A stretch of DNA of 64,000 nt from Dioscorea cayenensis subsp. rotundata (taxonomy: Eukaryota; Streptophyta; Magnoliopsida; Dioscoreales; Dioscoreaceae). Under the pieces are notes generated by a model that was given only the letters and a program-made list of their open reading frames with translations, searched no databases and was not told the origin of the DNA. This document shows positions 1-64,000 of the stretch, in pieces. A program made the translations under genes and the position numbers. Where the stretch lies: the NCBI RefSeq assembly GCF_009730915.1, contig NC_052472.1, positions 1,488,001 to 1,552,000 on the forward strand, given 5' to 3'. The number at the start of each line of letters is the position of its first letter. Positions within the stretch are counted from its first letter, which is position 1.

Positions 1-261
1 GATTCTTTGCCCTGGAGAACTTAGAGGTATTGGAGCTTTGATCGAGAAGCTGATTCTAGCTCCAATGTGTTGATTAAGAAACAACAAAACCTCATAAAGG
101 TTTTTGAACCTACACATCTTAAAAGCCTTGATCAAAAGCAAGCTGGGGTTCTGGCAACTGCCTATTGGGGAATAGTGCTTGATGTGGATTATGTACATCT
201 ATGCTTGCTTGAGGTGGGAGAGATGTTTAGATTGTTATTATGTAATATAACAATATAATGT
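1..261. other. Left-edge sequence, no gene recognised
   Basis: A 63-codon frame runs on the plus strand from 67 to 258, but it has no recognisable domain and sits against the window edge. It could be the end of a transposon or of a decayed gene. Nothing more can be supported. Confidence 0.3.
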
Positions 262-1641
262 GTCACGCCCTGACCCACGGGCCCGACATGTGACAATCGC
301 CACGATAACCCAAGGAGGGGTACACACACCACTCAACCATGGAGTCACCTCAAGACTAACAAAATCCTTGGGTTTCCACAATCATGATCACAAATATCAA
401 TAATACATAATATATAAGGATTGAAGTACAATACTAGTACAAAGGAAGCAACACAACCAAAACATGATAATAGAGGTCAAAAAATATACTGGTCACAAAT
501 ACAACAAGGTTTTCAAAAGGAATAGACAATATACAAATCATGCATATAGAGTGTCAAGCACACTAGTGGATCCATGTCTTTATACAATGCAACATGTTCA
601 AAAAGAAAAATACATAAGATTGGCAATAAAGGGATAGATAGACAATGCCTAGCACTCCGCCTCATCACAACACTACTGGTCGCTAGAGCCTGGAAGGGAA
701 AGAGAGGGTGATAACTAAAGTCTCTCAGTGAATGGGTTAGTACAATTCTAAAATATTATAAAAACAAGTCGATGAATTGTTAATAACCAAACTTTTACAA
801 TAATACATATAGCTCTGAATAATTTAGCATGTATATAACAACATATATATGTATATGAGAAACATCGTTAACATAAAAGGTTTATTTAACTCAAATAAGG
901 GTTTTCATGTTTAAAAATTCATAACCGAGCATAATACGAGTTTTTAATACATTACACCATAGAACTCATCATAAAACCCATTTTTCTTTTCATGAGTATA
1001 TAAGGGATCAAAATAAATAGAATTCATCACAAGAAACATGATTTTCAGAAATACCATGTTTACATCTTGATCAATCAATCAATGGTCTAGAAAACCCTCT
1101 AAATTATAGCCATGACAGCGGCTAAGTTCAGAGCCGTCAAGGCCCTTATGTCCTTATCGTTAACCCATGTGGTCCGTGTGGTGACTTTGGACCCCCAATG
1201 CACATCAAGTCAGAGCTTTACTCGCCACTTAAGGTGGATAAATAAAACCTGATCCTCCACAACACCTCTATAGGCTGGCCTGTGAGAACCCCCTACTACA
1301 GTAGGTGGGTTACAACCCATCACCATCAAAACCACCCGTAGGTGTATCAATAATACCATCCACATAAATTATATCACATGGTCCTTGTCTAGAACGATAT
1401 TCACATGTTGGGAATGAGCATCATTTCTATATGCATCAATGCTGAAAATATAATATGTGTATAAAGTTTTATACTTTATTTCAACAGTCATAAGTATTTT
1501 CGTTAAACATCAATGGTTTTGCTCATAATTCAAAATAGTATAGAAGTTTATTTCCAAACCGATCAAAGCATCAATTTATGATGATAAAACTATGGAAAAC
1601 TCACAAATAAAGCAAATGAGGATTTTTAGGTAATACTCTAA

Positions 1642-2480
1642 GGTAGTGTTTGTTTCAAGGGATTTGGAGTTACATGTAAATCCAAATCCCTTATCTTTTT
1701 AAAATCCGGTGTTTGTTTTGATGTATTTCATTTTTCATGTGCTTTGGAAATCCCATCATTGAGGGATTTTGGTTTACGGTCAAAATGACCGTAAAACCAA
1801 ATCCCAGGAGTTCAAAACCAGTATATATGCATATGTATATATACATATATATATACAGAAATCTATATGTATATATATACATATATACACATATACATAT
1901 ATACACATACATATACATACATATATACATAAATCTATACATATACACATATACATACACATACACACATATACACATACACATATATACATATACACAT
2001 ATATGTATATGTATACACATACATATACATATATATATACATAAATCTATACATACACACATACACATATACATATATACACATATATGTATGCACATAC
2101 ATATACATACATATATTTATATATACATACATGTATGTATATACATTCCCTAGATATACTTATATATAGTATGTTTACATATACAAATACACATATATAT
2201 ATGTATATATACACAAATATATACATATACATATATGTATATGTATATATATGTATATATGTATATATGCATATACGCAGACATATCCATACACTTATAC
2301 ACATGTTTTCCAATTCTAGAATCCTTCCAAACAAACATAAAATCTTATAATACAGTAATTCCAGTTACATCCAACCAAACACAAGATTTGATTGCACTGT
2401 ATTTTGAAAGCCAAGTATTTCCAGTTACATTGTAACTAGAAATCCACTGCATTTAGAATTACATCCAACCAAACGCTACC
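1642..2480. mobile_element. PIF/Harbinger (Tourist-like) MITE
   Basis: An 839-bp element has terminal inverted repeats GGTAGTGTTTG (left) and CAAACGCTACC (right) and is flanked on both sides by the trinucleotide TAA (1639-1641 and 2481-2483), the target duplication typical of PIF/Harbinger. Further in, the ends keep partial inverted similarity (GGATTTGGAGTTACAT against GGATTTCTAGTTACA). The centre, about 1820-2290, is an expanded TATACATA-type simple repeat, which produces long spurious Tyr/Ile/His-rich frames. It encodes no transposase, so it is non-autonomous. Confidence 0.8.
1820..2290. repeat. TATACA/TATG-type low-complexity expansion
   Basis: About 470 bp of near-pure alternating purine-pyrimidine sequence built from ATATAC, ACACAT and TATGTA words, inside the MITE. 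It reads as I/Y/H/M-rich peptides in five frames and is not coding. Confidence 0.85.
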
Positions 2481-3119
2481 TAATAGAATTATGCAATCAT
2501 GTAACCCACTCACCACTTTTGTGATTTAAACCCCGGTTGCGCTACTCCTCCGCCGGCTCCTTGCCTCGAGCCAAGCTTTCACCACCTAGTCAAAATATAA
2601 CCACACACACACTTAAAACAAGAAGAAGAATTAAGCAAAGGAAAACATAAATGAAACCCTAAGCTTAACTATGCAATGAAACCCTAACAAGACCTAGGGT
2701 TGGCTCAAAACTGGATTCCAAGGTTTCCAAAGAGTTCCAAAGGGTGATTGGCTTTAATACAAACCAAGGAAGCAAGGAAACAAGCGAAACAAGCAAAACT
2801 TACCGGTGTTACAGTAATGCTACAATGATCATGAACTCTAGCAATAAATGGTTCAATGCTACACTTGATTTTTGAAGATCACCAATGAAATTCAGCTTCC
2901 CAAGTTCTAACAACACCAAGTAGAAGGAATAATAACAATTAAATACTTTCTCAAGATCACAATCTTAACCCTAGCTCCATTCATCCATCCAACCAACAAA
3001 GAAGACAAAGGGGAAGAATGCAAACTTCTAAACTCAAGGAGAGGGATGGATCCGAAGCTCTAACTTGAAAGAACAAGTGGCAACTAAGCCTCTTTTCGAA
3101 TAAAACTTCGAGTCGACAC

Positions 3120-3744
3120 ATACGAAAAAGACCGAAACACCACATAATATATGATTAATTACACATATACCTATATAATAAAACAATGATATTTTAAAAG
3201 ATATGGAGGCCACAATTAAAAAAAAAGGCAAAGCAGAAGCTAATGGAAAAGTCACATGTGCCTCTTTTAATGATATTTAATAACAATTATCATGACAACA
3301 ATGACAGTAACAAAGACTTACATAATTTTCTAATGAGAGGGAAAGAGATGGGATGGAGTAATTGCTTATGAGGCTATAGGGCACTAAATCAAGAATTTAT
3401 GTTTGTCAAGGATAAATATATATGGATTGAGAGTAAATAATTAAAATGATCATGTGGAACACCACTCTCTATTAAGAATGTACCACGTGTCAATTATGGA
3501 GACCATTATGATGAAATTAACATTATATATAGATGTATAAATGTATAGATGATTCTACTTAGTATTATATTGTAATGTGTAGATAGAATGTTCATTGATT
3601 AAGGCATAAGCACATGTGATTAATGCATAAACACATGAATGGATGGAAAGAAGGGTTCATTTACTTTGGTAAGTTTTTTATTATTCCAATGAGTATGCTA
3701 AAGTCATAAAAATTGCCTCATGTATCTTTTCATGCCCTTAGATG
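3120..3744. other. AT-rich intergenic sequence
   Basis: No frame, RNA gene or element boundary was recognised. The sequence is AT-rich and unique-looking. Confidence 0.4.
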
Positions 3745-3753
3745 AATATGTTA

Positions 3754-4167
3754 GGGGCTTTTGCAGGTGTACCCCAAAATTTTTTTGAAATTGCATATTT
3801 GCCGCTGAATAAAAGTTAATTGCATACATACCCTTGAATAATATACATAATTGCGTATATACCTTTGGGGTTCAAATTAGTTGAAAAATCATCTATTAAC
3901 AAATAACAAATATATAAAATTACGATTATACCATTGCATATATACCCTTGAAAAGTTTTTTTTAAGTTGTACAAGGGTTATTTTGGACCTTTTGTATATC
4001 TTAATCCAAGTTATAACCATAGTTAATCAAGTTTGATTACCGAAATCTAACAGTAAGGGCATATCCACAATTACCTATATTTTTCAGGGGTATATATACA
4101 ATTATGTTTTTTCGGAGGGTAAATATGCAATTATAGAACTTTTGAGGGGTTTATAACCAATTCTCCC
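3754..4167. mobile_element. Mutator-like MITE
   Basis: A 414-bp non-coding segment is bounded by AATATGTTA (3745-3753) and AATATGGTA (4168-4176), a 9-bp direct repeat with one mismatch, the length made by Mutator transposases. The ends are imperfect inverted repeats: GGGGCTTTTGCAGGTGTACCCC on the left, and on the minus strand of the right end GGGAGAATTGG followed by TTATAAACCCCTC. The interior repeats a 'gggtatatatgcaatta' phrase several times on both strands. Confidence 0.6.
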
Positions 4168-4422
4168 AATATGGTATATATAACCAATATGTTATATATA
4201 TATATATATATAATAGAAGTGGGGTTTAAAAATAAAAAAAAACACAAAGTAAAAGTAACAAGCAATTTGAAAAATGGCATGTAACCTTTAATAATATTTA
4301 ATAACAATTATAATAATAAAAAAATTTGTGAAAGCATATATATATTTTTCTAGAAAGAGAGAGACAATTATTTTAGAATATATGTGCACTACATAAAAAA
4401 TTATCAAGTGTCAGATGCTCAG

Positions 4423-4455
<33 letters not shown>

Positions 4456-4470
4456 AAGTAGCAAATGAGA

Positions 4471-4714
4471 TTTTTTTGACAAGAGGAACAGACAGCTTGA
4501 AGGCTCTGCTAAACCGTCAGGGGCATGCGCAAGCCTCGGTGGAGTAAGTGGGGGCGGGACTTACTCGCACATGGATGCTGGGACCTCCGCACACAACCAC
4601 TGCTTACATCTCCCAAAAATATGCCTTCAGCCGAGAATCGAACTCTCAACACTCAATAAAGAGCTTTATTGATGACCCATATACCAATAAACCATTTAGT
4701 TGTTGACAACAAAT
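4471..4714 (-). mobile_element. tRNA-derived SINE
   Basis: Read on the minus strand, a tRNA-like head carries an A-box-like TGGTTTATTGG and a B-box-like GAGTTCGATTC with about 40 bases between them. A unique body follows, and the element ends in an A-rich tail (GTCAAAAAAA). An exact 8-bp direct repeat AAATGAGA flanks it (4463-4470 and 4715-4722), as expected of LINE-assisted retroposition. About 244 bp. The head is not a functional tRNA gene. Confidence 0.75.
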
Positions 4715-5070
4715 AAATGAGAGCATCGATCTAGAACACCAGTCCCTTTATAAAGAATGTGCCGTGTGTGAGTTTCATGGATGAAGTTATCATTGATTCA
4801 TTATGTACAGATAAACAATTTTGATTTTTCCCCTATTTTTCTGAGGGTATACATGTAATTTCAAATTCAAAACTTCTTCATTTTCCGTTTTCTTGGAAAC
4901 GTTTTCTCAATTTCGTTTCCAATTGCAAATGCGTGATCTTGTTTCGTTTCTCACCCGCCGAGCTTTCTCTTCCCTTCGCTGAAGCTCTCCTTCACTAGAT
5001 TAATGGCGGAACTCCACTGAAAAAACCCTAATTTTTTTGCTTCAATCCCAAGCACGATCTCCACCAAACC

Positions 5071-8000
5071 ATGATGTCAACTCTCTCCAACTCCCTCTTG
5101 TTCCTGCCCCCCAATTTTCAACGCATTCCACCAACTCCCCATGTCTCCATCGTCAATTTTCATTCTAGGGTTAGGTCTAGATCAAGACAACCCAAAACCC
5201 TCGTCTTCTGCAGCACCACCAGCAGCGAAAAGCCTGCTCCTTCCAACCCCACCATGGGCTCTGATGTTGAAGCTGTGCCTTCGGAGACTGATCGGTTCTT
5301 GAGCTTGGAGATTGAGGAAAAGGAGAATGGTGTGGTTTTGGATCTTGGGTTGGCCCGGAAGATGCTTGACTGGGCGCTTCTGGTTTCTCCTTTCTTCTTT
5401 TGGGGCACGACGATGGTGGTTATGAAGGAGGTGATGCCTAAAACCGGGCCTTTCTTTGTTTCGGCTGTTCGGTTGATCCCTGCTGGAGCTCTGCTGATTG
5501 GGTTTGCTGCGATTAGAGGGAGGAAACTGCCTTCTGGTTTTCTTGCTTGGATTTCCATTATCCTTTTTGGGGTTGTTGATGCTGCGTGCTTTCAGGTGGG
5601 ATGCTGCTTTTGAGAAGAAAAAAAATGTTGCTAAAAATGTAGGCTTTTATTTGAATATTATGAGTATTTAGTGCGATTGTTGTTAGAAGTGGTTTGTTTT
5701 CTCATCACTGAAGTAATTAATTATGTGAGTTTTAATGTTTGCAGGGGTTTCTTGCTGAGGGTTTGCAGAGAACATCAGCTGGTTTGGGAAGTGTATGCTC
5801 TGAAACCTTGGGTCTTTTCTGCTTTAATCTTGTGAATTCTAGTTTGCATGCTTACTATGATGCCGATAAATATTATTATGGGGATTTATGATTGTGTGCC
5901 GAGAGAATGATTTTTCCCCCTTATTTGTCTATTATAAGAGTTTAGATGTTCTTATATCACCATTTGGTCCTCTAGTTTCTGTCATTATTTTACTATGGAA
6001 CTGGAATAATTGTTGGAATTCCCACTTATTCATGAGACTAGCTCATGTCATCAGCCCGCGGAGTTCTAGATTATGCTAAAGCTCCACTTCATTGTTCATC
6101 TTTGATCATCTATTGCTAGTTGATGCTTTCTTTGTATGATAGGTTTCACTCTTATAGTGGTGTCTCTTGGTATTCTGTTATTATGTAGTCTTCACTTTAT
6201 CTTTGGGTGGATAATATATTATTTGCCTTTGGATGTTCACTGGTAGTATTGTAGGCTAAGGCCACGTTGTTTTTTACTGCTGACCATGCTGTTTACCTGT
6301 GTATCTGTGTCTTTGACATTCAGCAAGAATCATGGATTTCTTGTCAAACATTAGATTTTATATTTTTGAAAATAATCCATATTTCTCATCTTTTTTTTAC
6401 ATTGTCCATTGTAAAAGATATGTTCTTTGATAATTAAAGAAACAGCACCATATTCACATGGTACTTTGAAATTGCAACTTGCAGGTCATCATTGATTCAC
6501 AGCCTTTGACTGTTGCCATACTTGCATCATTGCTATTTGGTGAGTCAATTGGTGCAATTGGGGCAGCTGGACTTGTTCTTGGTGTTATTGGGCTTATTCT
6601 CCTTGAGGTTAAATGTTAAAAAAATGGTGAATTTGTGAATTCTTTTTCTGCATAATATCAAAGGAATTTATTTATTTTGAATGAAATGGTTACTGCTAAT
6701 TTATGTTTTTGCATCATATATATATAAGTTATTATATCCAATGGAAAGAAATCCTCATACTTAGTTTGAATATCTCATTGATATGGTGTAATTGCCTTTT
6801 CTTTTCTTTCTATGTATTTCACATCGAGTTGGAACATATATTTGTTATTTAGTTGAAGCCAAGGACATATTCAACTTTCAATCCTAGGGAATTATGAGGA
6901 TCATCCTGATAGTAGGTGGTAGCAGGGTAGGTTGGCCAAAACACAAGGCCTTGATCCTCAAAGTGAGTAGATTTAACCAAACTCATTTATACCACCTACC
7001 TAATATGTTAGGTATGTCTGGTGTTCTTAAATTAGGAAAGACAAAAAAAGTCAAGCCACTGCTAGGAGAATCTTTACATCTTTTTGATGTTGTCCGTGAT
7101 GTCTCTTAATTCCTCATATTAACAACTTTGGTGCCTTTATATATTGGAAAAGCTTTTGTCACTACCTCTATTATTATTTCTTTTATAGTAGGATTCTAGT
7201 TGGTCTACTAGAAATTGTTGGACAAAAACAAAATTGTTGGACAAAAACAAAAGAGACTAGGATAGGATGAGAAGACTCAAGGATGTAACTCCTGAAATAA
7301 ATTAAAGGTTAATAATTTGTAGGGGATGTCATACTTTTTTGCCCTTCACTTGAATGAGTTTTTTTAAGGTAATGTTTCTAATGAGGCAGTAACCCTTAAA
7401 TACACTAAGGATTATGTAATTTTTCTCCTTGACTAGGTTTTTATCTTATTGTGTTTTTCCTAATTAGGTTTTAATGAGGCATATCCTTTAGTTATAAGCA
7501 TCCAAAGAGAAGTGTTATGAACAAATGTAGACTATTATGGATGTCTACTAGAACAACTGTTGGCATCGTAGCAATCGATCTTACTGTAGTAACCACACAT
7601 GTTTTCTTATTACACTAACCATTACTGTAGTAACCACCCATGTTTTTATTAGTTCCACCAGCCAATTCATTTTGAGGCGTTGGATCAAAATAATCTAGAT
7701 CGTCTATTCATCTGGTGAATGACTATAAATTTTCTTTCATATTCTTGCATAGAAGAAGTAGAAGAAAAAGGAAAATAGAAGCAAGAGTGTTAAGATTCAG
7801 ATTAGTTTTCTTGTGTTAATTTACTTTAAAATCTTGGTATATATCCTTTCTTCTCTTTATTTGCTTAATAAAGAGAAGAAAGGATATTTACCAAGATTTT
7901 AAAGTAGATTAGCACAAGGGAAGTACACTGGATAGAATATGAGGGGGTGTTTATAGTCATTCACCAGATGAATGGATGGTCTGAATTATTTCAATCCAAT

Positions 8001-11000
8001 GCTTCAAAAATAAATTGGATGGTAGAAACATAGGCGGTTGCTATCGTAACATTTGGTGGAATATTATGGGTGATTGATACAGCAACAAGTGTTGCTACAG
8101 TAAGCATCCATAATATTCTACAGTTGTTCATAACACTCCCCTTCCTTGGATGCCTGTAACCAAAGGATATGCCTCATTAAAACCTTACTAGGAAAAACCC
8201 AATGGGATAAAAACCTAGTCAAGGAAAAAAGAGTACATAATCCTTGGTGTATTTGAGGGTTATTGCCTCATTAAAAATTGTCTCAAGAAAACCAATTGGG
8301 ATAAAAATTGTGGCGAAGGGAAAAAGAGTGCATCCGCCCCTTCAAATAAATAACCTTTAATTATTTTGGGAGTTATATTCTTGAGTCTTCGATAAGACTT
8401 TGATGAATGCACTTGGGGAGTGATTTTGTTAATAAATCAGCTTGATTCTCGTTTGATTGAATATTTTAAATTTCTATGTCACCCATGTTCTAAAGATCAT
8501 GGGTGTAAAAAGATTACGGTGAGATGTGCTTTGTCTTAACATCCCTAATATAACCTCTTTTTATTTGAGAAATTCATGCACTATTGTCTTTCATAAGTTA
8601 TTGTGGCATTTGTTGTAACTGATGGCAATTTGCATGAGGACTGTATATGTCCAATCTTAGATCATAACCATTGGCATTCACGGTTTACTTCATGAAGAGC
8701 TAGGATTTGAGCATGATTTGATGAAGTAGCTATAAGAGTTTGTTTTGTAGAGCGCCATGAAATAGCTATACATTATAAGTGAATATATATCCGGTTTGAG
8801 ATCGGCCTCTATAAAGATCAAATAAGTATTCGGTATCAACGAATCCTATGAGGTTGAATGAGAGCACCCGAGGATAAAATAAACCTATAGCTAGTATATC
8901 GTTAATTCCTTTCCAATGTCGTTGCGTCGGTGCTCTAATGTATCTCGCAGATAATACAATGCCAGGTATAGCTTTTGCGATAAATCTCCTAGCAAGATAC
9001 AGCTTAAAGCTTAAAAACAAAAGAGATTCTGGATATAGATAAGATGGCTTTGAGGAGCATGTATAAGACATGACATCAGTATAAAATGGGGTGCTCATAT
9101 TTGCCATCCTTGAATCATTTCTATTAGTCTTGTTTATGTTATTTTTCTGTTATCCTCTGGAGGTCCTATGAATTTTATCATAAAAGTCAGTGTATCATGG
9201 ATCGTAATAGTGATGTTTTTCCTCTTATTGCTCATTCTAGATACGAATTTAGGAGAAGCATTTTTCTTTGAGCTCCACCAGAATTTATTTGTTATAGTAG
9301 GTCCTAGATGACGGTTGATGACGGTTGATGATTTAGTTAATATTAGATGCTAAACAAACCAAGAATTAAATCGAAGAAGAGAACTAGTAATTCATTGATA
9401 AATTTAGAGATTAAAAAGTAGTTGTTGAAATACAAAATATAGGTTACCACACTCTATTAAAGCCAAAAAAGGGTTAGGGTCTTATCAACATAACCCCAAA
9501 AGAACTATTGCACACTTAAACTAAACTGGGATATACACCATATAATCCATAAGATGAGAATAACCATGAATTATTGAATAATGCTGCTTTACAATTGCAT
9601 TATTTTGTGCTTGCTCACAAAATACTAGTGAGGCAAATGTTCATAATCATGTCCTGTTTCTGAGAATTTGATCTTGATGGTATCCTCCAGTACTAGCAAT
9701 GCTTTAGTTATTACAACTGCTCTTTAGTTTTCCTAGTTGAAATCTTCATCTCACAGATATGCTTGAAAGAACAAGATTTGAATTCTTGTCATTAGGGGAT
9801 ATGGTTTAACAAAGCTGCTTGTCGAGTAATGTTGGTAAGTTTATTAATCCAAAGATTTTATGCTGTCTTTGTGTTGTTTAGAAGTTTGAATGTTAAAATG
9901 TTTGATGTTTATAACCTTCAATAAATGGGTGTGGATTTTCATGTATAGCTGATTTACTTAAATTTTTTTTTTATCACAGAGACATTGGTTGGCAATTGGT
10001 CTTGGTAAAACTCTGGCTATCAAATGTGCTGTGATATAAGGATCAGATCATTATTCTGTAGTTGGCCTCAAAATATGCCCAACCTAAAGTAATTGCCCTA
10101 CTGACTCTTGCTGTTATGATGGCAACAGTTTCAGTTATATTGGTTGTTGGACTGAACATCATAAATATGTGGCTGGGTGTGCTTAAGAAAATTTGCCCAA
10201 GCTGCATCTGCAAGCTTTATATACAAGGGTTTATGATATGACCAATTGTCAAGTCCTGCTTGTCCAAAGTGGAAAATCCTCCCTTTTAGGAAAACTTTCT
10301 GTAGCAATTTATGGAGGAAAATATATAGTTTTGAGGTCATCTTGGAGGCTTCATAGTGGTTATATTTCCTCATGCTTCATATGTTGAGCATACTTTATGT
10401 TACATGCCTCGAAATCTACATCCTAAGGAAATGGTTAACTTGGACAGTGCAAGCTTTACTTAAGGATAAGCTCTTCATAAGGGATGTTTTTGGGCAAGTT
10501 GACAAGTTGCCGAGAAGAAAAGATGCCCCAATTGCAGTCTCCAATACTGTTTTTGTTTCTACATTTTTGGTTTAGGAAGCAGCAATGATCTATTTACAAT
10601 ATATAAAATGCTAGAGAAAATAATAGAAATGTGTTGTTTGATAACTATTTCTGATTGAAACATTATTGGTGATTGAAAAGCTTGAGTGACCCGTAAGTTA
10701 TGGCCAAAATCAGAATTCTGGCATGGCAACCTGAGGTTTATCTGGAATTGCACTTTTACTGACTGCTAATTATCTATATTTTTCCGAACATATTTTATAC
10801 TTATGCCTCAATTGGTTGATCTCTGCTGTTGTTTGTCACTGATGGTTTGTATGATTAACTATTAGGAATATGCGTATTGGTTTGACTTTATATCACCACA
10901 GTTTAGTTTGTCTTGCTACCTTACATTTGAGCACAGCATTGGTCAATGTTCAGGTACCATCACTTTCTTCTGAAGGAAGCAGCTCCATATGGGGCAGTGG

Positions 11001-12289
11001 GGAATGGTGGATGCTTCTTGCGGCCCAAAGCTCAGCAGTGGGAACTGTTATGATCCGCTGGGTGTCAAAATATTCTGATCCTGTGATGGCAACTGGATGG
11101 GTATGCTGCTCTAAACTGAGCAATTTTATTACAAACTAAAGGAAAATTTTAGTTTGACAATAATGTTCAAAATATCTCAAATGTCAAAGCAAAACATGGG
11201 GTTGCCTCTTCCATTGCTGAAAAAGAAACTTCCTCTTTAGTAAATGTAGAAACTTGTCCAAGATCATGTTTTCATGTAGTCATGTAGTCATGAAATATGA
11301 TTCCCTTTATGACAGAATCAATAAATCTAACTAATCCCTCTCTCTCTATCTTCTTCTTCTTCTTCTTCTTCATCATCATCATTTTTTTTTCTGAATACGT
11401 TTATGAAGAGAAGGACGTCAAGGTTTTCCTCCAGGCGTATATATTATATTTTGCCTTTTGCTTTCATTTATGTAGTTGTTAGTCTAATACTAAGTTTGCA
11501 ACAGCATATGCTTATTGGAGGGCTTCCTCTGTTGGCAATCTCTATATTGAATAATGACCCTGCTGTGAAAGGGAGTCTTTCAGAGTTTACATCTGGTGAT
11601 GTCCTAGCTCTTCTGTACACCAGTATATTTGGAAGTGCTGTCAGTTATGGTGTATTCTTCTACAATGCAACTAGAGGTTCTACTCTTCTGTTTTTACAAT
11701 ATATATATATATATTTGACATTTAAACTTTATGTCTTTTTTGTTTATGAATGCCACAATTTGGTCAATTTATGATCTCTGCTTCATCTAGAATAAGGTTT
11801 TTTCTTTATTGAGATTTGTGTTCAACTTGTCGAAACTTACCGATCATTTGATCTATGTTTCCAATTTTTCTCAGGTAGCTTGACAAAACTGAGCTCACTG
11901 ACATTTTTAACTCCAATGTTTGCTTCAATATTCGGGTAAGACGATCACCACCATTACGATCAAACATATTGCCATAGTAAGATGCTATTTTACTTGTTAC
12001 ATTTGCTTATCTCAAAATTGAAATCCTCAAAAGATTTCTTCTATTTCTTCTATTTATTTATTTATTATATATTTTGGGCTTTAGACCAAGATGAACTTAA
12101 TGCACTTGCAAGCACAATGTCTCTGGTTTCGTTCGAACTTCTTGTATCTTGCTTCTAAATTTAGTGTGGTATGTTATTAGGTACCTGTACCTGGGAGAAA
12201 CATTCTCAAATTTGCAACTTCTCGGCGCATTAGTCACCCTCGTTTCTATTTATATGGTCAATTACCGTGATACTGTTAATGAAGAATGA
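5071..12289 (+). CDS. EamA-family (WAT1-related, At3g02690-type) plastid transporter
   Basis: Seven exons: 5071-5595, 5745-5792, 6485-6607, 10954-11100, 11505-11676, 11875-11935 and 12181-12289. They join in phase into 394 codons, all with GT-AG introns. The product matches the WAT1-related protein At3g02690 family: a Ser/Arg-rich N-terminus of about 80 residues resembling a plastid transit peptide, then two EamA (drug/metabolite transporter) repeats of hydrophobic helices. Conserved stretches include SPFFFWGTTMVVMKEV in exon 1, LGSVIIDSQPLTVA across exons 2-3, SGEWWMLLAAQS in exon 4 and SLTKLSSLTFLTPMFASIFG in exon 6. The likely role is small-molecule export or import across a plastid membrane; the substrate is unknown. 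The first of two adjacent Met codons was taken as start. Intron 3 (6608-10953) is swollen by retrotransposon remnants, but the coding exons look intact. Confidence 0.9.
6608..7261 (+). other. Intron 3 of the EamA gene, unique left part
   Basis: Intronic sequence before the retrotransposon block. A 71-codon frame at 6894-7109 has no recognisable domain and is judged chance. Confidence 0.5.
7262..7863 (+). mobile_element. Ty1/copia 3' end (downstream-of-pol sequence plus LTR), plus orientation
   Basis: This segment is the reverse complement, with divergence, of 7867-8405. An LTR-like sequence starts TGTTATGAAC at 7513, preceded by a purine-rich tract (AAAGAGAAG) that would serve as polypurine tract. 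Upstream lies the characteristic untranslated phrase containing, on the minus strand, TGCCTCATTAAAACCT. It meets the next element at a short spacer near 7862-7866. Confidence 0.65.
7262..8405. repeat. Long imperfect palindrome inside intron 3
   Basis: The arms 7262-7861 and 7867-8405 are inverted copies of each other around CTTTATTTGCTTAATAAAG. Matching landmarks include TCATCTGGTGAATGACTATAA (left) and TTATAGTCATTCACCAGATGA (right), and the TGTTATGAAC / GTTCATAACA pair at 7513 and 8135. Transcribed, this would form a long hairpin in the pre-mRNA of the EamA gene. Confidence 0.75.
7867..9110 (-). mobile_element. Degenerate Ty1/copia 3' end (RNase H, PPT, LTR)
   Basis: On the minus strand, 9107-8766 reads as a decayed copia RT/RNase H tail. 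It includes RAPTQRHWKGINDIL and RGRSQTGYIFTYNV, which correspond to the family motifs TMRHWNGIKHILRYLKG and KSQTGYLFT. The frame is broken beyond 8766 but similarity continues to about 8440. A purine tract AAGGAAGGGGAG at 8136-8147 (minus strand) abuts the LTR start TGTTATGAAC at 8135, a textbook PPT-LTR junction. The 5' part of the element is absent. Confidence 0.7.
9111..10953 (+). other. Right part of intron 3, no feature recognised
   Basis: Intronic sequence leading to the exon 4 acceptor at 10951-10953. Several frames of 60-90 codons (10131-10753) show no domain and lie on both strands. Nothing is supported. Confidence 0.45.
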
Positions 12290-13039
12290 AATTATCATAA
12301 AGCAACCGATGCAATTTGTGATAAGTGGATTTCATTTAAGTCAAAGAAAACAAAATACGAAGGAAATGGTGAAATACGATTGATCGATATCTCTACACTT
12401 GCTGACTTGCTGTTACAGCGAAGAATTTGAAGAAGCTCAGCTGTGAATATTAAAACATCAAATGGAAGAAGGTTAATGATCTATCTTCCAAAAAGTGGGA
12501 AGATTGTGATTTTGCAAATGTAGCCACTTTAGTAACTGATGTCTGCAACATTGTGCATGCATCAATTTCATGTACCAAGTTGACAATGGTTACAATCAGT
12601 AAGAAAAGTAGGATTATATATTGGACTTATGAACTTATTTTGTTGTTGTTTTTATTATTAATGAAAAGCTCTGAGTAGATGAGATTTCAGCTTTTTTGTT
12701 TAAAAATTAATGTGGTATTGCATTGAGTTCAGATTGCATTCTTTTTTTCAGATTGATTTTGCATGCACAGAAGGAAATGAAGGATTTTTTATATTTTATT
12801 TGGGTATATTGTAATATTTTCTTTGTATTTTTTTTTATCAGTCATAAATCTATGTATTTTTATCTGTTACAAATTTATATTTTTTTAACTGTATTTTTTT
12901 AATATCAATAAACATTTATTAATTTTTTTAAATTATTTTTAGTATTTTTTTAAATTTTTTTATTGGAATTATATATGAGAAAAAAATGTGAGATAATTTT
13001 GAAAAAATAATTAATTTTTTATAAAATTTTGGGAAAAAT
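12290..13039 (+). other. 3' flank of the EamA gene, AT-rich
   Basis: Presumed 3' UTR and downstream sequence, with many T and A runs from 12740 to 13030. No further gene seen. Confidence 0.45.
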
Positions 13040-13763
13040 TCATTGCTTTACTCTCGATAATTTCAAAACTTCCCAAACGTACTTGTGAGTTTTGCATACG
13101 CCCGAACAACCCTTCCTTTATTGTTTTCACTTCCTTTTTACCCCTGCAGTTATGAAATTCCATCATCTCTTAAACCTTTTTGTACATCATTTTTCATTCT
13201 TTTTTGCATTCCTTTTTGCATGTACTCATTTCTTAAAGCAGAAGTCTCATTTTTTTAAACAGAGAACTCATTTCTTAAACAGAGAGTTCATTTCTTAAAG
13301 CAGAAAAACTCATTTCTTAAACATGAAACATCATTTTTTTAAACATAAAACTCATTTTTTTAAAACAAAAACATTAATATTTAAACGGAAAAACAAATAT
13401 TTACATGATAAATTAATCCCGGATATAAAAACCAATTAATCTTGGTCACTCAGTACATATTTAAATAGAAACAACGATATTTAAGCACTTTTTTTAAAGC
13501 GTAAAGCGCAATATATTAAGCGAAACATCGATAGTTAAACAAAGACAAACAAGCATATAAACAGAGAACTCATTTCTAAAGCAGAGAGCTTATTTTTTTA
13601 AACAAAGACCTCATTTTTTAAACGTAAACCCTCATTGAGTAGGGACATTGAGTATCTCATCGTCGACGATCTCGCGTGAACGGCTGAGTCGCCGAGCTCC
13701 CGGATCTAGCGAGCGATCTCGAGGTGGCGTCGCTCGTGTGGGGTCTTAAAGGAGAAATCTTTA

Positions 13764-14159
13764 TCAGGGCGTTGGCATCCGATTGGCGACGTTCCTCGCT
13801 GATCGGAGTGGTGAGGTCTTCGATGGCGACGTCGGATAAGACGAAAGTGAACTCGAAACGGAACCATTCTCGACTGCAGAGACCGCAACATGGATAGCAA
13901 TAAGGTTAGGGTTAGGAATCATTCTGGGGTTTGGATCCATGGTGCCTAAGTCGGTGACGGGAACGGAGGGAGGAAGCGGTGCCGATGAGGGTTCGATCTC
14001 GCCGTCTTCGTCTTCGTCTTCATCTTCATCGTCTTCCCTGTCGTCGACCTCATCTCTTTCATCTTCTTCGTCCATCGACCCTGGGGAAGACCGCGACGCT
14101 CCTCGTCGTCGAGCGAAGGCATCGAAAGGTTGCACTCGTACATATTTAAATAGAAACAA
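13764..14159 (-). pseudogene. Acidic-protein frame in GC-rich block, copy 1 (captured fragment?)
   Basis: The minus strand reads a 131-codon frame with an Asp/Glu run (residues 27-52), then PSSAPLPPSVPVTDLGTMDP and a C-terminal Ser/Pro-rich part. The same peptide appears in the second tandem copy, so it may derive from one captured host exon. I do not recognise the parent protein. The plus strand of the same block encodes a Ser-rich frame, the usual mirror of an Asp/Glu run, so strand choice is uncertain. Confidence 0.3.
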
Positions 14160-14445
14160 CGATATTTAAGCACTTTTTTTAAACGTAAACGCAATATATT
14201 AAAAGCGAAACATCGATAGTTAAACAAAAGACAAACAAGCATATAAACGAGAATTCATTTCTTAAACAGGAGAACTCATTTCTTAAACGAGAGCTTATTT
14301 TTTTAAACAGAGACCTCATTGAATAGGGACATTGAGTATCTCATCGTCGCCGATCTCGCGCTGAACGCTGAGTCTTTCGAGCTCCGGATCCGGGCGAGCG
14401 ATCTCGAAGGTGGCCTCGCTCGATGGGGTCTTAAAGGAGAAATCT

Positions 14446-14844
14446 TTATCGGCGTTGGCGATCCGGTTGGCGACGTTCCTCGGCGGTCGGAGTGGTGAGG
14501 TCTTCGGTGGCGACGTCGGATAAGACGGGCTGAACTTGAACGGAACCATTCTCGACTGCGGAGACCGCAACATGGATAGCAATAGGGTTAGGGTTAGGGA
14601 TCATTCCGGGGTTTGGATCCATGGTGCCTAAGTTGGTGACAGGAACGGAGGGAGGAAGCGGCGCCGATGAGGGTTCGATCTCGCCGTCTTCGTCTTCGTC
14701 TTCATCGTCTTCCCTGTCGTCGACCTCATCTCTTTCATCTTCTTCGTCGTTGACCTCGGGGAAGACCGCATGCTCCTCGTCGTCGAGCGAAGGCGATCGA
14801 AAGGTTCGGACCTTTTCTCTCGAACATGAAATCCCATTTTTCAT
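14446..14844 (-). pseudogene. Acidic-protein frame in GC-rich block, copy 2
   Basis: This is a 132-codon minus-strand frame. It shares with copy 1 an Asp/Glu stretch (about residues 33-57), PSSAPLPPSVPVTNLGTMDP and IAIHVAVSAVENGSV. The N-terminus (GISCSREKVRTFRSPSLDDEE) and C-terminus differ because indels shift the frame relative to copy 1. Lack of a shared intact frame argues against a working gene. Confidence 0.3.
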
Positions 14845-15455
14845 GCAGCGTGATCGTGATTGTGAGCCGCGATGCTTTGTCTCATCGGCCCGGGTTCAAC
14901 TGCAGATAAAGAGATTTTTAGGGGGTGATAAATACACCACAAAAACTCATTTCTTAAATGAGACCTCATTTTTTTAAACAAAACCCTCATTTCTTAAACA
15001 GAAACTCATTTCTTAAACAGAGACCTCATTTTTTTAAATAGAAACCTCTTTTCTTAAACAGAAAACTCATTTCTTAAAAAGAAAACTCAAATTTTTAAAC
15101 AAAAAAATTCATTTTTAAATAGAAAACTCATTTTTTTAAAGCAGAAACTCGATTTTTAAACGAACCTCATACTCTCATATTTTTAAATAGAGCTTCATTT
15201 TCAAATAGAAACTCATCTGACTCCAAGGGCATTATAGTCAAACCCCTGTCACACTTGCCATAACTTCCCATGCAGGGACAATTTCAGTCCAAAAATTCCA
15301 AATTAACTCTATCAATCACTATTAGATGTTTGGGGGTTTAAAAAAATCATTATGATTCAAAAGGGAAGGGGTTTTTGAGGAGTGCAAAACTAAGGGTGTT
15401 TTTAGCGATATCTGCAAACTTCAGGGTGTTTTAGCGATTTCACTAAAAATTTTTA

Positions 15456-15693
15456 TATAACAACAAATTTTTTTTTTTGGGTATGTGAAAGGAATGGGAA
15501 GGAACTGGAGGGAGTAATCTGGAAATTATAAAAAACAGAAAATTAGTGTAATTACGGATTTTTATGGGGATATATATGCTAAAAAACACACACATATTAT
15601 ATATATATATATATTTATGTTTATACCCAAAGAGCCCATATCCGTTAGAAAAAAGTGAAAAACCAGTGGACTCGATCGCCGGCCGGAGAGACG
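15456..15693. other. Upstream region of the DUF3531 gene
   Basis: It contains a short TA run (15598-15615) and presumed promoter/5' UTR. An in-frame upstream ATG at 15655 would add 13 residues to the DUF3531 product. No clear TATA box beyond the TA run. Confidence 0.35.
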
Positions 15694-18600
15694 ATGATGC
15701 TCCGGCAACCGGCAAGAAGCTTAGCGCCTCTCTCTTTCGTCTCCACCTTCTCCTCCAACTCCAATCCCTCCTGGCTTCTCCTCCAATCCCCATTTCCAAA
15801 GCCTAAGCACATACACCACAAGATCAAGCACCGGCTTTCCATTGCCGCCATGGCTTCCAAATCGAACGAAGGTACTTCAACAGCGGCGGAGGGAGATGTC
15901 TATTCGCGGGAGGCGAAGGGTTCGGGGACAACTGCGAGGGGCCGGAGGCTGCTCAGAGTGCGGGAGGAGAAGCGTAAGCGAGAGTATGATCGCATTCACA
16001 ACTACCCCGCTTGGGCCAAGTACTGATCTCTCTCTCTCGTCTTTAGATTCGTTTAATTGTTCTTTAGTTCTTTTTTCAGCAAAGATTTGTTGGAACGATT
16101 CATGAATTTTGGAAAGCTTAGTATTTGATGGAAATAGTTAGAATGATATGCAAGCCAATGCTTTTAGACCTAGAAAATGATGTGGGTGGCTAAAGAACAA
16201 TCGTTTCGGAGAATTATTGATTGCTAATATGAGAGGTAGCTTTAATATGTTGAGCCTCAATTCATGTACTACTAATTGATTTCTAGTGCTTGCATTCCTT
16301 GTGTGATTTCTTCTAGTTTTCATTTATTATTATTATTATTTTATTTTTATTTTTTTTAATTTTTGGATTTTGTAGGAGAATTTAAGAATTTTCAATACAT
16401 TGGTTGCTATATTTTGTTGGTTTCGGTTAAACATCTCTAAACATGATTAAAACAAGTTATAGAAAATAATATAAGTGAAATTGTGGACATTAATCCTGTT
16501 GGAATGAGAGAGGTGTTTTGGGAGTGCAGATAACTAGAGAGGCAGAGAAGATGAAATTTGTATTATGCGTGAAACTGTCACTATTGGACTTGATTCAAAT
16601 GACTAGGCCACACTCTTTTATATACAGGGACCTTAGAACCCTTTTAGAATACATTCTAAGACCTTCCACATTTAATCCTGCTGATCAACTACTAACAACA
16701 CCACCACCACCACCACCATTAGTCCCAACTATTTGCGACTGGCAACATGAATCGTTTTTTTTCGATATTGCTCTGTTTAAGAACAAAGGACCAGATAAAC
16801 TAAACACAAACATATCATTACATAAAGTTTTTGCTAAACACCTTTTAAGTTTACCTTTCTCTCTTCTACGGCCTTTCATCTGGAGAGCTCCCAAATTTGT
16901 TATAGGAGTGCATCTACAGAAACCAACTACTTAAACATCTTTTAAAATAATTCATATAAGATTTATCCCAAAGTTCTTAAAAGTCATTAGTTTGATATTT
17001 GGACTCAAACCATTATGGGTCAAATCATGTTTCCTCATCAACTACCAGTCCTAAACTTGATTTGGTGACATCAAGTAAAGCCCTTTGTTGTTTAAACACA
17101 TCATATTTGAAGGGCTTGGTAAGAATGCAACTTGGTGTTGAGATCTTGTGAACTTTAATTTCGTGTACTTCCTTTGTGATGCATGTCAAGTGTCGATGTG
17201 CTTGCTTCTTTCATAAGAAATTGGGTACCAAGGCTAGTTGTAGACTTGCTGTCAACATATTTCTATAACTTCATCTTGTAATATATTAAGATCCTCAGCT
17301 AGAGTACATGGTAAACACAAGTAGTGGTCACATTCAGCTTCACAGATAAGCAGGGCAACAATTGGTTGTTTCTTTTTTGATCCTAAGTAAAAGCTGTATA
17401 TCCTATATCCAAGAGAAATTTTGTAGTGCATACTTTGTCATTTATATTGCTTTCTCAATCACTATCATTGTATCCAATGAGTTTGAACTATTGAGATATG
17501 ACTAGAAAAGGCTAAAATCAAAAGTGTCTTCAGTATGTCGAAGAGTTCTCTTTGCTGCCTTTAATTGAGTCATAGTGGGAGTTGTCTCTATAAAGCGACT
17601 TATAAGACCAATTCCAAAGAGAATATCGGGTCTTGTGCAAGTCAAATGTCTCAAGCTTTCAATAAATCTCTTGAGAGTTGTAGGACCTACCTTCTCGCCT
17701 TCATAATACCTTGATAACTTAATTCCATATTCCACTGGAGTGTTAACTAGCTTGCAGTCCTACATCTTGAGTTTCTTTAGAAACTTCTTTGGATAGCCTT
17801 CTTAAGAAACAAAATGCTCATTCTTTTGTTTGTTAGATTTCAATGCCAAAATAATATGACATAAATCAGATATCAATCATCTTGGACTTCACTGTCATAG
17901 TCTTCCTGAAGATTTCAAACAAGACTGAATTGCTTCCTATAAAATTAGATCATCTACACACAAGCAAATAATATAATATCTCCCCTTATACGTTTGACAT
18001 AAAAGGCATGCTCATGTGGGTACTTTGGAAAAATTTTGCATTGGAAATATCTATCAATTCTACTGTACCAAACACTTAGAGCTTACTTTAATCCACATAA
18101 GGCTTTCTTTAATTTTATGACCTTATCTTCATGCTCTTTAGCATAGGTTTCTGTACATATACTTCTTTGTTAAGATGCCTGGATTTGATATCCATCTGGA
18201 AGATTTTCCTTTCACTCTATGCAACCAAATATATAATAAGCTTTATAGTTTTTGGGCAAGGACCAAATACCTCATCATAGTTGATTCCTGTCTTTTGCTT
18301 GTATTTTTTAGCCATCAATCTTGCATTGTATTTTTAAACTTTTTTTTTCTAATCTTGTGCATCCATTTTTCTTTGATAGGTGTATGCCTTGTAGGTAGTG
18401 TTGTGAGCTCCCATGAATCATTCTTCTGAATTGCATTGATTTCCACTTCTATGGTGTTTCTCCTTTTTGGTTTTGTTTTTTCATTTTGTGCTACTTCTCC
18501 AAAGCTTATGGGCTTATAATCAGCAAAGAGGCAAGCTAGTTTTAGCTTATTGTTTAAATTTTGGGTTACCTAATATGTTTCTTCAAGACTGTCTATGCAA

Positions 18601-21600
18601 GGTGGTGTTTCATATGAGCTTAAGGATGCAAAATCTTCAAATGTTGTTGACGATGATGTTGGTGGGATAGCAATTACTTCTGACTGCTTTTCTTCTTCCA
18701 TGATGAGAAAGAGTCATACTGTCCATTATCTTTAGAGTAATGCTATTCATACCGAACAACCTTCTTGAACATACCACTCGAATGACGTGGCATCCTCGCC
18801 ACATAAAAACTTGACTTTCTTTCTTACTTGAAACCTAACTTTCTCTCTCTAAATTAAAAAACCAAGATCCAACCGGTGAGAGGCTCTAATGGTTACGCAC
18901 CGGGATTGGCAGACATGGATGCAATAAAGGTGTTGAGATTGTTGTCGTCGGCTATACTGGCTTTGATGACGGTGGTGAGGAGTGATGATAAGGAGGTTTG
19001 ATGTGCTAGATGACGAGGTTGATTAGTGGATCGGTGGAGGTGGGTGGGAGATACGGTGGCGGTGCCAGAGGAGCTCATCGGCTACACTAAACTGTGTCTG
19101 TGGGTGCTTCGGTTGCTTTGTTTGTGTAATCGTGAATTTATTCATTACGTGTTCAAGGCTTTCGAGGAGCACATGGGCATGTGTCTCCATCGGAGAGATG
19201 GGGTGGAGAAGAAGGGGAAGCGAGCCAAAAAGAACGAGAAGGAAATGAAAAAGATGACGATGTTGTTGTTGAAATAACGGCAAGCTTACATGATGGATCC
19301 TTTTGTGGTGGCCGGAAGAAGAGAAGGACCATGAGAAGAAGAGAATGACGGTGATAATGAGAAGGCAGCACCGGCGGTGGTGATCGGAAATGAGATGGAA
19401 GCAGCTGTGGATGGTGAGAAGAGGACGGTGAGGGATTGAGTGACGTGATGACGTGCGGATGCCAGCACGGATGGATGGCACATCATTTAGGTAGTTTGTT
19501 TGGGAAGATTGTTCGGTATGAATAGCTTTACTCTTATCTTTAATGTTCTTCTCTTTTGTTCCTTCTTCATCAAAAACAACATCTCTACTAACAATTATTC
19601 AGGTCTAATTCAAACCCGAAAAGCTTAAGCTAGTAGAATGAGAGACCAGACTAGTATATTTATACCCATATTTACTAACTTAACCTATGCGGAACTAAAA
19701 GTAACTCTAATACATGTTTTCTTGGCTTTATGGCTATGTTATGTGTTGTAATCTTCAGGAGTTTTGAGGAAGTTTGGGAATAAGAATTCAACTTTTTCTT
19801 TAAATTGTAATTTTTTCTACAAGAGATTTAAAATAATCATCATACAAACATAAATTTTCTTGCTTATTCTCACTTTTTATTTCTTATCTCCATTATCTAT
19901 TGGTCGTTCACTACTTTGGTTATAGATTCTTTCTATACTCTGGCTTTACCAGAATAAAACTTTTCATAATTAGCTGCATTTGACTTTCTATTCTTCCTAT
20001 TAGCTTCTCAATGTACAGTGGAGCATGTTTTGCTCTATGGTTTAGGGATGCCAGTTCTAATTTTGCATTTGTTCTTAGGGTTTTAGAAAATGCATGCAAA
20101 GATGATGAGGAACTTCGTGCGGTGCTTGGTGACAGTATTGGAAACCCAGAACTGATGAGGAAAAGGGTGCGACTGTAGCCTGTTATTAATTTGTGTCATG
20201 ACAACTTTGTGTTTAGTGGAGGCAATATATGATCAAAGTTTTTGTTCTGATTTGCAGATTGAGGAAAGAGTCAGAAAGAAAGGTAGAAATTTTCACAAGT
20301 CAAAAACGGGTTCTGTTCTTTCCTTCAAAGTCAGCTTCAGAGAGTGAGAAATCATTTAAAACCTTCAGATTAGTCGTCTTGTATGATTATCCATGATATA
20401 AAATTCTTTTAATTTCCAAATTCCAATTTTATTTGAGCAAGCAATCTTAAAGCAAAGAAAGAAAAGGGAAGGGAAAAAACTGTCTGATTGCATATTGTAT
20501 TTTTGTTTTCTTTAGCTTCAATCCAATGGGTTCCTATATGTGGTTTGAGCTATTTGGTGCCCCCACAGATCGTGATGTTGATCTCCTTGGTAGTGTAAGT
20601 TCGTCCCAAAAAAGTTCTAGACAATTTCCATGATTTTTGAAGAGTTTACTATATCAGTAATGGTTCTTATTTATGAGTTGTTTTCAGGTCATCCAGGCAT
20701 GGTATGTCTTGGGACGGTTAGGTGCCTTTAACTCTACAAACCTTCAGGTAAAGTAAATGAAAAACAAGGTTTTCTTCTAGTAGCAATTATTATAACAACA
20801 GCATTCTTGTTGCTTGCAAGTTGTTGCCATCATCAAACTCTAAGAACATCAGCTTTTACCATGATAGCATTACACTTTATGAAACAAAGGAATTATTTCT
20901 GTTATCATGCTTATTCAACATTTTCATGCTGGCATAACTTTCAGTTGCCTGTATGTATGGCACCAGCTTCATGTGTTAAGAAATAAATAGGCTTGAACTG
21001 CTGAGCATGGCATGTTGGGTTTTAAAGTCCTTTAATATAATTTTTTTTCTTTTGAACAGAACATTTTCTTTTTTTTTTTCCTCTTATCTGAAGAAGCTAG
21101 TGCGTTTTGTGTGTGTGTGTGTGAAAGAGAGAGAGAGAGATAACTTGCTAGTAGATTGAAGATGTACAAGCTTGATCACTTTCTGTCTTATTGGTTCAAT
21201 TAAGTGCTTCATATTTGCTAAGAAAATACTCTATACATTCGGTGCATCATTTTGCATCAATGTGAGTAAGAAGATTGTCATGCGATCAATAATATCTGTG
21301 ATTCCAAATCATGTAGCTCTCCCCCCTTATGAGACAGCTTTAATTCCTTCTAAAGACCCAATTACTAGAACTAAACTCTATTTCTCGGTAGTCATCATTG
21401 CTAGACCTAGGATAGGAATGCCTTATACGAAATATTTTGTGCTGTGAGGTCTTCCTCATGTATAACATGCATTCCTTGCTCTGTAATGGAACAATGTTGT
21501 TGATAAAATTTATAGGGTATCTTTATAGACTCTAGTAGGAAATCACTATTGATACAATGATGTTAGGCTTATCACTCATACCAACAATGAATTAGGACTT

Positions 21601-23412
21601 CAAAAAGGGCAAGTCTTCGCTAGCAAAGCCATATAAAAGTCAGCCACAGAGCAAACAAATTGTTGGTCATAGGGAAAAAGATAACACCAATAATAATATC
21701 CAAGTCTAGTTTTTATCTTTATGCCGAAACAGATAATTTATTTTTTTTCTCATGATGAAGCTGGCTTTGAGGAGATATGGAGTTGTCAAAGATTTACTTC
21801 ATTGATGTGCAACTTTTCAAATCCGACAGTTCCTTTGGCTTGTTTCATGTTTAGACATTTTGTTTGATCTTTATTTTCTTGTGTGACTGGTTAAGAAAGA
21901 TAATGAACTTGAAAATGCGAGAATGTTCTCTCACTCCATATATGGGAATGCATTCTATTGTTTGTTTCAGTTGGGAAATGTCTGTATGGATTACAATCCT
22001 CTTTATGACTCTGAGAAAGCTGCGAAAGTGATGCCTTCATCATTCCATGATATCGGTGATGTTGAATTCCAAGATAATTGGGGACGCGTCTGGTAATGCA
22101 TTTTTTTATTTGCTGCTTTAGAGTTTATTTCTAATCAGTAAGCTGCATTAGACTTCATAAATTCTCTTTGAATTATTTAAAGTTGTCCTTTCACTACAGG
22201 GTGGACCTTGGAACATCTGATTTCTTCGCTATTGATGTATTGCTCAATAGCCTCACTGCTTTGAGTTCAGAGTAAGTCAAATCAGAAAGTAATCACAATT
22301 AAGTGAATTAACTATTGAAATTTAGAAGTGGATGCTTTCCATTATATTATTTTTGAGCTGAAAATTGATACAAACTATACATTTTTCAGCTTTTCTGAAA
22401 GATTTGTTTGTGATATATTTAGGTGTTAATTGAGTGGTTATATGATGATTTAATTGCATATAGCTCTAGTTATATTAGTCAATCTTAGGATTTGGCCAAA
22501 GACAGCCTTTATAGACACACACACACACACACACACACACATTCATATTTGCAGAATTTACTATGGTATTATGTTTTTAATAGTGGCTAATGCTTCCAAC
22601 TAATAAGCAGCCAAAAATTTTAATAATTTTTTTGTTGTATACTTGGTATTTGAGTAGGGGTTAAAATTGTATGGTTAAGCCAAGATTTTTATATAGAGCT
22701 CCATGCTTTCATTGACATCATTAATTAAATTTAATATGGCAATATAAATTGACTACATTGCAATTACATCCGTCTAGGTTGCGTTTGTGAGATTTTAAAC
22801 TTAGTTGATATTATTAAAAACAGTATGTTTTGTTTAGAGGGTCTATAAAAACTTAGTGTTTAATGTTACATAAATTTAAGGGTGTTTGGCATTATAAGTT
22901 TCTTAGACAAATTGGCCAGGCTTGTCGCCACGAATACATCTTACCATCATCCTTAAATATCAACTTCATTTCGATGCATTTATTACCAACTTGTGACCAT
23001 GTTACTTAGATGCCAAGTATGATGATATTGTTTAAATTTTCAATTTATGTTCTGAAACATACGAAATTCTCTCTACATTATGTCGCTTTTTGTGGCATTC
23101 ATTGTTCTCAATGCCACCAAAATTAAGTTGTGTTAATTTTTAGTCGTCTCCACTTGAATCATATTGCAAAGAACATAAAAGAAAATCTATGGCAAGCGTA
23201 TCATCAAATGTTTCAACAATTTACTTGTATTTTCTTTACAATAAGAACCAATGGGATGCCGAAAATGTTCAGTTGTCTCTAGACTATTTATATATCTATG
23301 TTCTTGCAGATACCTCGGCATTCAACAAGTGATTTTCGGTGGACGTCGCATGGGAGATTGGGAAGACGGCATGACGAATTCAGAATACGGGTACAAGAAT
23401 TTTCAGATATAA
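15694..23412 (+). CDS. DUF3531-family protein, probably plastid-targeted
   Basis: Eight exons: 15694-16019, 20079-20166, 20258-20343, 20516-20594, 20688-20747, 21971-22092, 22200-22271 and 23310-23412. They join in phase to 311 codons with GT-AG introns. The first ~65 residues are rich in Ser/Pro/Lys without acidic residues, like a transit peptide. The conserved region starts with RRLLRVREEKRKREYDR (exon 1). It goes on through ENACKDDEELRAVLGDSIGN (exon 2), WFELFGAPTDRDVDLLGSVI (exons 4-5), DNWGRVWVDLGTSDFFAIDV (exons 6-7) and ends YLGIQQVIFGGRRMGDWEDG (exon 8). This matches the plant/cyanobacterial DUF3531 family; its biochemical role is unknown. Start: ATG at 15694 (15655 or 15697 also possible). 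Intron 1 is 4.06 kb because of transposon insertions. A broken second copy lies at 40859-44254. Confidence 0.9.
18735..19533. mobile_element. Non-autonomous Mutator-type element with GC-rich cargo
   Basis: The terminal inverted repeats are about 30 bp with two mismatches; both ends read GAGTAAxGCTATTCATACCG inward. A perfect 9-bp target duplication TTATCTTTA flanks them (18726-18734 and 19534-19542). The 799-bp element contains no transposase. The GC-rich interior holds an 83-codon plus-strand frame (19026-19277), a feature of Pack-MULEs that carry captured gene pieces. The element splits the copia integrase-end coding sequence, so it inserted after the copia element. Confidence 0.85.
19026..19277 (+). 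other. Frame inside the Mutator-type element (possible captured exon)
   Basis: 83 codons with LIGYTKLCLWVLRLLCLCNR followed by a Lys-rich tail (KKGKRAKKNEKEMKKM). Not recognised. A minus-strand frame of 152 codons overlaps it, so coding status is open. Confidence 0.2.
21092..21141. repeat. (GT)n-(GA)n microsatellite in DUF3531 intron 5
   Basis: A run of GT dinucleotides followed by GA dinucleotides at about 21107-21141. It is intronic and non-coding. Confidence 0.7.
22512..22541. repeat. (CA)n microsatellite in DUF3531 intron 7
   Basis: About 15 uninterrupted CA/AC dinucleotides in the intron before the last exon. Confidence 0.8.
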
Positions 23413-24850
23413 AATATGATCAATGTTGTCTCTCATCCAAGATTCCAAGAAAGGAAATCATGTAATGGCATTACTTCATATGCAAGAGACAATGATGTTC
23501 TTCTTAACAAATGTTCAATTAGTAGAAAATGGTTGTTTGTCACCCTAGAACTTCATGTATACAAATAATAATCACAAGTTTGCTCTATCTAAAGATACAA
23601 GAGTTTTGTGCAGTTTAGCAGAACTTTATGTGGTTGAGCAAACTTGTTTAGAGGTTGTATGCATGTACGCATCTGTTCCCTTTTTATTTATATTACAAGA
23701 TTTAATTATTTAAGCATACATATATCTATTTGACAAAGACAATAAAGGCTACCCCATAAAATAAATGTTAAGGGATAGGTAGGAACAATTATGCATCAAT
23801 TACTGTTATTTATCGACCCTTTAAAAATTTATTAACTCGATTAGATTTTATATGAAGTAATTAGGGTTTTACCATGTGCACACCCACAAATTTTTTTTAG
23901 AAACTAAACCGGGTTAACAAATTCTCCTGTTATGCAACCATCTGAAAAGAAAGAAAATGGCATCTTCTCACATAAACTTAATAAATAATAATTGAATATT
24001 GCTACAATATTGCACAATCCTATCAATCTGTCAGTCTATTGCATTAGGCATTGGGTTTTTGAATAAATATTTAACATATACTTTTTAAAAGTGAATATTA
24101 ATATCAACAAGAAAAAATATTTTTAACTTAAAAAAGTTTTGAATTTGATTAATATAAATTAAATAAAAAGTATGTAAATTGACAAGAAATTTCCCTTGAA
24201 TCCACATCTAAACATCTCCTAAATTTGCGAAGTTCACAAAGCAAGTGGACTCTAAATTCAGTCACTCTGTTCAGAAAAGAATATCATCTTATCCTATGTT
24301 GTCAATTCAAGCTTAAAACAATGAAAGACAGAGCCAGCTTGAAAAGACAAAATAAGAACATTAAAGAATGGATCTGATTATAACATGATACATACTCTCC
24401 AGAAATTAAATTCATGAACTTGAGAATGTGATTTAGATGCTGAGATTTATTGCTTTGGGTATATATATATATATATATATTGAAATAAATGTGGATAAAC
24501 TACAGTTTTATTGAAAATAACAAAATAAAACAGAGTAGTCCTCTCACCCGAGGTGAGGAACAAAACAAAGTACAATAAAACAAGAAAAAAACCAAAGATA
24601 AATACTGGACAGACAAAAAACACCGTCTATGACTTCAGACATGTGGTTTTACATTACATAAACAACAACTACATATTGTTTTGCAACAACACTTTTGACA
24701 TGACATAAACAACAGCTACAAATTAATTTGCAACTATACATCTCAAGAAAAACAAGCAAACAAACAAACACACAATAAGAGATTTTAATTTAACTTTCTC
24801 ATCTCCCGGCCTTCAGCCCAAGGGTGAGAAATTTCCAGATTATAATCATC
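23413..24850. other. Intergenic 3' flank shared by DUF3531 and the PrimPol exon copy
   Basis: Non-coding, AT-rich, with an (AT)n run at about 24462-24480. Its counterpart is 44255-45481. No other gene seen. Confidence 0.6.
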
Positions 24851-24937
24851 TCATACATCAGCTACGCTTTCCTTGACTTGTGAAACAATTTCCTCAACAT
24901 TCACCCACCAGCCTAAATCTTCATTGTCATCGTCATC
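24851..24937 (-). pseudogene. Orphan copy of the last PrimPol exon
   Basis: An open frame of 28 codons plus stop follows a good acceptor (ATCACAG) and reads DDDDNEDLGWWVNVEEIV then SQVKESVADV. It is the counterpart of 45482-45568, differing at four bases and three residues. No upstream PrimPol exons accompany it here; the duplication ends at about 25057. It is therefore an isolated exon, probably unused, unless some transcript reads across the NLR block. Confidence 0.75.
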
Positions 24938-25056
24938 CTGTGATCCATGAGACATAGTTCAGAATTGGCTTGAGAATTTGTTAATCAAATGACTCAACTA
25001 AGATACTAATGTTTATGTGATTGAAACAGAAGCATGATGGTATTCCTTGCAATTGC

Positions 25057-25480
25057 TTAGGTAGTGTTTGGGGAAACCATTACTTACACATTCCCATGCC
25101 CTTGTTTGGATATGTTTTTTTAGAGGGTTATCATTATCCCTGTGGGGGTTAATGGAGGGGGTCACCATTAACCCCCATGATGTGAACCATTCTCGGAATT
25201 ACCATTATGACCTTACCATTATGACCTTGTGAAACATAAAAAAATACATATAAAAAATTAATAGTTATTTGAAATTAATTTCTAATTAAATATTAATTAA
25301 TAATAATGAAATAAATATTTATGTTTTAATTATTTTATAAATAATAATTATTGAAATAAATATTAGAAGAAATATATTAAAAAATTTTAAGTACGGAATG
25401 TAATTAAAAATTATTAAAAATTATGTCCCCAACTTGCCTTTTCCAAAATAAACAACACGGTGTGTAAAATAATTCAATAA
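25057..25480. mobile_element. Possible truncated PIF/Harbinger-type element
   Basis: TTAGGTAGTGTTTGGGG at 25057 has the TTA target sequence and a terminal repeat like that of the MITE at 1642. Runs such as GGGGGTTAATGGAGGGGGTC and its inverse ACCATTAACCCCC follow. I could not find the matching right end, so the boundary is approximate. Confidence 0.35.
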
Positions 25481-26583
25481 ACAGATTTCCATCAAAAGAT
25501 ACATGCCCAAGCGTCATTTGTGACTCCATTTTTATACAAGAAAATTAAAAAAAAAAATCATGCAATCCAAACTATATATATGTTTTGGCCACAATTCACA
25601 CAAAAAAACACAATAACAATAAATAAACATCAACCAAAGCCAATATAAAGCTCAGCAAGCATGAATTCTACAATGCAACATGAGTGTTGAGATCGATCAT
25701 GCAGTTAGATCACACACACACACACCAGGACAAAAAGCATAAACAAAAAAAGAAAGAGAGTATTAAAATCCAGGTGAAACAGTTCATAAAACCAAAGAGC
25801 AACAATATAAACACAATAAATAAATACTAACTTCACTCCACCTAATCATAACAGACTCATCAATCCAACAAAACCCGAGAGTTATCACAAACATTACTTT
25901 CACCCAAAACAAAACAATTTCACGCAAGAACTTAAGACAAGAGTTCTTGATCCTGACCAAAATCAGTCTTGAACTCAAAAAGTTCAGGAGCCCTATCCAA
26001 AATCCATATATATCAACTATGTTTTCATATATAGCAACTTGTTATCAATCCCTAGAATCCATACTTCAGTCAGAAAAAAACCACGCACCAGGAAGGGATT
26101 CTCCTATAAACATCATAACATGAGCTAAGATATGCCCTAATTCCATGACTCAAATTTGTGACAAATCTAATAATACCAGCCACTCAAAATACAGAGAGGG
26201 ACCGGACCCTTGCTGAACAGATACTGCCAGAACAAGAAATTTTGTTCATCAACACTCTTCTGATCCATAAAAAGACAATGCTTGCTTGATTTCTTGCCTT
26301 CTGATCACCTAAAGAAAGTTGAGATTGATCAACATCTCATTAGAATTTAAAACAAGACTTCACAGAATCTTAAGAAAAAGATAACAGTATATTCAATAAG
26401 GAAAAAGATACAAACTAAAACCATTATGAAACTCAAAAGAAATCATGACAAGAGTGCAAAAGATAACAGTATATTCATAAGAATTCAAACTTTGGATTAA
26501 ATGAAATGCAAGAAGTATCAGAGAAACCGGATAAAACAAACAAAATAATGTATATATATATATATGAGTTCTTGCAAATGAAG
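25481..26583. other. 3' flank of the NLR gene
   Basis: AT-rich sequence with short CA and TA runs. A few 60-codon frames show no domain. Probably 3' UTR and intergenic. Confidence 0.45.
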
Positions 26584-29500
26584 TCAGCTCCTCACAATCT
26601 TAGGAACACATAGTGAAGCATTGCCAGTATCTGATTCTAGGAGGCCCGGGCATTGTTGAACATGTAGCGAAGTTAGGGAACAGAGCATATGCAACCCACC
26701 CAATGAAGTCAGCTCCTCACAATCTTTTAGTGTCAAACTTTCAATGGAAGTCAAGTGTGCCAGCTCATCAGCTGATGGGAAGGAAGTCATATGCTTGAGC
26801 TTCTGCAATGACAAATGTTTGAGCCTGGTGAGACCTCTCAGGCACCTACTGATCCTGTGCTTGGTCATGAGCTCACAATCTGTGATGGCTAGATCAATAA
26901 GAGACTTTGGTAGGAGTGCACTAGCAACGCTACTGCTGCCTTCGTCTCCATCTTCATCTTCAGAAGACGGGATCAATGCCAACAAGTTGGGGCATGAGCA
27001 GATGTTAAACACTTTGAGTGATGGGAGTACCCTCAGATCCCCGAGTGATGTGAGCATCACACAGTTCTCAATTCGAAGCTCCTGAAGCCGTGTGAGTTGG
27101 CTTAGTAACTCTCCCGAGGGAAGTGTTGTTATGCAGTAGCAACCAGCAAGAACAAGGTGAGTGAGCAACATCAACTTCCTAATGCAATTGAGCAGCTCGC
27201 TATCATCCACAAAGCAGTTGCCAAGATGGAGCTGCTGGAGACTTGAAGGCAGTGGTTGAGTCTTTCCATCAATGGAGTACTGCGTTTTGGATGTCAGCTT
27301 CTCAAGGATGGCATCATGTTTCCTTGATAAACTCCAGGACTGGAGACTTGCCACGAGTGTTGATGATGATGATGATGATGGTTCTAGAGTAAAACCCCTG
27401 GCTTCCAAGGACTGCTTTACTCTTGTAAGTTCTGCCATTGCCCTGTCATTGTTCTTAAGAGATTCTGTGATTCTGACTTCTTCCTCAGTCAATGGTGATG
27501 GTCCCCTGTCAAAGCCAGCCATCATTTCTTGTGCATAGCCCTTTACAAGGTCTGCCTCAGTTAAGATAGCCAATAAACAACAGCCTGATAGCAAAAGTTT
27601 CTCCAGATTTAATGGGAGGGGAGGGAGGTAGCGGAGTTTAAAACAATCCCTAAGCTCAAGCTGACGGAGTTGCGGAATGCACTGCCCGATTAGTGGTAGG
27701 GTACACGCCCACTGGTTGAGGATAAGAACTTGCAGGCATGGAAGAGAATGCCGTGAAAGTTGCATCCAAATTGGAGGCCTCTCACCTGCATAATGGCAGA
27801 TCTCAAGGTCATTGATCTGATGAGGTGGTTGGAGTTCATCAAGCACATTCTCCGCCGGATCACTAGTAATAGCACTACAATAGCTGTTCCATTCAAGACA
27901 CAGTTTATAGAGGGATGCCTTCTTCTTCAAATTTGCACCGGCGGCCATTTTGCTCCTGTGCACATTTTCAAGATTGCTAATGCGAAGCTCACCACCAAGC
28001 TTGTTCAATTTCTTCAACTCTCCAATCTTGTGTCCTTTTGTCTTTGTGACGCTGAATGCAGGCAACTGCTGGAGCGCGGTCAGTTCACCCATTTTACCAA
28101 ACCTGTCAAGTGTTGCAGCATCCGACATTATTCGTCTCAAGTTGATCAGCTTGCTGAGACTGCCAGGCATAATATCGGCTTTGAAATTCATCAGATCCAA
28201 GTACAGCAGGTGATATAGTCTACAGACCGATCGAGGTAACCTTTTCACTTGCAAGTCGGAAAGGTCCAGCAGCCTTAAGTGTTGCAGTTCACCGATCGAT
28301 CCAGGTAGTCGATCAATGTGACATGCTGCCAAACGCAGTACCCGTAACCTCTTCGTCTTCTTCAATATCTTGCCGAGAAGGTAACTGTTTCCAATGCCTG
28401 ATGACTTGCATGTGACAACAAGAGTTCGCAGGTTTTTCAGTCTGCAAATATTATTCCTGTACTCCATAAGTATGTCCATGTCAATTCGAAGATGCCTAAT
28501 AGTGGATGGAATTTCTCTTATTGTGTCATGCTCAATTCGAGTGCATACATCCTTCGTAACAAAGTCTGCGACATCATGCATCATATCATCCAGTACAAAT
28601 AAACCATCATCTCTGCATTGAAAGAAAGACCTTGACACCAGCTCATTCAAATAGGCACCGGCAACATCTTCCGCTGTTAATCCGTTCTTTTCTTCAGCCA
28701 AATCAATTATTAAACCTTCTCCGATCCATGAATGAATCAAGTAATCCCGAGACAGAGCCATGCCTTTGGGAAATATGCTGTGGTGAGCGACACACCGTTG
28801 CAGATGTTGGGGCAGACGTTGAAAAGATACCAACTGGATCCTTATGACATCTTCGAATGAGTTGTCGCTCCACAAAATCTCCTTCCATTCTTCAGCTTCA
28901 AGCATTTGGCTTAGCATCCCTGCCACCGCAAAGACAGCCAAGGGTAGCCCACTGCATCTGGCAATTATCTTCTCAGCTACAATTTTTTTGCCTATCTCCA
29001 GAATCAGATCACGATCATCTGGTGTTTGGATATCAGCAACACCAAACACAAGTCTGTTGAAGAGTGCAAAACAGGCTTCATCTTCCAAACCCCGGAGAAC
29101 AACAGGATCCATGGTGCATGTAAACATCTTGGTCACCAATTTCATGGGGCTTGTGACTAAAATCCTGCTTCCGAGCTGGCCATGTCTCAGAGGGGCAAGG
29201 ACCCTCATCCATCTAACTTTGTTAGCAAGTTCTGTGGATTTCTCATCATACCAGACATCATCCAAAACAATCAAAAACTTTTTCTTTCTAATATGTTCGC
29301 TGAGTAGTTTTTGGAGCTCGACCAAGTTATTGGTGTCAGGGCGGGCTTGCTTAGAAGCTAATTGTATCATGCCAGTGGTTATACTGACCTCATCGAAATC
29401 CTCAGGTACATGAACCCACAACCTCAGATCAAAATGCTGACTGATTTCTGAGCGATGATACACAGATTTGGCGAGAACAGTCTTGCCAACTCCTTCGACC

Positions 29501-30144
29501 CCAATAATAGGAAGGATTTCATAATTCTGCTCATCCTCATCAGCATCACTGATTGGTCTTTGATTACTAGCCGGCATTGGATGCGTAATTAGAAGCTTTG
29601 TTACATGTTCTATCTCTTTATCTCTGCCAAATACTTCCTCATATAAATAAGAGGTCGTGATAACACGAGCATCAGCATTGGAACTGTCTTCACCAATATC
29701 ATCGGCGCTGAGCCGTGAGATACAATTATCTGCGGTGTAAAAGATCTGCTCCAACTGCTTGACAACTTCTTCCATCTTTGACACGTATTGAACATGAGAA
29801 CTGCAGTAAGAGTAAAAGGAGCGCATGTATGCATGTTGTTTGCGAAGCACTAGTTGTTCCAGACGTCTGTACTTGTACTCATCAAGAACATCCTCAGCTT
29901 CGCAGATAACATTATCGATAAACCTCAGGATAATCCTCAACGACAGGTTATGCACTCCAGAACGTATCTCAGCTGTTTGTTTGATAGCTCTGATTTTGGG
30001 AAGTCTTTCAATCTCTAAATTTTGCACCATGGTCTGAACCTTCTCTTCCAGGATGAAATGAAAATCTCTGGAGAGGATTGACCGAACCTTCGCTTCCGAG
30101 ATAGGGAGGAGATTGTGGAGAAGTGATGGCAAAATTTTGGCCAT
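26584..30144 (-). CDS. CC-NB-ARC-LRR (CNL) disease-resistance protein
   Basis: Single uninterrupted exon, 1186 aa. Intracellular NLR receptors of this family sense pathogen effectors and trigger immune signalling. Domains in order: an Rx-type coiled coil (1-165) with an EDVID-like AEDVLDEYKYR at 83-93; NB-ARC with P-loop GVEGVGKT (215-222), kinase-2 LIVLDDVWYD (291-300), RNBS-B GSRILVTS (325-332) and GLPLAV (399-404); and MHD at 522-524 in MMHDVADFV. LRRs run from about 545 to 1186. The LRR region is split by a charged non-LRR stretch at about 863-965 with a six-Ser run. All nucleotide-binding motifs are intact, so it is likely functional. Start: first ATG, with an AT-rich TATA-like tract about 50-70 bp upstream. 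It is head to head with a broken NLR at 31515; a partial copy of its N-terminal half lies at 39520-40487. Confidence 0.93.
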   Translation of the reverse strand: MAKILPSLLHNLLPISEAKVRSILSRDFHFILEEKVQTMVQNLEIERLPKIRAIKQTAEIRSGVHNLSLRIILRFIDNVICEAEDVLDEYKYRRLEQLVLRKQHAYMRSFYSYCSSHVQYVSKMEEVVKQLEQIFYTADNCISRLSADDIGEDSSNADARVITTSYLYEEVFGRDKEIEHVTKLLITHPMPASNQRPISDADEDEQNYEILPIIGVEGVGKTVLAKSVYHRSEISQHFDLRLWVHVPEDFDEVSITTGMIQLASKQARPDTNNLVELQKLLSEHIRKKKFLIVLDDVWYDEKSTELANKVRWMRVLAPLRHGQLGSRILVTSPMKLVTKMFTCTMDPVVLRGLEDEACFALFNRLVFGVADIQTPDDRDLILEIGKKIVAEKIIARCSGLPLAVFAVAGMLSQMLEAEEWKEILWSDNSFEDVIRIQLVSFQRLPQHLQRCVAHHSIFPKGMALSRDYLIHSWIGEGLIIDLAEEKNGLTAEDVAGAYLNELVSRSFFQCRDDGLFVLDDMMHDVADFVTKDVCTRIEHDTIREIPSTIRHLRIDMDILMEYRNNICRLKNLRTLVVTCKSSGIGNSYLLGKILKKTKRLRVLRLAACHIDRLPGSIGELQHLRLLDLSDLQVKRLPRSVCRLYHLLYLDLMNFKADIMPGSLSKLINLRRIMSDAATLDRFGKMGELTALQQLPAFSVTKTKGHKIGELKKLNKLGGELRISNLENVHRSKMAAGANLKKKASLYKLCLEWNSYCSAITSDPAENVLDELQPPHQINDLEICHYAGERPPIWMQLSRHSLPCLQVLILNQWACTLPLIGQCIPQLRQLELRDCFKLRYLPPLPLNLEKLLLSGCCLLAILTEADLVKGYAQEMMAGFDRGPSPLTEEEVRITESLKNNDRAMAELTRVKQSLEARGFTLEPSSSSSSTLVASLQSWSLSRKHDAILEKLTSKTQYSIDGKTQPLPSSLQQLHLGNCFVDDSELLNCIRKLMLLTHLVLAGCYCITTLPSGELLSQLTRLQELRIENCVMLTSLGDLRVLPSLKVFNICSCPNLLALIPSSEDEDGDEGSSSVASALLPKSLIDLAITDCELMTKHRISRCLRGLTRLKHLSLQKLKHMTSFPSADELAHLTSIESLTLKDCEELTSLGGLHMLCSLTSLHVQQCPGLLESDTGNASLCVPKIVRS

Positions 30145-30191
30145 TTAGAGTTTCTGAGAGGAGGAAGATAATGAAACCTAATCACGCATTA

Positions 30192-30215
30192 GAAACTATA
30201 TATATATATATATAA
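30192..30215 (-). promoter_or_regulatory. TATA-like tract upstream of the NLR gene
   Basis: A run of TA dinucleotides followed by AAAACCC (plus strand) lies about 50-70 bp upstream of the NLR start codon. It could act as a TATA box, but it is also a plain microsatellite. Confidence 0.3.
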
Positions 30216-30261
30216 AACCCTAGATGTCAGAAAATAATAAGAAGTATGGCACTTACCGCTG

Positions 30262-30390
30262 CGTGCGTGCGTGCGTGCGTGCGTGCTCGAATTGGATGGA
30301 AACTGCTATTTGAGGAAGGACGAGGACGAAGACGATGGGCAAACGTGCGAACGAGGCAGAGAGAGCGAGAGAGAGAGAGAGAGAGAGAAA
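30262..30390. repeat. (GCGT)n and (GA)n microsatellites upstream of the NLR gene
   Basis: Six GCGT units at about 30262-30286 and a GA run at about 30360-30389 lie in the 5' flank of the NLR gene. Confidence 0.8.
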
Positions 30391-31514
30391 AAGGCGCTAG
30401 GGTTTGATAAAGGGGTCGCGCTTTTGACCGTTGGGTCGGTGGTATTTTCGTAATAAAAACCATATTTTGTAATTAAAAAATTAAAAGCTTATAAGTTTTA
30501 ACAAGAAGACAGCCATATATATATACCTCTCTAAGCAATAGAGAACGGTGTTCACCCGGGATTCTTATATTATTCTTATACTGTACATATACTGTACATC
30601 CGGGTTCCAGTACTGTTTAGTACTGTTTATATTCATAAAAAAAGGACGCTTGTCGTCTATTATTCAAAAAAAAAAATAGAAAACGGGAGAAAGAAAGCAT
30701 GGAAGCCAGTGAAAGAGGATAGCCTTACCTCTCTGAGCAATAGAGAACGGGAGAAAGAGGGGAGAAGAGAGAAAGATTCAGCAATGTTGATGGTAATGGT
30801 GCCATCTATCAAAGTAACTTGACATTCTCAAAACTGTCATTCTTTCCTTCTTTTGTTGTCTCGATATCTCTATTTTTCTCCAATTCTACAGAGTTCATAT
30901 TATACTTCTTCTTGAATTGAGTGAAAATTAAGAATGACAAATCTTTTCTATTTTGGTACATGTTTCATTTACTATTTTGGTGGTGGCCATAACTTAATGA
31001 TACTATAAATGAAAGCCAACCTATGACTTGGTGTGGACCACTAACTCACTTGGTGGACTTTAAGTGAATCAAACCCATTGTTTTGTTGTGTTTCTAAAAG
31101 ACATTTGACCTGAGGTTTGTATTCATTCTAACTTTGTACATTTCACTAAGAAGAAATAATTCATCCCTGGTCTCCACGCTTGTGTCATTGTCTTCACGCT
31201 AGTGTGTTTCCTATAAGCAAAAGACTTGGATTCTACATTACTATTAGTTTTTGCTAGTTTTATATCATCTGATTTTGTATGTATGTGGGTTCAATCTTTG
31301 TTAACTTTTGTTTAGTCATCTTATAAAATAGAAAAGAATGAAATAATATTGAATTATTTCATAGTTTCGAAGATGACAAAGGAGCCTGCATATTGACATA
31401 AAAGCTCAAGCCCATACTCAAGACCTGCTTCGAAGAGCCCAGACCCGATGGAGGTTCAATATTGATGTGATTGTTTTTTGAGTAAACAAAACAGTAAACA
31501 TCTCTACTCACTTT
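30391..31514. other. Spacer between the divergent NLR genes
   Basis: Non-coding. The phrase CTCT(A/G)AGCAATAGAGAACGG occurs twice (about 30530 and 30733), bracketing about 200 bp with TACTGTACAT and TACTGTTTA repeats, perhaps a small insertion. No gene seen. With the first 370 bp upstream, this is the only shared promoter space of the head-to-head pair. Confidence 0.45.
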
Positions 31515-33206
31515 ATGGATCCTGAAGCCGTAGCACTAACGTTCATAGGCTGGTTTGTGATTCCTCGCCTCAACAAGTTTGTGAGAAGGCCCTCACTATA
31601 CATGGTGTAGTCACTAAAGATACCATAAAATAAATTCATTGATTTCAAAGACCAGACCATTCCAAGACTTGAAGCCGTGATACGGACTGTGCAAATGACT
31701 GATAATTCAAACCAGGTACTGTCCTAATTGGTGAAGGAATTCATAGATGTTTCATATGAATTTGAAGGTATGGTAGAAGAGGCGGAATATGAACATCTGA
31801 AGCAACAATCAATGGGGAAAGATAAGAAATCTTTGACCAAAGGTGCTTCCAACATTATTTCTACCTGGCACATGAGCAGGACCTTGAAGAGACTACTTGA
31901 CAAAGTTTCCAGTATAAGTGATTTTTATGAGAAACATTATCCACCTGGTTCAAATAGTGCATATGCTACTTCCATCACCAGCTCATTTGACCAACTACAT
32001 CCCGATGAATTTTTGGGGAGAGACGCGGATGTTGAAAATATAGTAAATTCTCTGACTGAAACTGGAACGCCGAACAACTTTAAAGTTGTTGTCATCATTG
32101 GTGTTGGAGGAGTTGGCAAAACAGAGCTTGCCAAGTGCATATATAACCGCCACAACAACAATTTTGGACTTAAAATGTGGATCTCCTTGCCATGAAGCAA
32201 CTTTGGTGAAGCTAGGATTATCAGAAGCATGTTGGAGTTGACTCCTGGTGGTGCCCTTGCTAATGATAATGTGGAAGCGCTCCAGAACAAGCTGAGCACT
32301 CGTGTATCCAAATAGAAGTTTTTGATTGTTTTGGATGATATTTGGTATGATGAGAATCAGTCCCTCATCCAAAACCAGGACAGACGGGGAAGAGTGAGTT
32401 TACCTCCGGATAAGTGTGATCAAGGTAGCATGATTTTGATCACGAGCTCCATGGAAATAGTGGCAGAGTCATACAGTTGTGTCAGTCGAAAGATGACACG
32501 TTTATTATTCAAGGGTTTGAATCATCAAGACTGCTTAGATATCTTCAACAGGCATGCATTCGGTGATGATGGTCCTGATCAAAGCGCTTATGATGAAAAT
32601 CTACCAATGATTGCCAATGAGATAGTAACTGAAATAGTTGATAATCTAGAGGGCATACCTTTTTTTTTTTTTTTTGACAAAAGAGCACAAGGCTAAGAAG
32701 AAAAAGAAAAAAATAGCAGAATTAAAAGTGTACGTTGTGAAGCACACAGATCTCTTCAATCCAGGCTGGACGGTCCAGACCCCGGAAGAAGAGAGAGAGT
32801 TGAGGGTTTGATCTTCCATAGCTAGCAAGAGCATCAGCAAAACCATTAAACTCATTGGAGATGGTTTGAAATGAAGTATTCAGGAACTTGTCCAGGATGC
32901 ACCTTAAAGTCCTGTATTCAATAGTTACATGCTAAGCAACACTGGCATTGAACTGTTTCAGAAGACAGGCCATCCCCAGGCAGTCGCAGTAGATTCAATC
33001 AGGCTTTCATCCTTTAGCAATGCAAGTTCTAAAGGCGAAAATGATAGCTACCAATTCGGCCTGGATTGGAGAGCAAGTTAGAGAGCTCATTGAACCTACT
33101 GCTAAAATACAATTTGAATTAGTGATGATAGAAAACCCAGACCTGCCAGACGAGAATTTGTAGACCAAGAGGCATCAATAAAAATACAAATGAAACTTGA
33201 GTTTGC

Positions 33207-35566
33207 TCACAAAAAATCACACTCCCTGATGGATTGTCTGCTGAACTCAACACAGAGAGACCAAGCCCTAGGGATGATAACATTAGGATTAAGAGGCTCG
33301 TTTCTAAACACCAAGTTGCAGCGTTGTTTCCATATGAGCCAAGTAACAGTGGCAATGAGTGCTTTAGCCCAACAATCCCTGATCTGCCAAAGCTGAGTCC
33401 CAGAATTGAGCAAGTGAATCATAGAAGAGTTTAGACCAAGTTTATCAAAGAGTTCCTGCCAGCAGTGAAGGATTTTTGGGCAACTCCAAAATAAATGATC
33501 CATAGTTTCGGGATGTAGCCTGCAAAGATTGCAAGGAGTGTTTGGGCCAATATTCAAAGTATAAAGATAAGCATTTGTGAGGAGCTTGCCATGGGCCATC
33601 TTCCAAACATGTACTTTGATACGGGGAATGATGGGAAGATTCCAAATTTCTCTCCAACCAATCCAAGACTCATCAAGAAAAACACCTCCATTGAGGTAAT
33701 TGTAGACCGAAGAGCCAATGGATGCAGTACAAGACAATTGATTCCATTTCCAAAAAAGAGGTTTCTCATTGTTAATTTTGATGTCATTTATGCAATTCCA
33801 GTCCAAAGAGGTGCCAAACAAATTTTCCATAATAGCAGAAGGACTAAATTTGTTTTGAGAAATTAAGTCAAAAAGCTGAAATTTATTCAAGTCCAAGGAC
33901 ATATTGAGGAAAGTAGGTTTAAGTGAAATCGGAAGATCAAAAATGCATGTGTCCTTCCAAATATCAACCAACTCAGGGTTACAAGAGTGAAGTTTGATGT
34001 TAGACCTCACAATTTTTGTAGAATTGCAAATAGATTTGTAAAACCATGAAGATTTTGAATAATTTGTTGGATTCCAAAGATGCTATTCTCTGTATTTAGA
34101 CTTGAAGATATTAACCCAAATTTTATCTTCAAAATTCAAAATGGCAAAGATATTTTTCGCCATGAGAGAATGATTCACAATCCTAAGGTTCCGAACACCA
34201 AGACCCCCAAAAGTTTGCTAAGTGTAGTAACTGCCCAACCGATTGAATGGAAACCTGAATTATTGTTGTTAGTCCTACCTCAGAGGAAATTATGAGCAAT
34301 CTTTGAAATGGAGTTCAGTATTGAAACAGGAAGGTTCATCACAGAAAGAATGTAGTTTGGGATGGTAAAAACAGTACTATTAAGGAGAGTAGTCCTACCA
34401 GCAAGAGAAAGAGAGGAGAGGTTCCAAGTTGAAATAACTTGCTGGGCTTTATCTGGCATATACGACAGCTGGTTGATAGACAGGTGTTTTGGAGAGATAG
34501 GGATGCCGAGATATTTAAAAGGAAAAGTTCCCAATTTGATACCTAGAATTCTAGAAATAGCATTAGAAAGCTTGCGGTTACACCAAGAAGGGACGTAGAT
34601 AGCAGATTTCAGCAAATTTGGCTTCTAACCAGTAAGGTTTTCATAAAGATTAAGGCATATGAGACAATATCTAGCCTTATGTCTAGAAGCTTTGGTAACA
34701 AGAATTAAATCATCTGCAAACATTAGATGATTAAAATTTTTGGGAAGATTAGCATTAAACCCATGAATCATGTCAAGTTGAAGGGCTTTGTTAAGGATGG
34801 CTGTAAGGTTCTGGGAAACAAAGATAAAAAGAAGAGGAGAGATGGGTCACCCTGCCAGACTCCTCTACTACTCTTAATCCAGATAGTATGATGGCCATTC
34901 ACAATAAAGGAAAAAGAAGAAGAAGAGAGGCAAGACTTGATCCAGGTAATCCAAATTTCAGGGAAATGCATCCTCCGAAGGGTAGCAAGAATAACAGGCC
35001 ACTCAATAGTATCAAATGCCTTTTCAATATCAATTTTGTAAATCATCCTAGGGGGAATACCAATCTCATTTTCTAAACTATGGGTAATCTCTTGGGCTGC
35101 GATAATATTATCAAAAGTGCCTCGCCCAGGGATAAACCCAGTTTGTTCGGGACCAATAAGGTTGTGGATCACTAACTTGAGGCAATTAGCAAGCATTTTA
35201 GTGATAATTTTATAACAAACATTGCATAGAGAAATAGGCCTAAAATCAGTGATAGAAGAAGGATTGGATTTTTTGGGGATCAAGGCAACAAAGGTTTTAC
35301 CCCAAGATGTGGGTGGGGGATGACCAAAATTGAGAAAAAAAAGAGATTGCTTTAAAAAGATGATCTCCAAGCAAATTCTAGTAAAACATGTACAATTCAA
35401 CATTAAGACCGTCAGGCCCAGGACTCTTACCACAGGGCATGGAATTAAGTGTTATGAACATCTCTTCCTTAGTGAAGGGCTTGGTCAAAACATCTCTATC
35501 CATATCAGTAAGAGTGGGCAAGTCATCAGGTAAAGCATTGAAGAGGAAATCAGTGTTTTTATCCAA
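33207..35566 (-). pseudogene. LINE ORF2 (reverse transcriptase, zf-RVT) remnant
   Basis: Three main frames carry the conserved order of plant L1 ORF2: 35566-34768 (RT fingers and palm up to SSRGVWQGDP), 34615-34280 (RT thumb), and 34010-33207 (connection and zf-RVT). The palm motif ADD is read at about 34710 in a stretch between frames. Frameshifts and a stop near 34626 separate them. In life the family encodes endonuclease plus RT for target-primed insertion; the endonuclease part is missing here. Confidence 0.8.
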
Positions 35567-35576
35567 AGAAGAGGAT

Positions 35577-35657
35577 CCGCCTTAACTGGGAGGCAACAAG
35601 TTCAGAGTGTGTTCATCAACCTTCAAGACCCGCCTGAACTGGGAGGCAACAAGTTCA
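35577..35657. repeat. Short direct repeat at the internal LINE deletion junction
   Basis: CCGCCTTAACTGGGAGGCAAC (35577 onward) is repeated about 51 bp later as CCGCCTGAACTGGGAGGCAAC. It lies where ORF1-like sequence meets the RT region, so it may mark the deletion junction. Confidence 0.6.
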
Positions 35658-37923
35658 TGGATCTCTCCCCCCCAGATCTCCATAGGAAGTGGTAAATCTG
35701 GATCCTGACTGCAGCGGTGGAGAGCTTTTCAAAGGCTGGTTGGAAACTCTCCGATACAAGGGGAGAGTTGAAGAATTCTACCCACCACTGTCCAAGGCCC
35801 GCCCCATAAAAGTCGATCCTGCATTTCAGAAGATTCGCATTTAATAAAATAGAAACCATTAGGTAAATCCGCGACAGTGAAAGAACCAATTCCTCTCCAA
35901 GCATCAGCCAGTGCAAGCTTTGCTTGGTCAAGAGGGAGCGTTTTGCCCAGAAACTTAGCATAAAGGGAAGTCTGCAGCTATTTTTTGCATGGAGCCAAAG
36001 ATCATTGTTGATAGTGATGAAGGCTGAAGACGAGTTTTTAATTCTCTCAAAGTGATCCTTTCGAAGATGAGGCGGATGCTCAAGGAGATCAGCTTTTGGT
36101 CCAACAATGACGACGTTTGCCCAGGAAACTCCAGGAGAGAGTCATGGCAGGGAGGGAGAGGAGATTTTGGCCCCAGGGGGCCATCTAGGAGACTCGGAGA
36201 AAAAGGAGGTGGAGGTTTGGTGAGTCCCAGGATAGTGTATGAGAAAGAGGGCATACCTTTAGCGGCAAGGGAGGCTGGAGTAATGTTGAAGGATATTCGT
36301 GACCCGCAAGACTGCCACAGAATTTGGAGTAACATCATTCAGGAAGCTACTAGGAAATCATTGACATGGAGCTACTGGATGCTGCCCCAACATATACAGC
36401 AATGCATTGTGCACCTAAGGTTGTACCCGAAAGGTTACAAGTTTGACATTACTACTTTGGTTCTTTCATGGATGGCAGTTGATGTTATCATTCACCAAGA
36501 GAGAAGTGAAAACCTCAAGGCCAAGGGGCGAGAGTTCTTCAGTGAAAACCTTGAGGCCAAGGGACGTAAGTACTTCTACAGCTTGGTGAAAAGATCTTTC
36601 TTCCAAAGACAAGAATCGTAGGGGATGAGAACAAAGAGATTCCCTTAACGGCAAAACATCTGAGCATTAAGGCAAACTACCATAATCAGTTCAATGAAAA
36701 AAATTTCAAACTGAAGAACCTCCGGACATTGTTCATTGCCTACAACAGTTCAAACAATTTAGTGTTGCAGTTCAAATAATTCAGTTGATCATGATGTTCT
36801 TGAGGCCATTTTAAAGAAGATGAAGAGGCTGCGGGTGTTGTGTTTGCCATCCTGTGTTATAAACAAGTTGCCTGATTTAGTTGGTGTGTCAAAGCATTTG
36901 CGTTTCCTAGATCTCATGAACTCCTCAGTCAGCCAACTACCAAAATCGATCTACAGTGTCTATCACCTATGGTATTTGAATTTAAACAACTGCAAGCTGT
37001 ACCTAAAGATCTGAGCAAGCTTATCAAACTACAGTATATGCTGTGTGATGGCATAACCCTCTCGATGATTTTGCACATTGGTAGACTAACTTTACTCTGA
37101 GAACTGAAGGAGTTCAATGTCAAGAAGATGAAAATGCACAATTTAGGCCAGCTCAAAAACATGGACAATCTTAAAGGGGGACTTCATATAAAAAATATGG
37201 AGGCTGTAGGCCATGCCAATGAGGCTGAGGAAGTAATGTTAAAAAGAAAAACTCAGCTCAGAGAATTTGTTCTTGAATGGTCCAATACTCAAACAGCTGC
37301 TGTTCCAGAGCATGTATTTGAAAGGCTGGAACCTCATGATCAAATTACTAAGCTGACAGTCAGAGGCTATGGCGGTGCCCAATCTCCTAGTTGGATGTGG
37401 AAACAAAACTGCAAACTAGAAACCCTGGTGCTTGACAACTGCTCCAAATGGTGTACCCTTCCACGACTTGGCGTGTTTATACTAATCTTAAGAAACTAGT
37501 GTTGTCTGGCTGTGGTATTGAAAACTCCGCTCCGGCCAGATGTCTCCAAAACCTCACTTCCCTAACTCATCTGGAGTTATCAGAATGCGCGAGCATAACT
37601 TTTCTCCCTTCGGAGGAGGTGATGAGGCGCTTGAGATCACTTGAAAGTGTGATTCTTTGCGGTTGTGTTAATTTGGAGTCTGTTGGGGGTTTACAAGTCC
37701 TAGCACCAACTGATGGCTCCGGGCCTCTTGAAACCTTGCAATCTAGGATTGCCAAAGACTTCAAGATCATTTGCATCATGATCTCGAACTTCTCATGCAG
37801 GTTTGGTTTATCTTGTATGCAAAGAGCTTTGTTTTGTGTATTATTATTATTTTTTAATGTGGATGTATTAATTTGGCATTGGCAATGCTCTTCTGATGAT
37901 TTTTTTTTTTTGTATTTTCTGCT

Positions 37924-38415
37924 TGTTGGAAATATAGTACCACATCAGTTGTGTAATAGAGGTGTAATGGGTTTATATATAGGTATAGGGGTTGAGCTAC
38001 TTAGTCTTGAGACTTTTTGGGGTAAGACTCCTAAGCCCATATAGAGCCCATTTAAAGGCCACTAGTACCAAAATATAAAATCTAACATGGTATCAGAGCA
38101 ATATAGTGGACCCCAATATATATTTACACAAATGGTGTACAAGTCCATGTGTGTAGGACCTCTGAGACACAAAGTAGTGTACAAGTTCTGGTAAACATAC
38201 CTCTGGTGTACAAGTCTGAATAAGTTTGACCGAGTTGAACTTGAGGGAGGGTGTTGGAAATATAGTACCACATCGGTTGTGTAATAAAAGTGTAATGGGT
38301 TTATATATAAGTGTAGGGGTTGAGCCACTAAGTCTTGAGACTTTTTGGTGTAAGGCCCCTATGCCCATATAGAGCCCAAATAGGGCCCACTAGTACTAAA
38401 ATATAAAATCTAACA
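37924..38415 (+). mobile_element. TRIM (terminal-repeat retrotransposon in miniature)
   Basis: Complete 492-bp element. Two 164-bp LTRs (37924-38087 and 38252-38415) both run from TGTTGGAAATATAG to AAATCTAACA and are about 90% identical by eye. The left LTR is followed at once by TGGTATCAGAGCA (38088-38100), the primer binding site for initiator Met-tRNA. The internal region is only 164 bp, non-coding, and ends in a polypurine tract TTGAGGGAGGG (38241-38251) before the right LTR. Flanking target duplication CTGCT at 37919-37923 and 38416-38420. It depends on proteins made elsewhere. Confidence 0.95.
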
Positions 38416-38420
38416 CTGCT

Positions 38421-39519
38421 GACAGATCCAAGTCTGATCATGTTATTCTGGCCAAGAATCTGGTGTTATTGCCGAGGAATGACAAGCCCAAAGAAGGAAC
38501 TGGAGAAGCTGTTGACATATAACATGGGTTGAATTCCCGCTGCCGAGTATGTCCATTTTTGCCCACATGCATTGTAAGCTTCTTAATGGTTTTTATTGTT
38601 TTGCCTAATGGGCTTTGTGATCATTTTTTTCTTTTTGTGTTCGATGGGGCATGTTCTTTTTTATAGCTACTTCCGTCTTTATGATTGCCTCAGTGGTATA
38701 ATTTGAATCAGTAAGTACTTGACTGTCAACATCAATGATCTTTATTTGTCATTTCACTATTGATGTTTTTTACACTTATGGATGTTTTCTGAATATTTAT
38801 CTGTTGTTATTGTTCGCTTCAATGATTATGTTAAGGAGGATGAAACTGGTAAATTCTTATCCTCAGTGTCATTAGTTGAAGTGTTCTGTTTTTCAGCTAT
38901 TGCCTCTTTTTCTGCTGCCTTTTCTTTGATTTGTGTGTCTATGGTGTCTTTGATCTGTGTGTCAAAATTCTTCATTTGTCACATTATTGCCATCAATAAC
39001 GCCATTGGCAACAATTGTCTCACTGACAGCTGCTGATTCAGTTGAGCATTTTGCTCTATTTGTCTCTTCATTTCCGAACTCTGCAGTCATTGCATTTTTA
39101 TCAGACACTTCCTGGTTGTGCTATTTTGCCTCAGAATTATATTCTTTTACAAAATTTTGACCTGGTTCTATCAACACAGTTTCTACCGCTGATTCTTCTT
39201 CCAATGATTATACTTCAAGATCATTTTCTGTCTTCTGGTTGCTTGTTGATTATACACTTACAGTATCACCCTCTTTAACCTGAAGCACCAACAAAGGCAC
39301 TGATTTAGTGTTCTAGAAAATGATTATGGACTAACTTGATCAATAAATATGCTATAGTCTCCTCAATATCCTGATTTGTTACCAGCAGTGTATCTTGGGT
39401 CTTAGTTCCAGTTTCTTTTTTCTTTTTCTTTTTTTTTTTCTTTTTGTGGGATAAAATGACCATTTTAGTTGGAAAATGCAGTCACCTAAGCTCCTAAGCA
39501 ACATAAAACACAAAACAGT
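38421..39519. other. Spacer with coding-like minus-strand remnants
   Basis: On the minus strand, about 39180-38830 reads Glu/Asn/Ser-rich peptide in more than one frame (for example AEFGNEETNRAKCSTESAAV), interrupted by stops and a frameshift. It may be a decayed exon of an acidic protein that I do not recognise. The first 120 bp could be 3' sequence of the NLR pseudogene. Confidence 0.3.
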
Positions 39520-40487
39520 TGAAGAGAGCAAATCAGGCATCTTCTTCCAAACCCCCGAGAACAACAGGATCAGTGGTACATGTAAACATCTTGGCCACCA
39601 ATTTCATGGTGCTTGTGACCAAAATCCTGCTCCCGGGATGATCATGTCTCAAAGGGGCAAGGACTCTCATCCATCTAACTTTGTTTGCCAATTCTGTGGA
39701 TTTCTCATCATACCAGACATCATCCAAGACAAGCAAAAACTTTTTCTCTCTAATAAGTTCGCTGAGTAGTTTTTGGAGCTCGTCCAAGTTCTTGGTGTCA
39801 GGGCGGGCTTGCTTGGAAGGTAATTGTATCATGCTAGTGGTTATACTGACCTCATCAAAATCCTCAGGTACATGAACCCACAACCTCAGATCAAATGCTG
39901 ACTGATTTCTGAGTGATGATACACAGATTTGGCGAAAACAGTCTTGCCAACTCCTTCGACACCAATAATAGGAAGGATTTCATAATTCTGCTCATCCTCA
40001 TCAGCATCACTGATTGGTCTTCGATTACTTGTAGGCATTGGATGCGTGGTCAGAAGCTTTGTTACATGTTTTTTCTCTTTATCTCTGCCAAACACTTCCT
40101 CATATAAGTGAGAGGTCTTGACTACACGAGCATAAGCATCAAACCTGTCTTCACCGATATCATTGAGACGAGAGATACAATCATCTGCAAAGTAAGAGAC
40201 CTGCTCCAACTGCTTGACAACTTCTTCCAGCCTTGATGAGTGACGAACATGAAATTACAGGAGTAAAAACAACACACACATGGGTGTTGTTTGCGCAGCA
40301 CTTGTTGTTCCAGATGTCTGTACTTTCACTCATCAAGAACATCCTCAGCTTCGCAGATAACATTATCGATCAACCTCAGGATAATGCTCAACGACATGTC
40401 TTGAGCTCCAGGACATATCTCAGCTACTTCTGTGATGGCTCTGATTTTGGGAAGGTTTTCAGTCTTTAAATTTTGCACCATGGTTTG
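39520..40487 (-). pseudogene. N-terminal NLR fragment (partial copy of the intact CNL)
   Basis: Matches the intact NLR gene from about residue 41 to 362 with high nucleotide similarity. It includes the P-loop GVEGVGKTVFAKS, the kinase-2 segment KKFLLVLDDVWYDEKSTELA and GSRILVTSTMKLVAKMFT. It lacks the start codon region and everything after RNBS-C. One base deleted near 39893 (ATCAAATGC against ATCAAAATGC) breaks the frame, and the segment before about 40210 is also shifted. It is a truncated duplicate. Confidence 0.9.
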
Positions 40488-40858
40488 TGTTAGTGTTTGA
40501 TTGAAGTATGTTGTTGTTGCTGATAGGAAGAGAAGATTGAGAAGAATGTGTTGCTGTGAAGATTGACAGTGATTTCAGAGATTTCAGAATGGAATGTCTT
40601 CAGAGGGTAAAGTCGTCTTTTCAGATATTCAAAAGTCTGTTAAAACAGTTATGTTTTGGCTGGAAACAAATCAAGGGCTGTGATTTAAGTTGATCAAAGA
40701 AAGAGTGTGAGTTCTAGGCAGCTCAGCTTGATAGAGAAATGGATTAAAGGGATCAACGGCTGAGATGAGTTAATCAGTGTGATGAAGCTTAGTTCGAGGC
40801 AAGTCGAGCTACGCGTGTTATGTAACTAAGCTAGTCCATTTCGTTTTGGGTACCCAAG
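40488..40858. other. Junction between the NLR fragment and the DUF3531 copy
   Basis: No gene. The homology to the NLR stops just beyond GCACCATGGTTTG, and homology to DUF3531 intron 1 starts at 40859. Confidence 0.5.
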
Positions 40859-41513
40859 TTTAGCTGCATTTGACTCTCTATTCTTCCTATTAGCTTCTCA
40901 AGTTTAGCTGCATGCTTTGCTCTATGGTTTAGGGATGCCAGTTCTAATTTTGCAGTTGTTCTTAATTAGAGTTTTAGAAAATGCACGCAAAAATGATCGA
41001 TGAGGAATTTCGTGCAGTGCTTGGTGACAGTATTGGAAACCCAGAACTGATGAGGAAAAGGGTGTGACTGTAGGCTATTCTTAATTTATGTCATGACAAC
41101 TTTGTGTTTAGTGGAGGCAATATATGATCAAAGTTTTTGTTCTGATTTGCAGATTGAGGAAAGAGTCAGAAAGAAAGGTAGAAATTTTCACAAGTCAAAA
41201 ACCGGGTTCTGTTCTTTCCTTCAAAGTCAGCTTCAGAGAGTGAGAAATCATTACTAACTTCATTGAATATCAACTTCATTTCGATGCATTTATTACCAAC
41301 TTGTTACTTTGATGCCAAGTATAATGATAAAGCATTGGGAGACATTTCTCTTGCTGTAAGAAAGATGATATTGTTTATATTTTCAATTCATGTCTTGAAA
41401 CATATGAAATTCTCACTGCATTATGTCCCTTTTTTGTAGCATTCATTGTTCTCAATGCCACCGAAATTAAGTTATGCTGATGTTTAGTTGTCTCCACTTG
41501 AATCATGCCAAAG

Positions 41514-41516
<3 letters not shown>

Positions 41517-41572
<56 letters not shown>
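41517..41572. repeat. (AT)n microsatellite
   Basis: About 28 uninterrupted AT units inside the copy of DUF3531 intron 7. It is absent from copy A, so it expanded after duplication. Read in frame it makes an Ile-Tyr run fused to the LINE frame. Confidence 0.9.
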
Positions 41573-41575
<3 letters not shown>

Positions 41576-41728
41576 GAGCCAATCACCGGAGTATCATCAA
41601 TTGTTTCAACAATTTACTTGTATTTTCTTTACAATAAGATCCAATGGGATGCCGAAATGTTCCGTTGTCTCTAGAGTATTTATATATCTATGTTCTTGCA
41701 GATACCTCGGCATTCAACAAGTGATTTT

Positions 41729-43991
41729 CCCTCGCATCTGGATCTCTTACATTAAGGCTTGTCTTGAAGCTACCTCCTTTTCTATTCTCTTGAATGGGAA
41801 GCCTTCCCGTTGGTTCAGACCCTCCCGTGGGGTCAGACAAGGGGATCCTCTTTCACCCTACATTTTCATTTTGGTTGCTCAAAATCTTACTGCTATTATG
41901 AATCATGCCCAATCCCTTGGTCTTATCCCAGGTTACTCTAATTTATTGACTCATAACTTCAATCACCTTATGTATGCTGATGATCTGATTTTGATCACCA
42001 CTGCCTCTAGAAAGGTTGCCAGAAATATTGTTACTTGCTTAAATCTCTATGCTCAACTCTCTGGCCAGGTTCCGAATAAGTCTAAATCTGAGGTTTTCCT
42101 TCCTCATTGGTTTAACAAATGGGTTTCTACTCGTATCTGCTCTATTCTCAAATTTAAGTTAGGCAAATCTCCTTTTACTTACTTGGGTGTGCTCATTTCT
42201 CCTAAACGTCTTGTTGTTGCTCATTTTGATTTCATGGTTAACCGGCTTAATGCTTCTGTAGCCAGTTGGGGTAAATCCAAAATTTCTAAGGCTGGTAAGT
42301 CAGTCTTGATTAACAGCATTCTTATGTCCACCCCTATTTATTATCTTGCGGTGTACCCCATTCCTGACAATGTCCTTAATAAGTTGTCCATGATTGCTAG
42401 AAAATTCCTATGGGCTAACTATGATCATGGTCAAGGGATGCCTATGGTGAATTGGGATACTATCACTCTGAATAAGTCTGAGGGGGGTTTAGGCATTCGA
42501 CATTTACTTAAAGTGAAGCACTCGCTCATGGCAAAGAATCTTTTTAACTTTCTTAATAAACATGATGCTCTCTGGGTGGAAATCTTACATTTAAAATATG
42601 GGGATCATAATTTTTGAACTATGAAACCTCCGCAGAACTGCTCGGCTTTTTTCCGTGGCCTTTGCGGCAATGCCAATGTTCTTAAACCTTTCTTGTGGAT
42701 TAACTGCCTTAACCCAACTATTACTTCCTTTTTACATCATCCTTGGATTTTTGACATTCCTATTGCATTTAAACCGGTTTTCTTTAACATGGATCTGCCT
42801 GTTGAGGATCTTCGCATTAGTGACTGTTTAATTAATTGTAATTGGAATGTGACAGCTCTTAATCTCATGTTTGGTTCCAATTGGAACTCTCCAATCTTGT
42901 CTCATGGTAAGATTAGTGTTGATGGCGTTTCTCACTGGGTTTGGTTTCCGGAATCTCATGGTACTAAACTTTCTTCTAGCATCTACAAGTTTCTTAGCAA
43001 GAACCCATGCTGTGGGCAGCAGTGGATTGGCTGGTCTAATATATGGAAACTTTGTGTTGCTCCTAAAACTAAAACCTTCATCTGGTTGTTGATGCATAAC
43101 AAAATTAAAACTTATGATTTTATGTATCGGCTAAACCTTGGTCCTCCTGACCCCTGTGTGTTTTGTGGTTTGGTTTTAGAAAGCTCTGATCATCTTTTTA
43201 AATATTGCCATGTTAGTGTTCGGGTTTGGAAGACTGTTGAAAATCTCGCTGATATTACTGTCAATCTTCTCAATTTGGTTGATGATGGTGTTTGGCTTGA
43301 TTTTAGTTCCAATGGTAATTCTTTATTTTTGGCTTCTATTATTGCTGCTACTCTCTGGCAAATTTGGAAGAGCAGATGTAACTTGATATTTAGGCAGGAT
43401 TCCTTGGATATCTCCAAGATGGCTAATCTGGTGATTCTCCATGTTAAGGATTTTGCTGTCAGCTCTAATGGTCATCTGATGCGGAATTATATGATGAACA
43501 ACAGACCTTACCCTGGTGCTTTAGGTGTTTTCTCTGCTGCGGCTTGGAACATTACTACAGGTAAGGGTGGTTTGGGCTTCATGGCTATCAATTCTAATGT
43601 CACTGTGTGCTGTGCAGGCTTTTGCCCTTCTGGTCTGGCCGATGGTGTTGATATGAACTTGAAGGCTCTTTGCTGGGCTCTGGATTATATCATTATCTCA
43701 AGGGAGTGCTGTTCCAACATCTTCATCAGCTCTGAGGACCTTTGGATGAAGATTTGCAGTAACGAGGGCCTAATTTCTTGGCGGCAGGATAGATCCTTGG
43801 ATTGTCTGCGCCGGCTTCTTCTTCAGTTGAATCAGCCCCGGATTGATGCTATTCCTCATTACTGGAATCGGGTTGCCGCGGCTTTGGCTGGCCATGGGAT
43901 GCATGCTTCTCAACTTTCACTCTTTCATATGGGTTTGGAGAAGCCAAAATGGCTGATGAAATTATCTCATCAAGCTGGGTTTGCTATTTAG
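41729..43991 (+). pseudogene. LINE ORF2 C-terminal part with one in-frame stop
   Basis: A nearly open frame. The RT palm reads SRGVRQGDPLSPYIFILVAQ and LMYADDLILITTASR; the thumb has YLGVLISPKRL; then SEGGLGIRHL. A zf-RVT domain follows (WKLCVAPKTKTFIWLLMHNK, PCVFCGLVLESSDHLFKYCH), and an RNase H-like tail (AAAWNITTGKGGLGFMAINS). The only break in 2.26 kb is a TGA at 42615-42617; the same frame continues to 43991. It looks young, but the 5' truncation makes it inactive. Confidence 0.88.
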
Positions 43992-44165
43992 TTTCTGTTT
44001 GTCTCTTGTTGTTTAGTTTGAACTTTGTTTTTCTCCTGTCTTTCTGTTCTGTTTTTTTGTTTATTTGTTTATTTGGTGGTCTGTTCCTGTCTGTTTGTTG
44101 AACCTTTTATTTTTTTTTATTAATAAAATAGCTACCCTGGTGGCTCTTTCCCTCAAAAAAAAAAA
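41729..44165 (+). mobile_element. 5'-truncated L1-type LINE in the DUF3531 copy
   Basis: A 2.4-kb plus-strand LINE ends in a poly(A) run (44155-44165) and has a 13-bp target duplication AACAAGTGATTTT (41716-41728 and 44166-44178). It begins within the reverse transcriptase coding region and lacks ORF1, the endonuclease and the RT N-terminal part. Protein similarity to the LINE at 32663 is only moderate, so the two belong to different families. Confidence 0.93.
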
Positions 44166-44254
44166 AACAAGTGATTTTCAGTGGACGTTGCATGGGAGAT
44201 TGGGAAGACAGCATGACGAATTCAGAATACGGGTACAAGAATTTTCAGATATAA

Positions 44255-45481
44255 AATATGATAAATGTTGTCTCTCATCCAAGATTCCAAGAAAGGAAAT
44301 CATGTAATGGCATTACTTCATATGCAAGAGACAATGATGTTCTTCTTAACAAATGTTCAATTAGTAGAAAATGGTTGTTTGTCACCCTAGAACTTCATGT
44401 ATACAAATAATAATCACAAGTTTGCTCTATCTAAAGATACAAGAGTTTTGTGCAGTTTAGTAGAACTTTATCTGGTTGAGCAAACTTGTTTGGAGGTTGT
44501 CTGTACCCATCTGTTCCTCCTTTTTATTTTTTACAAGATTTAATTATATATATATATATATATTTGACAAAGGTACATATATTTGACAAAAGCAAGAAAT
44601 GTTGTATCATAAAAGAACTATAAAAGGATAAGTAAGTACAATGATACATTAATTACTGTAGTTTATTAATCTGCTACAGATTTATTAACTCAATCAGATG
44701 TCACATGAAGCAATTAAAGTTTTACTATATGCACACGCACAAGATTTTTCAGAAACCTAATTGAACTAATAAGCCTCTCTGTCATGTAACCCTTTGGAAA
44801 GAAAAGAAATGACATCCTCTTGCAAATACTCAATAAACAATAAATAAATACTACTATCAATCTAGAGATTCGACTCTAGATTTGTTTATGCAACACTCAA
44901 ATAACAATCCACTACGCTAGACAGTGGTTGTTTAAATACTAGCGTAGTGATTGTTTAAATGAATATTCGATATGTATTTTTTGAAAGCAAATATTGATAT
45001 CAACGAAAAAAAAATAGATTTTTAACTTTAAAAATATTTAATTTTGACTAATATAAATTAAATCAAAAGTGTGTAAATTGATAAGAAATTTCCCTTGAAC
45101 CCACATCTAAACATCTCCTAAATTTGCATAGTTCACAAAGCAAGTGGACTCTGAATTCAGTCTCTGTTCAGAACATTAAAACAATGAAAGACAGTGCCAG
45201 CTTGAAAGACAAAATAAGAACATTAAAAGAATGGATCTGATGATAACATGATACAGAGTCTCCAGAAAGTAAATTCATGAACTTGGGAATGAGATTTACA
45301 TGCTGAGATTTTTCGCCTTCGGTATACATTACATAAAGTTATAAACAACAGCTACAGATTGTTTTGCAACAACACTTCTCAAGAAAACAAACAAACAAAC
45401 ACACAATAAGAGATTTTAATTTGCCTCTCATCTCCCGGCCTTCAGCCCCCAAGTTCGAGAAATTTCCAGATCATAATCAGC
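44255..45481. other. 3' flank between the DUF3531 copy and PrimPol
   Basis: Matches 23413-24850. Contains an (AT)n run at about 44545-44562. No gene. Confidence 0.6.
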
Positions 45482-48400
45482 TCATACATCAACTACGGTT
45501 TCCTCGACTTGTGAAACAATTTCCTCAACATTCACCCACCAGCCTAAATCTTCGTTGTCATCGTCATCCTGTGATCCATGGGACATAATTCAGAATTGGC
45601 TTGAAATTTTGTTAATCAAATGACTCAATTAAGATGCTAATGTTTATGTGATTGAAACAAGCATGATGGTATTCCCTGCAACTGCTTAATGATAAGTTTT
45701 TACCATAACTTGTTTCTAAATGTTCAAATTTGTATTTGTCATACACTCATAAATCCACATTGTCAAGTTTTGCAAGACACATGTTGACTAAATTCAAACC
45801 CTAAAAACTTAAATCGATTGGGTGAGAGACCCGGAACCAATATATTTAAATTCAAATTTACTATGACAAACTGACGTGAGATTATTGGTTACTCTGACCA
45901 GGCAAAAAACAGAGGAAAAATGTAAAATACTAATTAAAAGTGAAAATTGACAGAATGAAAAAGTAATATACAGAGACCGGTACAATTTTTGCCAGTGTAT
46001 CATGACAGAATTTACTATTAGGGTGAGTGATTCAGAGGAAAACATAAATGTAATTTGAATATGGTTTACATCATGAGAAATTGACCACCAGTAACCCAAA
46101 GCGTTCGACCTAAATAAGCTGATTACCTAGGCCTAAATGTGATGAAAAGTTGTAAAAATGTTGGCATGAATAAACCGTACTTTCTATTAAGATCATAAGA
46201 CACACATGATAAATAAATCATATAGAGATTTCAGGAGTAATTATTCACAAGAAATTCTAGAGGGTTGGTAATGATCATGAGTTTCTTATAAGAGTCAGCT
46301 ATGTTATAGCAGATGTAGCCGGTTAGTGTTGGTGTTTGATATGCAAGAAAAGATGAAGAAAAAAAAAAGGAAATGGAAAAGGATGCAAGAAATAAAATTG
46401 CATTAAATAGCTGAGCACAAGGATCATGTGTTCAAACCAATTTGTCGAACTCTGGTAAACTTTCCCAGTTCTCAATGCAGTCTGCATATTGCATTGCTTT
46501 CTGCCACCAGCCAGTATCCTTCTTAGTGCTTTCAGTAGTAGAAACACTATTATCCTTTGAACTTTGCTCCATGTTAACCTCAGCCACTTGGGAATCAAAA
46601 TTAACATCCATCATCTCATAATTTTCTGGATGTATTGAATCAAGCACTCCCATACAATTCAGCGTTATATCAGAAGGCAAAGGGCGTAATGGAGAACGAT
46701 AACCTGATGCAATCATTTGCAGAAAGAAAATTAATGACAAGAGAAATGCCAAAAAAAGGCATGTAACCGTATTTTGTCTCTTCACACACCTCTGCAATCA
46801 GGATCATAACATTTCTGGTAATAGCCAGCAACTCGAAAATCAACAATGTACATCACTGAAACAGAAATATATAGTGGTGATTAGTGACCTAGAAATGTGA
46901 AACAAGAGTAAAGAGGGGCATCTTGTGATAAATTTTGAATTACATGTTGAGTTGCATCCAGAAAATAAGAAAGCTAAAATCCAAACTTTAACCCACTGGT
47001 GACTGTACCATATATTATAAGCGATAACACCTTACATAATAATAACTCTAAACAATCTTGATATTACATTAGCTAGCATTGAATGGAAAGCCGATTTCAT
47101 AACCATCTATACACAAGATTTAGCAAATTTCAACAGACAGAAATTTTCGTATGCACTATGTGAACTATCGGCATCAATCTGTGTAGTTGCCCGTCGCACT
47201 TTCTACAATCAGAGCAGCAGCTAAACATTATCAAAACCATTTCAGGTAGGTTACATTGTTTTTACTTCTCTATTAAGAAAGTCAAGCATAGTGAGAATGA
47301 TTAACATTGCCATCCATTGTCATCATTCTGACAAGCTCATGTTGCATCTCCACAATTTTCACACCATCAATTTGCATCTTCTTTTAATATGCACAAACAC
47401 GTAGCTAGCTCTCAATGAGTGAACATTTAGTTCATGAATAGCAAAATATAGCTCAGGTGGCAAAACTGTTAGAATATATAGAAACTTTTCACTTTTTAGA
47501 TCCTCTCTTGCAGCAGAGTTGGTACATACATTAACAGTAAAATTTCATAAAACTGAGGGAAATGAAAGATTTTGATAACAGATCTGTGCTGACAGGATTC
47601 TCCCCCAAAATTTAGTTGAATGTTTTGCAAATCCAATATGCTGCTTCTTTTGAATTAAAAATTGATTGACCAACCTTCAATTACCACATTCAACATCCAC
47701 AAATCATCAATAAATAGAGCAATAAAAATGGTCAGTTAAAATTGATTTGAAAAGGTATGGCATACACGCCAACAATTCCAATTTAATGTTTCTTTATTTT
47801 TTTGGGTACAGTTTACAGAAGCTTCTGCTCCGGTTTCATCTGTAAATTCACTAGGGTAGGCAGTTTAGCTTCAACCAGATGAAACAACAAGAGATGAAAT
47901 GATGAAGCCAAAGACAGATACGAACATGTAAAGTATCAAATTGTTGGTTAAGATCATCAAATATCAACCAGAAAACCAATTTCTCACATAAGTCTATAAT
48001 AATCATGCCCCACAACAACTTCAACTCATAATAACCAAGAAAAATGATTTGAATATTTGGCAACTTTTACTTATTAAGGAGTCCAAAGGACAAAACAAGA
48101 AGTCTAATTCAGTCAAACCATAAGAATCAATCAGTAAAAAACCTTGCTATCAATATTGCATCAAATAATCAAGAAAACTTTGCTAATTGCTAAGCTATAT
48201 ATGTATTTTATTGAGAAAAAGCTGCATGCAATTAAACAATAAAATTTTAAATTCAAAAATAAAGAAGGAAAACAGATTTTTTTTACCATGATTACTTTTA
48301 TGTTCTCTTCCGATTCTTTCACAATATCGACTCCTTGACATACTGTAGATCATCAGATTGTAAGCCGAGAACCAATACCAACTACGAATTTTTCCTGGAA

Positions 48401-51002
48401 TACAAAATAAATGTTAGAGTGTAATCTAAATGTTTCAGGAGGTAAACGATGTCAGAGTTTGAGTAAATTATGATGGAATTAATCCAAGCATTCACTGTTC
48501 AGTAAGTAACGCCCACAAAGAGGAACTCTTCATGTTGTAGGTGAATGAAAGATACATTTATCTTAAAAATCAGATCAGAGAAAGTTATTTCTCATTTAAG
48601 TTATTTAAGCTACCAGGAAAAAGAGCGATTAATTTACTCATCACGCATTAGCTTAAGAAGGAAAATGGATGTCAGTTAGTCTAATTAGAACCATGTATCT
48701 GGACAGTATTATTGCAGTTATAGTTATCAAGGGCCAGCACTCCAACAAATATTGGCTTATTGCACCTAAACTCAACCAATTTGGTAAGATGTTCTAAACA
48801 TTAACATATATAGGATGCTATGTGGATTTGGAACCAACCAAAAAAATAAAATTGTCTTTCTCTTCAATGGGAAATATAAGAAGCTAAAACTTAAAACTTC
48901 AAGTGTACCCTTCTCGTATCAGCAAAAAATAAATCAAACTGATGAACGATGCACAATTCAATAGGCAATCAGAAACTTTTTTACATTATCTCCTGAGTGA
49001 GATGTACATAAAGCTTTTTCTATGTACTCAGATTAAAGACTAGCTACTCTATAGAAAGAGGCTTAAATTGGTAATGAACAATATCACGAAACTGCAAACA
49101 TCAGAAGAAAGGGTCTGTCATCATATATTAATCACCCAAACAGGCTTCCCACATATAAATAAATAAGAGGTGAAGTTCATGAATTACCACAACAATAACA
49201 TCAATAATACCCTATTCTAAACAGGACTAAAAATATTCTTCCCATTGTAATGCATAAAAATTTGGCAGAACTCAGAAGTGCAATGATAGATAGGCCCCAA
49301 GGATTCTCCCAAAACCTTTTCAACAATTACAATCGGGTTTCCAAATCACCTTGCAGAAGGTAGATACCTCACCAGCTCGTGAAGAAAATAGTTTATATTA
49401 GTCCAGGTAGATGGTGGAATATTCTGGCTAACAATTTCATCTTTTATGTTCTGACCTTTCAAAACATTTTGTTGCAAATATATTAAGACAATGATCGACA
49501 GTGGAAAAACCAAGTCACTAGAAAACTAAAATACAATAGAATGTGAAAATTTCCACAAGTATGGACGTCATCAATCCTACTGGCCATCGCTGTGAAAACA
49601 GATCTCCGTTGAATTGATTGTGAATCTGTGATCACTGGTTGGATTCAATACAATCCAACTGATTTACAGCTCTAATCAGGGCTTATTACAGTATCAATAA
49701 CTACCAAGCAAAAGCATTCATGTCAGTGTTAAATGTGAAATTAACGCATTCAGGTTCCATACGAACAGGTCATGTGCTTCATCAAGAGATAACAGTTCAT
49801 CTGTTCTGAACTACTTCAATGATTCAACATCCAACAATTGCATTGCATCTTGATCCTATACGATGCGATCCAAAAATGCATGAAGACTGGGCTAAACTTC
49901 GACGACACACCAGCAATTACCTTCATATATGCTAAAAGCACAATTTTTGGACTTGTATTGAACCATCCCTTCTTGGCATAAAACATGAAACAAATCTACT
50001 CATGTACTATCCACGATACGCTATAGATTACTTCTTAGGCACTCATGACATTTAAACCCAAGCTTCACATCTAAATATTCTGATGACCAGGTATAATCAG
50101 TTAAAGCGGAACTAAAAGTTATGGCTAAGTTACAAACATCACTCAAGTAACTGTTCTGGTACAGTGCCATTTAAAGGCATGCATTAACATAATTGTCATC
50201 ATGGAGCAACGGCTGATAAATGAAGCCACAACAACAACCAATAGTTAAACCCAATTGTCATGAAACAGTAAAAGGATTAGTAAAAGGTTCAGCTAGAGTA
50301 GCTACAGTAGCTACAGAGATGTGGCAGAACCCAAATGATTTATGAAAAGTTATGTCCAGCCAGCTTCACAAGGCTTCATTTTGGTGATTTATAGTAAGAC
50401 TTACACATAATGATACAGTTTTCATGTAACAACCTAATATGTAAGAGTGAAAAAGGTTAGAAATTTTTCTTATTGTTGCTCTTCCAACACGAACTACTTG
50501 GTTAACTTGTGTCTTAGTAGGAAAGACCTTCACTAGCTCACTGCATTGATTAGAAGATACAACATTCATTCTTCAACAAGTCAATAGTTACTAGGATAAT
50601 TTACTTCAATTGCTACCATATGTTACAGCCAAATTAACAAATACTGAAATTTGTTGTTTGGTTCATTTGTTTTTAGTTTCACATATCATAGGGCATGGAT
50701 GAAAATGCCATAAAAACTAGACAAAACCAATACAGTAAGAATTTTGCAAAGGTCAAGAAAATGATTGCGAATTTTACTATGGACTGATCATCTGAACAAT
50801 ATACAGCCATCATTAGAAGTACTCAAACCATCCAAAAAATTTTGCACCAAACAAACACATAAATGAACTAGTTGAAATGTAAAGTTGGCAATACCCAGAA
50901 TATTCCCAATGGAAGCAATTGATTCTATAAACACATCCAATGCTGGAAACGGTGACCTCCCTGAAAAGTACGTGCCAGGTACATCATGTCTGGCAAATTC
51001 TT
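45482..51002 (-). CDS. PRIMPOL: PrimPol-like primase-polymerase, 3' five exons (partial)
   Basis: Exons, in order on the minus strand: 51002-50895, 48394-48287, 46855-46790, 46703-46438 and 45568-45482; phases agree at every junction. PrimPol is an archaeo-eukaryotic primase-polymerase that re-primes stalled replication forks. The catalytic N-terminus is not found in the window. The visible part holds FPALDVFIESIASIG, then the zinc finger: C-x6-H in CERIGREH (exon 2) and C-x4-C in YYQKCYDPDC (exon 3), the same spacing as the human PrimPol C419/H426 and C446/C451 ligands. GYRSPLRPLPSD and an acidic tail follow. The tail has two GWW motifs (DTGWWQKAMQYADCIENW; DDDDNEDLGWWVNVEEIV), plausibly an RPA-binding region. 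The donor of exon 4 (TTG|GTTTGA) is weak. If unused, the protein ends after LPEFDKLV at 46432. Upstream exons may lie beyond the nested transposons or be lost. Confidence 0.82.
45690..46431 (-). other. PrimPol last intron
   Basis: Non-coding. A segment around 45790-45900 (AAATTCAAACCCTAAAAACTT and GTGAGAGACC) resembles one in DUF3531 intron 1 near 19610-19690, probably the same dispersed repeat family. No gene. Confidence 0.4.
46856..48286 (-). other. PrimPol intron between the two zinc-finger exons
   Basis: Splits the C-x6-H half from the C-x4-C half of the zinc finger. Frames such as 47851-48063 have no domain. Nothing else recognised. Confidence 0.45.
48395..50894 (-). other. Large PrimPol intron, 2.5 kb
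   Basis: AT-rich, no transposon ends or frames with recognisable domains. The phase (1 base before, 2 after) restores a Gly codon giving ILGKIRSWY across it, which supports the exon pair. Confidence 0.5.
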
Positions 51003-51690
51003 CTGGACGATATAAATTCTGATCATGAACATGATTACATAGTACATCAGCATAAGGAAAAAAAAAAAATCAAAGGTAAAAAATATCATGTAGAATGTGC
51101 CAGCGGGAGAAAACAATGTGGACAAGAAACACAAATAGGCTTTGTTTCATCTTAGCCCTTCCTTTTTTCAATATTTACCGTAGAGGCATCTTACAAAATG
51201 CCCAATCAGCCAAAAAATCCCAAACGCATCTTTTGAAACTTAATTTGGCGCTTCTTTATCCGATTTTTCTTATAAAAAATGTGCCATTAGATTTACTCTT
51301 TTAAAGCCTATTTTTTCAGAAATTATTATTATTACTTTTAAAATGGTAGGCATTCTTGTATGTTTTTTAAAACAAAAATTTGCATCCTATTCATGCATGA
51401 TTTTTTTCAATTTAAATTACCACATACAACCACACATAAATATATACAGCCGTATGAACTATTATAATTTTTTATTTTACTTCAAAATAAATAATAACTA
51501 TGTATTTAATTTATGATTTATTTTTTGTTGAATAACTTGTCTATAGTTTAAAAAACAATAATTGCATTCAAGTACAAACAGAAGATACATCCACCACATT
51601 CCTAACGTTATATATTTCTCCCTTGTGTTAGGCAAGTAATTCCATAATGCCCAAGTTGTTTACCCAAAGAGCATATATCCTATCTACTAG
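51003..51690. other. Region upstream of the first visible PrimPol exon
   Basis: Presumed PrimPol intron. AT-rich after 51300. I searched the minus strand by eye for PrimPol catalytic-core motifs and saw none. Confidence 0.35.
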
Positions 51691-52640
51691 AATTAGGATT
51701 TCTATACAACTGCATACATATGCACTTGACCTTTGGTTACCTAGCAATGCATCGCCATATAGGCAGAACTATCCTAGTCCAAGCATAGGTTACCAAAAGT
51801 ATAAAGTTAGCATTGGACGGAAACAAAGACCATATGTCTACTAATAAAAGCATATAGTCTATCAAGAAGAACATAACAAGTGCAGATGTTTGAATTTGCA
51901 ATGGTACCCATCCTCGACATATGTATACATGGGAATTATTGAGCAACCATAAATCCAAAGTGTATGTGGGAAAATTTCCATCAATGATTACTTCATAGTC
52001 AATCATCTCCTCATTAAACCATTTTGTAACCTAAAATTCATCATGATTGAAACGAGCAACACTTAAGTATTTGCCTTTCTTGATACCATCACAAAGCCTT
52101 CTTGGTTTGTTGTCAAATTCCAATCTATAGCAAGTCCACACCCATGGGTTTTTGAAAAAAATAAATAAATCACTGTTGTGGAAAATAGATGATAAAAAAA
52201 CTCTTACCAGTAAAAAAAAGGCTTTTAATCAGAATTGAGTCAAAAATTAGTGATGAGTTAGTGTTATGGCACCTATATTGCCTAACACCATTATGCGACA
52301 TTGTCCACATTTTCTTTGGCCTAATAGATGATGCAAAACTAGTGAAAATGGGATATATTTTTCTCAATATGCTGATCGATTCCTCAAATTTTTGTGTTGA
52401 TACAAATGTCGATGCCTTCCAAAAGAGATCTGCACCAGATTGACTTTTGCAAAGTTGCAAAATGTTATCAATAAGATTTATAAGCAGTACCAATGAACAT
52501 GCCACATTATGGAGGAAAACAATCACTAATGACGTGGCATCACGTTTAAATCCATTGGGGATGATGCATATAAGTCGAGCTAAATCTAATGTTTTGTATG
52601 CATTATTTAAAACCAACTTTTCTTATTCTCACCTTCAACT
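51690..52640 (-). pseudogene. Decayed Mutator (MuDR-like) transposase remnant
   Basis: Minus-strand frame 52616-52170 contains DLFWKASTFVSTQKFEESIS and KKMWTMSHNGVRQYRCHNTN. This resembles the plant MULE pattern 'W-x-x-(A/S)HDGG-x-RYG-x-MTTN-x-(S/A)E'. Below it, with frameshifts, comes LEFDNKPRRLCDGIKKGKYL and a frame at 52006-51737 that could be the SWIM-finger region. There is no DDE triad in view and stops are frequent. The assignment rests on a single motif and is tentative. Confidence 0.4.
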
Positions 52641-53330
52641 ATGATGGAAGCATAAAGAAATATGTGATCTTCAATATCTTCAATCGCCATTAACAAAGTT
52701 CAATTCCTCTTCCATGCAAAAATGCCCATCCACTAAGAGAACAGGGGGACAAGAATTGAAAACAATTATATACGGTCCAAAAGCCCAAAAAACTCTCTTA
52801 AAACGCACCTGTACCTGTAACGGGGTACGCCTTGGTACGAGGTACGAAAATGGGAACGTAGATCACGGTTTAAAAGTTTTATGGTACGAAGGGGGTATAC
52901 TTCATCAGTACAATGTTCCAGATCGTGGTACGGTTCAAAATATTTTTGGGATCACTAACAGAATATATTATGTATTTTGTAAAATCTTGGTTAGATGTAA
53001 ACAAGTGTTTTATGAATAATGTCTCAGACTTTCAATTGATTTAATTGACATGAACATTAAAACAAAACATCATAGAATGCTCATTTCATAAGTTTAAAAT
53101 TTAATCTAAAGGTTAATAAAACATAAAAGCTCATTTCACAAAATGCTCATTTCACAGGTTTCTAAAGTTTTACAAAGATTATCTTTAAAATTAGAATTCA
53201 GAATCTACATTTGTAGCAAATTATGCAAAACTAAAGGCATTAACATACTAGAGATGAGATTTGACCATTAGCCTATCATCCATTTTACAATCGCAACATG
53301 CCAACAAGTTGAGGACGATTTAGCTGCATA
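52641..53330. other. Unassigned repeat-like sequence
   Basis: Contains CGGGGTACGCCTTGGTACG and GTACGAGGTACG short repeats. A 101-codon frame (52714-53019) has no domain. The A/T-rich part with repeated GCTCATTTCAC phrases resembles sequence right of the next block (near 54560) and may be 3' non-coding hAT sequence. Confidence 0.3.
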
Positions 53331-54565
53331 CAAATTGTTATTGAATTTAAACTTTTCTAGAATTTGAACTAATGATATTAATTGAATCTGATTAAATTGT
53401 TAAACTTCAATCCTGCTCATTGTTGCACATACAAATTGCATTATTAACATCATGCATTTAGATAGTATTCATGCATTTTTCCTAGTCTTTATTATTATTT
53501 TCCCCTTCTTTTTGCACAAACTACTCTTTCTAGTTGTTTTAATTGTAGGAAGCAGGAATTGAAACTGGAGACTGGGGAAATCCACAACCTGCCTGTGTAC
53601 TACGAGAAGTACATGTGGACTGTAAAGTGGCTGGGGCCCAGCTTCTATCTTTTGGATATAAAAGGATCAGAATGTGACTTCAGGGCAACAAGGAAGGCCG
53701 GGAGAAAAGGGTTGGCGGCTAGAAAGGGAAAAAGGAAGATCTTAAGACCTGGAGAGAGTTGAAGAAGGGAGGAGAGCTGGAAATTGAAGATCAAACCTTG
53801 TAGACATCATAGGGAGTCCTCTCAGCTTGTTGTGCTGCTTTCTGCAGACTTTCTTCTCTTCCCATCTTTTTCTTTGTAATTAAGATGGTGTGTGAGTAGA
53901 ACTTTTCTTAGATTTGGGATTAGCCCGAGGTGTTATGTGTTTGATGTGTTGATACATTTTGTATGGATCTTTTATGCTTAATGGTAGATTTCTTGAGTTG
54001 ATTTCTGATTTGTGTCAAAGCTTGTGATTGTGAAAGTATTGCTTGCTATCTTAGAGATCTAGGTTAACTTAAAGGATAACCTGGGTCTTGGAACCTCATT
54101 AATCACCCTGAACCTGCTGAAAGGCAGTTCTTGAGGGCTCATTGCTTAATCACTGTTTTTATTCAGGTTTTGAGAAGGGTTTATCTAACACGAAAGTAGG
54201 AGATAGCCTTGATCAAGCCTAACTTGTTATCTCTTGAAAGAGAGTGACAAGTAGCTTAGGATTAATGCCCTTTAAGAGATATGCCCAAATCTAGTTTAGA
54301 TCCAACACATCATTCATGTTATACCTTGTGGTGAGTTCCCAAACCTAAGTCTATTTTAATCTGAAGAAAGATCCACAGCCCTGTGTTCCTTCAGCCTTGA
54401 TTGTGTTTTATTCCCTGCTTCTTGTTATTCCTAAATCCTACCTTTTTAATTGTCTAGATAATCTCTTGTTGCAATAGATTGGTAATCAATACTTGGTCCT
54501 CGTGGGATCGATACTTATTTACTACTTGGCAAAACCGTGCACTTGCGGTTGTGCAACACTCATTT
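53331..54565 (+). mobile_element. LTR-like block (Ty3/gypsy type suspected)
   Basis: A non-coding block ends GTCCTCGTGGGATCGATAC and CGTGCACTTGCGGTTGTGCAACA, a phrase typical of the ends of plant Ty3/gypsy LTRs (a '...TGGGATCGA...CACTTGCGG...' signature). A 67-codon frame at 53559-53762 lies in it without a recognisable domain. ATTTCAC phrases on both sides (about 53150 and 54560) hint that it interrupted the neighbouring repeat. The left boundary is a guess. Confidence 0.4.
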
Positions 54566-56658
54566 CACCACATTAACATTATAAGAATGCTTCAAAATCC
54601 AAAACTTTTAATGGTCTAAAAACATAAGCTTCAACATAAGTCATAATGTAAGGTTCAATACTTCAACATTTCAATATTTTAAAACAAAAGATGCAACATA
54701 CATAAGTCATGAAGTAAAAGCTGCAACATACATAATTCAAGATTTCAAGGTTCATACTTCATACTTCAACATTTCAATGTTCAATACTTGGACATCTTTG
54801 CCTTCCCTTTAGTCATACTTATGCATCCTTCTTCTGAAACCTTGCTTGAATGTGCATGATCCTCTTGCATTTCTTCATTTTCTCCTGGTAGTATCTCATG
54901 ATTCTCATCATCAAATTCACTATCCAAGCCAGTCCATCTCATGTCTTGTAACCTTACTGATGAATTCTCCAGAAATGCATTATCTGGATCAATGTCCCAT
55001 TTTCTAAATGGACCATTTACATAAGTTTCATTGAATATTGACTGAAGACGAATGTTTGAGTAAATAAAAACCAGTTTATCAGCCCTTGTACAATTCAAAC
55101 GATTCCTTTGCACATTATGAATATGAGAATAGGTGCTCCAAGCTCTCTCCGCCGATGAACTGCTAATAGGTTGTGAAAGCACTTTTTTTTGCAACTTCCA
55201 TCAACTCTGGAGTTTGTGAACCGTAAGTTGACCACCATTCTATAGCATCCATTATGACTGCATCAACTTGTGATGCTGCCAATGAAAAAAGTCCTTTCTT
55301 TAGTGAAAACTGGTAAATTGCTCTCTCCAAAGCTGGAATTTTTTGCAATTCTGTTGAAAGCTTCCATAACTCCCAAAACGACTTCTTTGTCACAATTTGG
55401 AGCTCTTCGAGGATATCCACCAGGTGCAGAAGTAGAAAGATAACGAACATCAAAAAACCGAGGACTTAGAGCAACTCCAAGACAATGCATGGGAATATTC
55501 ATCTTTCCCCATCTTTCAAGTATTTTCTTTTCCATACAAGGATAATCACTTTCATATTCATTACCCTTCATGATATCCTTAATATGTCTTAGCACGGTAT
55601 CCATTTTTTCATAAACTTCTCCCATTTTGGCACTTTCTTGATCACGAAACCTAATTAACAAATAAATAGGCTTTGTTATCATAACCACATTTTCAACATC
55701 CTCCCAAAAATTTTCACTAGAAATAGTTTCAGCTACAATGTTCCCCATCTCTCTAGTGTTTTCATCTCCTGCTTTTACCCATTATTTCCATGCTCTAAGG
55801 ACAATAGTAGTAGCAAGTACCTCTCTACAATCAAGCAACCTCTTTAAAAGAATATAACGAGAAGCAAATCTAGTTTTGGCAACTTTCAAAAATCCTAATT
55901 TTCATTGTGCTCCAAACATAGACAAAACATGTGTATGATTTATGAAATATTTAACAATTGCTTTGCCCCTCCTATATGTGTTTCTTAACCACTCAAATGC
56001 ATTGGCAAAATCTTTTATAATCAAGTTGAGTGGGTGAACCACACATGGTGACCAAAAAATGTGTCTATGTACCTTTTCAATTTATTTCCCAGCTGCTCTA
56101 CAATTGGCTGCATTGTCAGTAACAACTTGAAGAACATTTGATGCTCCAATCTCTTTAATAGACTTCAATAAGAATTCAGCTATTACAGCCCCTGTTTTTT
56201 CAATTCCTAAGAAGTCTTCAGTAAACATAAACATCGCCCCACAACTGTTTGTTGCAATGACATTGATTAATGGTTGATGCTTGACATCGAACCAACCATC
56301 AGAAACAATAGACACCCCTTGAGTGTACCAAGTATCTTTTATTGGAACTAAATCTTTCTCTACATCTCTTTTGCACTCATTCAACAAAATTGTTCTTGCC
56401 TTTTCAAATGAAGGAGGTTTATATCTTTTTGTAGCTTTGTTAATTGCATTCACCATCTCAACAAATTGAGGATTTCGTAATACATTAAAGGGTATGCCAT
56501 TTGCACATAATCCCCTCATAATCTTCAAATCCACCAAGCTTCTCTCTAATATACCAAAAGTCTCCTCAATTGGTTTAGCAACCATTGGCTTTTGCTTCTT
56601 GTTGACAATAGAATTCTTTAAAGAAGAAGACACACCAACCTTTTCTGCTTCTTGGACC

Positions 56659-59600
56659 TGTTAAAGGAGTAAATTAAGCTACTGTTACAGCAATTATAGC
56701 CTAAAATTATGTGTAACTGAAAACTATTATTGTCTGTATTATTGTACATATCAGTTACTGTTATCTATAGCTGTATATATAATTGTAAGGTTGTACAATG
56801 AAAGAGTGGAATCATTTCCTCAATTTCTATCATGGTATCAGAGATAGCAATCTAATCTACTCAATTTCTTAGAGAGTTTTGATCTCTGGTCCTGATTTTT
56901 TTTTTCTGAAAGGAGTTTTTGATCTCTAACTTTTTGTTTTTGTGATCCAATTATGGAAAAATATTAGTATTGTCAAGTTCGATGGGAAGAATTATCCTTT
57001 AGTAGAATTCCGGTTCGTATGTTTGTTGAAGGGAAGGATCTCTTGGGGGTTATAGATGGTACTACATGTGAACCTACTGAAGCCCTAGAGAAGATAAAAT
57101 GGAAGACAAAGAATGCTTTCAAGTCATTTCTTGGCTGCTTAACTCCATGAACCAAAGAGACTGCTTTGAGTCTTAGTGGCTTTGTGAAAAGCTTGAGAGA
57201 TGTGGAGTTACTTGAAGAAATTATGCTCTCAATCAAATCAAGCACGAGAGTTTCAATTGAAATATGACATTTCTCAGTATACTCAAGGGGACAAAGGCGT
57301 TCGAGGGCTTATTATTCTGGTTTCATGGCTTTATGGTGCGAACAAGACTTGGTAACAATTGGTTCCATTGATGTAGCTGCTCTCCAACATGTTTTGAAGA
57401 AACGCAAGAAGGCGAGGACAATGCAATTTTTGATGAAATTGAGACCAGAATTTGAACTTGTTCGTGCCAGTATTCTAAATCGCCAATCACAACCCGATTT
57501 GGATGAAATTATTGCTGATCTTCTTGAGGAAGAAACTTCGTCTTCATACACAAGCCACACTCAATCATTCAACTACCATTTTTGATGGGGCCTTATTCTC
57601 CTCAAATACTAAACCAAAGGGACGGTTCAAAGACCTAAGCCAAATCCAGTGTCATGATTGCAAAGAATATGGCCACGTCGTTTCACATTGCAAGAAGAAA
57701 AATTTCTGCAACTATTGCAAGAAAAAAGGCCATATTATATCTGAATCTCGTCTATTGCAAGGGCGAAGACAAGGACACAAAGCCTTCTTTAGTACAGATA
57801 CTTCATTTGTCACGCCTAATTCCCTTGGTGAGACACGATTGACCACTGAATCAATTCAAAAGATGATTCAAGATTCTGTTGCCTCCACTATTTCAGTTGC
57901 TATTGCAAATTTTTTTCTGCCAATGGCATTGTTTCCCAACATTCTTGCCCTTATACACCTGAACAAAATGGGCTTGCTGAACGGAAAAATAGACATCTCT
58001 TGGAACTTGCCCGTGCCTTGCTTGTTGAGTCCTCAACACCTTCAAGATTTTGGGTAGAAGCTATTAAAACGGCTGTTTATCTCATTAATAGACAACCGTG
58101 TCATCACCTTGGCAACAAGTCTCCATTTGAATGTTTTATGATCGTCCTCCTGTCTATTCTCACCTTCGTGTCTTTGGTTGCATTTGTTTTGTTCTTCTTC
58201 CACCTCATGAGCGAAATAAATTGTCACCCAAAGCTGCTAAGTGTGTTTTTCTTGGGTATGCTGATAATCAAAAAGGTTTTGTTTTCTTTGATCCAATTAA
58301 GCAACAAATTCGCATCTCTAGGCATGTCACTTTCATAGAAAACTCTTATTATTATTCTTCACCCACATCATCCTCAATTTCTGCAGTATCTTTCCTACCC
58401 TCATTCGTAGACTCCAATGATCAGAATGACGAGCACCAAGGGACTACTGTGACTTCACCTCTTTCTTCTGTTCAAGGTATTGTTTCTCTTGATCCATCCA
58501 TCACTTCTTTTTCTCATCCTTCTTCCTCTGATTGCACTTTACCACCATCATTACCTACACATCCTCTTAAACAATACGCTCGTCGTCCTAAACCTTCCAT
58601 CACATGCCCAATATCTATCCTCCTTGCTGCATCTGAATCTATGCCAGACATAGGAGTTGTACCTGAAAGATGCAACTCCTCTTCGAAGATCAGAGCGCAA
58701 ATCTGTACCGCCAAAAAGATATGGCTACTCACCTGAAAATTGTGGACCCAAATCAGCCTTACTGTCTCCTTTGGCACAGGTTTCTATTCCTTCATCTTAC
58801 AAGGAAGCTATGGAGCAAGAATGTTGGAAACAAGCTATGGATGAAGAATTGAAAGCTTTGTAAGATAATCACACATGGGAGCTTTGTCCAGATCCACAAA
58901 ATGGTCAAGTCATTGGTAGCAAGTGGATATATCTGAGTCAAATTGAAGGGCGATGGCGGTCTTGATCGTTACAAAGCAAGGCTAGTTGCTCGAGGCTATA
59001 AGCAAGAATATGGGATTGATTATGGCGAAGCGTTTGCTCACGATCGCCAAAAATGACTACTATTACGTGTTGTCTTGGCATTGGCGTCTATCAATCGGTG
59101 GTGTTTTGCATCAATTAGATGTCAAAAAAATGCTTTTTCTTCATGGAGATTTGATGGAAGCAGGTCTATATGAAGCCTCCTCTTGGTTATCCGTTACAAC
59201 CACAACAATCGAGTTATGTTTGCAAAATAAAAATCGTTATATGGTTTAAAAACAAGCTCCACGAGCTTGGTTTAAAAAAATTTCATACCACTATTTGTGC
59301 CTCTCGGGCTTCGCAAAAGCTCTCATGACCATTCTATGTTCTTGCAGAAACTTACGCTAGCATGATTATCTTGCTTATTTCGTTGATGATATTATCATTC
59401 TGGAAATGATCTTTGCGAGGAATCTTTGACATCAAGGCCATACTTCATTCATCATTTCATATGAAAGATCTTGGAGCGCTTACTTATTTTTAGGCCTTGA
59501 GGTAACTTATGCATCTAATGGTTTAGGGACTGAATCAAACCAAGTATACATGTGATATAATTACGTGAAAGCCAACTTAGCGATGACAAGGTTGCTCACA

Positions 59601-60515
59601 CTCCCATGGAAGTGAATGTCAAATACAAGAAAGATGATGGGAAGCCAATTTCAGATCCCACACACTATCGCAAGATTGTTGGGAGCTTGGTATATCTCAC
59701 CATGACAAGACCGATATTTCCTTCGCGAGTTCACATTCTAAGCCAGTTTGTATCTGATCCTCGACAACTTCACTTAGCAGCCTTGCATCATGTAATCCGA
59801 TGTTTAAAAGGAAGTATTAGGAAAGGTATCTTCTTCCCATCTTCTTCTATGCTCATTGTTAAAAGGATTTACGGATGCGGATGAGGCGGGGATGCCCTAG
59901 ATTCTCGTCATTCAATTAAAGGTTGATGTATGTTTCTTGGTCATTCATTGATATCATGGAAATGCAAAAAAGCAAGATCGTGTTTCCAAGTCATCTCGAG
60001 CGAGAATATCGTTCTATGTCTGCGACATGTTCGAGAAATTGTTTGGCTTCAAAGATTACTAGATGAACTTGGAGTGAAGTTGAATGAACCAACTCGACTC
60101 TTTGTTGACAATATGAGTGCTATTCAAATTGCTAATAATCCTGTTTTTTTCATGAGACGGACCAAACATATTGAAGTAGATTGTCACTACATTAGGGAGC
60201 TTCTACAACAAGGGCTTATTACCTTACCACACATAAAGACTGAATACCAGCTAGCTGACATATTTACAAAAGCTATGACAAGAGGTAGACATGAATTTTT
60301 GCTGGACAAATTGATGCTTAAATCAACATCAATTTGAGGAGTGTTAAAGGAGTAAATTAAGCTACTGTTACAGCAATTATAGCCTAAAATTATGTGTAAC
60401 TGAAAACTATTATTGTCTGTATTATTGTACATATCAGTTACTGTTATCTATAGCTGTATATATAATTGTAAGGTTGTACAATGAAAGAGTGGAATCATTT
60501 CCTCAATTTCTATCA
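56659..60515 (+). mobile_element. Ty1/copia retrotransposon with two identical LTRs
   Basis: Complete 3857-bp insertion. The LTRs at 56659-56832 and 60342-60515 are 174 bp each and identical at every base I compared; both run from TGTTAAAGGAG to CAATTTCTATCA. Target duplication GGACC flanks it (56654-56658 and 60516-60520). The PBS TGGTATCAGAGAT follows the left LTR at 56833, and a purine-rich AATTTGAGGAG precedes the right LTR. It interrupts the hAT transposase. The body is shorter than an autonomous copia (about 3.5 kb between LTRs) and is defective. Confidence 0.95.
56954..60337 (+). pseudogene. Defective copia gag-pol
   Basis: Remnants in family order. Gag (FMALWCEQDLVTIGSIDVAA, KLRPEFELVRASILNRQSQP) has upstream stops. 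A CCHC knuckle follows, C-x2-C-x4-H-x4-C in CHDCKEYGHVVSHC (about 57652-57693). Protease and most of the integrase core are missing. Integrase C-terminal parts remain (ERKNRHLLELARALLVESST; HLRVFGCICFVLLPPHERNK; CVFLGYADNQKGFVFF). RT is reduced to SYKEAMEQECWKQAMDEELK and broken pieces. RNase H remains (YRKIVGSLVYLTMTRPIF; LFVDNMSAIQIANNPVFFMR; TEYQLADIFTKAMTRGRHEF). Many stops and frameshifts: it cannot supply its own proteins. Confidence 0.9.
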
Positions 60516-60902
60516 GGACCATCCTTTTCACACTTTCATATTCTTCACGGTTTTTCAACAATGCTTGGCATCTCTGATTCTGTGTTTTTATCCGTACCGA
60601 AGCACCAAAAAAATGGTAATGTATTCTAGAATATGAACTAGTATACTGGTTGTTGCAATGTTTGCACATCCACACCTTAGCTCCACCTGGATTTTTGCCT
60701 TGTGAATGACCAAAAGTATTACTTCAGATGAAAGGGGCTTGGATCTGGAATCTGGTTTGGCATCATCTTCTTGTGGTTCATGAGTTCTTGATTGCTTGGT
60801 TGCTTGAATCCCTTGAGAGTAGATTATTTTTGTAGTATTATCATCACTTGAATCACTTGGATCTTCAACAATTCACTCCTTTGTTCTTTTACCAAACACC
60901 AT

Positions 60903-61365
60903 TTTTATCAAATTGTAAGGTTGATAGCAAGAGGAAGAAGAAAAACAGTATGCTTGTAACTCAGATTATCCAACAGAAAAGCAAAAAAGGAAGATGAAAA
61001 GGAATTACTACGAATTAACTCTCGTGACAATGTTAGTTCCAAAGCAAATCAATTGCACTAGCAATTGTCTGCAATTGAGTTTGACAATTGAGTTAAAGGA
61101 GAAGCTCTAGTTTCTAGGAATAATAATATTTTTTTGCTTCTGATTTAAAAAAAACAGCACATCTATCAAAGAGACAACTTTTCATTTCATTTTAAAATAA
61201 TATTATTTTATAAATTCAATTTTATTAGTTATTTTTACAAAAAACATGGATTAATTCGTAAAAAAGCAACATTTATCTGGCAATAACATTAATTTATGGG
61301 TGTTTTTAGTTAAAATATTTCACAATGGTTTAAACTGCTCCTTTCAGACGTGAGAGAAGTTCAAT
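60903..61365. other. Right flank of the hAT element
   Basis: AT-rich. Includes the inverted pair AATTGCACTAGCAATTG, but no clear hAT terminal inverted repeat or 8-bp target duplication could be fixed. Confidence 0.3.
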
Positions 61366-61574
61366 CCGTTTTGAGATTTCCTTCATCTCCTTTCATCCTC
61401 TGCTAACGTTTTCCAGCCACCAGAATCCTTTGCTGAGGAACGAGGGACACATTAGGAACAGTAAATCAAGAAGTAGAAAGAATCCCTTGATGTGAAACAG
61501 AACAAGAAGTTCCATCGGTGATGCGAATATACGTACCATCGGGAGGCGAGGTTTGCGGGATGAAAAGTCGAGAA

Positions 61575-62575
61575 TCATCGGAGGTCATGTGAAAAGAAGC
61601 CCCTGAGTCTAAAAATCCAAGAGGAAGTAGTAGTACACGAGGTCGACATTGAGGCGGCGGATCCGGATGTGCGGGACGGGAGGATCGGGAAGAAGCCCCG
61701 GGGAGCAACTCCGCGGCGAGATCCGGAGGGCGCTGATCGAAAACTTCGGCAAAAGCTGCTCGGGATGCAACTTGAGGCGATCTTTGAGCACGATGACTGT
61801 CTTCTTAGCGATAGGTGCGGTGATAGAGTCAGCGAAGGACTCTTAATCACCGCGAGCCGATGAGAAGCTGCCAAAAAGCGATTGTGTGAGATCACTCGGG
61901 TAGTAGCGAAAAGCACGAAGCGTGTCTCCTCAGCAATCAAGGCGGCAAGTGCTTCAGCAAAGGTCGGAAGAGGATTACGTCCAAGAAGCTGAACGCGTAC
62001 GGGCTCAAACTTCGGAGCGAGGCGCATCCTGGCGAAACATGAGGTTTTGTTGCTCATGTTTTTTTCTTTTGCAGACACAATTCTTTGCAACGGAGCATCC
62101 CTTTGGCACCATAGCATCGATTGACCGGATACCGAGTGAATACCGTGTAGAATTCCTCCACTGATAGATCCTGTTGTTGAAGACTATGCAGGTTTTGTAG
62201 TAGGGAGAACCGGAGTGCCTCACTGGTGTGTAGATAACGTTGTTGAAGATAGTCCCAAATTTCTTTTTCTCGATAAATGATCGATAAAGCTCATCCCGAT
62301 GGAAAGCGTCGAGTACTCATGCACAAGATAGCCATGACACGATCATCGGCAACCCGCCAAGCCTTGACACCAGCTGCAATAGTCGTCGCCTCATCAGGAG
62401 GATCGTCAAGTAGATGAGAGGCTAGACGATTGATCGCAAGAGCATGCATCTCGAAAAATGCCCACTCACGATAATTTTGACCGTTAAGTCTAATGTCGAT
62501 GTGAGGAAGAGCACCACTGCCAATAATCGGGTCAGAGGAGCGAGGCGGGATCGACATTTTTAACACTGCGCACAA
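61575..62575 (-). pseudogene. Copia gag-protease remnant
   Basis: Frames 62575-62291 (gag N-terminal domain), 62223-62005, 62117-61575 and 61708-61466 (protease) overlap and shift. The coding order is right, but there is no single open frame. DSGAS at the protease site is intact. GC content is well above the surroundings. Confidence 0.75.
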
Positions 62576-62589
62576 TTCTTTGTTTTATA

Positions 62590-62870
62590 TTCTTTCGTGC
62601 CATGTCTTTGCGTATGTCGATGCGTATGTGTACATCAGCTTTGCGCTATCAGCGTAGTGTCGATGCGTATGCACATCATCAGTGCGATGTCATCGTAGTC
62701 GATCTGCTGCACATCACTGCTGTCGTTGTCATCGTAGTGTCGATGCATGTGCACATCAGCGTCTAGTCGTCACTGTAGTGTGTCGATCTTGCAGCATCAC
62801 CGTGATGTGCCATCGTAGTGTCGGTCTGTGTGTACATCAGCGTCTTGTTGTCGGCGTATTGTCGGTGCTT
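62590..62870. repeat. TCATCGTAGTGTCG-type degenerate tandem repeat
   Basis: Phrases such as GTGTCGATGCGTATG, CATCAGTGCGATGTCATCG and CATCAGCGTCTxGT recur about every 40-60 bp within the copia leader. Units are diverged; the period is approximate. Confidence 0.6.
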
Positions 62871-62984
62871 TGAAGAAGGAGAAGAGGACCGGCGGCAACT
62901 TGAGGGAAGGAGAGACCGCGGCGACTTGAGAAAGAAGGTCGGCGTCTTGAGGGAGGCCGACAATTTTAGGATGGGGAAAAATAC

Positions 62985-63240
62985 CGAGCGACTTGGCGGA
63001 GGCGGCGGGAGATGACCGGGAGAAGATGGCGATGATGACCGGTGAGAAAGAGAAAGGTCGGCGTCTTGAGGGAGGCCAACAACTTGAGCGGAGGGACGGG
63101 CGGAGATGACCGGAGAAGATGACGATGATGACCGGTGAGAAAGAGAAGGGTCGGCTTCTTGAGGGAGGCCAACAAGTTGACGGAGGAGGCCGGCAGAGAT
63201 GACCGGAGAAGATGACGATGATGACCGGCGAAGATGACCG
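62985..63240. repeat. 93-bp minisatellite in the copia leader
   Basis: Nearly three copies of a 93-bp unit starting ACCGG(G)AGAAGATG at about 63016, 63109 and 63199. Each copy contains GATGATGACCGG and (in the first two) GTCTTGAGGGAGGCCAACAA-like sequence. Related but shorter units extend to about 62870. Confidence 0.8.
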
Positions 63241-63420
63241 GAGTTAAATTTCTAAACCCTCTCTGATACCATGTTAGAATGAGGCTATATGGAATATAGA
63301 GAGAATGAAGAGAGGAAGAATGAGATGAAGAATGATATTCATGTAGTGATGTATACAAGTATATATAGACACAAGAAGTAAAAGGCTAAAATGGCCTATA
63401 TAGTAATGGGCTCTTTAACA

Positions 63421-64000
63421 GCAATGATCCATCACCTAACAGACTTCGTATACTCATCATGTTGTTTTCTTTGAAAATCAATTTTTCTTTCCTACTCATG
63501 TTGAGTCTTTGCCAGGGCCTCTTGTTCTTCCTATTTTTGATTATGTGTCTACTACTTTTGAACGGTTCAAGCCTGGATTGATGTATACACGACAACAACG
63601 TCCAACTCTACAACTTTCTGAGCTTGACCTGACATCTAAGCCTACCCAAATTGCTTCCTCCACTGACAATCAACTCTCAAATGCCCTTCCAAGGCACTCT
63701 TCCAGAATTACCTATCCATCTAATAGGTAACAAACAAGAGTATGGCATCAATTATGAAGAAACTTTTGCTCCGGTTGCCAAGATGACAATTGTTCGAATG
63801 GTTATTTCCATTGTTGCTTCACAAAGTTGGTCAATTTATCAGATGGATGTTAAGAATGCATTTCTTTATGGTGATCTCAAAGAAGAGATTTACATGGTTC
63901 TACCACCTGGCTTGTCTTTCTGCTCTTCTTTTGACGTTTGTAAGTTGAAGCGATCTCTATATGGATTAAAACAAGCTCCTCAAGCATGGTTTGATACATT
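63421..64000 (+). mobile_element. Ty1/copia pol fragment running off the right edge
   Basis: It starts directly at the LTR of the minus-strand copia element. The plus strand reads an integrase end (VVFFENQFFFPTHVESLPG; frame 63509-63730, FERFKPGLMYTRQQRP). A deletion removes the RT N-terminus, and from about 63730 the RT domain reads EYGINYEETFAPVAKM, IYQMDVKNAFLYGDL and LKRSLYGLKQAPQAWFDT to the window end. The frame changes near 63725. The rest lies outside the window. Confidence 0.88.

Follow-up and report, generated by a model that had tools for sequence, protein, structure and literature searches.

Two direct copies of a DUF3531–PrimPol segment flank an NLR-containing block in Dioscorea cayenensis subsp. 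rotundata

The window analysed here is a stretch of 64,000 nucleotides (NC_052472.1, positions 1,488,001 to 1,552,000) in which a block of NLR genes and transposons lies between two direct copies of a genic segment, S, carrying exons of DUF3531 and PrimPol. The block most plausibly arose as an end-joined insertion of foreign NLR and transposon DNA, accompanied by a target duplication of about 5 kb, during the repair of a break.

The duplicated segment and the ancestral gene order

Comparison of the window with itself by blastn revealed four collinear direct matches, each with an E value of 8e-91 or better, which make up two same-orientation copies of S, designated A and B (Table 1). The initial annotation had placed the edges of such a duplication within 2 bases of those found here. 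In a search of the 584-Mb genome (best 40 of 372 candidates), the searched parts of S were present at two places only, copies A and B, and no S sequence was found beyond them. The copies are separated by 15.8 kb of other sequence and so lack the head-to-tail adjacency of a plain tandem duplication; as direct repeats they flank the NLR block on both sides, A reaching 25059 and B starting at 40860.

Table 1 Features of the locus (window coordinates)
Feature	Position	Strand	Description
DUF3531 exon 1	15850..16019	+	outside S; GT donor, open frame; joins copy A exons 2-8
Copy A of S	19970..25059	+	DUF3531 intron 1 to exon 8, PrimPol last exon, part of PrimPol last intron
S match 1 (A / B)	19970-20356 / 40860-41252		92.7%
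S match 2 (A / B)	22941-23337 / 41251-41729		73.7%
S match 3 (A / B)	23324-24466 / 44166-45329		78.8%
S match 4 (A / B)	24705-25059 / 45341-45688		89.9%
Dispersed short repeat	24460..24644		matches many chromosomes; copy A only from 24467 on
Orphan PrimPol last coding exon, copy A	24854..24937	-	open frame retained; 89% aa identity with the copy B exon
MITE-like multicopy element, left part	25060..25423	+	starts at TTA
NLR1	26584..30144	-	intact single-exon CC-NB-ARC-LRR (CNL) gene, 1186 aa
NLR2	31496..37911 (limits approximate)	+	NLR pseudogene; NB-ARC, WH and LRR pieces; interrupted by a LINE
LINE in NLR2	32660..36245	-	target repeat AGAGGGCATACC at 32648-32659 and 36246-36257
TRIM element, NLR2 3' region	37924..38415	+	164-base LTRs, CTGCT target repeat
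NLR_B	39497..40487	-	~1-kb 5' fragment of an NLR pseudogene
LTR of an LTR retrotransposon, first 374 bases	40488..40861	+	inserted in NLR_B; ends at junction with copy B
15-base repeat CAAGTTTAGCTGCAT	40855-40869 and 40899-40913	+	first copy spans J2
J2	40860..40861		LTR to DUF3531 intron 1; 2-base (TT) microhomology
Copy B of S	40860..45688	+	DUF3531 exons 2, 3 and 8 (pseudogene), 3' flank, PrimPol last exon
LINE fragment in copy B DUF3531 exon 8	41730..44166	+	RVT_1, zf-RVT; 13-base target repeat ACAAGTGATTTTC at 41717-41729 and 44167-44179
PrimPol last coding exon, copy B	45485..45568	-	attached to PrimPol gene
Further PrimPol exons	about 46435-46710, 46788-46857, 48288-48347

S is genic, and its outer flanks run on into a different gene on each side. 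Leftward of copy A lies DUF3531 exon 1, which completes an intact gene of 8 exons encoding 259 aa (PF12049, E 3e-53), and rightward of copy B lies the remainder of PrimPol, identified by a match to PF03121 (E 6e-14) on the joined C-terminal exon pieces. The PrimPol fragment had no match to solved structures up to E 1, and a search of this genome with the PF03121 profile gave no match, nor did any of 14 controls, so that this negative carries no information; introns are the probable cause. The 259-aa frame and the open last exon bear out the earlier description of copy A as an intact DUF3531 with an orphan PrimPol exon. Copy B, described as PrimPol with a wrecked DUF3531, has lost DUF3531 exons 4-7 (equivalent to 20357-22940 of copy A, 2.6 kb), and a LINE interrupts its exon 8, leaving exons 2, 3 and 8 only and not the full set of exons 2-8 attributed to it. 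Both copies carry DUF3531 exon 8 and the PrimPol last exon tail to tail, and since A leads outward to DUF3531 exon 1 and B to PrimPol, the proposal of an ancestral locus with DUF3531 and then PrimPol, tail to tail, is well supported. The S-bearing locus was probably the target rather than the donor.

Divergence between the copies is uneven, with K80 values ranging from 0.013 to 0.33 along S. K80 was 0.013 for the DUF3531 3' UTR, 0.083 for non-coding S to the right of the repeat stretch, 0.292 for 22995-23208 and 0.334 for the repeat stretch itself (23650-24183), while non-coding S without three odd stretches gave 0.051 (SE 0.007). The longest runs of identity cover 198 sites, across the copy B deletion, and 197 sites, against a permutation maximum of 115 (n=2000); the permutations assume average divergence, so that part of this signal comes from two divergent stretches, and the alignment of intron 7 contains some error. 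Positions 23716-23977 are a dispersed repeat in which copy A is 69-76% like copies elsewhere and about 74% like copy B, and conversion by a distant member of the repeat family may have altered it in one of the two copies. Because K80 spans so wide a range, exon 8 alone is misleading; the proposed dating by exon 8 was rejected, and the entry of the NLRs cannot be called a dated route. Single-exon divergence is a poor clock for scars of this kind.

Composition of the block and its edges

The block is composite, containing one intact NLR (NLR1), one NLR pseudogene (NLR2), arranged head-to-head with NLR1, and one NLR fragment (NLR_B). The "NLR cluster" first annotated holds insofar as NLRs do lie between the copies, and reduces to a single intact CNL accompanied by a pseudogene and the ~1-kb fragment. 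NLR1 has the make-up of a CNL, with an Rx-type N terminus (Rx_N, 2e-6), NB-ARC (5e-38), winged helix (WH, 3e-16) and LRR (R13L1 LRR, 3e-36) in a single open frame. The sequence at 40488-40861 was considered as an NLR promoter and rejected, since it is an LTR.

A genome search (best 40 of 857 candidates) placed the nearest relatives of NLR1 and NLR_B on C17 and that of the 5' part of NLR2 on C20, where the nearest relative found for NLR2 lies at 6.785-6.790 Mb. Upstream of NLR2, further matches to C20 cover 30795-31191 (80%) and 31199-31497 (86%). NLR1 and its unlinked relative have in common the coding sequence and just 49 bp of 3' flank. Of three sequences compared, NLR_B is closest to C17:53616-54556, with a K80 of 0.083 to the C17 gene and 0.121 to NLR1; an origin of NLR1 and NLR_B in one local duplication was rejected, NLR_B being nearer to C17. 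At the DNA level nothing matching the block was found in the 10 kb that precede the window or in the 30 kb that follow it, and the best 40 of 857 candidates included neither a match elsewhere on C2 nor a possible donor carrying NLR1, NLR2 and NLR_B in that order. The piece at 26149-26381 matches three other places in the genome, and in a search with 38416-39496 the matches were swamped by TRIM copies.

At either edge the block ends inside a truncated transposon, at 25423 on the left and at 40861 on the right, and the two transposons are unrelated in kind. The left edge, J1, lies at about 25423/25424, where a MITE-like element, probably PIF/Harbinger-like, breaks off; its right end was not found, and in 11/11 loci examined (of 201 matches) the first alignment stops at 25423. 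In copy A, S ends on the right at 25059, which need not be an original breakpoint, because this multicopy element starts there (25059/25060) at a TTA that copy B reads through. J1 itself may not be original, its element being absent from copy B: the element could come from a different haplotype, or from a later insertion combined with a second deletion.

The right edge, J2, was located to the base. Copy B reads AAGTTT/AGCTG, with TT common to copy A, while LTR relatives read AAGTTT/CTATG past this point in 8 of the 9 examined, the ninth aligning over the first 204 bases only. The second copy of CAAGTTTAGCTGCAT, 44 bases on, replaces different bases of copy A. A repeat of this length was reached in none of 1000 Markov shuffles; 6 of 319 real 200-base windows hold an equally long close repeat, and the templated repeat at J2 is therefore suggestive only. 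With its 2-base microhomology and the 15-base repeat, J2 has the features looked for in break repair. Matching ends of one element, as expected of a Pack-MULE or of LTR capture, were not found around the block. Since the truncated elements at the two edges are unlike each other, MITE-like on the left and an LTR on the right, homologous recombination between similar repeats need not be invoked.

Origin of the arrangement

The favoured insertion would begin when the ancestral pair of DUF3531 and PrimPol was broken in or beside the PrimPol last intron. One broken end would have been joined to NLR-bearing DNA alien to the locus; that DNA, whose far end was cut within an LTR, would have been joined there to DUF3531 intron 1. 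This second joining would have taken place on the sister or homologous chromosome, roughly 5 kb upstream of the break, by microhomology end-joining with template switching, so that a single repair would yield S, NLR block and S in that order. As copy A would keep a whole DUF3531 and copy B would keep PrimPol, neither gene would have to be lost, and the spare halves would then have been free to change, by the 2.6-kb deletion and the LINE in B and by the short repeat in A. We infer the single event, the inter-chromatid donor and the repair pathway; a single event with plain drift does not explain the uneven divergence of A and B.

The initial annotation had ascribed the NLRs between the copies to a tandem duplication. 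Duplication alone does not put them there and is not supported: the composite block has no match in the 10 kb and 30 kb of flank searched, has its nearest relatives found on C17 and C20, and ends in truncated transposons. The annotation's view then becomes a two-step history, in which a simple tandem duplication of S came first and the NLR block later entered between the copies as an "interruptor". The geometry agrees with this, and the high divergence seen along parts of S could reflect a duplication of greater age, but the second insertion must hit the tandem junction exactly, the LTR abutting the first base of S at J2, and the searched parts of S gave none outside both copies (best 40 of 372 candidates); we consider this history rather unlikely.

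The same final geometry would result if a circle of NLR DNA with a stray S fragment had recombined with a single target S, a model proposed for Arabidopsis transposed genes, of which those listed with flanking direct repeats include a TIR-NBS-LRR gene (Woodhouse et al. 2010, PMC2869330). This is a good deal less probable, as it needs a third, donor S beside NLRs, which was not found among those same candidates and could have been lost. Slightly less probable again is a larger tandem unit, comprising PrimPol and a downstream NLR cluster, from which PrimPol was later deleted in A and the NLRs beyond B. It would account for the end point of S in copy A and for the truncated element at 25423, but the block has no match in the 30 kb right of the window, where NLRs beyond PrimPol were sought and not found, nor elsewhere on C2 among the best 40 of 857 candidates, and two more large deletions would be required. 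An assembly artefact, either uncollapsed haplotypes or a false join, is very improbable: the assembly has 2249 contigs and repeats lie at both block edges, but the window has no undetermined bases (N), a LINE with its target repeats, the 2.6-kb deletion and indels distinguish the copies, each of which has a distinct outer flank, and the searched S parts occupy two genome places.

Returning to the favoured insertion, a more far-reaching form of it is doubtful. Here one homologue would break at a DNA transposon, and a one-step repair would capture NLR DNA and re-enter the other homologue 5 kb upstream, both housekeeping genes being protected through their duplicated shared 3' ends; such self-insuring insertions could generally seed NLR clusters at new loci without fitness cost.

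Comparison with described gene movement

The locus appears to be a long example of plant gene movement already described; no literature combining at least two of DUF3531, PrimPol and microsynteny was found. Its scar is long enough to reveal how the two genes were originally ordered, where the right junction lies to the single base, and how each spare half has decayed. It indicates how resistance genes can enter a pair of housekeeping genes and yet leave DUF3531 intact and PrimPol attached to its last exon.

Transposed genes with direct target-site repeats were described in Arabidopsis by Woodhouse, Pedersen and Freeling 2010 (PMC2869330), who sought parents through at least 50 bp of shared non-coding sequence at 75% or more. 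The repeats listed in their Tables 4 and 5 measure 30-550 bp, among them one of 80 bp for the TIR-NBS-LRR gene AT5G58120. As in some of those cases, resistance-type genes would have moved here, and they are flanked by direct repeats of mostly genic sequence that probably belongs to the target locus. Interchromosomal movement of NLRs is known, with site repeats of at most 550 bp in those tables, whereas the present repeats are about 5 kb long and enclose a multi-gene insert ending in truncated transposons. Gene movement through double-strand-break repair with filler DNA was described by Wicker, Buchmann and Keller 2010 (as reported in PMC3445842). The genic filler from elsewhere and the target duplication are alike, and microhomology and templated bases fit. 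In barley, NBS-LRR and other arms-race genes are described as dispersed and then locally expanded (PMC12573847). Both cases involve resistance genes spreading over long distances to new sites; in the barley account the arms-race gene later forms tandem arrays, whereas in the present locus the duplicated unit is the target and not the NLR.

Segment S and the genes that flank the block

The duplication reported in the initial annotation was recovered by self-comparison of the window, as four collinear blocks of 74-93% identity in the same orientation. The two copies, A (left) and B (right), comprise segment S, which runs from DUF3531 intron 1 to exon 8 and includes the last PrimPol exon. The contrasting states of DUF3531 in the two copies were also borne out. 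In copy A the gene is intact, with exons 2-8 within S, GT donors at exons 1-7, AG acceptors at exons 2-8, and a 259-aa product matching PF12049 (3e-53). In copy B it is wrecked: exons 2, 3 and 8 are left and exons 4-7 are deleted, with a four-base insertion in exon 2, a one-base insertion in exon 3, and a LINE, flanked by a perfect 13-base target repeat, splitting exon 8. To the right of copy B, PrimPol is encoded on the minus strand; its joined exon pieces match PF03121 (6e-14), and its last coding exon is common to both copies. Because both copies carry DUF3531 exon 8 and the last PrimPol exon tail to tail, with complementary outer flanks, we strongly infer that DUF3531-PrimPol was the ancestral order, as initially proposed. 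The gene set of the window, which occupies C2:1488001-1552000, is that of a plant.

Features of the window (window positions)
Feature	Position	Character
Repeat-rich stretch	13020-15456	internal tandem copies
DUF3531 exon 1	15850-16019	
S, copy A	19970-25059	
MITE-like multicopy element, left part		364 bases; starts at TTA where copy B reads through
NLR1	26584-30144	CNL, intact, 1186 aa
NLR2	31496-37911	NLR pseudogene, direction opposite to NLR1; 3.6-kb LINE inside
TRIM	37924-38415	after NLR2; CTGCT target repeat
NLR_B	39497-40487	NLR fragment, 1-kb
LTR piece	40488-40861	374 bases; inserted in NLR_B
S, copy B	40860-45688	
Repeat	53419-54579	
DUF659 transposase-like element	54784-60723	

The genome (584,211,761 bases, 2249 contigs) was searched for S with two DNA queries. 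With query 22900-25060, S was found at the places of copies A and B among the 40 best of 372 candidates scored, and 37 of the 41 matches listed from these fell in two repeat stretches (~23716-23977 and 24460-24644). The DUF3531 side of the intron 1 query, 40480-40960, matched copy A alone, apart from itself, and a family search of the genome detected DUF3531 exons at two sites, copy A and a single diverged locus on C20. Within the reach of these two queries (20061-22899 lying outside them) and the family search, therefore, no third copy of S or empty allele was seen. The C20 paralogue (C20:30106001-30116000, minus strand) shows 27-52% amino acid identity by exon; the 30 kb around it gave no match to the PrimPol C-terminal exon pieces.

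Edges and NLR content of the block

At the left edge, 11 of the related elements among 201 matches were examined, and in every one the first alignment stops at 25423; beyond it the window diverges, and many element copies run on into further repeat units. At the right edge, none of 38 matches at other loci extends past 40861. The LTR continues with CTATG in eight of nine relatives examined (L013-L020), where copy B reads AGCTG; the ninth, L021, aligns over 204 bases only. The overlap of LTR and copy B, TT, is a 2-base microhomology. The 15-base CAAGTTTAGCTGCAT spans this junction and is repeated 44 bases downstream, where copy A has other bases. When the local 200 bases were shuffled 1000 times under a Markov model, no shuffle had a close repeat of this length, but 6 of 319 real 200-base windows have one; the repeat is suggestive of template switching in the join, not proof.

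Identification of the 374-base piece as an LTR is based on its TG start and on motifs around its relatives. A purine-rich tract precedes the LTR in three of the nine (L013, L015, L019), and TGGTATCAGAGC or a one-change variant follows it in four (L014, L016, L017, L020); we take both to mark the piece as an LTR. At 40487/40488 it lies a few bases ahead of an ATG in NLR_B. This ATG corresponds to a methionine inside NLR1, so the insertion severed the start of the gene.

Among the best 40 of 857 candidates scored, the nearest DNA relatives of NLR1 were C17:19209-22845 and C17:52953-54609; for the 5' region of NLR2 the match was C20:6.787-6.790 Mb. K80 was 0.083 between NLR_B and the second C17 gene and 0.121 between NLR_B and NLR1; NLR_B is thus not simply a local NLR1 copy. 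The block is thus a mix of two NLR lineages. Because little flanking sequence is common to NLR1 and its C17 relatives, these do not identify the immediate donor.

Divergence and origin of the arrangement

K80 between copies A and B is uneven, at 0.013 in the 3' UTR, 0.037 in the left and 0.083 in the right non-coding sequence, 0.33 in a repeat stretch, and 0.29 in part of intron 7, the last partly alignment error; non-coding sequence without the odd stretches gives 0.051 (SE 0.007). The "dated" route of the initial annotation is not supported, and a calendar date is not justified without a rate for the species. Divergence is 0.113 (SE 0.028) between the LTRs of the TRIM and, as given above, 0.083 between NLR_B and the second C17 gene; since rates may differ, these divergences do not settle the order of TRIM and duplication. 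Positions 23650-24183 of copy A differ by 26% from ~44490-45050 of copy B, between flanks differing by 2-4%. Within them, 23716-23977 is a dispersed repeat whose copies elsewhere are 69-76% alike, about equal to A versus B, which suggests that one copy's stretch may have been converted by a distant relative.

S on both sides of the block, with complementary intact halves, is the expected outcome of foreign DNA insertion with target duplication. The block ends on each side in a truncated transposon of a different kind; this and the microhomology argue for end-joining over homologous exchange. A tandem duplication leaving the NLRs between its copies had been proposed; the duplicated S agrees with it, but a later insertion would have to strike the tandem junction exactly. 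A single repair event, in which foreign DNA would have been inserted with duplication of the target, is for this reason the simplest reading. Since the left edge lies within an element absent from copy B, that edge either took its present form later or derives from another haplotype. Rival event orders yield identical geometry, and relatives are needed to tell them apart.

Transposed Arabidopsis genes, one TIR-NBS-LRR gene among them, are described as often flanked by direct repeats, mostly genic, present at the target and 30-550 bp long in Tables 4 and 5 (Woodhouse et al. 2010, PMC2869330); the origins weighed there include tandem repeats, circle integration and long target-site duplications. 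PMC3445842 credits Wicker et al. (2010) with gene movement by break repair with filler DNA. The present locus is a further member of this class, with a longer repeat; a limited literature search found no published report of it.

Elsewhere in the window, the repeat-rich stretch left of DUF3531 shares 87% identity with C2:1578740-1581176, some 78 kb off on the same chromosome, and the repeat at 53419-54579 shares 86% with C2:1563493-1564666, which lies right of the window. By reading of frames, the DUF659 element is hAT-like with a BED-type finger and contains a nested copia-like element, in which 57479-58054 had no Pfam match. Two 174-base repeats, 56659-56832 and 60342-60515, have the same sequence throughout, so the nested insertion looks young.
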